Below, piece by piece: positions 1-42,097 of a stretch of DNA of 42,097 nt. Position numbers and translations under genes: made by a program. The notes below the pieces were generated by a model that saw only the letters and a program-made list of their open reading frames with translations, did no database searches and was not told the DNA's origin. Origin of the DNA: an uncultured Oscillospiraceae bacterium (GTDB taxonomy: Bacteria; Bacillota; Clostridia; Oscillospirales; Oscillospiraceae); NCBI GenBank assembly GCA_947624385.1, contig CANQJZ010000018.1, positions 1-42,097 of the forward strand, in the 5' to 3' direction. Numbering within the stretch: the stretch's first letter is position 1; each line of letters begins with the position of its first letter.

Positions 1-685
1 GGTGCGGCTGGCCGGACCTGGCGCGGTGCTGGAAAGGACGATACGGGACCAGGGCCTGTGGGACAGCTGGACGGAGGGGCGGCAGATCCTGGATGGGACC
101 TTGCAGGACGTCACATACGGGACGATAGAACGGATGCTCAGCGTGTTTGAAAAGGGCGCCCAGACGGACCCGGACTGCATGCAGCATCTGGCGGACCTGT
201 ATTACGCAGGGATAGATATGGACATGGGAAGATTCCACGCGGAGGGCATGCTGCTGCCCCGGAGCCGGGAGAAGTCCCAGTACTGGGAGAAGAAGGCGGC
301 CGCGGCGGGTCATAGCATCGCCCTGTTCAACCAGGGGCTGGAGGCGCTGCTGGCCGGGGACCTGGACCGGGCCGAGCAGCTGGGTCAGCGCTCCGTGCAG
401 TCCAAGGTTGGCGAGCATATCAGCGACGGCCATTACCTGCTGGCGCTGGTGGAGATGGTCCGATGGAAGCAGCATTTGGATGCCGCAGGAAACGCCCTGG
501 GCGGCGGGGATGGATCCAACGCGGGCGATATGTACTATGGCCATATGCAATACCAAAAGATCGAGAACGAGCTGACCGCGGCGCTCGCCAAGGGCCGAGG
601 CTCCCGGGAGAACAGGCTCAACATGCTCAATTGCTCTTCGGGACTGCGCAGTACATACGGGAAACAGTACAATTTTGGCAAGTAA
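1..685 (+). CDS. Sel1/TPR-like repeat protein, 5' truncated by window edge
   Basis: The reading frame is open from the left edge to a stop at 685, so the N-terminus is probably outside the window. The visible 227 residues are helical and Ala/Gly/Leu-rich. Stretches around residues 50-75 (DPDCMQHLADLYYAGIDM) and 95-130 (AAAAGHSIALFNQGLEALL) resemble Sel1/TPR repeats, which usually serve as protein-interaction scaffolds. There is no signal peptide or membrane segment in the visible part. The VWA gene starts 26 bp downstream, so the two are likely co-transcribed. The substrate or partner cannot be named; assignment to the Sel1 class is by pattern only. Confidence 0.55.
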   Translation, partial: VRLAGPGAVLERTIRDQGLWDSWTEGRQILDGTLQDVTYGTIERMLSVFEKGAQTDPDCMQHLADLYYAGIDMDMGRFHAEGMLLPRSREKSQYWEKKAAAAGHSIALFNQGLEALLAGDLDRAEQLGQRSVQSKVGEHISDGHYLLALVEMVRWKQHLDAAGNALGGGDGSNAGDMYYGHMQYQKIENELTAALAKGRGSRENRLNMLNCSSGLRSTYGKQYNFGK

Positions 686-711
686 GTATGTACAGACAGG
701 GAGGAGCCGAT

Positions 712-1488
712 ATGTCAGAGTCAGGGCGCATCATGCAGCCGCGTCCTCTGCTGCCCGTGATCCTCGTGCTGGATACATCCGATGCCATGTGTGGGGAGAG
801 GATCGGCGCGCTCAACGGGGCGATGGAGGAGCTTCTGCGGAGGCTGAAGCAGCCGGGCTGGAGCGGAGAGGCCGATGTGCGCGTGGGAGTGATGCAGTTC
901 GGCAGCGCCTGTCGGTGGGTCACTGGGAGGGAGCTGGTGCCAGTGCACGAGCTGGTCTGGAAGGCGCTGGAGACCCATGGCTCGACGGCCCTGGGCACGG
1001 CGCTGAAAGAGCTGGACGACATGCTCTCCCGCCAGGGCCGGGACCTTTTCCGCACCCGCTTTACCGTATACCGGCCGGTGATCGTCCTTGTGTCAGACGG
1101 TCTGGCATATGACGACTGGGAGGGCCCGCTGGAGGCCATCCGGCAGAACGAATGGTATCAGCGCGCGGTGAAATGCGCCATCGCGGTGGGCGATGACGCG
1201 GACGCCGCGCTGTTGGCGCAGATCGTACAGGGCGGGGGAGCCGTGGCCGAAGCGGACGACAGAGCGCAGCTGGAACATGCGCTCGTGTGCGGGACCATAG
1301 AATGCTGCGGGGAAAGCATACAGCTGGGAGACCGATCGGTGTCGGACCCCGCCGAGCCCTGGGGAGGGGCGATCTGGAAAGTGGAGAACGACACGCGGCC
1401 GGATCGGCAGGAGCGGGACGACGGAGAGAGCCCCTGGGGCGGAGAAGATGAGAGCTCCAGGCGGACTGCGCCGGTCTTCCGCGGCTGA
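712..1488 (+). CDS. VWA (von Willebrand factor A) domain protein, TerY-like
   Basis: A 258-residue protein. ATG 712 is chosen because AGGGAGGAG lies just upstream; a longer in-frame ORF from 463 overlaps the preceding gene and is rejected. Residues 15-190 look like a cytoplasmic VWA domain: a hydrophobic strand and LDTSDAM in the MIDAS position, GSTALG as the Thr loop and VSDGLAYDDW as the Asp loop. The fold resembles TerY/YfbK-type VWA proteins, which act as metal-dependent protein-interaction modules. The usual D-x-S-x-S motif reads D-T-S-D-A here, so its last Ser is replaced and metal binding may be altered. The C-terminal 60 residues are charged and low in complexity. It follows the Sel1-like gene in a likely operon. 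Confidence 0.7.
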   Translation: MSESGRIMQPRPLLPVILVLDTSDAMCGERIGALNGAMEELLRRLKQPGWSGEADVRVGVMQFGSACRWVTGRELVPVHELVWKALETHGSTALGTALKELDDMLSRQGRDLFRTRFTVYRPVIVLVSDGLAYDDWEGPLEAIRQNEWYQRAVKCAIAVGDDADAALLAQIVQGGGAVAEADDRAQLEHALVCGTIECCGESIQLGDRSVSDPAEPWGGAIWKVENDTRPDRQERDDGESPWGGEDESSRRTAPVFRG

Positions 1489-1597
1489 GAGACAGGACGG
1501 GCGGCGGAGAGCGCCGGGAAAACGGCCGTAAGCCCCTCCGGCGGGAGCGTCAAAAACGGCGGCGGCGGAGCGGGGCGGTTTTTGTGCAAAAACGCCT

Positions 1598-1626
1598 TTG
1601 ACGGCGAGGCCGCCGACGGGTATAAT
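1598..1626 (+). promoter_or_regulatory. Sigma-A promoter of the MATE gene
   Basis: TTGACG (1598-1603), a 17-bp spacer and TATAAT (1621-1626). It lies in the gap between the VWA gene and the MATE gene and would start transcription near 1633. Confidence 0.8.
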
Positions 1627-1634
1627 CAAAATAC

Positions 1635-1685
1635 AACGTGTAGCACGACTGCGTAAACCCGGTTGCGTGCTGCACGTTCTTTTTT
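1635..1685 (+). terminator. Leader hairpin with U-run before the MATE gene (possible attenuator)
   Basis: AACGTG-T-AGCACG (1635-1647) pairs with CGTGCT-G-CACGTT (1666-1678), followed by a run of six T. It sits between the promoter and the start codon at 1704, so it is in the transcribed leader. It looks like an intrinsic terminator used as an attenuator, or a 5' stabilising hairpin. Confidence 0.6.
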
Positions 1686-1703
1686 GTGTGAAAGGAAGTC
1701 AAA

Positions 1704-3143
1704 ATGGAAAAGGAAGCAAATGCGTTCCTGGGCTCCGAGAGCGTGGGAAAGCTCATGGGAAAGTACGCCGTGCCCTGCATCATCTCCCTGCTGGTGGGGG
1801 CGCTTTATAACATCGTGGACCAGATATTCATCGCCAACGCCGCCTATCTGGGCTCCTACGGCAACGCCGCCAACACGGTGGTGTTCCCCCTCACGGTCAT
1901 CGCTCTGGCCATCGCCGTCATGATAGGCGACGGCTGCTGCGCCTTTGTGAGCCTGAGCCTGGGCAAAAATGAGACGGCGGACGCAAGAAAGAGCGTGGGT
2001 AATGCGGTGGTCATGACCGTCGTAAGCGGCGTCGCGCTGTGCGCGGTGTATCTCATCTTCGCCGACCCCATCATCGCCCTGTTCGGCGGCACGGTCAACG
2101 ACGAGACCTTCCGGTATTCTCAGGAGTACTTCTTCTGGATAACCCTGGGCGTGCCCTTTTATATGTTCGGTCAGGCTATGAACCCCATCATCCGGGCGGA
2201 CGGCTCCCCCAGGTTCGCCATGGCGTCCACCCTGGCCGGGGCGGTGCTCAACATCATCCTGGACCCGGTATTCATCTTCGTCTTCCGGTGGGGCATGATG
2301 GGCGCGGCAGTGGCCACGGTGCTGGGCCAGGTGGTCACGGCGGCGCTGGCGGTGTGGTATCTGGCGCATATGCGGCTGGTCCGTCCGGCCAAGAGCGACT
2401 ACCGGGTAAACGGGTATATCGCCGGGCGCACACTGACGCTGGGCGTCACCAGCTTTTTGTCCCAGATCTCTCTGGTCATGGCGATGGCCGCCATCAACAA
2501 CATGCTGCGCAAGTATGGCGCGCTGGACCCGGTATTCGGCCAGGCCCAGTACGCCCAGATCCCTATGGCGGTGGTGGGCATCGTGATGAAGTTCTTCCAG
2601 ATCGTCATCTCCGTCGTGGTGGGCATGGCGGCGGGGTGCATCCCCATCGCCGGGTACAACATGGGCGCGGGGCTCAAAGGCCGGGTGCGGAGCCTTTTTA
2701 CACGCCTGTTGGCGGCGGAGGCCGCCGTGGGTGCCGTGGCGCTCATTATCGTAGAGTGCTTCCCCGGGCAATTGATAGCCATCTTCGGCGCTGCCAACGA
2801 GAGCGCCTATTATACAGACTTTGCCCTGCGGTCCTTCCGCGTCTATCTGTGCATGGTGATCTTCGCCTGCGTGAACAAGGCCTGCTTTATCTTCCTGCAG
2901 GCTATGGGCAAAGCGCTGGCGTCCACGGTACTGTCCATGGTGCGGGAGATCGTGTTCGGCGTGGGGCTGGCGCTGCTCCTGCCCCGGTTCTTCGGACTGG
3001 ACGGGGTGCTGTACTCCATGCCGGTGTCCGACGCGCTGACCTTCCTGATCGCTGCGGCGCTGATCGCAAGGACCTACAAGGAACTGGGAAGAGAGGAAAA
3101 GCCTGTCATCCAAGGCAGGGCCCAGGTGCTATCCAAGGCATAG
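1704..3143 (+). CDS. MATE-family multidrug/cation antiporter
   Basis: A 479-residue, 12-helix membrane protein of typical MATE length. These exporters move drugs, metabolites or toxic cations out of the cell using a Na+ or H+ gradient. The N-terminus matches the MepA-like branch (GKLMGKYAVPCIISLLVGAL, then VDQIFIANAAYLG), and the second half has the duplicated helix bundle (FFQIVISVVVGMAAGCIPI). The start is ATG 1704 behind GGAAG. It stands alone between a strong sigma-A promoter and a terminator at 3147-3180. The hairpin in its leader suggests regulated read-through. The substrate is not inferable from sequence. Confidence 0.92.
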   Translation: MEKEANAFLGSESVGKLMGKYAVPCIISLLVGALYNIVDQIFIANAAYLGSYGNAANTVVFPLTVIALAIAVMIGDGCCAFVSLSLGKNETADARKSVGNAVVMTVVSGVALCAVYLIFADPIIALFGGTVNDETFRYSQEYFFWITLGVPFYMFGQAMNPIIRADGSPRFAMASTLAGAVLNIILDPVFIFVFRWGMMGAAVATVLGQVVTAALAVWYLAHMRLVRPAKSDYRVNGYIAGRTLTLGVTSFLSQISLVMAMAAINNMLRKYGALDPVFGQAQYAQIPMAVVGIVMKFFQIVISVVVGMAAGCIPIAGYNMGAGLKGRVRSLFTRLLAAEAAVGAVALIIVECFPGQLIAIFGAANESAYYTDFALRSFRVYLCMVIFACVNKACFIFLQAMGKALASTVLSMVREIVFGVGLALLLPRFFGLDGVLYSMPVSDALTFLIAAALIARTYKELGREEKPVIQGRAQVLSKA

Positions 3144-3146
3144 AAT

Positions 3147-3180
3147 AAAGGAACGCTGGCAAAGCGCCAGCGTTCCTTTT
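3147..3180. terminator. Bidirectional terminator between MATE and livF
   Basis: A GC-rich stem (GGAACGCTGGC with GCCAGCGTTCC) is flanked by AAA and TTTT. It can end both the plus-strand MATE transcript and the minus-strand liv operon. Confidence 0.85.
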
Positions 3181-3202
3181 GCTTTTCGGACGGTTTTAAC
3201 GC

Positions 3203-3904
3203 TTACCCGCCCAAGTACGCTTTTTTGATGGCGTCGCTCTCGGCCAGCTCCTTGCCGGTGCCGGACAGGGCGATGGCGCCGGATTCCAGCACGTAGGCCC
3301 GGTCCGCGATCTGCAGGGCCATCTCCGCGTTCTGCTCCACCAGCAAAATGGTGGTGCCGGAGGCGTGAAATTCCCGGATGATGTTGAAGATCTCCTCCAC
3401 CAGAATGGGGGCCAGGCCCATGGACGGTTCGTCCAGCATGAGAAGCTTGGGGTGGCTCATGAGCGCACGGCCCATGGCCAGCATCTGCTGCTCGCCGCCG
3501 GAGAGAGTGCCGGCGATCTGGCTGCGGCGCTCCTTCAGGCGGGGGAAGTGGGCGAAAACTCTTTCAAAGTCCTCGTCGGGGACCTTCTTCTGGATGTACC
3601 CGCCCATTTCCAGGTTCTCCATGACGGTCATCTGCAGGAAGATGCGGCGGCCCTCCGGGACCTGGGCCAGGCCCTTGGCGGGCAGCTTGTACCCGTCGGT
3701 GTGAGTGATGTCCTCGCCCAGGAAGGTTATCTTGCCGTTGCGGGGGTGCATGATGCCGGAGATGGTCTTCAGGGTGGTGGATTTGCCCGCGCCGTTGGCG
3801 CCGATCAGGGCCACGACCTCGCCCTCGTTCACGTCGAAGGAGATGCCCTTGATGGCGTGGATGGCGCCGTAAAATACGTCGATGTTCTCAACGGTCAGCA
3901 TCAT
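3203..3904 (-). CDS. livF: Branched-chain amino-acid ABC transporter ATP-binding protein LivF
   Basis: A 233-residue cytoplasmic ABC ATPase. It has Walker A GANGAGKS (residues 35-42), signature LSGGEQQ (134-140) and Walker B LLMLDEP (154-160). The QVPEGRRIF segment is typical of LivF. With LivG it powers uptake of branched-chain or related amino acids by the LivHM permease. It is the last gene of the minus-strand order SBP-livH-livM-livG-livF and starts one base after the livG stop, so translation is probably coupled. The length is normal and all catalytic motifs are intact. Confidence 0.95.
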   Translation of the reverse strand: MMLTVENIDVFYGAIHAIKGISFDVNEGEVVALIGANGAGKSTTLKTISGIMHPRNGKITFLGEDITHTDGYKLPAKGLAQVPEGRRIFLQMTVMENLEMGGYIQKKVPDEDFERVFAHFPRLKERRSQIAGTLSGGEQQMLAMGRALMSHPKLLMLDEPSMGLAPILVEEIFNIIREFHASGTTILLVEQNAEMALQIADRAYVLESGAIALSGTGKELAESDAIKKAYLGG

Positions 3905-3905
3905 G

Positions 3906-4745
3906 TTATTTTGCCCCCTTCTTGCCCAGGTACGCCTCGATGACCACCGGGTCGTTCTTGATCTGGTCCGGGTCGCCCTTGGCGATGACCTTGCCGTAGT
4001 TGACCACGCAGATGCCCTCGCAGATGCCCATGACCAGGTTCATGTCGTGCTCGATGAGCAGCACCGCGATCTGGAACATGTCGCGAATGCGGCGAATGTT
4101 CTCCATCAGCTCCTCCGTCTCGGAGGGGTTCATGCCGGCGGCCGGCTCGTCCAGCAGCAGCAGGCAGGGGTTGGTGGCCAGGGCCCGCAATATCTCCAGC
4201 CGGCGCTGGGCGCCGTAGGGCAGGGAGCCCGCTTCCGCGTCGGCCAGGTCCTCCATGTTGAAGATGCTCAAAAGCTCCATGGCCCGCTCCCGGGCGATGC
4301 GCTCGCTGCGGAAGAAGCCGGGCAGACGGATGATGCTGGACAGGACATTGTAGTCCATCTCGTCGTGCAGACCCACCAGAATGTTCTCCATGACCGTCAT
4401 GGCGGAGAAAAGACGGATGTTCTGGAACGTGCGGGCGATGCCCAGCTTGCAGACCTGGCTGGTCTTGAGGCCCTTGGTGGACTTGCCGTCCAGCAATATG
4501 GTGCCGCGGGTGGGCTGGTAGACGTTGGTCAGCAGGTTGAAGATGGTGGTCTTGCCCGCGCCGTTGGGGCCGATGAGGCCGGCGATCTCCGTGCGGCCGA
4601 TGGTCAGGTTGAAGTCGTCCACGGCCACAAGGCCGCCAAAGTCGATGCCCAGGTGGTGGGTCTCCAGAATGGGGGACTTGTCGATGTCCCGTTCGGGGAT
4701 GACGCTGCCGCTCGGTACCGGGACCAGCTTGACTTTATTTGCCAT
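3906..4745 (-). CDS. livG: Branched-chain amino-acid ABC transporter ATP-binding protein LivG
   Basis: A 279-residue ABC ATPase with Walker A GPNGAGKT (59-66), the LivG-type signature LPYGAQRR (175-182) and Walker B LLLLDEP (195-201). The RTFQNIRLF Q-loop is characteristic of LivG. About 25 extra residues precede the usual LivG start (ETHHLGIDFGG), and the ATG at 4745 overlaps the livM coding end by 11 bp, so the extension may be genuine. It pairs with LivF on the cytoplasmic face of the LivHM channel. Confidence 0.95.
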   Translation of the reverse strand: MANKVKLVPVPSGSVIPERDIDKSPILETHHLGIDFGGLVAVDDFNLTIGRTEIAGLIGPNGAGKTTIFNLLTNVYQPTRGTILLDGKSTKGLKTSQVCKLGIARTFQNIRLFSAMTVMENILVGLHDEMDYNVLSSIIRLPGFFRSERIARERAMELLSIFNMEDLADAEAGSLPYGAQRRLEILRALATNPCLLLLDEPAAGMNPSETEELMENIRRIRDMFQIAVLLIEHDMNLVMGICEGICVVNYGKVIAKGDPDQIKNDPVVIEAYLGKKGAK

Positions 4746-5823
4746 TGTCAGCGCCTCCTTCCACGGTCTGCGCGGCTGGTTTCCTGCGGACCAGCTTCTG
4801 CTTGATGATGTTGAGGTAGCCCTTCAGGGTGGGGTTGTTGGTGATGAGCATGACCAGGATGAGCACGATGGCGTAGATCAGCATCCGGTAATCGGAGAAC
4901 TGACGCAGGGCCTCGGGCAGGACCGTGAGGACCGTGGCGGCGATGATGGAGCCCAGCATGTTGCCCAGACCGCCCAGCACCACGAACACCAGAACCAGGA
5001 TGGAGGTGTTAAAGTCGAACTTGTTGGCGACGACGGTGGAGTAGTTCTCAGCGAACAGCGTGCCGGCCGCGCCAGCCAGAGCGGCGGAGATGACGAAAGC
5101 CATCAGCCGGTACTTGGTCACGTTGATGCCCACGGATTCCGCAGCGATGCGGTTGTCCCGTATGGCCTTGATGGCACGGCCGGAGCGGCTGTTGACCAGG
5201 TTGAACACGATCACCAGCGTTATCATCACCAGCACAAAGCCGATGGTGAAGGTGGACAGCTTTGTGATGCCGCCGATGCCCATAGGGCCGGCGATGATGA
5301 GCTTGCCGCCCTCGGCCAGGTTGGTCTTGTCGCTCAAAAAGCTCAACTGCATGCCGTTGGCGTCCACGCCCACATAGAGGTTATTGATGATGCTCTTGAT
5401 GATCTCGCCAAAGGCCAGGGTGACGATGGCCAGATAGTCGCCCTTGAGCCGCAGGACCGGGATGCCGATAAGCACGCCGGCGATGGCGGCGAATATGGCG
5501 CCCACCACCATGCCGATGCACAGCCGGAGGGTGCCGGAGGGGATGACGTTTTGCAGCGCGATGGCGGCGGTGACGCCGGTGAAGGCGCCTACGCTCATGA
5601 AGCCCGCGTGGCCCAGGCTCAGCTCGCCCAGCACGCCAACCGTCAGGTTTAGGCTCACGGCCATGACTACATAGGCGCAGATGGGCACCAGCATACCTTT
5701 CAGCGTGGAGGAGATGGACCCGGTGGATACCATGGCCTGCAGGACCACATAGGCTGCTATGACGACTCCGTATGTGATGAAATTCATACGGGAGGTTTTA
5801 TTCAGGGTCTTGTTTTTATTCAT
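4735..5823 (-). CDS. livM: Branched-chain amino-acid ABC transporter permease LivM
   Basis: A 362-residue polytopic permease with around nine predicted helices. The family core is present: LGELSLGHAGFMSVGAF, then GDYLAIVTLAFGEIIKSI, where the cytoplasmic loop contacts the ATPases. ATG 5823 is preferred over GTG 5829 because of its spacing from GAGGTG. It starts ten bases after the livH stop and overlaps livG, so all transporter parts are made from one transcript. It forms a heterodimeric membrane channel with LivH. Confidence 0.94.
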   Translation of the reverse strand: MNKNKTLNKTSRMNFITYGVVIAAYVVLQAMVSTGSISSTLKGMLVPICAYVVMAVSLNLTVGVLGELSLGHAGFMSVGAFTGVTAAIALQNVIPSGTLRLCIGMVVGAIFAAIAGVLIGIPVLRLKGDYLAIVTLAFGEIIKSIINNLYVGVDANGMQLSFLSDKTNLAEGGKLIIAGPMGIGGITKLSTFTIGFVLVMITLVIVFNLVNSRSGRAIKAIRDNRIAAESVGINVTKYRLMAFVISAALAGAAGTLFAENYSTVVANKFDFNTSILVLVFVVLGGLGNMLGSIIAATVLTVLPEALRQFSDYRMLIYAIVLILVMLITNNPTLKGYLNIIKQKLVRRKPAAQTVEGGADNGK

Positions 5824-5832
5824 ATCCACACC

Positions 5833-6714
5833 TCAGACTTTCTCGTTGACCTGCTTGCCCAGAAGCCCGGCGGGCTTGACAAGAAGGACCACGATCAGCA
5901 CGGCGAAGACGATGGCGTCGGACACCTGTGTGGAGATATACGCCTTGGCAAATATCTCGATAACGCCCAGCAAAATGCCGCCCAGCATGGCGCCGGGGAT
6001 GGAGCCGATGCCGCCGAACACGGCGGCGGTGAATGCCTTGATGCCCGGCATGGAGCCCGTGGTGGGCACCAGGGTGGGGTAGGCCGAGCACAGCAGTACG
6101 CCGGCGATGGCGGCCAGACCGGAGCCGATGGCAAAGGTCATGGAAATGGTGGAGTTGACGTTGATGCCCATGAGCTGGGCCGCGCCCTTGTCCTCCGAGC
6201 AGGCCCGCATGGCCTTGCCCATCTTCGTGTTGCCTGTGAACCAGGTCAGCACGAGCATGATGACGATGCAGGTGATGATGGTGACGACGGTCACCAGAGA
6301 GACGGTGAGCTGCCCGCCAAAGAGGGATATTTTACCCATGCCGGTGACGGAGGGGAATACCTTCGGGTTGGAGGACCAGAGCAGAAGCGCACCGTTCTGC
6401 AGGAAGTAGCTCACGCCGATAGCGGTGATCAGCACGGCCAGAGAGGGGGCAGCACGCAGGGGCTTGTAGGCCAGCCGCTCCACGACGATGCCCAGCACGG
6501 TGCACACCGCCATAGCGGCCAGAATGCCCACAAGAGGGGGGAGCTTGTAGCGGGCAACGGCGTAAAAGCATATGTACGCGCCTACCATGATCACGTCGCC
6601 GTGGGCGAAGTTCAGCATCTTGGCGATGCCGTAGACCATGGTGTAGCCCAGGGCGATGATGGCGTAGATGCTGCCCAGACTGATCCCGCTGATGAGAAAG
6701 TTCAAAAAGGCCAT
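5833..6714 (-). CDS. livH: Branched-chain amino-acid ABC transporter permease LivH
   Basis: A 293-residue permease. It begins with the family-typical segment GISLGSIYAIIALGYTMVYG followed by KMLNFAHGDVIMVGAY, and ends with GIGSIPGAMLGGILLGVIE. ATG 6714 has a strong GAAGGAGG site. It lies downstream of the substrate-binding protein gene but is separated from it by a terminator-like hairpin (6753-6800), which would give fewer permease than binding-protein transcripts. Confidence 0.95.
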   Translation of the reverse strand: MAFLNFLISGISLGSIYAIIALGYTMVYGIAKMLNFAHGDVIMVGAYICFYAVARYKLPPLVGILAAMAVCTVLGIVVERLAYKPLRAAPSLAVLITAIGVSYFLQNGALLLWSSNPKVFPSVTGMGKISLFGGQLTVSLVTVVTIITCIVIMLVLTWFTGNTKMGKAMRACSEDKGAAQLMGINVNSTISMTFAIGSGLAAIAGVLLCSAYPTLVPTTGSMPGIKAFTAAVFGGIGSIPGAMLGGILLGVIEIFAKAYISTQVSDAIVFAVLIVVLLVKPAGLLGKQVNEKV

Positions 6715-6752
6715 AGTTCAGCCTCCTTCTAGGTCATTTGGAGGGGGAGTGC

Positions 6753-6800
6753 AAAAAAATCCGGCAAAGCCGGAGCAGATGCATGAAGCGTCTGCTCCGG
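6753..6800 (-). terminator. Intercistronic terminator between the Liv binding protein and livH
   Basis: On the minus strand CCGGAGCAGA (6800-6791) pairs with TCTGCTCCGG (6779-6770), followed about ten bases later by seven T. Partial read-through would explain high binding-protein and lower permease expression. That stoichiometry is inferred. Confidence 0.75.
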
Positions 6801-6824
6801 CCGGTTTGCTCAGGTCAGAGTATA

Positions 6825-7976
6825 TCAGTCAAGGCCAACGTAAGCGCCGTCCTGGATGACCATGCCCTTGGGGCTCTTGGACACCGCGCCGGAGGCATCC
6901 CAGGTCATGCCCTCGCCGGTCAGACCGTCGAAGGTCATGGTGGTGAACTGCTCGATCATCGCGTCGCACAGCTCCTCAGCGCTCATGTCGGGGGTAGCGC
7001 CGGCGGCTTCCAGGGCCTGCTTGTAAGCGTAAACGCAGTCATAAGCGTCAGCGGCGAACTGGTTGGGGATCTCGCCGTAGAGCTCCTGATACTTCTCGAC
7101 GAAAGCCACGGTCTTCTCGTCCTCGGAGTCAGCGTTGAAGGGGGTCAGCAGCATGACGCCCTCGGCCAGAGCGGGGTCAAAGCCCTCCATGGTCAGAATG
7201 CCGTCCATGCCGTCCACGCCGAACCACTTGGGAGCGTAGCCCACGCCGGCCGCCTGGGCCAGGATCAGGGAAGCGGGCTGATAGTACATGGGCAGGAACA
7301 CCAGGTCAGCCCCGTTGGACTGGGCGTCGCTGATCTGCACGGAGAAGTCCTGGTCGTTGCCGTCGGCAAACTCGGTCTCGGAGACGATCTCCAGGCCCAG
7401 CTCTTCCGCCTTCTCCACGAAAGTGTCACGGATGCCCTTGGAGTACACGTCGTCGTTCTTCCAGATGATGGCTATCTTGGTGCCCAGGCCCTGATCGGAG
7501 ATGTATTGGGCGGAAGCGGAGCCCTGGTTGGGGTCCATGAAGCACATCTGGAACTGGTTGTCCTTGCCCTCGGTGGTAGCGGTGGAGGAAGCGGAGGGGG
7601 TCAGGGCGAAAATGCGGTCGGCGAAGGTCTCCGCAGAGGTGGCCTCGCAGGGCTTGGAAGTGACGGAGCCCAGGCTCAGCTGCATGCCCCAGTCTTTCAG
7701 GGTGTTGTAGGCGTTGACGGCCTTCTCGGCGTCGTGGGCGTCGTCCTCATAGCGCAGGTCGAACTGAATGCCGCCCTCGGCGTTGATCTCGTCAACGGCG
7801 ATCTGGGCGCCGTTGGCAGCCGCGTTGCCGTAAATGGCCGCGCCGCCGGTCAGGGGGCCGGTGCCGCCGATCTTGAAGGCGGCGCCTTCATCGGCCAGAG
7901 CGAAAACGGAGCACAGGCTCATCAGCATGGTCAGGACCATGGCGAAAGCGAGCAGCTTCTTGGTAGTGTGTTTCAT
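6825..7976 (-). CDS. Branched-chain amino-acid ABC transporter substrate-binding protein
   Basis: A 383-residue exported protein of the LivJ/LivK (periplasmic binding-protein type 1) family. ATG 7976 is chosen because it gives a clean signal peptide (MKHTTKKLLAFAMVLTMLMS, ending near ALADE) and AGAGGT lies upstream. The mature part starts with FKIGGTGPLTGGAAIYG, the usual ligand-pocket strand, and continues through DDAHDAEKAVNAYN. There is no lipobox Cys, so surface retention probably relies on the permease or a non-lipid mode. It is the first gene of the liv operon, with a strong promoter at 8044-8072. The ligand could be Leu/Ile/Val or another amino acid. Confidence 0.93.
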   Translation of the reverse strand: MKHTTKKLLAFAMVLTMLMSLCSVFALADEGAAFKIGGTGPLTGGAAIYGNAAANGAQIAVDEINAEGGIQFDLRYEDDAHDAEKAVNAYNTLKDWGMQLSLGSVTSKPCEATSAETFADRIFALTPSASSTATTEGKDNQFQMCFMDPNQGSASAQYISDQGLGTKIAIIWKNDDVYSKGIRDTFVEKAEELGLEIVSETEFADGNDQDFSVQISDAQSNGADLVFLPMYYQPASLILAQAAGVGYAPKWFGVDGMDGILTMEGFDPALAEGVMLLTPFNADSEDEKTVAFVEKYQELYGEIPNQFAADAYDCVYAYKQALEAAGATPDMSAEELCDAMIEQFTTMTFDGLTGEGMTWDASGAVSKSPKGMVIQDGAYVGLD

Positions 7977-8043
7977 TGTTTTCTTACCTCTTTCCATGTA
8001 TTTTTCCCATCGGGGCAAAGGCCCCGGTCGAAAACTTGAAAAT

Positions 8044-8072
8044 AATATAGTGGGTTTAAAATCAAATGTCAA
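8044..8072 (-). promoter_or_regulatory. Sigma-A promoter of the liv operon
   Basis: On the minus strand, TTGACA (8072-8067), a 17-bp spacer and TATATT (8049-8044). It gives a leader of about 65 nt before the binding-protein start. The rest of the 7977-8199 gap shows no further gene. Confidence 0.85.
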
Positions 8073-8199
8073 TGCGGAAAAAACAAGTTTGTAGGAATGA
8101 CAAGTATCGGGCGGACGGGCGCTTTATCTTTTTAGTCATTAAAACGAATAAAGAATGTTGTCACAAAGGGAAAGCCGCGTCATGTCCGCCTTTTGAGCC

Positions 8200-8925
8200 T
8201 CACATGAGCACTTTTGCCAGGAAGTTCTGCGCCCGCTCGGTCTGGGGATGGTCGAAAAATGCCTCCGGCGTGTTGCGCTCGGCGATGACGCCGCCGTCCA
8301 TGAAGAGGATACGGTCGCCTACTTCTTTAGCAAAGCCCATCTCGTGGGTGACCACCACCATGGTCATGCCGTCGTTGGCCAGGGACTTCATCACGTCCAG
8401 CACCTCGCCCACCATCTCCGGGTCCAGGGCGCTGGTGGGCTCGTCGAAGAGCATGACCTCCGGCTCCATGCACAGCGCCCGCACGATGGCGACCCGCTGC
8501 TTCTGCCCGCCGGAGAGCTGGCTGGGGTAGGACCCGGCCCGGTCGGCCAGACCCACCCGCTCCAAAAGCTGCATGGCCTTGGCCTCGGCCTCGGATTTGG
8601 ACTTGTGCAGCAGCTTCATGGGGGCCAGGGTCATGTTGCGCAGGATGGTCATGTGGGGGAAGAGGTTGAAGTGCTGGAACACCATGCCCATCTTCTGGCG
8701 GTGCTTGTTGATGTCGCTTTTGGGGTCGGTGATGTCCGTGCCTTTGAAGGTGATGGTGCCGCTGGTGGGGGTCTCCAGCAGGTTCAGGCAGCGCAGGAAG
8801 GTGCTCTTGCCGCCGCCGGAGGGTCCGATGACGACGACTTTTTCCCCGGGATAAATGTGCTCGTCGATGCCCTTGAGGACCAGATTGTCCCCGAATGCCT
8901 TGGTCAGGCCCTTAACGTCTATCAC
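8200..8925 (-). CDS. Polar amino-acid ABC transporter ATP-binding protein (GlnQ/HisP-like)
   Basis: A 241-residue ATPase with Walker A GPSGGGKS (34-41), signature LSGGQKQ (137-143) and Walker B VMLFDEP (157-163), followed by the PAAT-family segment [16 protein letters not shown]. It energises the adjacent permease. Its ATG at 8925 lies inside the last codons of the permease gene (14-bp overlap), so translation is coupled. It is the last gene of a three-gene minus-strand operon (binding protein, permease, ATPase). Confidence 0.95.
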
Positions 8926-9679
8926 TGGCGCGCAGCCTCCTTTCCAGGATGCTCTGTAAGTAGCTGAAGCCCATCACCATGATGAGGTACATGACGGCGG
9001 TGATGATGTAGGGGAACATGGCCTCGTAGGTCCGGGCCACGATGGCCTGGGCAAAGTACACGACCTCCTTGCCGCCGATGACGCTGATGAGGGACGTGTC
9101 CTTCAAAAGCACGATGAACTCGTTGCCCAGGGAGGGCAGTATGGTCTTGAACGCCTGGGGGATGACGATGTGCCACATGGTCTGGATGTAGCTCAGGCCC
9201 AGGCTCCGGCCCGCCTCCGCCTGACCGGGGTCCAGGCTCATGAGGCCGCCGCGGATGATCTCGGACACGTAGGCCCCGGAGTTGATGCCCAATGTCAGCG
9301 CGCCTACCAGCGTGAAGTTCCGGCTGGAGGAAAAGACAACGAAGCCCATGATCAGCAGCTGCACCATCATGGGGGTGCCCCGGATGACGGTCACGTAGAT
9401 TTTAAAGATAAAGTCCACGACGGCCAGCAGGGGGTTGTGGGTGCCGGGGCGGCGCTGGGCGTAAGCCGTGCGGACGACGGCCACGATCACGCCCAGCGCC
9501 ACGCCGATGGCCAGGGCCGCGGCCGTGACCTCGATGGTGGCCAAAAGGCCCTCAAAATACTGTGTCCAGCGGCCGTTCATAAACCAGGCGCGGTAAAACT
9601 TCACAAAGAAGCTCTGCCACCCGCTCAGTTCCGCCGCCGGTATGGCCGATATGCTCTCATACAGCCCGGACAGATCCAT
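8912..9679 (-). CDS. Polar amino-acid ABC transporter permease (HisM/GlnP-like)
   Basis: A 255-residue membrane permease of the His/Glu/Gln/Arg family. An N-terminal amphipathic stretch is followed by five or so helices. The EAA loop reads [28 protein letters not shown], shown by its EAGRSLGLS core and the IPQA turn that docks on the ATPase. ATG 9679 is preferred over ATG 9685 because GAGGTGA is too close to the latter. A hairpin at 9707-9734 separates it from the binding-protein gene. Confidence 0.93.
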
Positions 9680-9706
9680 ATGCATTCACCTCATTTTCAT
9701 ACAGGG

Positions 9707-9734
9707 AAAAAGGGCGGCCATTGGCCGCCCTTTT
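9707..9734 (-). terminator. Intercistronic hairpin between amino-acid binding protein and permease
   Basis: A palindrome (GGGCGGCCA / TGGCCGCCC) flanked by A-run and T-run, just after the binding-protein stop codon. It probably acts as a partial terminator, as in the neighbouring liv operon. Confidence 0.75.
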
Positions 9735-9747
9735 CATTGCGCCAGGC

Positions 9748-10596
9748 TTACTCGGCCTCGTCGGCGCTGACATAGTGGGAGACGATCTCATCCACAAGGC
9801 CATTGTCGATCATGGTCTCCAGGACGGTGTTCAGCGCGTTCAGCAGATCGGTGTTGTCCTGATCCACGGCCAGGCAGTAATCCTCGTTGGTGAACTCGGT
9901 GTCCAGGATCTTCAGGCCGGGATTGGCGGCCACATATTCCTTGGCGGGGCCGTTGTCGATGACGACCGCGTCGATCTGGCCGTTCAGCAGGGCCTGCACG
10001 GCGGTGGCGCCGTTGTCGTAGGCGGTGACGTGATCTTCGCCGTAGCCGCCGTCCTCAGGGGTGGCGGAGCAGTAGATGTAACCGGTGGTGCCGCGCTGGG
10101 TGCCGATCATCTCGGCGCTGGCCAGGTCGTCAACGGTCTCGATGGGAGAGCCCTCGGGAACGATGACCACCTGCACGCCGTTGGCGTAGGGGGTGGAGAA
10201 GTCCATGACCTCGTCACGCTCTTCGTTGTAGGTCAGGCCGGCCAGCATCATGTCGGACTTGTTCTCCTGCACCGCGATCAGCGCGGAGTCAAACTCCATG
10301 TCGTCGATCTGAAGCTCCAGACCCACGGCCTGGGCCAGGTACCAGGCGATCTCCACGTCGATGCCCTCAAAGCCGGTGCCGGCAAAGCCCTCGCCGTCGG
10401 CGACCATCTCATAGGGAGGGAAGGCGGCGTTGGTGCTCATGATGAGCTTGCCCTCTTCAATGGTGGTGAACTCGCCCAGGTCCAGACCGGTCAGGTAGTC
10501 GGGCAGCTCCGGGGTCTCGGCTTCCTCGGCAAAGGCCATAGAGCCCAGAGACAGGACCATGGTCAGCGCCAGCAGCATCGCGATCAGCTTTTTCAT
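9748..10596 (-). CDS. Polar amino-acid ABC transporter substrate-binding protein
   Basis: A 282-residue exported solute-binding protein (SBP family 3). ATG 10596 is chosen because AAAGGA lies at proper spacing and it begins directly with a signal peptide (MKKLIAMLLALTMVLSLGS, cleavage near AFA-EE). The mature protein has STNAAFPPYEM, GFEGIDVEIAWYLAQ and the Arg-containing strand GTQRGTTG that normally contacts the ligand carboxylate. No lipobox is present. It captures a polar or basic amino acid for the downstream permease and ATPase. ArgR-like half sites at its promoter hint at arginine or a related ligand, but this is inference. Confidence 0.92.
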   Translation of the reverse strand: MKKLIAMLLALTMVLSLGSMAFAEEAETPELPDYLTGLDLGEFTTIEEGKLIMSTNAAFPPYEMVADGEGFAGTGFEGIDVEIAWYLAQAVGLELQIDDMEFDSALIAVQENKSDMMLAGLTYNEERDEVMDFSTPYANGVQVVIVPEGSPIETVDDLASAEMIGTQRGTTGYIYCSATPEDGGYGEDHVTAYDNGATAVQALLNGQIDAVVIDNGPAKEYVAANPGLKILDTEFTNEDYCLAVDQDNTDLLNALNTVLETMIDNGLVDEIVSHYVSADEAE

Positions 10597-10662
10597 TTTG
10601 TTATCCATCCTTTCAATATTTCCGATCAGGTGTTTTGTTGCCGTATTTCGGTTGATGGGTGA

Positions 10663-10725
10663 ATTATAAATGGCTTTAAATGAATAAACAATAGATTATT
10701 CACTAAAAAATGAATAATAATGAAT
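10663..10725 (-). promoter_or_regulatory. Promoter with ArgR-like inverted repeats
   Basis: On the minus strand TTGTTT (10691-10686), a 17-bp spacer and TATAAT (10668-10663). A TGAATAA / TTATTCA inverted repeat (10681-10702) covers the -35, and a second TGAATAATAATGAAT element lies at 10711-10725. TGAAT/ATTCA half sites resemble ARG boxes bound by ArgR/AhrC, although the spacing is wider than the textbook box. Confidence 0.5.
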
Positions 10726-10742
10726 CTTCTTGCAAGTTATAC

Positions 10743-10773
10743 AAAAAGAAGCCCCTCTCCACGGGGAGAGGGG
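10743..10773 (-). terminator. Terminator of the glycosyltransferase gene
   Basis: CCCCTCTCC and GGAGAGGGG form a 9-bp stem with a CTTCTTTTT tail on the minus strand, directly after the gene that ends at 10782. Confidence 0.85.
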
Positions 10774-10781
10774 ATAAATAT

Positions 10782-11534
10782 TCACGAAAAAAGCCGCTCG
10801 GCAATGTGGCTGTCCGGGGGTCTGGGGGTGTCCTCTGGCTTGCAGCGGCCGCAGGTGAGGCCCCTCGCGGCCAGTTTCAGCATTTTTTTCAGGGTGTATT
10901 TGCTCTCTCCTGCCACCCTTGGGGCGCGGACATATTCCACCGTGGCGATGTCCAGCCCCAGCCGTGTCGTGAGGCCCCGTAAAAATGGATCGTCCTCGTG
11001 GTAAAGGGCCAGTTTATCCAGGGCGGTGCGGTCCATGAGCCGGTAGTCCGCGTGGTTATAAATCAGCTTTGCGCCGAAAAGGTTCATGAGGGCGTAGTAG
11101 CTCTGGGCGGTGAAGCGCTTCAAAAACGTGTCCGACTCCCGGCTGGAGCGCACGCCGCAGACGATGTGATAACCTTGGCCGTGCTTGCGCAGCATGTCCT
11201 CCATGGCGCGTATGTCGTCCTGCAGGTCCGCGTCGATGCAGATGGACACGTCCGCCCGCTCGCGGGCCTCCATGAGGCCGGCCATCACCGCGTTCTGGTG
11301 GCCACGGTTGGGGCTGAGGCGCAGACCGGCGAAGGCGGCGTCGGCCTCGTGCAGCGATCTTATGATGTCCCAGGTGCCGTCGGCGGAGCCGTCGTCCACC
11401 AGCAGGATACGGCTGTCCGGTCCGGCCAGGCCGGCGGCGGCCAGGTCCGCAAGCTCCTGCCGGAACACCGGCGCGGTCCGGGGCAGACATTCTTCCTCGT
11501 TGTAGCAGGGCACGACGATGTACAGAGTTTCCAT
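10782..11534 (-). CDS. GT2 family glycosyltransferase (DPM1/GtrB-like), lacking C-terminal membrane helices
   Basis: A 250-residue GT-A-fold glycosyltransferase. ATG 11534 has AGGAGGTG upstream. The start VVPCYNEEECL, the ILLVDDGSADGTW nucleotide motif and the DADLQDD metal site are typical of enzymes that move a hexose from a nucleotide sugar to polyprenyl phosphate. Relatives usually continue after the SKYTLKKML motif into two membrane helices. Here the protein ends about 30 residues later in a polar tail that runs into the terminator. It may be a shortened soluble form or the product of a deletion. It is a single gene with its own promoter. Confidence 0.85.
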   Translation of the reverse strand: METLYIVVPCYNEEECLPRTAPVFRQELADLAAAGLAGPDSRILLVDDGSADGTWDIIRSLHEADAAFAGLRLSPNRGHQNAVMAGLMEARERADVSICIDADLQDDIRAMEDMLRKHGQGYHIVCGVRSSRESDTFLKRFTAQSYYALMNLFGAKLIYNHADYRLMDRTALDKLALYHEDDPFLRGLTTRLGLDIATVEYVRAPRVAGESKYTLKKMLKLAARGLTCGRCKPEDTPRPPDSHIAERLFS

Positions 11535-11553
11535 AGAGTTCACCTCCTGGAGC

Positions 11554-11582
11554 ATTATAGACAAACTATACCAAATTTTCAA
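11554..11582 (-). promoter_or_regulatory. Promoter of the glycosyltransferase gene
   Basis: On the minus strand TTGAAA (11582-11577), a 17-bp spacer and TATAAT (11559-11554), about 20 bp before the start codon. It is divergent from the trmL promoter. Confidence 0.85.
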
Positions 11583-11610
11583 CGTATATTAAGAAATGTT
11601 AAAGTTGCCC

Positions 11611-11638
11611 TTGCAAAAAAACCTTGATAGTATATAAT
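11611..11638 (+). promoter_or_regulatory. Promoter of trmL and the glycolytic operon
   Basis: TTGCAA (11611-11616), a 16-bp spacer and TATAAT (11633-11638). GGAGGA follows in the leader. A two-codon mini-ORF (ATG GTA TGA at 11673-11681) overlaps the trmL start at 11678. Confidence 0.8.
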
Positions 11639-11677
11639 ATCATCGCAAAGTGGAGGAATAGGCGGTTTTAATATGGT

Positions 11678-12172
11678 ATGAACAGCATCGTCCTGTATGC
11701 CCCGGAGATACCCCAGAACACGGGGGCCATCGCCCGCACCTGCGCCGCCACCGGCGCAAGCCTGCATTTGATAAAGCCCCTGGGGTTCGATATCTCCGAC
11801 GCCGCCGTGAAGCGGGCGGGGCTGGACTACTGGCATCTGGTGGACGTGCGTGTGTACGAGAACATGGAGGAATACCTGGCGCGAAACGGGGACGAGAACC
11901 TGTGGCTTTTATCCACCAAGGCCCCACGAAGCTACGCCCAGGCGGACTTCAGTCCAGACGCGGCGCTGCTGTTCGGCCGGGAGACATCGGGGCTGCCCGA
12001 GGCGCTCATGGAGCGGTACCGGGACCGGTGTCTGCGCATCCCCATGAAGCCGCGGGCAAGAAGCCTGAACCTGGCCAGCTCCGCGTCCATTATCCTGTAC
12101 GAGGCCCTGCGCCAGCAGGGGTTCCCCGGCCTTTTGCAGAGCGGCATCATGGCCGTGGGGGAGGAATTATAA
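11678..12172 (+). CDS. trmL: tRNA (cytidine/uridine(34)-2'-O)-methyltransferase TrmL
   Basis: A 164-residue SPOUT-fold methyltransferase, the usual length for TrmL. It begins with the family signature NSIVLYAPEIPQNTGAIART and has the knot motifs LLFGRETSGLP and IPMKPRARSLNLASSASI that bind S-adenosylmethionine. It methylates the ribose at wobble position 34 of some tRNA-Leu species. It is followed after 34 bp by pgk, so it probably leads the glycolytic operon transcript. Confidence 0.95.
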   Translation: MNSIVLYAPEIPQNTGAIARTCAATGASLHLIKPLGFDISDAAVKRAGLDYWHLVDVRVYENMEEYLARNGDENLWLLSTKAPRSYAQADFSPDAALLFGRETSGLPEALMERYRDRCLRIPMKPRARSLNLASSASIILYEALRQQGFPGLLQSGIMAVGEEL

Positions 12173-12206
12173 TGTGTTTAAAACCATATGATGGAGGAAA
12201 TACGTT

Positions 12207-13475
12207 ATGAACTACAACAAGAAAACTGTCACCGACGTGGACGTGAAGGGCAAGAAGGTCCTTCTGCGCTGCGACTTCAACGTCCCCCGGGACAAGAAGA
12301 CAAACGCCATCACGGACGACAAGCGTATCCGCGCCGCCCTGCCCACCATCCAGTATCTGCTGGATAACGGCGCGGCGGTCATCGCCTGCTCCCACCTGGG
12401 CAAGCCGGAGGCCGACTTCAACAAGTGGGTCAAGAAGCAGACCGAGAAGGGCAAGGACCCGGCGGAGCTGACCGAGGAAAAGTGGAAGAAGAGCCTGGAC
12501 GAGCTGCGCATGGACGTGGTCGCCCAGCGTCTGGGCGAGCTGCTGGGCAAGAGCGTCATCCTGGCGGACGACGTGGTGGGCCCCGACGCCAAGGCCAAGG
12601 CCGCCGCGCTCCAGCCCGGCCAGATCATGCTCCTGCAGAACACCCGCTTTGAAAAGGGCGAGACCAAGAACGACCCGACCCTGGCCAAGGAGCTGGCCAG
12701 CATGGCGGAACTGTTCGTGTCCGACGCGTTCGGCACCGTACACCGCGCCCACGCCACCACCGCCGGCGTGGCGGAGTATCTGCCCGCCGTCAGCGGTTTC
12801 CTGATCGGCAAGGAGCTGTCCATCATGGGCAAGGCCCTGGACGATCCCGCGAGGCCCTTCGTGGCGATCTTGGGCGGCGCCAAGGTCTCCGACAAGATCG
12901 GCGTCATCGAGAACCTGCTCAACAAGGCCGACAAGATCATCATCGGCGGCGGCATGGCCTACACCTTCATCAAGGCCCAGGGCCACGAGGTGGGCGACAG
13001 CCTGCTGGAGGAGGACAAGGTGGACTTCGCCAGGCAGATGCTGGACACCGCCAAGGCCAAGGGCGTGGAGCTGCTGCTGCCCGTGGATACGGTCGTGGCT
13101 AAGGAATTTGCCGCGGACGCCGAGAGCAGGACCGTCCCGTCCAGCGAGATACCCGCCGGGTGGCAGGGCCTGGACATCGGCGAGAAGACACGGGAGTTGT
13201 TCGCCAGCGCCGTCAATGGCGCGGGCACCGTGGTCTGGAACGGCCCCATGGGCGTGTTCGAGTTCGATAAGTTCGCCGAGGGTACCCGTGCGGTGGCCCG
13301 GGCCGTGGCCAACTCCGGCGCGGTCAGCATCATCGGCGGCGGCGACAGCGCGGCGGCCGTGGAGCAGCTGGGCTTCGCCGACAAGATCACCCATATCTCC
13401 ACCGGCGGCGGCGCGTCCCTGGAGTTCCTGGAAGGCAAGGCCCTGCCCGGCGTGGTGGCCCTGCAGGACGCGTAA
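12207..13475 (+). CDS. pgk: Phosphoglycerate kinase
   Basis: A 422-residue cytoplasmic glycolytic enzyme that transfers phosphate from 1,3-bisphosphoglycerate to ADP. Visible family motifs are [11 protein letters not shown] near the N-terminus, [31 protein letters not shown] and the C-terminal [13 protein letters not shown]. It is slightly longer than the usual ~395 residues because of a lysine-rich insertion around residues 75-105, as seen in some Clostridia. ATG 12207 has ATGGAGG upstream. tpiA follows after 18 bp. Confidence 0.97.
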
Positions 13476-13493
13476 GAAGGGGAGGATACAAGC

Positions 13494-14264
13494 ATGGAGA
13501 AGAAGTATCGTAACGCCCTGATCGCGGGCAACTGGAAGATGAACAAGCTGGCCAGCGAGGTCCCCGGCTTCTGGGCGGAGCTGGGCCCCAGGGCCGCTCT
13601 GGCCGACGGCGTGCAGAGCGCGCTGTGCGTGCCGTTCCCCCTGATCCCCGCCATGAAGGCGGCCCTGGCCGGCAGCCAGGTGAAGGTGGGCGCGCAGGAC
13701 GTGTCCGCCCATGACAAGGGCGCGTACACCGGCGAGGTGTCCGCCGCGCAGCTTAAAGATCTGGGCGTGGACTACTGCATCATCGGCCACAGCGAGCGCC
13801 GGGCTTACCACGCCGAGAGCGACGAGCTGGTCAACGCCAAGCTCAAGGTCCTGCTGGGCGCGGGCATAACCCCCATCATGTGCTGCGGCGAGAGCCTGGA
13901 GCAGCGGGACGCGGGCGTGACCCTCTCCTTCGTGGAGAGCCAGATCAAGGGCGGCCTGGCGGACGTGTCCGCCGAGGACATGAAGAAGGTCGTCATCGCC
14001 TATGAGCCCATCTGGGCCATCGGCACCGGCCGGACCGCCACGGCGGACCAGGCCGAGGAGGTCTGCGGCCATATCCGCAAGGTCCTGGCCGGCCTGTACG
14101 GCGAGGAGCTGGCCAAGGGCGTGCAGATCCTGTACGGCGGCAGCATGAACGGCAAGAACGCCGCGGAGCTGCTGGCAAAGCCCGACATCGACGGCGGCCT
14201 CATCGGCGGGGCCAGCCTGAAGGTCGAGTTCGCGGACATCATCGGTGCGGCCAATGAAGGATAA
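13494..14264 (+). CDS. tpiA: Triose-phosphate isomerase
   Basis: A 256-residue TIM barrel that interconverts dihydroxyacetone phosphate and glyceraldehyde 3-phosphate. It shows the substrate Lys in AGNWKMNK, catalytic His in IIGHSERR, catalytic Glu in AYEPIWAIGTG, and the phosphate-binding YGGSMNGKNAAEL. ATG 13494 has GGGGAGG upstream. Its last 11 bases overlap gpmI. Confidence 0.97.
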   Translation: MEKKYRNALIAGNWKMNKLASEVPGFWAELGPRAALADGVQSALCVPFPLIPAMKAALAGSQVKVGAQDVSAHDKGAYTGEVSAAQLKDLGVDYCIIGHSERRAYHAESDELVNAKLKVLLGAGITPIMCCGESLEQRDAGVTLSFVESQIKGGLADVSAEDMKKVVIAYEPIWAIGTGRTATADQAEEVCGHIRKVLAGLYGEELAKGVQILYGGSMNGKNAAELLAKPDIDGGLIGGASLKVEFADIIGAANEG

Positions 14265-15780
14265 GAAACCCACCGTGTTGCTCATCATGGACGGGTTCGG
14301 CCTGGCCGAGCCCGGTCCGTGGAACGCCGTGTCCGTGGCGAACACCCCCGTGCTGGACGGGCTTTTCGCCAATTATCCCAACACCCAATTACAGGCCAGC
14401 GGCGAGGACGTGGGCCTGCCCGCCGGGCAGATTGGCAACTCCGAGGTGGGCCACACCAACATCGGCGCGGGCCGGGTGGTGTTCCAGCCCCTGCCCCGGA
14501 TAAGCCGGGCCGTGGACGACGGCAGCTTCTTTGAAAATCCCGCCTACGGCCACGCCATGGACCAGGCCGCGAAAACCGGCCATCCGGTCCACGTGATGGG
14601 CCTTTTGTCCGACGGCGGCGTACACAGCCATATCAAGCATATCTTCGCGCTGGTGGATATGGCGAAAAAGCGGGGCGTGAAGCAGTGCTACGTCCACTGC
14701 TTCCTGGACGGCCGGGACGTGCCGCCGTCCTCCGGGCAGGGGTATGTTAAAGCCTTGGCCGACCACTGCAAGGAGATCGGCTACGGCGCTATCGCCACGG
14801 TCCAGGGCCGTTTCTGGGGCATGGATAGGGACAAGCGCTGGGAGCGCGTGGAGAAGGGCTATCGGGCCATCGTCTGCGGCGAGGGCGTGCAGGAGCCCGA
14901 CCCGGTGAAGGCCGTGGGGGACAGCTACGCGAACGGCGTTACGGACGAGTTCGTGGAGCCCATCGTCTGCGATAAGGACGGCATGATCGGCGCCGGCGAC
15001 AGCGTGATCTTTGCCAACTTCCGGCCCGACAGGGCCCGGGAGATGACCTGGGCGCTGATGAAGCCCGACTTCGACGGGTTTAAGCTGCCCAAGGGGCATT
15101 TTGAACTGAACTACGTCTGCACCGCCCAGTACGACGAGGCCATGACAGAGCTGCCCATCGCGTTCCCGCCGGTGGTCCTGGAGGATACGTTCGGCGAGAT
15201 CGTGAGCCGCGCCGACATGACCCAGCTTCGTATCGCGGAGACGGAGAAGTACGCCCACGTGACGTTCTTCTTCAACGGGGGCGTGGAGCGGACCTGCCCC
15301 GGCGAGGACCGGGTGCTGGTCCCGTCGCCCAAGCAGTTCCCCACCTATGACCTGATCCCCCAGATGAGCGCGGAGGAGGTCACCGCCAAGGCCGTGGAGC
15401 GTATCGAGTCCGGGGCCTACGACACGGTGATCATGAACCTGGCCAACTGCGATATGGTGGGCCACACCGGCGTCATGGAGGCGGCGGTGAAGGCCGTGGA
15501 GACCGTGGATACATGCGTGGGCAGGGTGTGGGACGCCGTGCAGAAGATGGGCGGCGTGCTGCTGGTCACCGCCGACCACGGCAACGCGGACAAGATGCGG
15601 GCCGAGGACGGCACGCCCCACACGGCCCATACGACCAATCCCGTGCCCTTCATCGTCTGCGGCGCGGGCGACGTGAAGCTCAAGGAAGGCCGCCTGGCGG
15701 ATATCGCGCCCACCATGCTGCATATTATGGGCCTGGAAAAACCCGCCGAGATGACCGGCGAGTGCCTCATCTGCGGCTGA
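14254..15780 (+). CDS. gpmI: 2,3-bisphosphoglycerate-independent phosphoglycerate mutase
   Basis: A 508-residue, Mn-dependent alkaline-phosphatase-fold enzyme that interconverts 3- and 2-phosphoglycerate. Metal and catalytic sites are visible: IMDGFG, the phosphoserine region GNSEVGHTNIGAGR, DGRDVPPSSG, FRPDRAREM and ADHGNADKM. ATG 14254 lies inside the tpiA end and is preferred over GTG 14245. It closes the pgk-tpiA-gpmI operon before the terminator at 15826. An enolase gene is not in this window. Confidence 0.97.
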   Translation: MKDKKPTVLLIMDGFGLAEPGPWNAVSVANTPVLDGLFANYPNTQLQASGEDVGLPAGQIGNSEVGHTNIGAGRVVFQPLPRISRAVDDGSFFENPAYGHAMDQAAKTGHPVHVMGLLSDGGVHSHIKHIFALVDMAKKRGVKQCYVHCFLDGRDVPPSSGQGYVKALADHCKEIGYGAIATVQGRFWGMDRDKRWERVEKGYRAIVCGEGVQEPDPVKAVGDSYANGVTDEFVEPIVCDKDGMIGAGDSVIFANFRPDRAREMTWALMKPDFDGFKLPKGHFELNYVCTAQYDEAMTELPIAFPPVVLEDTFGEIVSRADMTQLRIAETEKYAHVTFFFNGGVERTCPGEDRVLVPSPKQFPTYDLIPQMSAEEVTAKAVERIESGAYDTVIMNLANCDMVGHTGVMEAAVKAVETVDTCVGRVWDAVQKMGGVLLVTADHGNADKMRAEDGTPHTAHTTNPVPFIVCGAGDVKLKEGRLADIAPTMLHIMGLEKPAEMTGECLICG

Positions 15781-15825
15781 GCGGGCAAAAAAGGCAGATA
15801 TACGCAAAAGTTCCTGACCCTGTAT

Positions 15826-15876
15826 AAATTGGTGTTTCCGGGGCAACAATAGCCTTCGGAAACACCAATTTCTTTT
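15826..15876 (+). terminator. Terminator of the glycolytic operon
   Basis: A 15-bp perfect stem (AAATTGGTGTTTCCG at 15826-15840 with its complement at 15857-15871) followed by CTTTT. It ends 16 bp before the next start codon. Confidence 0.8.
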
Positions 15877-15891
15877 GGAGGGTCAAAACAA

Positions 15892-16710
15892 ATGGAAAAC
15901 AAACAAGGGTCCGGCGCGAGAGCCGGGTCCCTGGGGGGTAAGGGCTTCTACATAGTCCTCCTCCTGTGTGCGGCGGTGATCGGCATATCCGCGTGGATCA
16001 TGCTCACCAAAGCGGGGACTAATGTAGAAAACGAGACAGCGGAAGACGTTGTGGATGTGTCCGGGGCCTATGTGACCATGCTCCCGGCCGGGAATATGCC
16101 GGAGCCGGAGCAGGACGTGGACGTGATGGCCGAGGGCGAACAGCCCATGACGGAGGACGAGTCCATGGATATGGGCGAGACCGGTGACGCCGATGACGCC
16201 GAGGCCGAGACGACGGCCGGGACAGAGCCGGACCCGGCGGTAGAGACTGCGGCGGAACCCGAGACGCAGCAGACCGCCGCGGACGGCACGGCGCGCTATG
16301 TCTGGCCCGTGCAGGGCGACGTGGCGCGGCCCTATTCCATCCAGCGGCTTCTCTATGACAGCACCATGGCCGACTGGCGTACCCACGACGGGGTGGACCT
16401 GGCCTGCGAGCAGGGCACGCCGGTGGCGGCCGTGGCCGGCGGGCTGGTGGTAGGCGTGTACAACGACGACCTGCTGGGCACGGTGGTGGAGATCGACCAC
16501 GAAAACGGCATGCACAGCGTGTACGCCAATCTGGCCGCACAGCCGCCTGTGTCGCCCGGCGAGTATGTCACCATGGGCCAGACCGTGGGCTCCGTGGGGG
16601 CCACGGCCCTGGGCGAGGTCAACCAGGTCAGCCACCTGCACTTCGCCATGACCGAGGACGGCATCTCCGCCGACCCCACGGCCTATCTGCCCTCCGACTG
16701 GACGGAGTAA
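15892..16710 (+). CDS. Membrane-anchored M23 peptidase-like protein, SpoIIQ-like
   Basis: A 272-residue protein with one N-terminal membrane helix (residues 19-40), a long acidic linker (45-135) and a C-terminal LytM/M23 domain. The domain has HDGVDLACEQGTPVAA and SHLHFAM, so the zinc-ligand positions appear kept, unlike the degenerate B. subtilis SpoIIQ. The layout (one helix, acidic linker, M23) fits SpoIIQ, which forms the engulfment channel with SpoIIIAH in the forespore. A vegetative peptidoglycan hydrolase is the alternative. It is monocistronic between two terminators. Confidence 0.75.
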   Translation: MENKQGSGARAGSLGGKGFYIVLLLCAAVIGISAWIMLTKAGTNVENETAEDVVDVSGAYVTMLPAGNMPEPEQDVDVMAEGEQPMTEDESMDMGETGDADDAEAETTAGTEPDPAVETAAEPETQQTAADGTARYVWPVQGDVARPYSIQRLLYDSTMADWRTHDGVDLACEQGTPVAAVAGGLVVGVYNDDLLGTVVEIDHENGMHSVYANLAAQPPVSPGEYVTMGQTVGSVGATALGEVNQVSHLHFAMTEDGISADPTAYLPSDWTE

Positions 16711-16729
16711 AACGGGATAACAATTCAAT

Positions 16730-16766
16730 AAACCGCCCTGACGCGACCCGGCGTCGGGGCGGTTTT
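16730..16766 (+). terminator. Terminator after the M23 gene
   Basis: AAACCGCCC-TGACGC pairs with GCGTC-GGGGCGGTTT and ends in TTTTG. Confidence 0.85.
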
Positions 16767-16892
16767 GCGCATGCAATACATATTAATGTTTAACATTTTG
16801 TGATATGTATTTACTTTTTGTTTCCGGTGTGCTAAAGTGGACTTGGAAAGGACCAGTGTTTGCCCATACGTTTTTTGATCGGAGGGATCGAC

Positions 16893-19061
16893 ATGAAGCG
16901 TAAAAGACTGCTGTCGCTGCTGCTGTGCCTGGCGCTGCTGGCCGGGTTTGCCGGCGTGAGCGCCTACGCGGAGGAAGAGCCGCCGGCGGAAGAGCCGGAG
17001 ACCTGGGAGGAGCCGGCCGCCGAGCCGGACACCATGCCGGAGTTCGGCGACGAGGCCGTGCCCGCGCCGGGGTGGACCAGGTCGAGCGTGGACTATTTTG
17101 ACCCGGCGGAGCAGAACATGAAAAACGAGACCGCCAATATGCTCACGGCCGACGCCGCGGCGTGGACGGAGGGCTGGTACGCCGTGGCCCCGGTGGACGG
17201 CGCGGACCCCTGGCTGACGCTGACCGCGCCCGTGGAGGTGAGCGGCGAGGTCAACCTGATCCTGAAGGACGGGGCCAAGCTGCGGGCGGTCGGTATCACC
17301 GTGGCCGACGAGAGCAGCCTGACCGTCTGGGCCGCCTCCAAGGGCGGGGACGGTCGGCTGGAGGTGGCGCATATGGCTATGACCGGCGTGCCGGCCCTGT
17401 CCGGCAAGGTCACCGTGAAGGGCGGCGTCGTGACCGCGGCTGGCGTCACCGGGGAGTTTGCCGTGGATGGCAGCTACAACTGCGTGACCCTGGGCGGCAC
17501 CGATGAGTACAACAACCAGCCGGTGGGCTGGACCGGCGGCCCGGTCCCTGACTGGAACAGCCTGGGCTGGTTCTCCGTCCTGCCTGTGTCGGAGACGAGC
17601 CTGGCCGTGTACGGAGACGCGAGCGGCGGCGTTGTCCAGGCGGGAGCCACCGCCGACTTTGCGGCCGCGCTGAATATGATGACGGTCGATGGACCCGTGA
17701 GCGTGGAAGCGACTGAGAGCGCGGCCTGGTCCGTGGACGGCGTTTCCCAAATGGACGGACATACGCTGACCGTGGCCCCGGAGGAGACGACGCCGGTGCT
17801 GACCGTTACGGCCAGCTATAACGGCTATACCGCCTCCGTGCAGATATCGGTGGAGATCCCGGCAACGCCGGAGCCCACGGCGGAACCGACGCCGGAGCCC
17901 ACGGCGGAACCGACGCCGGAGCCGACACCGGAGCCGACAGCTGAACCCACGCCGGAGCCTACGGCTGAACCTACACCGGAGCCTACGCCGGAACCGACAC
18001 CGGAGCCGACAGCTGAACCCACGCCGGAGCCTACGGCGGAACCCACGCCGGAGCCCACGGTTGAACCGACACCGGAGCCGACAGCTGAACCCACGCCGGA
18101 GCCCACGGCTGAACCTACGCCGGAGCCTACGGCGGTACCCACGGCTGAACCCACGCCGGAGCCGGCACCCGCGCCCGTTGAGGAAGCGCCTACGCCCGTT
18201 CCCAGCGTGGAGGGCCAGGTCAACAAGGGCAGCGAGGACCTGCCGGTCGTGACGCTGCCGGAGGGGACGGTATTGGCGGAGCTTCTGCTGACGGAGGACG
18301 ACCGGCTGGCGGGGAGCGTGTCCGTGCAGCTGGACCTGGACGACGCCTCTTCCACGGTCACCGACGAGCAGAAGGCCCAGGTGGAGGAAGCCCTCAAGGA
18401 GCTGAGCGGCGTAGGCACCGTGGGCCAGTATCTGGACCTGAAGCTTTTCAAGACGGTGGACGGCACCATGACGCCCATCAAGGAGCTGGCCGAGGGCAAG
18501 ACCCTGGAACTGACCATCCAGATCCCGGAGGCCATGCGGGCCGAGAACCGCACCTTCTCCGTCATACGCCTGCATGAGGGCGACGAGAAGGCGGCCATCC
18601 TGGCCGACCAGGACGAGGACCCGGCCACCGTGACCATCCTGACGGACAGGTTCTCCATCTACGCGCTGGCGTACACGGAACCGGCGCCTCCTGCGACGAG
18701 CGAACCCACCGCCACGCCGGAGCCTACGGCCGAACCCACGGCGGAACCCACTGCCACGCCGGAGCCCACGGCCGAGCCGACGCCTACGCCGACGTTGACG
18801 CCGGAGCCGACGCCCACGCCGACTCTGACGCCGGAGCCCACGCCCACGCCCACGTTGACACCCGTGCCCACGGCGGCGCCCACGCTGACGCCTGTGCCCA
18901 CGGCGGCGCCCACGTTGACGCCTGTGCCCACGAACACGGCGCCTCCCACGGGCGACGCGAGCCACGCGGGACTGTGGCTGGCCCTGCTGGCCGGAAGCGC
19001 TATGGCGCTGCTGCTGGTGCTGATGGTGGCGAGAAGGTACACGGCGAACGAGGATAAGTGA
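16893..19061 (+). CDS. Cell-surface protein with Pro/Thr/Glu repeats and C-terminal sorting-type anchor
   Basis: A 722-residue exported protein. ATG 16893 behind GGAGGG gives a clear signal peptide ([20 protein letters not shown], cleavage near AYAEE). The N-terminal 320 residues are a beta-rich region with no recognised catalytic motif. Two low-complexity blocks of [11 protein letters not shown] type (about residues 325-425 and 605-690) flank a globular domain around 430-600. The C-terminus has PPTGD, a hydrophobic helix and a basic tail, like a non-canonical sortase signal. The protein is probably wall- or membrane-linked, with the repeats as a stalk. Function unknown. Confidence 0.85.
17864..18175 (+). 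repeat. Pro/Thr/Glu-coding tandem repeat block 1
   Basis: Imperfect tandem copies of an 18-24 bp unit built on GAGCCCACGGCGGAACC, coding the alternating tetrapeptides EPTA and EPTP. Synonymous third-base changes between copies suggest selection on the protein. Confidence 0.85.
18695..18945 (+). repeat. Pro/Thr-coding tandem repeat block 2
   Basis: A second low-complexity block near the C-terminus with units such as [10 protein letters not shown] and [10 protein letters not shown], between the globular domain and the anchor helix. Confidence 0.8.
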
Positions 19062-19082
19062 TACATACGAGATAAATATTTC

Positions 19083-19111
19083 ACAGCCGGCGGGTGACCC
19101 GCCGGCTGTGA
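19083..19111. terminator. Long GC-rich palindrome after the surface-protein gene
   Basis: A nearly 14-bp perfect stem around CAGCCGGCGGG with a TGA loop, 20 bp after the stop codon. There is no U-run on the plus strand, so it may be a weak terminator or an mRNA 3'-end protector. Confidence 0.5.
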
Positions 19112-19126
19112 CACTGTAAATTTTGG

Positions 19127-19155
19127 TTGACATACCATCACATTTTTTATATAAT
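19127..19155 (+). promoter_or_regulatory. Strong sigma-A promoter of rpmH
   Basis: A consensus TTGACA (19127-19132), 17-bp spacer and TATAAT (19150-19155), giving a leader of about 75 nt before rpmH. Confidence 0.9.
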
Positions 19156-19238
19156 AACCAAGTTGCTGCATGAAAGCCAACTAACGGCGGCCGTCAGGCC
19201 GACGATGAGTAATTTGGAAAGAAAGGACGAAACGAAAA

Positions 19239-19373
19239 ATGCTGCGAACCTATCAGCCCAAGAAGCGCCACGCCCAGATGGAGCATGGCTTCCGCAAGCG
19301 CATGTCCACCCGCAACGGCCGGAAAGTGCTGTCCGCCCGCCGCGCAAAGGGCCGCAAGAAGCTGAGCTACTGA
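19239..19373 (+). CDS. rpmH: 50S ribosomal protein L34
   Basis: A 44-residue basic protein, exactly the usual L34 length, beginning [13 protein letters not shown] and ending with [18 protein letters not shown], typical of bL34. It was located by reading the sequence behind GAAAGGACG. It is part of the large ribosomal subunit and the first gene of the conserved rpmH-rnpA-yidD-yidC-jag cluster. Confidence 0.97.
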
Positions 19374-19398
19374 GACACAGATCGGTGAACGGGGAACC

Positions 19399-19734
19399 GT
19401 GAGAGCGACCACCTCCCTGAAACAGGACCGGGATTTCCGGCGGGTCTACCGCAAGGGCGTCAGCGCCGTGCGGCCCTGCCTGGTGGTATATGCCCGCAGG
19501 ACGAACGGGCGGGAAAACCGCCTGGGCATCACCGTGACCGCCAAGGTGGGCAAGGCCCACACGCGCAATCTGGTGCGCCGCCGTCTGCGGGAGATATACC
19601 GTCTGCACGAAGACGGCATCCGCAAGGGCTATGACTTTGTGGTCGTGGCCCGGACACGGGCCGCCTCGGCGGAGTACCGGCGTCTGGAAAAAGAATTTCT
19701 GTCCGCGAGCGAAGAGCTGGGGGCGGCGCTGTGA
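19399..19734 (+). CDS. rnpA: Ribonuclease P protein component
   Basis: A 111-residue basic protein that supports the RNase P RNA in tRNA 5'-end maturation. It has the RNR motif region [16 protein letters not shown] and the N-terminal [13 protein letters not shown]. The GTG 19399 start is 25 bp after rpmH. Its stop overlaps the yidD start (GTGA). Confidence 0.96.
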
Positions 19735-19949
19735 AGCGGCTGCTGCTGGCTTGTATCCGTTTCTATCGGAGGCGTATTTCCCCGTACACCAGGCCCCACT
19801 GCCGGTTCATCCCCACGTGCAGCCAGTACGCCATCACCGCCATCGAGCGGTACGGCGCCTGGAAGGGCGGGTGGCTGGCCCTCAAGCGCTTTTGCCGGTG
19901 CCACCCCTTCCACAGGGGGGAACACGAGTTTTACGACCCTGTACCGTAA
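19731..19949 (+). CDS. yidD: Membrane protein insertion efficiency factor YidD
   Basis: A 72-residue protein with the invariant block [18 protein letters not shown] followed by [14 protein letters not shown] and the tail [12 protein letters not shown]. It assists YidC-dependent membrane insertion. It is translationally coupled to rnpA and followed by yidC after 16 bp. Confidence 0.96.
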
Positions 19950-19965
19950 AATTTAGGAGAAGAAT

Positions 19966-21321
19966 ATGTTAAAAGCAATCGCAAAGCCCTTTGGCGTGCT
20001 GATGCTCTGGCTTTACGACTTTGTGGGCAACTACGGCGTGGCCGTCATTTTGTTCGCCCTGGTGGTAAAGCTCATCATGCTGCCGTTCCAGCTCAAGAGC
20101 AAAAAGAGCATGATGCGCATGAGCCGTATGACGCCCCGGCTGAAGGAGCTGGAGAAGAAATACGGCAACGACCAGCAGCGCTATCAGATGGAGATGGCCA
20201 AGCTGTATAAGGAGGAGGGCGTCAACCCCATGGGCGGGTGCCTGTGGAGCTTCCTGCCGTTCCCCATTTTGATCGCCCTGTACCAGGCCATCCGCTACCC
20301 CCTGACCATCATGATGGGCGTGGGGGAGGACCTGCTGGCCGAGGGCGGCGCCGTCTTCCAGAAGCTGGCGGCCCTTGGTTACCAGACCCAGACCGGGCGC
20401 ACGGCCTTTTACGACCAGATCTTCCAGTCCAAGTTCATCACCGAGCACTTCGACGCCTTCGCCGGGATATCGGACAAGCTCCAGCCCCTCAGCTATAAGT
20501 TCCTGGGCCTGGACCTGAGCTCCACGCCGTCGTTTGCGTTCTGGCGGTGGGACTTCTCCAGCGCGTCGGCGTGGCTGCCGGCATTGGGCCTGTTCATGAT
20601 CCCGGTGCTGTCGGCGCTTTTGAGCTGGTTTTCCATGAAGGTGTCCAACGCCGCCAGCCCCCAGACCGCCGATACCCAGCGGCAGATGCGGACCATGAAC
20701 CTGATCATGCCGCTGATGAGCCTGTATATCTGCTTCACCATGCCCGCCGTCATGGGCATCTACTGGATCGCCCAGAGCGTGTTCGCCATCGCCCAGGATA
20801 TGATCCTGAACCGGGTGTACAACAAGCAGCTTGACGTGGAGGACGCGGACCGTATCGAGCGGGAGAAGGCCAAAGAGGCGGAATTGGAGGCCAAGCGGGC
20901 CGAGACCGAACGGCTGAAGGCCGAGGGCGCGACGGTGGAGAACCGAAACACCTCCAGGAAGAACAAGCGCGCCGTGGCCGCCCAGAAGGAAGTGGAGCGC
21001 AAGGCCGCCGAGGCGAGGGCCGCGAAGCTGGCCAAAAAGGGCCTGAGCGAGGACGACATCCCCGACTCCCAGGTGGGTGACAGGCGCTATGCCCGGGGCC
21101 GGGCCTATGTGGCGGACCGGTACTCCAACCCGGACGAGGCCGAGGAAAAGACGAAGGCCGCCGCGGCGGAGAGCGCGGCGTATGACGAGACGGAGACGGC
21201 TGCGGAGCCGTCCGACGAGACCCGGGCCGAGGATATGGCGCCCGCGCTGACCGAGGCGGTCCCCGAGGCCGGGGAAGACGGGCCGGAGGCGGAAGAACAG
21301 CCGGCCGGCGACAGCGAGTGA
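19966..21321 (+). CDS. yidC: Membrane protein insertase YidC/OxaA
   Basis: A 451-residue insertase of the Gram-positive type, without the large periplasmic domain. Membrane segments begin at LYDFVGNYGVAVILFALVVK and continue through the hydrophilic-groove helices (the ALVVKLIMLPFQ and YICFTMPAVMGIYW segments). After about residue 285 comes a long charged tail, first a Lys/Glu/Ala coiled-coil-like region and then an acidic end, longer than in B. subtilis. The tail may contact ribosomes or KhpB. The start ATG 19966 is behind TTAGGAG. Confidence 0.95.
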   Translation: MLKAIAKPFGVLMLWLYDFVGNYGVAVILFALVVKLIMLPFQLKSKKSMMRMSRMTPRLKELEKKYGNDQQRYQMEMAKLYKEEGVNPMGGCLWSFLPFPILIALYQAIRYPLTIMMGVGEDLLAEGGAVFQKLAALGYQTQTGRTAFYDQIFQSKFITEHFDAFAGISDKLQPLSYKFLGLDLSSTPSFAFWRWDFSSASAWLPALGLFMIPVLSALLSWFSMKVSNAASPQTADTQRQMRTMNLIMPLMSLYICFTMPAVMGIYWIAQSVFAIAQDMILNRVYNKQLDVEDADRIEREKAKEAELEAKRAETERLKAEGATVENRNTSRKNKRAVAAQKEVERKAAEARAAKLAKKGLSEDDIPDSQVGDRRYARGRAYVADRYSNPDEAEEKTKAAAAESAAYDETETAAEPSDETRAEDMAPALTEAVPEAGEDGPEAEEQPAGDSE

Positions 21322-21338
21322 GTTGACGGAGGAAGAAC

Positions 21339-22208
21339 GTGTCAATGCAAAAGTCGATAGAAGTCCATGGAAAGACAACGGACGACGCCATTGCAAAGGG
21401 CCTGGCAGAGCTGGGTCTGGAGCGGGACGACGTGTCCGTGGAGATCGTAGAGCGGGGCAAGAAGGGCGTGTTCGGCATCGGCGCCGTGGAGGCGGTGGTG
21501 CGCCTGAGCTACGAGGCCCCGGATGAAGCGCCCAGGCCCGCGGCGAAACCGGTGGCCCCGAAGCCCGCGCCGGCTACGCCTAAGGCGGCGGCACCCAAGC
21601 CCGTGCCTGCCCCTAAGCCGGAGGCGGCCAAGCCCGCCCCCAAGCCAGCGCCCGCGCCCAAGGCGGAACCGCCCAAGCCCGCGACCGCCGCGTACGCCAG
21701 GCCGGAGGGGTCCCAGGCCCAGCAGACGGAGGCCTTTTTGAAGGGGCTTTTGGCGCACATGGGCGTTCAGGCGGATATCACCATCAGCCAGCGGGAAAAC
21801 GACGGTCTGGACGTGCAGCTCAGCGGCGAGCATATCGGCGCGGTGATCGGCCGCCGGGGCGAGACCCTTGACGCCATCCAGTACCTGACCAACTATGCCG
21901 TGAACCGGGGCAGCGACCGCCACGGCCATATCAACGTGGACGCGGAGAATTACCGCTCCAAGCGGGAGGATTCCCTGGTCCACCTGGCGGAGAAGATGGC
22001 GGAAAAGGCCATCAAGTATAAGCGCAGTATGGCGCTGGAGCCCATGAATTCCTATGAGCGGCATGTGATCCACGCCGCATTGCAGGACTATGAGGGCGTC
22101 ACCACCAGCTCCATCGGCACGGAGCCCAACCGCCGGGTGGTGGTGTCCTACGTCAAGCCCGAGGGCAAAAAAGAGGACAGCGACAAGGGCTACAAAGAGT
22201 GGTGTTGA
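21339..22208 (+). CDS. khpB: RNA-binding protein KhpB (Jag/SpoIIIJ-associated)
   Basis: A 289-residue cytoplasmic RNA-binding protein. Residues 1-55 form a Jag-N domain (SIEVHGKTTDDAIAKGLAEL), residues 60-125 a Lys/Pro/Ala-rich linker, then a KH domain (EHIGAVIGRRGETLDAIQYL) and a C-terminal R3H domain (NSYERHVIHAALQ with the Arg-x3-His). GTG 21339 has GGAGG upstream; an ATG two codons later is also possible. It is the last gene of the rpmH cluster. mnmE and mnmG, which often follow, are absent here. Confidence 0.93.
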   Translation: MSMQKSIEVHGKTTDDAIAKGLAELGLERDDVSVEIVERGKKGVFGIGAVEAVVRLSYEAPDEAPRPAAKPVAPKPAPATPKAAAPKPVPAPKPEAAKPAPKPAPAPKAEPPKPATAAYARPEGSQAQQTEAFLKGLLAHMGVQADITISQRENDGLDVQLSGEHIGAVIGRRGETLDAIQYLTNYAVNRGSDRHGHINVDAENYRSKREDSLVHLAEKMAEKAIKYKRSMALEPMNSYERHVIHAALQDYEGVTTSSIGTEPNRRVVVSYVKPEGKKEDSDKGYKEWC

Positions 22209-22386
22209 GTCGATAGCAAGATGCGAAGCATCTTGCTATCGAGAGGGGATGCGGCCCGCATACGCGCACTCGCTCCGCTCGCACACTGCGCGGGCCGAGA
22301 AGAATTTTTCCCGACGTACACGCCGCCGGGAAAAATCATCCGACTTTTTTCGCCGCTCCGGCGGCGAACTCTGCGAGGCAGAATGA
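22209..22386. repeat. Palindrome-rich intergenic segment
   Basis: It contains a perfect 15-bp inverted repeat (TCGATAGCAAGATGC with its complement, 22209-22242), an ATTTTTCCCG/CGGGAAAAAT pair, and short GC palindromes such as CGCCGCTCCGGCGGCG. No gene is supported. It looks like a structured intergenic repeat of the kind dispersed in bacterial genomes, but copy number cannot be judged here. Confidence 0.4.
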
Positions 22387-22416
22387 AAGCGGGACGACTT
22401 GTTCGTCCCGCTTTTT
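22387..22416 (+). terminator. Terminator before the MBOAT gene
   Basis: AAGCGGGACGA pairs with TCGTCCCGCTT, ending in a T-run. It probably ends the rpmH-khpB transcript. Confidence 0.85.
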
Positions 22417-22439
22417 GCAAAAGAAAGGAGGGCAGCGCT

Positions 22440-23897
22440 ATGGTGTTTTCCAGCGCGATCTTTCTGTTCGTGTTTTTCCCGGCGGTGTTCGCCGCGTATC
22501 ATATCGTCCCCGGCGTCAGGGGCAAAAACGTTGTCCTGCTTCTGGCGAGCCTTGTCTTTTACAGCTTCGGACGGCTGGCCTACGTGCCGGTGCTGCTGGG
22601 CAGCGTCCTCATAAACTGGGGCGCCGGTCGGCTGCTGGGCGCGGTGGAAAGCCGGCGCAAACGCCGGGTGGTCGCGGTCGTGGCGGCGATACTGGACCTG
22701 GGCGCGCTGGGCGTATTTAAATACCTGGACTTTTTCGTGGGGAACATCAACGCAATTGTCGGTACGGACATCCCTCTGCCGTCCATCCCCCTGCCCTTGG
22801 GCGTGTCCTTTTTCACCTTCACCGCCCTGAGCTACGTCATCGAGGTATATCGCAAGCCGGGGAATATGGCGGAAAGTTTTCTGGACACGGCCCTTTATAT
22901 CTCCTTTTTCCCCACCATCCTGTCCGGCCCTATCGTGCAGTGGAAGACCGCCGCGCCCCAGCTCAGGGAGCGCACGTGCTCGGCGGAGGGTACCGCCCGG
23001 GGCATCCGGCGGCTCATCGTGGGTATGGCAAAAAAGCTGCTGATCGCGGACATCGTGGGCAAGCTGGTGGACGGCATTTACGCCGGGACCGTGGTGGACG
23101 CACGGCTGGCGTGGCTGGGCGCGGTGGGGTACGCCGTGCAGATCTACTTCGATTTTGCCGGGTATTCCGATATGGCCATCGGCATCGGGCAGGTGTTCGG
23201 CTTCGCGCTGCCGGAGAACTTCGACCGGCCCTATACGGCGTTGGGGCTGACGGATTTCTGGAAGCGCTGGCATATCAGTTTGACCACATGGTTTCGCAGC
23301 TATGTCTATATGCCGCTGGTCATGAGCGGGCCGCTGCAGGGGCTCTATAAGAAATGGGCGCGGAAATATGGCAGGGCCAAGGCCAACAAGCTGTCCATTT
23401 TGATCCCTATGGCGGTGGTGTGGCTGCTGACGGGCCTGTGGCACGGGGCGGCATGGAACTTCGTGCTGTGGGGGCTGTGGCACGGGTCGTTCTGCGCGCT
23501 GGAGGGCGTGGGGCTTATCCCGGTGCGCAAGCTGGAAAAGTCCGGACCCGGACGGTGGGTCCTGCGGCTTTATACCTGGCTGGTGATACTGCTGGGCGTG
23601 GTGCTGTTCCGGGCCGGAAGTCTCGCCCAGGCGGGGCAGATGCTGGGCGCTATGTTCGCCGGCTGGCGGTTTACCCCGGCGGGAACGCTGCAATTGCAGG
23701 TGCTCTGCACGCCCCTGGCGGTATCCGTTCTGGCGTTCGGTCTGGCGGCGTCTCTGATCCCCGGGGGCTGGACGGCGTGGCGTGAAAAGAGCTGGTTCCA
23801 GCCCCTTTCCTATGTGCTGTGCCTGGGGCTGTTCGCGCTGTGCGTGATGAATATGGCCCAGAGCGGCTTTGCGCCGTTCATCTATCTGCAATTCTGA
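22440..23897 (+). CDS. MBOAT-family O-acyltransferase (AlgI/DltB-like)
   Basis: A 485-residue polytopic membrane protein. ATG 22440 behind AAAGGAGGG is chosen over a longer frame from 22221 that would code through the terminator. The MBOAT core is visible: LTDFWKRWHISLTTWFRSYV, then LTGLWHGAAWNFVLWGLWHG, containing the conserved His. AlgI-type enzymes pass acetyl groups across the membrane to a partner that modifies an exported polysaccharide. The next gene codes the expected DHHW/AlgX-like partner 14 bp later. The polymer target is unknown. Confidence 0.93.
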   Translation: MVFSSAIFLFVFFPAVFAAYHIVPGVRGKNVVLLLASLVFYSFGRLAYVPVLLGSVLINWGAGRLLGAVESRRKRRVVAVVAAILDLGALGVFKYLDFFVGNINAIVGTDIPLPSIPLPLGVSFFTFTALSYVIEVYRKPGNMAESFLDTALYISFFPTILSGPIVQWKTAAPQLRERTCSAEGTARGIRRLIVGMAKKLLIADIVGKLVDGIYAGTVVDARLAWLGAVGYAVQIYFDFAGYSDMAIGIGQVFGFALPENFDRPYTALGLTDFWKRWHISLTTWFRSYVYMPLVMSGPLQGLYKKWARKYGRAKANKLSILIPMAVVWLLTGLWHGAAWNFVLWGLWHGSFCALEGVGLIPVRKLEKSGPGRWVLRLYTWLVILLGVVLFRAGSLAQAGQMLGAMFAGWRFTPAGTLQLQVLCTPLAVSVLAFGLAASLIPGGWTAWREKSWFQPLSYVLCLGLFALCVMNMAQSGFAPFIYLQF

Positions 23898-23911
23898 GGG
23901 GAGGGAGCGGG

Positions 23912-25228
23912 ATGAAGAAATTCGGATACGTCCTGTTCGCCGCGGTGTTTTTCCTGGCATGCCTGGTCCCCAGCGTGGGCATGCTGGTCGCGGGTCCTGC
24001 CCCGGCGGCCGCCAACGAGGTACCCGCCGCCGTGCCCAGGCTTCGGAAAATGGACGGCAGCTTCAACACGAATGTGCTGAGCGAGGCGCAAAATTACGTG
24101 GCCAACGGCTTTTTCGGGCGGTTGGAGGGCATCACGGCATGGGACCGGCTGTGCGCCGACGGTTTTGACACCTCCGCCAACGACGACGTGCTCATCGGCC
24201 CGGACGGGTGGCTCTTTTACGGCGCGGCGGTCAACGACATCTCCGGCGCGAACCAGATGTCGGACCGGGCGATCTGGTGCGCCGCCCGGAGTCTGGCTCT
24301 CATGCAGGAGTGTGCCGAGAGCCGGGGCGCGCAGTTCCTGTTCACCGTCCCCTGCGGCAAGTACACCCTCTATCCCCGGCACGCGCCCGGCTATGTGACT
24401 GTGGCCGAGGGGAGCAACCGGGAACGGCTGGAAAGCGCGATGACGGCGCAGAGTGTAAATTATGTTAACCTTTATGAGCCGTTCGTGGAGCAGGACGAAG
24501 AGCTCTACTGGCAGTGGGACAGCCATTGGCACAGCCGGGGCGCGGCCCTGGCGGCGGACGAGATCATGCAGGCGGCGGGGCAGAAGACGGACTATTTCGC
24601 CGGACCGTTCACGCCGGTCTGGGACCACACGGGGGACCTTTACGAGATGCTCTATCCCACGGGAGACCTGGTAGAGGCGGACTATAACTGGGACCCGGGA
24701 TTTACGTTCGACTATACCAGTTCCTTCCGCTCGGCGGACGACATCATCATCCAGACGGAAAACCAAAGCGCGTCCGGGAGCCTTCTCATGTTCCGGGATT
24801 CCTCCGGCCGGAGCCTGTACCCCTATATGGCCCAGAGCTTCGGCAAGGCGTATTTCTCCAGACAGAACAATTATAGATTGGATTATGTAGACCAGCAAAA
24901 CGCCACGCTGGTGGTGGTCGAGCTGGCGGAGCGGACGCTGCCATACCTGCTGCAATACCCGGCAGTCGTCCCGGCGGCGGTGCGGGACGAGGCCGTGCTG
25001 GACGGGGCGTCGGCGGTGGACAGCGAGGTGACAAGCGAGGAACCGGGCATGACCGCCGAGGGGTACGTCAAGCTCACCGGGACGCTGCCCGAGACGGCGG
25101 TGGACGCAGCGGTGTACGTGCAGGCGGGCGGGGCGGTGTATGAGGCCATTCCCGGCGAGGGGTGCTTCACCGCGTATCTGCCCGACAGTGTGGATGTTAC
25201 AAACGCGCAGGTTTATGTGACAGACTGA
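23912..25228 (+). CDS. Exported DHHW/AlgX-like acyltransferase partner
   Basis: A 438-residue protein with an N-terminal membrane anchor or signal (KKFGYVLFAAVFFLACLVPS) and an extracellular domain. Family features include NVLSEAQNYVANGFFGR, GPDGWLFYGAAVND and the catalytic-type motif DSHWHSRGAALAADEI (Asp-x-His). The SGNH-like fold is shared with AlgX/AlgJ/PatB, which complete O-acetylation with an MBOAT partner. A C-terminal beta domain after residue 350 follows. ATG 23912 behind GGGAGGGAG. It probably decorates an exopolysaccharide or wall polymer. Confidence 0.85.
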   Translation: MKKFGYVLFAAVFFLACLVPSVGMLVAGPAPAAANEVPAAVPRLRKMDGSFNTNVLSEAQNYVANGFFGRLEGITAWDRLCADGFDTSANDDVLIGPDGWLFYGAAVNDISGANQMSDRAIWCAARSLALMQECAESRGAQFLFTVPCGKYTLYPRHAPGYVTVAEGSNRERLESAMTAQSVNYVNLYEPFVEQDEELYWQWDSHWHSRGAALAADEIMQAAGQKTDYFAGPFTPVWDHTGDLYEMLYPTGDLVEADYNWDPGFTFDYTSSFRSADDIIIQTENQSASGSLLMFRDSSGRSLYPYMAQSFGKAYFSRQNNYRLDYVDQQNATLVVVELAERTLPYLLQYPAVVPAAVRDEAVLDGASAVDSEVTSEEPGMTAEGYVKLTGTLPETAVDAAVYVQAGGAVYEAIPGEGCFTAYLPDSVDVTNAQVYVTD

Positions 25229-25240
25229 AAGGAGTTTATT

Positions 25241-26737
25241 ATGGAACTGCAAGAGGCGCTTCAAACCATTGAGAGCACACAGAAGAAGCTGTTCGCCTTT
25301 GGCGCGGCCAGCTCCGCGCTGTATCTGGACGCCGTGACGGTGGCGCCGCGGGATACGGCGGAGGGCCGTGGCGTGGCCCTGGGCGTGCTGGCGGGGGAGC
25401 AGCACAAGCTGTTGACGGACCCGGCGCTGGCCCAGGCGTTGGAAGCGCTCAATGGGCGCAAAGGGGAGCTTGACCGGCTCCATGCCCGCGAGGTCGAAGA
25501 GCTGGGCCGGTCCGTCCGGCAGCTCAAGCGTATACCGGCGGAGGAATATATGGCCTACGCCCAGCTTGTGAACGAGGCGGACGACGTGTGGCACCGGGCC
25601 AAGGAGCAGAGCGATTTTGAGCTCTTTAGGCCCTGCCTGGAAAAGCTGGTGGAGTATAACCGGAAGTTCGCCGGGTATTATGACCCGGACAAGGCCCCTT
25701 ATGACGCGCTGCTGAACGAGTACGAGCGGGGGGTGGACACGGCCTATCTGGACGGCTTTTTCGCCGAGATGCGGGAAAAGCTGGTACCGCTCATCAAGGC
25801 CGTGGGCGAAAAGCCCCAGCCGGACGACAGCTTCCTGCACCGGCATTATCCCGTGGAGCAGCAGAAGAAATTCTCCGACTATCTCATGGAAGTGCTGGGT
25901 CTGGACAGGGCCCACTGCGGCATCGGCGAGACGGAGCACCCGTTCACGCTGAATTTCACCAACAAGGACGTGCGTATCACCACCAACTATAAGCCCGACG
26001 ACCTGGCCAGCTCCATGTATTCCGTGATACACGAGGGCGGTCACGCCCGGTACGAGCTGGACATCACGGACCAGGTGCAGTACACGTGCCTGGCCGGGGG
26101 CGTGTCCATGGGGGTCCACGAGAGCCAGAGCCGGTTTTATGAGAATATCATCGGCCGGTCCCGGCCATTCATCCAGGCCATCTTCCCGAAAATGCAGGAG
26201 TTTTTCCCGGAGCAGCTCTCGGACGTGACGGCGGAGGCCTTCTGGCGGGCGGTGAACAAGGCCCAGCCCAGCCTTATCCGCACGGAGGCGGACGAGCTGA
26301 CCTACTGCCTGCACGTCATGGTCCGCTACGAGATCGAAAAGGCCCTCATTGGCGGCGAGCTGGCCGTCAAGGACGTGCCGGCGACGTGGAACCGGTTCTA
26401 CAAGGAGTATCTGGGCGTAGACGTGCCGGACGACAAGCGGGGATGTTTGCAGGATTCCCACTGGTCCGGCGGCAGCTTTGGCTACTTCCCGTCCTACGCC
26501 CTGGGCAGCGCCTACGGGGCGCAAATGCTGCGGAATATGGAAAAGGACATAGACGTGTGGGGCCCGGTGAGCAAGGGCGATCTGAGCGGCGTGACCGGGT
26601 GGCTGACCGAAAAGGTCCACAAATTCGGCGGGCTTCTGACCCCGGCCCAGGTGGTGGAAAACGCCTGCGGGAAATTCGACCCCACGGCCTATACGGATTA
26701 CCTGACGAAGAAGTACACGGAGCTTTATAACCTGTAA
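25241..26737 (+). CDS. M32 family metallocarboxypeptidase (carboxypeptidase Taq type)
   Basis: A 498-residue cytoplasmic zinc peptidase that removes C-terminal residues from peptides. The zinc motif HEGGH appears near residue 264 (VIHEGGHARYEL), followed by GVHESQSRFYENIIGRS, which contains the third ligand Glu. Length and start match the family. ATG 25241 has AAAGGAG upstream. It was originally first in an operon with the response regulator that starts one base after its stop. Confidence 0.94.
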   Translation: MELQEALQTIESTQKKLFAFGAASSALYLDAVTVAPRDTAEGRGVALGVLAGEQHKLLTDPALAQALEALNGRKGELDRLHAREVEELGRSVRQLKRIPAEEYMAYAQLVNEADDVWHRAKEQSDFELFRPCLEKLVEYNRKFAGYYDPDKAPYDALLNEYERGVDTAYLDGFFAEMREKLVPLIKAVGEKPQPDDSFLHRHYPVEQQKKFSDYLMEVLGLDRAHCGIGETEHPFTLNFTNKDVRITTNYKPDDLASSMYSVIHEGGHARYELDITDQVQYTCLAGGVSMGVHESQSRFYENIIGRSRPFIQAIFPKMQEFFPEQLSDVTAEAFWRAVNKAQPSLIRTEADELTYCLHVMVRYEIEKALIGGELAVKDVPATWNRFYKEYLGVDVPDDKRGCLQDSHWSGGSFGYFPSYALGSAYGAQMLRNMEKDIDVWGPVSKGDLSGVTGWLTEKVHKFGGLLTPAQVVENACGKFDPTAYTDYLTKKYTELYNL

Positions 26738-26738
26738 G

Positions 26739-26942
26739 ATGTATAAAATTCTCATCGTGGAGGACGACCGGGCCCTGGCGGAGGTCATGGAAAAGCAGAT
26801 CGGCTCCTGGGGCCACGCGGTCCGGTGCGTCCGGGATTTCCGGAACGTGCTGGGGGAGTTTCTGGACTATGACCCCCACCTGGTGCTGCTGGACATCGGG
26901 CTGCCCTTTTTCAACGGCTATCACTGGTGTGAAGCAACATGA
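26739..26942 (+). pseudogene. Stranded 5' part of the native response-regulator gene
   Basis: Codes the first 64 residues of an OmpR-type receiver domain (MYKILIVEDDRALAE with the acidic pair and the phospho-Asp in VLLDIGLP) and ends at GYHWC before foreign codons EAT and a stop. By hand alignment 47 of 64 residues match the N-terminus of the hybrid regulator at 38254. The missing part, starting SEIRRV, is found at 38454 beyond the element. It lies one base after the carboxypeptidase stop and has no promoter of its own, so the native regulator was probably translated by coupling. A truncated receiver could still be made but lacks its DNA-binding half. Confidence 0.9.
26919..26929 (+). other. 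attL core of the integrated element
   Basis: TATCACTGGTG, identical to 38443-38453. To its left lies host gene sequence and to its right the element. It is 46 bp from the end of the serine recombinase gene, as expected for an attachment site. Serine recombinases cross over at a 2-bp core, which cannot be fixed more closely within the 11 bp. Confidence 0.85.
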
Positions 26943-26974
26943 TGCAGAAAGAGGAGCCGCCCGGAGAGGGCGGC

Positions 26975-28579
26975 TCATTCTTCTTTTTTGGGGATTCTGG
27001 GGTATATATCCAGTTCAAAGGCATCGGGCGGAGGAGACTTCCCATCCACCTTTTCTTTGGTATAGACGACCCTCTCCACCACCTCTTTTAAGAGCTGATT
27101 TTTATGGGCTGCATCCGGGAGGGCGTGGTAGACCTCCAGGACGTTCTTCACGCGGGGAACGAGATCGCGGCGGTGCCTCTCGTTTCGGGCAGCCTCCTGC
27201 ACCTCGGAGGAAAGAGCATCCACGCGCTCGCGCATCTCGGAAATCTTGGAGGCCAGCAAGCGGGACCGGGAGAGAAAGGTGTTGGTGTCGTAGACCCCCT
27301 GCTCCAGGAGATCGTGCGTCTTATCGAGCTGCCCGTACAGACGGGAGAGCTCCCCCTCGGCCCTGGAGAGGGCCTTTTTCTTTTGCTCCAGGTCCTTGGT
27401 GAGGGCCGGGGCCTCCGCCTCCCACTCCAGCTCATACCCGTCCAGCCAAGAGGCCAGCCCGGAGAGGATGCGCTCCTCGACGAGGGGGAGGTAGCTGCCG
27501 ATGGTGGGACAGCCAAAGGTGCGGCAAGAGAGGAGCTGGTACTCTTTATCCCGCCCGCAGGTAATTCGTATCAAGGCGTGGCCGCAACGGGAGCAAAAGA
27601 CGAGCCCGGCGAGGGGGGTCTGGAGGGGGCGGCCCTTGCGCGGGGAGGGGTGCCAGGATTTGCGGCGTATCTCGTTTGCAAGGTTGTAGGTCTCCTCGGA
27701 GACGATAGGTGGGTGACGGCCGGGAGCGACGATATACTCACCCTCCTCCGCCGGGAGGCGGACTTTTACCACGCGCCCGTCCACAACCTTTTTCTTTTGT
27801 TTGAGGCGCCCGTAGCGGACCTTGCCGCAGTAGACGGGATTCTCGATCATCTTGGAAAGAGTGTCGGTGCGCCATTCACCGCCGCCGGGACCTGGGATGC
27901 ACAGCTCATGGAAGTATTTGCAGATGCCCCGGAGGGTCATGGGGGAGGAGGAGCCGTCTTCCCCGGTGAGGCCCACCGTGTAGAGCTCAAAGATCATGCG
28001 GACGACCTCGGCCTCCTCCGGGACGGGCTCCAATACCCACCCTTTTTCGTGCTCCAGCTTTTTGCGCTCATACCCATAGGGGGCCAGGTGAGAAATCCAT
28101 TTCCCCTCGCGGACGGAGGCGAGCTTCCCGTTCTCCAGCCGCCGGCGGATGACGGTGTACTCGCGCCGGGACATGAACAGACCAAACTCAAAATACTCCT
28201 CGTCAAATTCGTTGTTGGGGTCGTAGGTTTTAGAGGGGGTGATGATTTTGGTGTCAGAGAATTTGAACGTCTGGGCGATGATGCCCTGGTCGATGGTATC
28301 GCCGCGGGCAAGGCGCTCCACCTCCATGACAATGACACCGGCCCAGAGGCCCTCCTCCACCTCGGAGAGGACCTGCTGCATGACGGGCCGGGAGGCGATG
28401 GTCTCCCCGGAGACGATTTCCCTGTATATGGCGGTAACGTTGAGGCGCTGGCGGCGGGCCAGCTCCAAGAGAGCCCTCTCATGGCGGGCCAGGGTCTCGC
28501 CCTCACCACGGGCCTCCGCCTCCAGGTCCTTCCGGGACTTGCGGAGATAAATTAGATAGTTTTCGTCGAAACCTTCCAT
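26975..28579 (-). CDS. Large serine recombinase (site-specific integrase)
   Basis: A 534-residue DNA recombinase. The resolvase domain begins at IYLRKSRKD, where Ser is the nucleophile, and has the LARGDTIDQG region. A recombinase domain follows (HLAPYGYERKK to IENPVYCGKVRYG), then a zinc ribbon (CSRCGHALIRI with CRTFGC) and a long C-terminal coiled coil typical of enzymes that recombine attB with attP. ATG 28579 behind AGGGG is preferred over TTG 28597. It lies next to attL and catalyses insertion, and with a directionality factor, excision. No such factor was recognised. Confidence 0.94.
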   Translation of the reverse strand: MEGFDENYLIYLRKSRKDLEAEARGEGETLARHERALLELARRQRLNVTAIYREIVSGETIASRPVMQQVLSEVEEGLWAGVIVMEVERLARGDTIDQGIIAQTFKFSDTKIITPSKTYDPNNEFDEEYFEFGLFMSRREYTVIRRRLENGKLASVREGKWISHLAPYGYERKKLEHEKGWVLEPVPEEAEVVRMIFELYTVGLTGEDGSSSPMTLRGICKYFHELCIPGPGGGEWRTDTLSKMIENPVYCGKVRYGRLKQKKKVVDGRVVKVRLPAEEGEYIVAPGRHPPIVSEETYNLANEIRRKSWHPSPRKGRPLQTPLAGLVFCSRCGHALIRITCGRDKEYQLLSCRTFGCPTIGSYLPLVEERILSGLASWLDGYELEWEAEAPALTKDLEQKKKALSRAEGELSRLYGQLDKTHDLLEQGVYDTNTFLSRSRLLASKISEMRERVDALSSEVQEAARNERHRRDLVPRVKNVLEVYHALPDAAHKNQLLKEVVERVVYTKEKVDGKSPPPDAFELDIYPRIPKKEE

Positions 28580-28598
28580 AGGAACCCCTAACGGCAAA

Positions 28599-28629
28599 GC
28601 GGCCCCCGGAGAGGGGGCCGCAGCTTTTT
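28599..28629. terminator. Hairpin between repressor and integrase genes
   Basis: GCGGCCCCC and GGGGGCCGC form a 9-bp stem. The T-run lies on the plus strand, so on the minus strand it is a weak terminator that may lower integrase expression from the repressor transcript. Confidence 0.55.
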
Positions 28630-29182
28630 ATTTCCGCCCGGCGGCGGTGATGTCTGATTGGAGCAGGCTGTCGGCAGCCGTAACAAGGGAGGTCTTTAGG
28701 GTGTTCTGGTGCTCCATGAGCTCCGGGAAAGCGCCGGAGAGATCGGAGGAGCGGGAGGCGATGGAGCGCAGGGTGTCGCGCTCACGCTGGAGGACGCCCA
28801 GCAGCTCGTCGTACAGCCGGAGCTCTTCACCGTCCTGTTCCAGCACGGCGCGGGACAGCAAGCGGTACACGTTGTTGATGGCGGAGGTGACGATGGATTT
28901 CAGCTCTGGCGGGAGGGCATCATACCCACGCCGAAAGGCAGCGCTGTCGCAAGACCATTCAATGCCGGCGCGGGTTCGGTCATCATCTCGGCCAAGTAGA
29001 TAGTCGGTGGTGACGCCGAAAAAGGAGGCCATAGAGCAGAGCAGGGAGTACGGCGGCTCCTTATCCTCGCTCTCGTAGCCGGAGATAGTGCTCCGCTGTT
29101 TGTTGAGGGACTTCGCAAGATCGTACTGCGACATATCCCTCTCCCGCCGGAGGGCGGTAAGACGTTCGGAAAAGACACGCAT
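28628..29182 (-). CDS. CI/Cro-type HTH repressor
   Basis: A 184-residue DNA-binding protein with an N-terminal HTH_3 domain (residues 5-60: RLTALRRERDMSQYDLAKSL, then STISGYESEDKEPP and FFGVTTDYLLGR). The C-terminal half is helical and has no LexA/S24 peptidase motif, so release is probably not by RecA-dependent self-cleavage. It is divergent from the HTH gene at 29361, and the shared gap holds several GCCCC-type operators. It is the likely master repressor of the element. Confidence 0.88.
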   Translation of the reverse strand: MRVFSERLTALRRERDMSQYDLAKSLNKQRSTISGYESEDKEPPYSLLCSMASFFGVTTDYLLGRDDDRTRAGIEWSCDSAAFRRGYDALPPELKSIVTSAINNVYRLLSRAVLEQDGEELRLYDELLGVLQRERDTLRSIASRSSDLSGAFPELMEHQNTLKTSLVTAADSLLQSDITAAGRK

Positions 29183-29206
29183 GGTAGCTACCTCCTAAGT
29201 GGTGTG

Positions 29207-29237
29207 ATTATATCACAAAATGCCCCAAATAGGAACA
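29207..29237 (-). promoter_or_regulatory. Repressor promoter with operator copy 1
   Basis: The minus-strand -10 TATAAT is at 29212-29207, with a weak -35 TTCCTA. TGCCCCAAATAGGAACA (29221-29237) overlaps the spacer and -35, fitting autoregulation. Confidence 0.65.
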
Positions 29238-29273
29238 ATTGCGAGCGGAAAAGACGCCGATTAAAAAATTTTT

Positions 29274-29340
29274 TGCCCCAAATAGTTGACATTGCCCCAA
29301 TTAGGGACTATAATGAGCGCAACAAGCCCCGATAGGGGGC
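29274..29340 (+). promoter_or_regulatory. Rightward promoter with operator copies 2-4
   Basis: Consensus TTGACA (29286-29291), 17-bp spacer and TATAAT (29309-29314). Operator-like copies: TGCCCCAAATAG (29274-29285), TTGCCCCAATTAGGGAC (29292-29308, in the spacer) and GCCCCGATAGGGGGC (29326-29340). This is a phage-type switch opposite the repressor promoter. Confidence 0.8.
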
Positions 29341-29360
29341 GCAGAGAGGAGGTGAAAGAG

Positions 29361-29702
29361 GTGCGGACGGTCATGGTAAAGGCGCGGAAAGCAGCCGGAT
29401 ATACCCAGCAGAGTATCAGCGACGAGCTCCACATCAGCCGGAGCCATTACTCTCAAATCGAGAGCGGGGAGAAAAACCCCTCGCTGGCGTTAAGCATGAG
29501 GATTAAGAAGGTCTTGGGGTACCCCTACGACGATCTTTTTTTAATCCGAAACGCCCCGTTTCGGGGCCAAAGAGAGAAAAGCAGACGCAGTAGGCGTCCT
29601 CATCGTTCCCTACGCCCATATTCTACACGGGAGGAGGCAGGAGATAAATGCCTAAGATGGCGACGAAAGCCGCAAAGAACGTCTTTTACAAAGCACGGAT
29701 AG
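29361..29702 (+). CDS. Small HTH regulator (Cro-like) with abnormal C-terminus
   Basis: A 113-residue ORF starting at GTG 29361 behind AGGAGGTG. Residues 1-65 are an HTH_3 domain (ARKAAGYTQQSISDELHISR, SHYSQIESGEKNPSLAL, KKVLGYPYDDLFL). In relatives a regulator of this kind normally ends soon after DDLFL. Here the frame continues for some 45 Arg/Ser-rich residues through a CCCCG-TTT-CGGGG hairpin and into the next gene, so the tail is probably a read-on after loss of a stop. It is the first gene of the rightward transcript and probably opposes the repressor. Confidence 0.7.
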   Translation: MRTVMVKARKAAGYTQQSISDELHISRSHYSQIESGEKNPSLALSMRIKKVLGYPYDDLFLIRNAPFRGQREKSRRSRRPHRSLRPYSTREEAGDKCLRWRRKPQRTSFTKHG

Positions 29703-29875
29703 CGGCCGCGTCGTGGAACGACAAGCTCTCCAGCAGGGAGGGCGCGGCGGAGGTGACGGGGATTGATAGGACCCGGCTGGCAAATATCGAGCTTCACGAT
29801 CTGGGAGCGCGGAAAGAAAAGGCCCATCGATGCCCCGCATATCACCGACCGGCAGATACACAAGACGGCATGTAA
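29648..29875 (+). pseudogene. 5' part of a small XRE-type regulator, cut by a deletion junction
   Basis: ATG 29648 behind GGGAGGAGG. The first ~48 residues (MATKAAKNVFYKARIAAASW, then DKLSSREGAAEVTGIDRTRL) match a small regulator common on Firmicutes phages and conjugative elements, as recalled from family knowledge. After ANIEL the protein stops resembling that family, which should continue with a Pro-Tyr-Pro-Glu-Glu-Val segment. From there the sequence becomes readable as reverse transcriptase in another frame. The change point is near 29785-29795. Confidence 0.7.
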
Positions 29876-30686
29876 CGAGATACTCATACCCCTTTACACA
29901 CCGTCCATGATTCAGGACAACGGGGCCAGCCGAAAAGGGATGGGCCTGCACTACCAATACCGACGGCTGAAACAGCAGCTCCAGTGGCATTACCGCCGGT
30001 ACGGGAGGACCGGGGCCGTTGCCCTGCTGGACTTGAAGCAGTTCTTCCCAGGAGCGCCCCGCCAGGTCATTTACCAGCGGCACGCCCGGTATATCCCGCG
30101 CCCGGACCTGCGGCGCGTCGTGGACCAGATCGTGGCGGAGTCGCCCGCGACGGGACCGGGCCGGGGCATGCCCCTGGGCCTGGAGCCCAGCCAGCAGGAA
30201 ATGGTGAGCCTGCCGTCGGCGGTGGATAACTGGCTCAAGTGCCAGGTGGGAGCGCACTGCGCCGGCCACTACATGGACGACTACTACATCATCATGCCGG
30301 ACGTGGAGCGGCTGAAAGAGATCGTCCGGGAAATGGTCCGCCGGTTCGAGGCGCTGGGCATCCGGGTCAACAAGCGCAAGTGCAAGATCGTGCCGCTGAC
30401 GGAGCCGTTCCGGTTCTGTAAGGCCAGGTTCACCCTGACGGAGACCGGGGCCGTCAAGATCAACGGCAGTCGGGACGGCGTGAAGCGGGCCCGGCGAAAG
30501 CTGCGCATGTTCCGCCGGGAGCTGGACGAGGGCAAGCGGACCCTGGAGGGCGTCGACGAGTTCATGAACAGCCAAGAGGCTTATTACAGGAATTTCAATG
30601 ACCACGGCCGCGTGCTACGGCTACGACGGCTGCATTATGCAATTTTTGGAGGTGCGACATGTTCAGAATTATCAAAGACGGCGTGA
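29763..30686 (+). CDS. Phage-type reverse transcriptase, N-terminally truncated
   Basis: A 307-residue ORF from TTG 29763. Recognisable sequence starts at residue 11 (FTIWERGKKRPIDAPHITDR). Motifs in order: RPIDAP, DRQIHK, DNGASRKGMG, catalytic Asp in LLDLKQFF, GMPLGLEPSQ (an SQ ending, as in diversity-generating retroelement enzymes), the YMDD active site, and LGIRVNKRKCKI. All catalytic Asp residues remain. The usual N-terminal 40-80 residues are replaced by the regulator's 3' reading. A fortuitous GGAGGTGA stands six bases before the TTG, so it could still be made. No template/variable repeat pair was seen. It overlaps the next gene by 28 bp. Confidence 0.8.
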   Translation: MIGPGWQISSFTIWERGKKRPIDAPHITDRQIHKTACNEILIPLYTPSMIQDNGASRKGMGLHYQYRRLKQQLQWHYRRYGRTGAVALLDLKQFFPGAPRQVIYQRHARYIPRPDLRRVVDQIVAESPATGPGRGMPLGLEPSQQEMVSLPSAVDNWLKCQVGAHCAGHYMDDYYIIMPDVERLKEIVREMVRRFEALGIRVNKRKCKIVPLTEPFRFCKARFTLTETGAVKINGSRDGVKRARRKLRMFRRELDEGKRTLEGVDEFMNSQEAYYRNFNDHGRVLRLRRLHYAIFGGATCSELSKTA

Positions 30687-31285
30687 GCCTGGGCCTGGTC
30701 GAGCGGCCCACCTATATCACCAAAGCGGACAACGGATGCTTTGTCCTGTGCCCGGAGGCGCAGGCGCGGGGCATTGCGTACCGGGACATACCCTACCACG
30801 TCATAGGCCGCCCGCCCATGGAGGGCGCGGAGGACGTGATGCTGGAGGCCGTGGACGGCGGGGGCGAGATCGACAAAGCCACGGGGACCGGCGGCATCCT
30901 GTTCGTAACCCTGGCGGAGGCCGGTTCCATCGACGCCGTGACCGCCGCAGAGCACGCGGAGCTGTTCGCGGAGTGGACCTACCCGGTGAAATATGAGGCG
31001 GGGAAGATCGTGCGGGACCCCTATGACGGGATGCTCTACAAGGTGAACGAGGGGCAAGGCCACACCTCCCAGGAGGACTGGGCGCCCCACAAGACACCGG
31101 CGCTGTGGACCAAAATCGCGGACCCGGCGGAGGAGTGGCCCGCGTGGAGCCAGCCTATCGGGGCCCACGACGCCTACGACAAGGGCGACAAGGTGAGCCA
31201 TAAGGACCGGCACTGGCAGAGCACCGTCGCCGCCAACGTCTGGGAGCCGGGGGTGTACGGCTGGGACGACGTGACGGAGGAATGA
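30659..31285 (+). CDS. Phage tail-associated protein with C-terminal carbohydrate-binding region
   Basis: A 208-residue protein starting at ATG 30659 behind GGAGG. The N-terminal 100 residues (FRIIKDGVSLGLVERPTYIT) are found beside tail genes in related phages. The C-terminal ~70 residues are Trp-rich (WAPHKTPALW, AYDKGDKVSHKDRHWQS, NVWEPGVYGWDDV), resembling a family 5/12 chitin-binding-like module used for attachment to surface glycans. It lies between the reverse transcriptase and the small late genes. Without the rest of the tail its role in this element is unclear. Confidence 0.7.
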   Translation: MFRIIKDGVSLGLVERPTYITKADNGCFVLCPEAQARGIAYRDIPYHVIGRPPMEGAEDVMLEAVDGGGEIDKATGTGGILFVTLAEAGSIDAVTAAEHAELFAEWTYPVKYEAGKIVRDPYDGMLYKVNEGQGHTSQEDWAPHKTPALWTKIADPAEEWPAWSQPIGAHDAYDKGDKVSHKDRHWQSTVAANVWEPGVYGWDDVTEE

Positions 31286-31288
31286 GGC

Positions 31289-31696
31289 ATGCGATACATA
31301 ACGAGGCGGCGGACCAGGTTCCGGGCCATCTGCGGGACGGTCAACCTCCCCTATGGGACCCAGGTGCAGGAACGGGACGGATTTTTGTATCTGTCCGACG
31401 GGCGGCAGCTTTGCACCCCGGAGAGCAAGCACGGGGAGGACTTTTTCTGCGTCGACGAGGACGGCCACGGCCGGGAGCGCGGCGCTCTTATCAACGCCAT
31501 CCTCTCCCGGCTGCAGAGGCAGGATGACCAGCGGCAGGCCCGGTGGGAAAAGGTATGGGCCAGTGACCTGTGCGCCCGGTACCGGCGGCAGGACCACAAG
31601 GATTTTTGGCTCTGGAGCCACGCCCTCTACTGCGCCCCGGTGGAGGACCTGGAGAAGATTGCGGCGCTCACCGGCGCGGTCACAGCGAGGGGGTAA
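31289..31696 (+). CDS. Phage late hypothetical protein
   Basis: A 135-residue protein with no recognised domain. It begins RYITRRRTRFRAICGTVNLP, includes a short beta segment (DGFLYLSDGRQLCT), and ends with a helical Arg/Trp-rich part. ATG 31289 is 3 bp after the upstream stop. Its constant place downstream of the reverse transcriptase and tail protein suggests a late tail- or lysis-linked role; this is inferred from position. Confidence 0.6.
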   Translation: MRYITRRRTRFRAICGTVNLPYGTQVQERDGFLYLSDGRQLCTPESKHGEDFFCVDEDGHGRERGALINAILSRLQRQDDQRQARWEKVWASDLCARYRRQDHKDFWLWSHALYCAPVEDLEKIAALTGAVTARG

Positions 31697-31700
31697 TGGC

Positions 31701-31904
31701 GTGGACAATTTGCAAATGGTCGAGAGCCTTTGCTCCATGTGCGAGGAGCTGGCCCGTTTGGTCGGCGTGCTGGCAGAGCACCTGGCGCAGCTTGGCGACA
31801 CGTCCATGACGGACGAGATCGCCGCAGCGGACGCCCGGTATAGGGCCGTCCTGGGAATCCAGGGCGGCCCCTGTATTCTTGAAACGAAGGAGGGCGGGAT
31901 ATGA
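31701..31904 (+). CDS. Small phage late hypothetical protein
   Basis: 67 residues from GTG 31701, reading DNLQMVESLCSMCEELARLV. It is helical and acidic, with no membrane segment. Its stop overlaps the next start (ATGA at 31901), so translation is coupled with the XhlA-like gene. No known function. Confidence 0.55.
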   Translation: MDNLQMVESLCSMCEELARLVGVLAEHLAQLGDTSMTDEIAAADARYRAVLGIQGGPCILETKEGGI

Positions 31905-32176
31905 CAGAAGGTATCATCGTCGCGCTCATAGCTGGCGCCTCAAGCATAGGAGGCGCAGGCATCGGAGCGTACTTCGCCAACAAGAAGTCGACCGCGCTCA
32001 TCGCCTACCGGCTGGAGCAACTGGAGAAAAAGGTGCAGGCGCACAACAATCTGGTGGAGCGCACCTACAAGCTGGAGGAGCGCACGGAGGTCCAGGAGGA
32101 AAAAATCAAGGTGGCGAACCACCGGATTAGTAACCTTGAAAACCGGGCCGGGCCTATCGCCCGACCGGAAAAATAA
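31901..32176 (+). CDS. Phage membrane protein with coiled coil (XhlA-like)
   Basis: 91 residues: an N-terminal hydrophobic helix (IIVALIAGASSIGGAGIGAY) followed by a coiled coil (YRLEQLEKKVQAHNNLVERT and on). The small membrane-plus-coil design next to holin and endolysin resembles XhlA-type or spanin-like lysis helpers of Gram-positive phages. It may tether or regulate the holin. Confidence 0.6.
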   Translation: MTEGIIVALIAGASSIGGAGIGAYFANKKSTALIAYRLEQLEKKVQAHNNLVERTYKLEERTEVQEEKIKVANHRISNLENRAGPIARPEK

Positions 32177-32195
32177 AAAATTGGAGGTACTTATC

Positions 32196-32399
32196 ATGAA
32201 GGGAAATTTCATCGCGTGGCTCAAGGCCGCCGGCATTCGGGCGGTCAAGACTTTCGCACAGACCGCCGTGGCGCTTATCGGCACGGAGCTGGTGGGATTC
32301 ACGGAGCTGGACTGGCTGCACATCGTTAGCGTGGCCGGCGTTGCGGCTGTCCTCTCCCTGCTCACCAGCATCGCGGGTCTGCCGGAGCTGGATAACTGA
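32196..32399 (+). CDS. Phage holin (r1t-like)
   Basis: 67 residues with two hydrophobic segments (IRAVKTFAQTAVALIGTELV and HIVSVAGVAAVLSLLTSIAG) and short polar ends. This is the small two-helix holin type found in many Firmicutes phages. ATG 32196 has TTGGAGG upstream. It sits directly before the endolysin, the usual order, and would form membrane lesions that release the endolysin. Confidence 0.8.
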   Translation: MKGNFIAWLKAAGIRAVKTFAQTAVALIGTELVGFTELDWLHIVSVAGVAAVLSLLTSIAGLPELDN

Positions 32400-32413
32400 G
32401 GGGCGAGAGAGCT

Positions 32414-33268
32414 ATGGCAACCGCAACAAAGGTAGTCGATATTGCACTGGCAGAGGTCGGCTACAAAGAAAAGGCCAGCAACCGGGACCTGGACTTGGCG
32501 GCCGCCAATGCCGGGTCCGGCAACTGGACGAAGTATGCGCGGGACCTTGCTGACGCCGGGTACTACAACGGCAACAAAAACGGTTACGCCTGGTGCGACG
32601 TTTTTGTGGACTGGTGCTTCTTTAAGGCTTTTGGCAAGACGGAGGGCCAGATCATCGAATGCCAGACCGGGACCCTTGGCGCGGCATGCCCCTATTCTGC
32701 GGGCTACTACAAGGCGCAGGGCCGCTATGACCGCAATCCCAAGGTGGGGGACCAGGTGTTCTTCCAGCAGGGCGGCGAGCTCGTCCATACGGGCATCGTA
32801 GTGGCGGTCTCCGCCAACCAGGTCACCATCGTCGAGGGCAACGCCTCCGACCAGGTGAAAAAGACCATCTACAACCAGAGCTCCACCTACATCGCGGGCT
32901 ACGGCCACCCCATGTACGACGGGACCTCCTCCGGCTCGACCGGCGGGAGCACCTCCGGCGGCTCCAGTTCCAGTGGCGGCAGCTCTGCCCCGCCCACCCC
33001 CAAGGTGGGCGCGGCTTGCACCATCACGCTCCACGCCCTCTCAAAGGGGAGCACCGGGGCGGAGGTCAAGACCATCCAGCGTATTTGCTTCGCCCGCGGC
33101 TGCAAGGGCGCGGACGGCAAAAACGTGGAGGTTGACGGCGAATATGGCGGCAACACCGTGGCCGCCGTCAAGAAGCTCCAGCAACAGCTCTTCCCCAATA
33201 CTCCCAGCGAGTGGGACGGGAGTTGCGGTGCCAAGACATGGGCCGCCGCGCTGGCGCAGCTCTGGTAA
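32414..33268 (+). CDS. Endolysin with CHAP domain and C-terminal peptidoglycan-binding domain
   Basis: A 284-residue lysin without signal peptide. Residues 1-165 form a CHAP-like cysteine amidase/endopeptidase: catalytic Cys in GYAWCDVFVDWCF and His in ELVHTGIVV. A Ser/Gly/Thr linker (about 172-195) leads to a C-terminal domain with two peptidoglycan_binding_1-like segments (SKGSTGAEVKTIQRI and GEYGGNTVAAVKKLQQQL). It degrades the host wall after holin release. ATG 32414 lies 14 bp after the holin stop. The lysis module looks intact although most of the phage is gone. Confidence 0.92.
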   Translation: MATATKVVDIALAEVGYKEKASNRDLDLAAANAGSGNWTKYARDLADAGYYNGNKNGYAWCDVFVDWCFFKAFGKTEGQIIECQTGTLGAACPYSAGYYKAQGRYDRNPKVGDQVFFQQGGELVHTGIVVAVSANQVTIVEGNASDQVKKTIYNQSSTYIAGYGHPMYDGTSSGSTGGSTSGGSSSSGGSSAPPTPKVGAACTITLHALSKGSTGAEVKTIQRICFARGCKGADGKNVEVDGEYGGNTVAAVKKLQQQLFPNTPSEWDGSCGAKTWAAALAQLW

Positions 33269-33314
33269 GGCTAGGCGGACCAGAGCAGACACAACACAGC
33301 AATACCATCTACAA

Positions 33315-33360
33315 GGGGCACCCCAGGGCGATAATCCAGGGGTGCCCCGATTTTTTGTTT
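33315..33360 (+). terminator. Terminator after the endolysin
   Basis: GGGGCACCCC (33315-33324) pairs with GGGGTGCCCC (33339-33348), followed by GATTTTTTG. It ends the late transcript. Confidence 0.9.
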
Positions 33361-33615
33361 TCCGGGAGCGGAAAAGACACGCGAGAGGCATTTCCGGCGC
33401 GGAAATATGGTATATAGCGTATTTCCGGCGCGGAAATACGCCACATAGGGTATTTCTGTGGCGGGAAAAGAAGCGTGCCGTTTGAGGCCCTTTTCGTGGC
33501 GCAGGGTGCCTCCTGTCTCCGGCCTATAAAGAATCATATATCCGGGTCAGAAATGCCTCACAGGGCCCTTTTCCGGGGCGGAAATACCATTTTGAGGCGA
33601 TTTCCGGGGAATCTA
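33358..33615. repeat. Array of palindromic ~31-bp repeats
   Basis: Seven or eight degenerate copies of an ATTTCCGGCGCGGAAATA-like palindrome, at about 33359, 33390, 33421, 33452, (33490), 33538, 33570 and 33600. Most are 31 bp apart, and the 13-bp intervals also resemble each other. Copies at 33390 and 33421 are identical over 18 bp. It lies in the 33269-33764 non-coding stretch between lysis genes and lipoprotein. Intervals are too short and too alike for CRISPR. Confidence 0.75.
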
Positions 33616-33670
33616 TCCGCAAAGTAAAGTAAAGTATAGTAGAGAAGAGTATAGGAGAGTATATGTATTT

Positions 33671-33733
33671 CAGCGAGCAAGGGCTCGCTGGAGCGCGAGA
33701 GCGTTTGTTTTTTTCATTTTGGCGTGGTATAAT
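33671..33733 (+). promoter_or_regulatory. Hairpin and promoter before the lipoprotein gene
   Basis: CAGCGAGC/GCTCGCTG (33671-33690) forms a hairpin. It is followed by TTGTTT (33705-33710), a 17-bp spacer and TATAAT (33728-33733). AAGGAGG and ATG 33765 come next. A purine-rich AGTA-type short repeat precedes it (33613-33664). Confidence 0.65.
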
Positions 33734-33764
33734 GCAAAAACAATACCGCAAGGAGGATGCAGTA

Positions 33765-34360
33765 ATGAAAGAGCACTCCAGACCCGGCACAGTGTCCACG
33801 CCTGGGGCACGAATCCCACGCGGGGGGGTAAATTTTTACACCCCTCATGGACAGGCACAGTAATATTCATCGTCCTTTTATGCCTCACGATATTTAGCGG
33901 GTGCGGGAGCAAGGGCGCGGGCGATGACGGAGCCGTCGGCGGACCGGCGGAGGAGATCGCAACAGCGGAGCCCTCGGTGGAAAACCGGGACGCGCTGGAG
34001 GAGGCCATTGAAGCCGCGCTCACGCCGGAGACATACAAGACCGTCTCCAAAGTGACCGTCCTGGAGCTGGACGGGAAATTCAACGTCAGCATTCGAGTGA
34101 TAGCGGCCGGAGGCTTTTTCATCCCGGACGTGGCGGAGGAGACGGCCCCCGCAGTTTTCGCCAAGGCTGAGGAGCTGGGGGTGGAGATCAACCGCTACTC
34201 GGTGGAGGAGTACACGGAGAGCAACACAGAGGGCGTTGACAACATGATAGCGTGGACGAGCACGGACGGGGAGACCGGGATATTCACTGACGGGACGAAT
34301 GGACAGGCCATTGTGAAGCCGGGAGTGACCCTGGACGGGTTGCGTGATATAGTGGGATGA
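33765..34360 (+). pseudogene. Element-encoded lipoprotein gene with a one-base frameshift at a G7 tract
   Basis: The promoter and AAGGAGG serve ATG 33765, but that frame ends after 32 codons (stop at 33863). The main frame (to 34360) has a lipoprotein signal (VIFIVLLCLTIFSGC with the Cys lipobox) and about 150 mature residues, and contains no ATG, GTG or TTG between the promoter and the signal. One extra G in the G7 run at 33822-33828 would join the two into one ORF. The mature part (ETYKTVSKVTVLELDGKFNV and on) matches no family I recognise. It could be a mutation, a sequence error or a slippage switch. Confidence 0.7.
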
Positions 34361-34371
34361 CCCAAAATGGG

Positions 34372-34409
34372 GCGGAGAGGCGCACAGGATGGCCTCTCCG
34401 CGCTTTTTT
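34372..34409 (+). terminator. Terminator after the lipoprotein gene
   Basis: GCGGAGAGGC and GCCTCTCCGC form a 10-bp stem followed by GCTTTTTT. Confidence 0.9.
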
Positions 34410-34439
34410 CGTTTTAGGCGGGCAGGGATAGCCCCGCGA

Positions 34440-34650
34440 CCGGACGCGCTCACAGCGCGATTCTCGGCCTCTCAAGGCCATAACCCCCAAAAGAAAGACC
34501 AACGGCCCATGAGGGGGTGAAGCAACGGGCCAGCGAGGGGAGGGCGGGGCAGCCGCCTCTCGGTGGTGGGGCAGCCTCCAATACCGCGGCGGGGAGCCGG
34601 AGGGGGTGCGAATAGGACAGCACCGCCGCCGGCCGCTGGGCGCGGAATCT
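34440..34650 (+). ncRNA. Possible structured RNA or long leader
   Basis: A 250-bp gap with no credible ORF. It has two tight hairpins (CGCGCT-CAC-AGCGCG at 34445-34459; GGCCT-CTCA-AGGCC at 34466-34479). ACCCCC (34483-34488) can pair with GGGGGT (34513-34518) while GGCCC (34504-34508) pairs with GGGCC (34527-34531), an H-type pseudoknot arrangement. It precedes a small gene at 34664. The region is GC-rich, so chance pairing is a real possibility. Confidence 0.3.
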
Positions 34651-34663
34651 TTAGGAGGCATAT

Positions 34664-34864
34664 ATGCTGTACGACATCCCCATGGAGGACCGCCCGGAGG
34701 CCCCGGAGATCGCACGGGCGGAGGAGACGTTGAGCGAGCTGCTCAAGAGAGTGGAGGACCCGGACCTCCGGGAGGAGATCGACCGGGCAAGCGGCCGCGT
34801 GGGGTATCTCCGCCGGGCGGAGGGATATGCGGCGGGCATCCTCGCCGCGCTGGAGGACAGATAA
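34664..34864 (+). CDS. Small acidic hypothetical protein
   Basis: 66 residues from ATG 34664 behind TTTAGGAGG. Charged and helical (ARAEETLSELLKRVEDPDLR), no membrane helix, no recognised domain. It is followed directly by a strong terminator and converges with the minus-strand operon. It may be expressed from the upstream structured leader. Confidence 0.6.
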   Translation: MLYDIPMEDRPEAPEIARAEETLSELLKRVEDPDLREEIDRASGRVGYLRRAEGYAAGILAALEDR

Positions 34865-34871
34865 AAGCGGA

Positions 34872-34898
34872 GGGGCCCGGCATCACGCCGGGCCCCTT
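34872..34898. terminator. Convergent terminator at the end of both transcripts
   Basis: GGGGCCCGGC-ATCAC-GCCGGGCCCC followed by TT. It separates the plus-strand 66-residue gene from the end of the minus-strand operon. Confidence 0.8.
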
Positions 34899-34921
34899 AA
34901 CGTCGCCGCGCCGGAGCGGGC

Positions 34922-35371
34922 TCACGCATCCATATATCGCCAGAGGTAGCCGCCGCAAGAGGGTATCTTTCCCTTGCAGGCTTTTCCGATGGCGCTGTCA
35001 TCAAGGCCGTTCTCACGGGCTGCTGCGGAGAGGCTTTTATACTCGGCCAGCACTCGCCCGGTGCCGCGCTCTATCTTGCAGACGGGAGCTGGGGTGGAGC
35101 CACGGTACTGGCTGGGGGAATAGGTCTGGCCGGTGAGAGGGCGCGTCCTCCTGTTCCAGGCGGCCCCGGCCACGGCCCCGCCGAAAAGAAAGCCCTGGAG
35201 CTCATAGGCGCGGGCCAGCTTGCCGATGATGGCGTCGGCCCGGTCCCGGAGGTCCTTGGAGAGGGAGGCCAGCAAGGGGGCCAGCTCCTCCTCGGCAACC
35301 TGCACGTCGGAGATACCGATATGCAGGGCGTCATCGTTCTCGTTCATCTCGTACAACGCTTTGTAGATCAT
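34922..35371 (-). CDS. Hypothetical protein with C-terminal NUMOD1-like DNA-binding module
   Basis: 149 residues. The N-terminal ~95 are acidic and helical with no match I recognise. The last ~55 (VCKIERGTGRVLAEYKSLSA, AARENGLDDSAIGKACKGK, then GGYLWRYMDA) resemble the NUMOD1/IENR module usually attached to homing endonucleases. No GIY-YIG or HNH nuclease motif is present, so it may be a DNA-binding protein or adaptor. It is the last gene of the seven-gene minus-strand operon. Confidence 0.6.
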   Translation of the reverse strand: MIYKALYEMNENDDALHIGISDVQVAEEELAPLLASLSKDLRDRADAIIGKLARAYELQGFLFGGAVAGAAWNRRTRPLTGQTYSPSQYRGSTPAPVCKIERGTGRVLAEYKSLSAAARENGLDDSAIGKACKGKIPSCGGYLWRYMDA

Positions 35372-35383
35372 AGCGGACCCCTT

Positions 35384-36148
35384 TCAGCACCCGTACCGGC
35401 CAAGAGGGGTCTCGGTAAGGGAGGAGACCCAATCAGCCAGGCGGTCGCCCGCATCCGTGCGGACGGTCCAGTGGCGGTTACGCCCGATGAAGTGCCGGAG
35501 CAGGTGGAGCAGGCCGGGGTCATTTTCATCGACCCATACCTGCAGGGTGGGGTAATCCACGGTGCCAAGAGAGTGGGGGAGCGTCCGGGCGGAGGAGGGG
35601 AGCTCGCGGTCAGCGGCCAGCTCACGCCGCTCCAGCTCCTCGAAATGCCGCTTGACCTCCTCGCGCCGGGAGACGGCCTCCGGGTCGAAGTTAAACTCGT
35701 CGCCGTAGTAGTAACAGTCCGTCCCCTTTTTTAGGCCCTGGCGGGCGCTCTTAAAGACCCGGTAGCCGCCAAGATCGGGGAGGACCTTTATGGCGTCAAA
35801 GCTCGCGCCGTAGCCGTTCACCACCTGCAGGATGCCGCGCTCGGTCCATTCAAAGGTCCGGGAGCGCGGGACCTTATCGTAGAGGTCACTTCCCAAGAGG
35901 GAATGGCGGTTCTCGTCGTCGTTGTCATCATCGTCGGTGATGCGGAAAGCGGCCACGATGAAGCCCGTGTACTTCCACTTATAGAGCTCCTCGGAGCAGT
36001 GCTTGGTCCTCTCGGAGCCGTGGAGCTCCAGATAGATGGGGGAGCCGTCGTCCAAGTGAAAGGCGGCGCGGATGCGACAGTTACCCACCGTCGCCCGGCT
36101 GATGTCGGCGCCGCTCCAGCCGGCACCCTCGAAGTACAGAGTTTTCAT
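35384..36148 (-). CDS. Conserved hypothetical protein of mobile elements
   Basis: 254 residues from ATG 36148, whose ATGA overlaps the upstream stop. It begins KTLYFEGAGWSGADISRATV and has a dense acidic segment (ITDDDDNDDENRHS), followed by a beta-rich core and VDENDPGLLHLLRHF near the end. I recall similar proteins on gut Firmicutes integrative elements, always uncharacterised. No catalytic motif or membrane helix is visible. Confidence 0.65.
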   Translation of the reverse strand: MKTLYFEGAGWSGADISRATVGNCRIRAAFHLDDGSPIYLELHGSERTKHCSEELYKWKYTGFIVAAFRITDDDDNDDENRHSLLGSDLYDKVPRSRTFEWTERGILQVVNGYGASFDAIKVLPDLGGYRVFKSARQGLKKGTDCYYYGDEFNFDPEAVSRREEVKRHFEELERRELAADRELPSSARTLPHSLGTVDYPTLQVWVDENDPGLLHLLRHFIGRNRHWTVRTDAGDRLADWVSSLTETPLGRYGC

Positions 36149-36747
36149 ATCCCAATCTCCTTTCTGGCATCCATCGCCCGGAGCTCCAGGCGGGAGGGGT
36201 GCTCCACCGCATTGCGGGTGATGCTCTTGAAGCAGTACCCGCAGAATTTCCAAAGGCCATCTTCCTCCGGGATTCGGCTGAACGTCACATAGGTCGGGAG
36301 GTATTGCCCGGTGCCGTTGTTCTCATGGCTGAACGGCTCGCCAATCTGTGTGCAAGAGGACCAAAGCAGGGTGGGCGGGAGAGCGTTCACAAGATCGTCC
36401 ACCACGTCCCCCGTCACCTTGTCGCCGGGGGAGAAGTAGTCCTCGAAGTTGAGGCCGGAGCTCCTCCAGCCGGAGAGGGTCTTGACCGTCTCCTTGGAGC
36501 GGAGCCTCTCGCGGGACTTCTCCAGGAAGTCGAGGACGGCTATGTACTGGAGCGGGTCCAGCTTCACGTCATCGCCATCCCCGCAGGGAAAGACGCGGAC
36601 ATCGGACAAGAGGAGCTGCGCCTGCATGACGGCGGTGGTGACGTAGCGCCCGGAGGCGTCCCGGAGCTCCATTTCAACCGTCTCCGGGAGATCGCCGGAG
36701 GCGTGGTAGTAAATGAGCTTGGGATTGAGAGAGGCGAGGCTCTTCAC
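36145..36747 (-). CDS. Conserved hypothetical protein of mobile elements
   Basis: 200 residues from GTG 36747, which overlaps the previous stop (GTGA). It starts KSLASLNPKLIYYHASGDLP and contains VKTLSGWRSSGLNFEDYFSP. Two pairs of cysteines near the C-terminus (SSCTQ and CGYCF) could form a metal site. Unknown function. The tight coupling with both neighbours suggests a shared complex or pathway. Confidence 0.65.
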   Translation of the reverse strand: MKSLASLNPKLIYYHASGDLPETVEMELRDASGRYVTTAVMQAQLLLSDVRVFPCGDGDDVKLDPLQYIAVLDFLEKSRERLRSKETVKTLSGWRSSGLNFEDYFSPGDKVTGDVVDDLVNALPPTLLWSSCTQIGEPFSHENNGTGQYLPTYVTFSRIPEEDGLWKFCGYCFKSITRNAVEHPSRLELRAMDARKEIGI

Positions 36748-37106
36748 TGCTGTTCATCTCCTTTCATTTCAGAGGCGAGGGTCAGCTCGTCAATGAACGT
36801 GCTTGTCTCGGTGCCGTCGGAAAAACGGACCTGATACATGGGGCCGGTCTCAAAGAGGTCAGCCTCTTCATCGGTGAGAGGGCGGAGCACGGTGCAGGTG
36901 AGCTCTCCGGGAACCAGCTCGTAGGAGCTGATGTCAGAGGGGGAGAGGGGCTTCTCGTACTCGACGTAGCCCCAGGCGGGCCGGTCTATCGCTCTGGTGT
37001 AGACCCTGCTGCAGAAGCCCTTGACCTCCAGGACCTTGTTCTCCGCCGGCCGGGGGTAGGCCCCCGGCGCGGGCGGACGCTGCGTGCTGTAATACCTGAT
37101 TCCCAT
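36744..37106 (-). CDS. Conserved hypothetical protein of mobile elements
   Basis: 120 residues. ATG 37106 is chosen because GGAGGAG lies six bases upstream; GTG 37112 is the alternative. It starts GIRYYSTQRPPAPGAYPRPA and has a YVEYEKPLSPSDISSYELVP segment, with an acidic end. Proteins of this kind are frequent on Firmicutes conjugative elements, as recalled, but have no known role. Coupled to the genes on both sides. Confidence 0.65.
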   Translation of the reverse strand: MGIRYYSTQRPPAPGAYPRPAENKVLEVKGFCSRVYTRAIDRPAWGYVEYEKPLSPSDISSYELVPGELTCTVLRPLTDEEADLFETGPMYQVRFSDGTETSTFIDELTLASEMKGDEQQ

Positions 37107-37108
37107 AT

Positions 37109-37282
37109 TCACTCCTCCAATTCGGTGTAGATTTCCCCGTCCACCAGGACGGCCGCGTAGGCCACCAGGCCCGCGTAGAACTCTGCCTCTGCGAGGCCCT
37201 CGATGTCATCCAGGGTCATGTCCGGGCCCGCGGTGCGGACCCTCTCGGAGCCGTCAAGGCCCCGCGTCTTGAGCTGTATCAT
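37109..37282 (-). CDS. Small hypothetical protein
   Basis: 57 residues, read directly: IQLKTRGLDGSERVRTAGPD, then LDDIEGLAEAEFYAGLVAYA. ATG 37282 has TGGAGGCAG upstream, and its stop touches the next start. No recognised domain. The position inside a tightly packed operon supports it as a real gene. Confidence 0.55.
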   Translation of the reverse strand: MIQLKTRGLDGSERVRTAGPDMTLDDIEGLAEAEFYAGLVAYAAVLVDGEIYTELEE

Positions 37283-37297
37283 CTCTGCTGCCTCCAG

Positions 37298-37591
37298 TTA
37301 GAAGTTGCCCGGGTAGATGACGCTCCGGTCGTGAAGGGCGTCGAGCCAGAGGCGGGTCCGGGCCATGTCCCCGCGGTCGAGGTGGATGCTGCTCATGGCC
37401 GTGGCGATGGCGTACCAGCAGTATTCCTCCTGCGCCCCCGGCGTCACCGTCTTGCGGAGCTCGACCTTGGTGGAGACCCCCTCGTAGCGGACGGTCAGGT
37501 GGTACTTGCTGTTGTCCTCCTTGACGTTGAGGACCTCCAGCTCGAACGGGAGTGTCTTGCGGACCTCCTCGAAAACATCAAGCATCGTCAT
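37298..37591 (-). CDS. Hypothetical protein
   Basis: 97 residues from ATG 37591 behind GAAAGGAG. A longer in-frame form could begin at ATG 37672, but that ATG lies inside the parS-like site and has no ribosome site. Sequence TMLDVFEEVRKTLPFELEVL then YHLTVRYEGVSTKVELRKTV suggests a small alpha/beta protein. Unknown function. Confidence 0.6.
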   Translation of the reverse strand: MTMLDVFEEVRKTLPFELEVLNVKEDNSKYHLTVRYEGVSTKVELRKTVTPGAQEEYCWYAIATAMSSIHLDRGDMARTRLWLDALHDRSVIYPGNF

Positions 37592-37655
37592 AGCGTTCTC
37601 CTTTCTCCCCGTGCGGCCGGTAGGGCAGCTTGTTGCCGCGTTTTGGGGCTGAGAT

Positions 37656-37671
37656 TGTTTCATGTGAAACA
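37656..37671. promoter_or_regulatory. parS-like ParB-binding site
   Basis: TGTTTCATGTGAAACA differs at one position from the Firmicutes parS palindrome TGTTTCACGTGAAACA. It lies in the 37592-37732 intercistronic stretch. Confidence 0.6.
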
Positions 37672-37697
37672 TTTTAGCCCCCTTTCGGGTCCCAGAA

Positions 37698-37714
37698 GGG
37701 TAAAATTTTTACCC
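37698..37714. promoter_or_regulatory. AT-core palindrome, possible operator
   Basis: GGGTAAAATTTTTACCC, a perfect 8-bp inverted repeat around one base. A similar GGGTAAATTTTTACACCC lies at the lipoprotein frameshift (33826-33843). Confidence 0.45.
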
Positions 37715-37732
37715 CTAATTTTGAAGTCCTCC

Positions 37733-37936
37733 TTATCGTGTGTAACCGTGGGTGCAGAAGCTGCCGTTTCCCGCGAGAAGATTCTTGATGTAGTTCTTAT
37801 TGGTGCTGCCGTCGAGGATTCTCTGGTAGTCCGTGTCGCTAATCTCAACCGTGTCGTGGTCCGTTGTTGTCCAGCTCTCTATGCCGTACCGCTCAATCAT
37901 GTTCCAGGTGTCGATGATGTTCCGAAGCTCTTTCAT
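37733..37936 (-). CDS. Small hypothetical protein, first gene of the minus-strand operon
   Basis: 67 residues from ATG 37936 behind AAGGAGG. It reads KELRNIIDTWNMIERYGIES and on to NKNYIKNLLAGNGS. The same leader, AAGGAGGACTTCAAAA, is repeated directly after its stop codon (37719-37734). No known family. It lies about 150 bp downstream of the operator-containing promoter. Confidence 0.6.
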   Translation of the reverse strand: MKELRNIIDTWNMIERYGIESWTTTDHDTVEISDTDYQRILDGSTNKNYIKNLLAGNGSFCTHGYTR

Positions 37937-38088
37937 TTTTGAAGTCCTCCTTTTTGTAGGCTCTTGGGAGGAAGGTTGCCGTTCGTGCTCGCCGTTACCG
38001 CCCGCCGCCATCCCTGGGATTTCCCCGCTTCCGACCGGCTTTCACTGTCGCTTTCCTGTTTTATCCTCGCTCCCTTGAGCTTGACCTC

Positions 38089-38117
38089 ATTATAGCCCCT
38101 AAAAGGGGCAATGTCAA
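38089..38117 (-). promoter_or_regulatory. Operon promoter with GCCCC-N5-GGGGC operator
   Basis: On the minus strand TTGACA (38117-38112), 17-bp spacer and TATAAT (38094-38089). The spacer holds GCCCCTAAAAGGGGC (38095-38109), the same palindrome type as at 29326-29340, and the -35/spacer start matches the rightward promoter at 29286. Repressor control is inferred. Confidence 0.8.
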
Positions 38118-38209
38118 GTAAAATTTTTGGCATTTGGCCCGTTTTGGGTCATTTTTTTGGAAATTTTTTTGTGCAGACCGTCCAGAGCCTGGTCTGCGGG
38201 CGTTTCTCG

Positions 38210-38238
38210 TTGACGGGGGACCAGGGCGGGGGTAAAAT
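38210..38238 (+). promoter_or_regulatory. Element-borne promoter driving the rebuilt response regulator
   Basis: TTGACG (38210-38215), 17-bp G-rich spacer and TAAAAT (38233-38238), then GGAGGGGAGG and GTG 38254. It lies inside the element. Confidence 0.8.
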
Positions 38239-38253
38239 ATCCCCGGAGGGGAG

Positions 38254-38934
38254 GTGGCGCTGATTTATAAAATATTCATTGTAGAGGACGACCGGGCGCT
38301 GGCAGAGATCATGGGCCGGCAGATCGAGAGCTGGGGCCATGAGGTGAGGCTCGCAAAAGACTTCCGGCGGGTGCTGGAGGAGTTCCTGGAATACGACCCG
38401 CACCTCGTTTTGCTGGACATAAATTTGCCGCATCGTGTTGGGTATCACTGGTGCAGTGAGATACGGCGGGTGTCCAGCGTACCGGTGGTGTTCATATCCT
38501 CCGCGTCGGACAACATGAACATCGTCATGGCCATGACCATGGGCGGGGACGATTTTCTGCCCAAGCCCGTGGACCTGCAGGTGATGACGGCCAAGCTCCA
38601 GGCGGTGCTGCGCAGGGCCTACGACATGGGCGGGAAGATACCCGTGCTGGAGCATAACGGCGCGGTGCTGAACCTGAACGACGCCAGCCTGAGCTATGAT
38701 GGCAAGCGGGTGGAGCTGACAAAAAACGAGTTTCGCATTTTGCAGACCCTGCTGGAAAACAAGGGCAAGGTGGTCAGCCGGGACACGCTCATGACCCGGC
38801 TGTGGCAAATGGACGCCTACGTGGAGGAAAATACCCTGACCGTGAACGTGACGCGCCTGCGGCGCAAGCTGGAGGATGCCGGGCTGCGGGACTTTATCGC
38901 CACGCGGGTGGGCTCCGGCTACATCGTGGGGTGA
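38254..38934 (+). CDS. OmpR-type response regulator, hybrid of element 5' part and host 3' part
   Basis: 226 residues. The receiver domain (1-120) has VEDD, phospho-Asp in LLDINLP and the Lys in LPKPVDLQ. The C-terminal winged helix (130-226) shows LTKNEFRILQTLLENKGKVV and RLRRKLEDAGL. Residues 1-67 come from the element (up to GYHWC at 38453), the rest from the chromosome. GTG 38254 has GGGGAGG upstream. It pairs with the BceS-like kinase 4 bp downstream. The family often senses peptide antibiotics or wall stress. The hybrid N-terminus differs from the native one at 17 of 64 positions, so partner specificity may differ. Confidence 0.92.
   Translation: MALIYKIFIVEDDRALAEIMGRQIESWGHEVRLAKDFRRVLEEFLEYDPHLVLLDINLPHRVGYHWCSEIRRVSSVPVVFISSASDNMNIVMAMTMGGDDFLPKPVDLQVMTAKLQAVLRRAYDMGGKIPVLEHNGAVLNLNDASLSYDGKRVELTKNEFRILQTLLENKGKVVSRDTLMTRLWQMDAYVEENTLTVNVTRLRRKLEDAGLRDFIATRVGSGYIVG
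38443..38453 (+). other. attR core of the integrated element
   Basis: TATCACTGGTG, identical to 26919-26929. Left of it is the element's replacement 5' gene part, right of it the native 3' part. Confidence 0.85.
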
Positions 38935-38938
38935 GCGC

Positions 38939-39940
38939 ATGCGACGGGAGAGGCACCTGTTTGGGACCTATATCTGGTCCCACCGGCGGGGCGCGGGCGT
39001 GCTGGCGCTGTTCACGGCCATCTTCGCGCTGGTGCTGAGTCTGTACAGAGCGCCCACGGAGGCGGTTTTTTACGCTGCGGGGCTGTGTGCCCTGGCGGGG
39101 CTGGGGCTGCTGACGGCGGGATATGTCCGGTTCCGGCGGGAGCATGAAAAACGGCTTGCGGCGCTGGAAAATATTCTGGTCCTGACGGAGCCGCTGCCCG
39201 AGGCGGATACCCCGGCAGAGGCGGATTTCCGGGCCATGGCTGAGAGGATGAAGGCCGCGTATGGGGCTCTTGCCACCGATACGGCCCGGACAAGGCAGGA
39301 GCACCTGGACTGGTACGCCGCGTGGGTCCACCAGATCAAGACGCCTATCGCCGTGCTGCAAATGACGCTGCAGGGGGAGGATACCCCGGAGCACCGGGCC
39401 ATGGAGGCGGAGCTGTTTCGTATCCGGCAGTACGCGCAAATGGCGCTGACCTATCTGCGGCTGGACGAGGGCGCCGGGGACCTGGTCATCCGGTCCGTGG
39501 CGCTGGACGGCCTCATTCGCCAGGCGGTGCGCAAATACGCGCCCCAGTTCGTGCGCAAAAAGCTCTATCTGCGCTATGAGGGCACGGAGGCCCGGGTGTT
39601 GACGGATGAGAAGTGGCTGTCGTTCATCCTGGAGCAGCTTTTGGACAACGCGGTCAAGTACACCCCCGCCGGGGGCGTGACCATCGCCGTCAGTCCGGAG
39701 CTGGTGCTGTCCGTGGCGGATACGGGTATCGGCATCGCCAGCTCTGACCTGCCGCGCATTTTTGAAAAGGGCTTCACGGGCTATAATGGCCGCACGGACA
39801 AGTCCGCCACGGGGCTGGGGCTTTATCTGTGCCGCCGGTCGGCGGAAAAGCTGGGCCACCGGCTCTGGGCCGAGTCGGAGCCGGGGAAGGGCAGCGTGTT
39901 TTACCTGGACCTGCACGCGGATAAGCTGGAAGTGGAGTGA
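38939..39940 (+). CDS. Sensor histidine kinase (BceS/BraS-like)
   Basis: 333 residues. Two close membrane helices (about 15-55, no large sensor loop between) mark an intramembrane-sensing kinase. The H-box WVHQIKTPIAVLQM holds the phospho-accepting His; the ATP domain has EQLLDNAVKYTP (N box), VADTGIGIA (G1) and GLGLYLCRR (G2). ATG 38939 starts 4 bp after the regulator stop. Such kinases usually rely on a partner BceAB ABC transporter for sensing; none is adjacent in the window. Its expression now depends on the element's promoter. Confidence 0.92.
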   Translation: MRRERHLFGTYIWSHRRGAGVLALFTAIFALVLSLYRAPTEAVFYAAGLCALAGLGLLTAGYVRFRREHEKRLAALENILVLTEPLPEADTPAEADFRAMAERMKAAYGALATDTARTRQEHLDWYAAWVHQIKTPIAVLQMTLQGEDTPEHRAMEAELFRIRQYAQMALTYLRLDEGAGDLVIRSVALDGLIRQAVRKYAPQFVRKKLYLRYEGTEARVLTDEKWLSFILEQLLDNAVKYTPAGGVTIAVSPELVLSVADTGIGIASSDLPRIFEKGFTGYNGRTDKSATGLGLYLCRRSAEKLGHRLWAESEPGKGSVFYLDLHADKLEVE

Positions 39941-39965
39941 GCGCAGCGGGACCGTGAAAACGAAA

Positions 39966-40000
39966 GACAGCGGATGGCGCGAAACGCGCCATCCGCTGTC
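39966..40000. terminator. Convergent hairpin between kinase and surface-protein genes
   Basis: A 16-bp perfect stem (GACAGCGGATGGCGCG with its complement, AAA loop). It can serve both converging transcripts, although T-runs are short. Confidence 0.7.
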
Positions 40001-40018
40001 TGCTTTGGTATTTGTGGC

Positions 40019-42097
40019 TCACTCAATAAATTTAACGGCTTTGCTTGTGTTGTAGCCGCTGCCCAACAGAGTTTTGGTGGCGCCGGTCACGGTGCAGGGG
40101 CGGACCGTGAACTGGTAGGTCCGGCCGGCCACGCCGTGCTTCCAGGTGTAGGTCAGGTTCGCCGTGTGGCCTATGGCGTGCCACGCGCCGCCGTGCTCAC
40201 GGTAGTAGACCCGGTAGGTATCCGCTTCTTCGACCTTCGTCCAGGTCAGCTTTATGCCGCCCTGCACGGCCTTCACCGTCACGGCGGGAGCCTTCACGAA
40301 CTGGATCGTCGCGCTGGTGTTGTACTTACCGGGCAGCAGCGTCTTCGTCTGGCCGCTGACCGCGCAGCCGCGGACGGTGAACTCGTATTTTGTGCCGTCC
40401 TTGCCCCACTTCCAGGTGTAGGCCAGGTTGGCGTTGTGGCCTATGGCGCGCCACGCGCCGCCGTGCTCTCTGTAGTAAACACGATAGGTGTCCGCGCCGG
40501 CGACCTGCGTCCAGGTCAGCTTTATGCCGTCCGCCGTGTTCGCCACGGTCACCGTGGGCGCTGTCGCGGGGATGGCGCGCAGTTCCTCGGCCAGCACGTA
40601 TGTCTTGCCGTCCACCGTCACGGATATGCGGTACAGATCGCCGCCGTCCGCCACGCCGGTGGCCGCCTGCACGTGGGCCACAAAGGTCTCCTGGGCGGGC
40701 ACGGTCATGGTGTGGGTGGAGTCATGCCGGCAGGTCAGCGTCGCCGTGAGCACGCCGTCCACACGCTCCAGTTTGGGCGGGTTCGCGTCGTCCTCCGTGA
40801 AGGCCCAGGCGTGGCCCAGAGGTTCCACGCTCTGCGTCTTTTCCGCCTTTACCGCCGCGCCGTCCGGCAGCTGGGCCGTGGCCGTGTAAAGGAGCTGACC
40901 GCCGCTCTCGCAGGTTGCCGCTGTGCCCGTCTTTGTCACCTGGGCCGTCAGGGTCTGTGTATGTGCCTCATCCCGGGCGCAGGTCACGTTGGGCGACACG
41001 GTGGGCTCTTTCGCGCCGCACACGGCGCAGACGTGGGCCGTGGTGTACCGATGGCCCATGGCGGGGATCTCGTAGTCCTCTTCCTCGCCGATGGCGTAGG
41101 TCTGCCCGTCCAGCTCATACTCCATCTTGTACCCGGTCACGCCGCTCTCCGTACAGGTGGCCGGTTCGTTCTTCACCATGCCCAGCTCGGCGTACACCTT
41201 CCGGGTGTGGGCGGTGTCGTTCTTGCAGGTGATGGTCAGGGTGACGAAATCGCCGTCTATGCCGGCCTGCAGGGGGTACGTATCGCCCTCCGCGTCCCAG
41301 GCGTGGCCCAGAGCCGGTATCTCCGCGCTCACGGAAGACGACACCGTGGTGCTGCCATACTCCGTGGAGGCGCTGTAGATGGCGTAGCCCTTTTGTTCGC
41401 ATGTGGCGGGGGTGCTGTCCAGAACGGTGCTGGCAACGCGGGACACGGCCGTCTCGTCACAGGAAATGCAGCGGAAAGTGAAGGTGGCCGCACTGTAATC
41501 CTCGGCCCAGACAACATCATCCTCGTCCACGTCCCAAACATGGCCCTGTGCCGGGTCAACGGTCTGCTGCGTATAGGTTCTCGTCTTCCCGTCCAGCTCC
41601 ACGGTCACCGACCAGGCCGTCCAGCCGTCCGTGGTGCAGGTGGCTTTCGTGACGGTGTTGGACTTGATCCGCTCGCCCGAATAGGTCAGCGTGGCGCTCA
41701 GGTCGCACGCCGAGCATGTCACAGGCACGGACACGCTCACGACCTTGTCGTTCACGATGTTCCACTGCGCCTCGTTGGGGAGGACAAACGTATGCGCATG
41801 GTCCGAATGGTCCTTTTCGTGGCACACGGTACACTCGCGCTCCAGGGTCGTGCCCACCTGTTTCCACTCGCCCCAGGTGTGGGGCAGCTTGGGCAGCGTG
41901 TAGGTCTCGGTGTCGGCCAGGACGTAGCTCTTGCCCTCGAACTCGTAGCGCATGCGGTACGTCTCGCTGCCCTCGGAGGTACAGGTGGCGGGCGTGGCGC
42001 TGATCTTTTCCAACGTGGGGTAGACGGTCTGGGTGTGGCTGTGGTCATTTTTGCAGGCGATGGTCAGGGTGGTGTAGTTCCCGTCCACGCCGGGCAT
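40019..42097 (-). CDS. Large repetitive surface protein, N-terminus outside the window
   Basis: 692 residues visible; the frame runs off the right edge. At least five repeats share a pattern of PATCT or ATCE followed by Y and the ending LGHAWD or GHVWD, with paired Cys in ACKND or CxxC form. This is the repeat type of large secreted Clostridia proteins. The last ~200 residues are two fibronectin III-like modules about 90 residues long (GIKLTWTQVAGADTYRVYYR and GIKLTWTKVEEADTYRVYYR) that are strongly similar to each other. No anchor is visible at the C-terminus. Probably an extracellular adhesin or scaffold. Confidence 0.8.
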   Translation of the reverse strand: MPGVDGNYTTLTIACKNDHSHTQTVYPTLEKISATPATCTSEGSETYRMRYEFEGKSYVLADTETYTLPKLPHTWGEWKQVGTTLERECTVCHEKDHSDHAHTFVLPNEAQWNIVNDKVVSVSVPVTCSACDLSATLTYSGERIKSNTVTKATCTTDGWTAWSVTVELDGKTRTYTQQTVDPAQGHVWDVDEDDVVWAEDYSAATFTFRCISCDETAVSRVASTVLDSTPATCEQKGYAIYSASTEYGSTTVSSSVSAEIPALGHAWDAEGDTYPLQAGIDGDFVTLTITCKNDTAHTRKVYAELGMVKNEPATCTESGVTGYKMEYELDGQTYAIGEEEDYEIPAMGHRYTTAHVCAVCGAKEPTVSPNVTCARDEAHTQTLTAQVTKTGTAATCESGGQLLYTATAQLPDGAAVKAEKTQSVEPLGHAWAFTEDDANPPKLERVDGVLTATLTCRHDSTHTMTVPAQETFVAHVQAATGVADGGDLYRISVTVDGKTYVLAEELRAIPATAPTVTVANTADGIKLTWTQVAGADTYRVYYREHGGAWRAIGHNANLAYTWKWGKDGTKYEFTVRGCAVSGQTKTLLPGKYNTSATIQFVKAPAVTVKAVQGGIKLTWTKVEEADTYRVYYREHGGAWHAIGHTANLTYTWKHGVAGRTYQFTVRPCTVTGATKTLLGSGYNTSKAVKFIE

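Follow-up and report, generated by a model that had tools for sequence, protein, structure and literature searches.

An 11.5-kb defective prophage carrying the gene for a large serine recombinase (LSR) interrupts an OmpR/PhoB-type response-regulator gene within codons 61-64, a location confirmed by sequence comparison across the window (the whole stretch of 42,097 nucleotides analysed). Very probably the prophage entered this gene by LSR recombination, carrying a captured 5′ part that rebuilds a hybrid regulator.

The left-over native 5′ part (26739..26929, plus strand) comprises codons 1-64 minus the last base, aligns at the nucleotide level through the recombination core and shares 98% amino acid identity with the intact gene of the same-genus genome G017. 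The preliminary description had placed these 64 codons at 26739-26930; the fragment is present, but its last base, 26930, is already element sequence and gives TGT in place of TGC, a silent change. Its open frame, 26739-26942, ends in GYHWCEAT. The recurring 11-bp identity reported there proved correct: the core TATCACTGGTG is found at 26919..26929 as attL, with the host half to the left and the element half to the right, and at 38443..38453 as attR. The native remainder of the gene follows on the plus strand at 38454..38934 (98% nucleotide identity to G017, 477 columns), and then a native sensor histidine kinase gene with a HATPase_c domain (38939..39940, plus strand), whose best NCBIfam match, SapS, falls far below the SapS cut-off. 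On the other side, a single base separates the native regulator ATG from the stop codon of a host Peptidase_M32 (carboxypeptidase Taq) gene (25241..26737, plus strand; PF02074, E=6e-170), which is the same neighbour in loci L009, L011 and L012.

In G017 (locus L009) the regulator locus is uninterrupted. It aligned to window positions 26000-26929 with 95.7% identity over 930 nt and to 38443-39500 with 96.0% over 1058 nt, and the two alignments overlap by exactly the 11-bp core; in a longer stretch the two flanks are 94.0% (4404 nt) and 92.1% (2547 nt) identical and abut without any intervening base. L011 and L012 have the same join at 87.5-91.5%. The predicted empty site, joining 26930 to 38454, thus exists in these relatives as one intact gene, as expected of target-restoring elements of the 5′ replacement type. 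All 28 distinct complete native genes from the genus read through the core in one frame, and none of these relatives shows two separate regulators at the site. It is highly improbable that the window holds tandem regulators, of which the first has decayed and the second is an intact, ordinary native paralog, separated by phage genes. Second copies do occur in some genomes of the genus, several at 61-67% identity, and G028 has a second, contig-cut copy with 92-94% identity in the C-terminal part (C73/C76). The close relatives, however, have one gene, to whose halves the left fragment and the right remainder align with only the 11-bp overlap; moreover, the 3′ part of the supposed second gene is 98% identical to G017, whereas its 5′ part is far diverged at silent sites. 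The single-gene empty sites contradict the paralog reading. An assembly artefact joining unrelated contigs is scarcely credible: the genome is a draft of 65 contigs, but both junctions lie in one contig, have the core in common and enclose an integrase gene, and the flanks are collinear with those of relatives.

The element provides 60 codons homologous to the native gene (38254..38442, plus strand), which run on in frame into the native remainder; they are recognised by open frame, homology and constraint. The resulting ORF (38254-38934) has Response_reg and Trans_reg_C domains and, as described earlier, leads through the native regulator to the kinase; the earlier count of 47 of 64 identical residues between the two 5′ parts was reproduced, together with 137 of 192 nucleotides. 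An ATT (38263) stands where the native genes have their ATG, and the nearest in-frame GTG lies at 38254; either may serve as the start, a non-standard one at the ATT or a shifted one at the GTG. An AlphaFold2 model of the hybrid contains receiver-like and DNA-binding-like parts (mean pLDDT 82.9, pTM 0.58).

Upstream, the element has a promoter-like sequence, recognised by its consensus match (38210..38238, plus strand; TTGACG-17-TAAAAT, 10/12 consensus positions), and a similar stretch occupies a similar place ahead of 12 of the 28 native genus genes. The element 5′ part includes a promoter-like and a ribosome-binding-like region, arranged as in native genes. In genomes of the host lineage, the native regulator gene abuts the peptidase gene with no visible promoter, so that insertion probably changes the promoter and expression of the regulator.

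In the mechanism that we propose, the LSR would recombine the genomic core with an attP that has its left arm in the 3′ end of the captured regulator 5′ part. After integration the native 5′ part would be left next to the peptidase gene as a dead fragment, and the hybrid at attR would consist of the element promoter, element codons 1-60 and native codons. The host would keep one complete regulator beside its kinase; the N-terminal half of this regulator would differ in part, and its promoter would be new. The junction was presumably made by the LSR, and the hybrid is predicted to be expressed and functional.

The two parts of the hybrid differ in history. Silent divergence from nine native genes is 0.84-2.0 for the element 5′ part and 0.09-0.55 for the native 3′ part; dN/dS of the element 5′ part is 0.08-0.21 against the nine genes and 0.13 against L013, with dS values, drawn from 55 codons, that are close to saturation. 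In the trees the 3′ part groups with G017 (100/97), and the 5′ part joins L013 (branch 0.37; 89/90, under the tool's own threshold). Ten of 14 element-private changes are silent and none is a stop (neutral P=0.0005, on these 14 sites). The pocket residues E8, D9, D10 and D52 (native numbering), invariant in 69/69 natives, are retained in the hybrid. Judged from these comparisons, the element 5′ part is old and constrained, and selection for host survival would have kept it.

One of the two attP arms overlaps the replacement codons. The left arm GCATCGTGTTG (38430..38440) lies inside the codons for P56-H-R-V-G60, and the right arm CAACATGATGC (26935..26945) is an inverted match to it at 10 of 11 positions, with the core at the centre; 5 of 3000 shuffles matched as well. 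Over 12 positions the attP dyad scores 10 (36/2000 shuffles as good) and attB only 8 (253/500); the short core and the attP arms unlike attB arms are as expected of an LSR-type element. In the replacement codons the left arm spells H-R-V where natives mostly have F/Y-x-N/D. H57 and V59 occur in none of 69 natives, and the hybrid may therefore work less well than the native regulator; for the Fisher test the arm region was taken as codons 54-60, picked after the data had been seen. The idea that the element carries a replacement gene start is thus supported, but the accompanying claim of no net harm is less secure, given unusual residues in a conserved loop of the rebuilt protein and a probable promoter change. 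The off-motif residues 57 and 59, together with the single known carrier genome, would also suit a chance capture by sloppy excision, with a 5′ part without role and a coincidental frame, and a stop-free frame is not rare by chance (66% of neutral runs). This reading is quite unlikely in view of the promoter-like and ribosome-binding-like region laid out as in native genes, the preserved frame and pocket residues and the mostly silent private changes. Under the preferred reading, insertion with a captured and maintained 5′ part, we tentatively suggest that the arm is dual-coding: the same bases would serve as recombinase recognition site and as β3-α3 loop, altering nearly invariant residues. 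Insertion and excision might then switch the host between two versions of the regulator, and between a peptidase-linked promoter and a separate one; a serine-recombinase element would in this way tune a two-component system in a mobile and reversible manner.

The LSR gene itself (26975..28597, minus strand; 540 aa; Pfam Resolvase and Recombinase, PHROG integrase E=3e-97) is uninterrupted and adjoins attL, as in LSR-type integrative elements. Between it and the left-over gene lies a terminator-like stem-loop (26954..26976, both strands), found by a pattern scan that gave three such sites in the stretch against a shuffle mean of 1.6, which is no proof. Beyond the LSR gene lie genes for an HTH repressor-like protein (28628..29182, minus strand; HTH_3, PHROGs transcriptional regulators), a second HTH protein (29286..29702, plus strand; HTH_3) and the 3′ part of a reverse transcriptase (29763..30686, plus strand; RVT_1). 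The latter corresponds to residues 151-447 of the 447-aa enzyme of a related prophage (86% amino acid identity over 297 aa) and lacks the first 150 residues. Further plus-strand genes encode a protein with a CBM5/12 domain match (30659..31285), an XhlA-like protein below the Pfam cut-off (31901..32176), an r1t-type holin (32136..32399; PF16945, E=2e-20) and an endolysin with CHAP and peptidoglycan-binding domains and PHROG matches (32414..33268); a DarA_C-domain protein (36744..37112; PF18789, E=4e-21) belongs to a minus-strand accessory block. No terminase, portal, capsid or tail match was found among 10 element ORFs compared with PHROGs and 15 with at least one library; a single weak hit of the endolysin falls in phrog_1224, which is listed under 'head and packaging' but is an endolysin family. 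With the reverse-transcriptase gene cut at its 5′ end and no packaging, head or tail genes in the scanned ORFs, this is not a complete temperate phage. The element might still be able to move, but it resembles a deletion derivative and its present mobility is therefore doubtful.

No other carrier was found in the collections searched. The exact attL sequence occurred in one of 400 family genomes, its own. No viral contig had the element 5′ part (one pattern-matching stretch was no relative) or the attP dyad. Fourteen phage records matched the 5′ part, all below 60% identity; each of the three inspected continues past the core as a regulator gene and is not an attP carrier. The 64-residue native N-part had matches in at least 149 of the 400 family genomes, and among the matches listed no other open frame was shorter than 170 aa; the shortest included G287 (170 aa), G366 (178 aa, stops inside) and G262 (179 aa), of which G262 was inspected. 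Candidate split genes had other explanations: G262 breaks near residue 133 and not at the core, the two parts in G012 (130 aa; N-part on contig C25, C-part on C9) both reach contig ends inside an ordinary gene, and the short frame of G028 (177 aa) lies at a contig end. Element DNA in relatives (72/400 genomes; 29/35 in a second set, own included) consisted of pieces of up to about 2.1 kb and of native regulator 5′ parts, with no other copy.

Tyrosine integrases serve the 5′ repairs at dusA (IntdusA) and prfC (SXT/R391), and also the elements at icd, where the replacement is at the 3′ end. The dusA and prfC genes, the targets of the published 5′ repairs that we found, are housekeeping genes; SXT/R391 is an integrative conjugative element, whereas the window element is a defective prophage. 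The preliminary description had regarded target repair as known for some tRNA-targeting elements, but the precedent is wider: integrases targeting tRNA or protein genes are reported usually to carry a replacement (PMC10111431), and PMC8409611 documents 5′ repair that brings a new promoter, for dusA elements and, by citation, for SXT/prfC. Expression was shown there with a lacZ fusion for IMEVchUSA3 at dusA (PMC8409611). The window element stands apart from these accounts in its serine recombinase and its signalling-domain target. The dusA elements are described with a module of their own, IntdusA with the PrtN-like factor RdfN, a 21-bp imperfect repeat, a tRNA-modification gene as target and a replacement of about 35 residues, whereas the window element replaces half a receiver domain. 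In icd-targeting phages and islands attP likewise holds a replacement part of a protein gene, but the reported identity block with the host gene reaches about 250 bp (PMC10111431), compared with a core of 11 bp here. Phage HK022 at torS offers another likeness, a prophage promoter taking over a host signal-transduction gene; the abstract reports raised expression from the phage promoter and does not mention a replacement coding part (PMC6814406). In serine-integrase ICEs at rumA of streptococci, LSR integration also yields chimeric genes by exchange, but as described it is 3′ portions of rumA and the integrase gene that are swapped, with a frame change and no homologous 5′ repair (PMC4701971).

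Here, a serine recombinase with differing attP and attB arms would repair a gene whose break falls midway through a signalling domain, so that recognition of the site and coding of the protein make rival demands on the same bases. The locus is a natural test of how far att-site recognition bends a conserved protein, and it offers natural paired alleles of one two-component system, with and without insert.

Relatives of the recombinase show a different relation to their targets. Among related LSR loci with usable flank, 57 of 128 adjoin a fragment of a cotJC/Mn-catalase gene, a count that does not represent independent events, since the locus sets partly overlap (L043 is contained in L208) and one set is the best 80 of 142. 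This association, and the rebuilding of the sporulation genes spsM and gerE by excision (PMC4191935, PMC5595907), would fit a regulatory switch, with the native form off as long as the insert is in place and restored once it excises. We consider this unlikely for the window element, which supplies a complete alternative frame, so that the gene is not simply off when integrated. Sporulation gene-intervening elements of the skin or spsM type do not describe it either, its target being a response-regulator gene that adjoins a kinase gene and is restored in frame. In a tree of 70 LSR proteins the window LSR stands on a long branch without firm support, and a switch from a cotJC target is therefore not claimed. 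The cotJC-like loci have recombinases about 40-54% identical to the window LSR and measure about 3-10 kb. Unlike the window element, they gave no clear replacement part in a search limited to 10 kb; the element that repairs its target thus contrasts with recombinase relatives that split cotJC-like genes, cutting them at about codon 61-65.

The host peptidase M32 gene (25241-26737, plus strand) is followed by codons 1-64 of a receiver domain belonging to a response regulator (26739-26930, plus strand), where an insert of 11,513 bp (26930-38442) separates the two parts of the regulator. To its right lies a regulator gene with a different but homologous first part, and then the sensor kinase gene. 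The preliminary description had reported an 11-bp identity at both ends and 47/64 identical residues between the two 5' parts; the core TATCACTGGTG is indeed present at both junctions (26919-26929 and 38443-38453), and the recount gave the same value, with 137/192 nt identical in the pairwise comparison. The source assembly has 2.18 Mb in 65 contigs and is 93% complete. A long, repetitive minus-strand open frame (40019-42097), with repeated motifs such as 'YRVYYREHGGAW', adjoins the kinase gene and may encode a surface or repeat protein.

The predicted empty site, with the 26930 side joined to the 38454 side in an intact regulator, was found in three relatives. In the congeneric genome G017 no insert breaks the run of peptidase, regulator and kinase genes (locus L009). 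Window positions 26000-26929 and 38443-39500 align to this locus with 95.7% identity over 930 nt and 96.0% over 1058 nt, respectively, and the two alignments overlap by exactly the 11-bp core; in a longer G017 stretch, where the two flanks are 94.0% (4404 nt) and 92.1% (2547 nt) identical, there is likewise no extra base between them. Two further loci, L011 and L012, show the same flank join at 87.5-91.5% identity. The C-terminal part of the regulator was detected at E<=1e-40 in 30 of the 35 genus genomes searched (own included), and a single frame runs through the core in all 28 complete native genus genes, a set leaving out the window's own gene and the contig-cut gene of G012. One of the 28 (L038) is more distant, with 69% identity in the C-terminal part, and may be a paralog. 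Setting aside G028, which has a second, contig-cut regulator copy, two separate regulators at this place were seen in none of the genus genomes lacking the element.

Serine integrases use attP arms unlike those of attB, around a short shared core. Joining the element's two ends gives an attP with an inverted repeat, GCATCGTGTTG / CAACATGATGC, whose arms lie 18 nt apart, match at 10/11 positions and centre on the TG step inside TATCAC-TG-GTG. When any centre within the core was allowed, 5/3000 flank shuffles were as good; 18-nt arms matched at 13/18 positions (12/3000 shuffles as good), and a looser test with more centres gave 36/2000. No comparable dyad was found in attB, the best (8/12) being equalled by 253/500 shuffles. 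A dyad in attP only, together with the short core, matches the expectation for serine integrase sites.

Codons 57-59 of the element (CAT CGT GTT) fall within the left attP arm. Among 69 distinct native genes (28 from the genus and 41 from elsewhere in the family, reduced from 114 loci), 67 have F or Y at position 57 and all have N, D or S at position 59; H57 and V59 of the element occur in none, as do its residues at positions 1, 16 and 54, and R58 is present in six. Element-only bases make up 7/21 positions in codons 54-60 versus 12/156 in codons 2-53 (one-sided Fisher P=0.0024, for codons picked after seeing the data). Among solved structures the closest are 5dcl and 5dcm ('PhoB family transcriptional regulator', which we take to be NsrR), both with LPYFNG at this place. 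In an AlphaFold2 model of the rebuilt hybrid regulator (21 sequences, mean pLDDT 82.9, pTM 0.58; numbering native plus 3), strand beta3 is predicted to end at D55 and helix alpha3 to start at 63, which would place the three arm residues in the loop 60-62 just before alpha3, at a local pLDDT of about 90; such a model says nothing on protein function. Most probably, DNA recognition dictates the arm bases and the protein tolerates the resulting residues.

By its 3' part the hybrid clusters with G017 (support 100/97). Its 5' part, with a branch length of 0.37 substitutions per site, groups with L013 from genome G029 at a support (89/90) that is below the tool threshold, with the bootstrap not settled. 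The native regulator of L013 (1290-1481) has the promoter and 5' part nearest to the element's (80% over 193 nt), and there is a hint that the replacement part might stem from this lineage. Silent distances to nine native genes are 0.84-2.0 for the element 5' part (codons 2-56), 0.16-0.49 for the left-over native 5' part and 0.09-0.55 for the native 3' part; dN/dS of the element 5' part is 0.08-0.21. Compared with the 28 genus genes, codons 2-56 contain 14 element-only bases, 10 silent and four residue-changing. Because these private changes are mostly silent against a neutral simulation (3.7 silent expected of 14, P=0.0005; no stop codon in 66% of runs), purifying selection seems to have acted on the element reading frame along the element's own branch. 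The left-over fragment differs from G017 in codons 2-56 by one replacement and six silent changes, and this lack of visible decay suggests a recent insertion.

A promoter-like TTGACG-17-TAAAAT precedes the replacement part (38210-38238; 10/12 consensus positions), in a kilobase with three such sites versus 0.4 in shuffles. The start codon of the replacement part is unsure: ATT stands at the place aligned to the native start and GTG three codons upstream. Terminator-like stems lie upstream of this promoter (38135-38151; three such stems versus 1.3 in shuffles) and between the left-over fragment and the large serine recombinase (LSR) gene (26954-26976; three versus 1.6), neither number being clearly above the shuffles. 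By pattern scan, 12/28 genus genes have a promoter of the same form 19-39 nt before the start, 6/28 have the peptidase gene end in its place and 10/28 have neither; in L014 and L018 the peptidase gene is about 110 nt upstream, L018 also having such a promoter. Since the regulator abuts the peptidase gene in the three closest relatives, and a scan of 25000-27100 gave no promoter-like site on the plus strand, the insertion would shift the regulator from peptidase-linked expression to a promoter of its own.

Replacement parts are usually carried by integrases targeting tRNA or protein genes (PMC10111431); PMC3715440 states the general rule for tRNA-type sites and nothing further to the point. In HK022, torS expression is driven by a phage promoter (PMC6814406), and an exchange of 3' parts is described for serine-integrase ICEs at rumA (PMC4701971). 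A large survey of LSRs sorts their targets by disrupted genes, and the term 'response regulator' is absent from its main text (PMC10083194). The open-access titles and abstract openings surveyed name neither an LSR element repairing a 5' part nor a response regulator so repaired. Target-gene repair by integrative elements is already known; the LSR-borne 5' repair of a response regulator proposed here would be, within these sources, a new form.

The LSR gene (540 aa, uninterrupted) adjoins attL, with its 3' end facing it. It is followed by genes for two HTH regulators, a reverse-transcriptase (RT) 3' part, a CBM5/12 protein, an XhlA-like protein (match below cut-off), a holin and an endolysin, past which lie minus-strand accessory genes. 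These include a DarA_C-domain protein (36744-37112; Pfam 'Defence against restriction A C-terminal', E=4e-21), here on a small defective prophage, and an HNH/homing-endonuclease-like protein (34922-35371). A perfect consensus promoter, TTGACA-17-TATAAT (38089-38117, minus strand), leads into them, back to back with the regulator promoter. No match to terminase, portal, capsid or tail proteins was found among 15 element ORFs scanned in at least one library (10 in PHROGs). Genomes G239, G023 and G019 contain related prophage DNA (about 2.1 kb at 77-78% nt identity) with a longer RT. The RT of G239 has 447 aa and sits between baseplate/tail genes and an endolysin; that of the window (29763-30686) matches its residues 151-447 only. 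Given this truncation, the lack of packaging, head and tail matches and the fuller related prophages, the element most probably arose from a prophage by deletion. Close to the RT, G239 and G019 have direct repeats of 124 nt that are 87-88% alike (RT and near-repeat regions L328:3971-5314, L328:5360-6302 and L329:1305-2357); RT and repeats may perhaps form a diversity-generating retroelement, the window retaining a truncated RT.

Relatives of the LSR were collected from 11 family-genome, 67 viral and 80 genome loci (best 80 of 142), sets that partly overlap. None of these loci showed the regulator 5' part next to the LSR; three gave weak regulator matches (L191, L214 and L218, 23-34% identity). 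Of 109 loci searched for a further copy of the coding part next to the LSR, one had a weak match (L065, 39% over 38 aa), in a view of at most 10 kb that is blind to the far ends of elements >10 kb; the window, as positive control, was detected. An Mn-catalase (cotJC-like) fragment, with the Pfam identity taken from one example, lies <=600 nt from the LSR in 57 of the 128 loci with at least 300 nt beyond it, cut near codon 61-65 and in either orientation; such loci fall within L040-L117 and L147-L226 (e.g., L158, L165, L179, L197, L221 and L164). Some have both gene halves, separated by about 3-10 kb, a layout suggestive of small sporulation-gene-intervening elements. At L149 / L051 an LSR relative among the closest (54%) adjoins a flavodoxin-like N-terminal part (Flavodoxin_4), and this gene is a further predicted LSR target.
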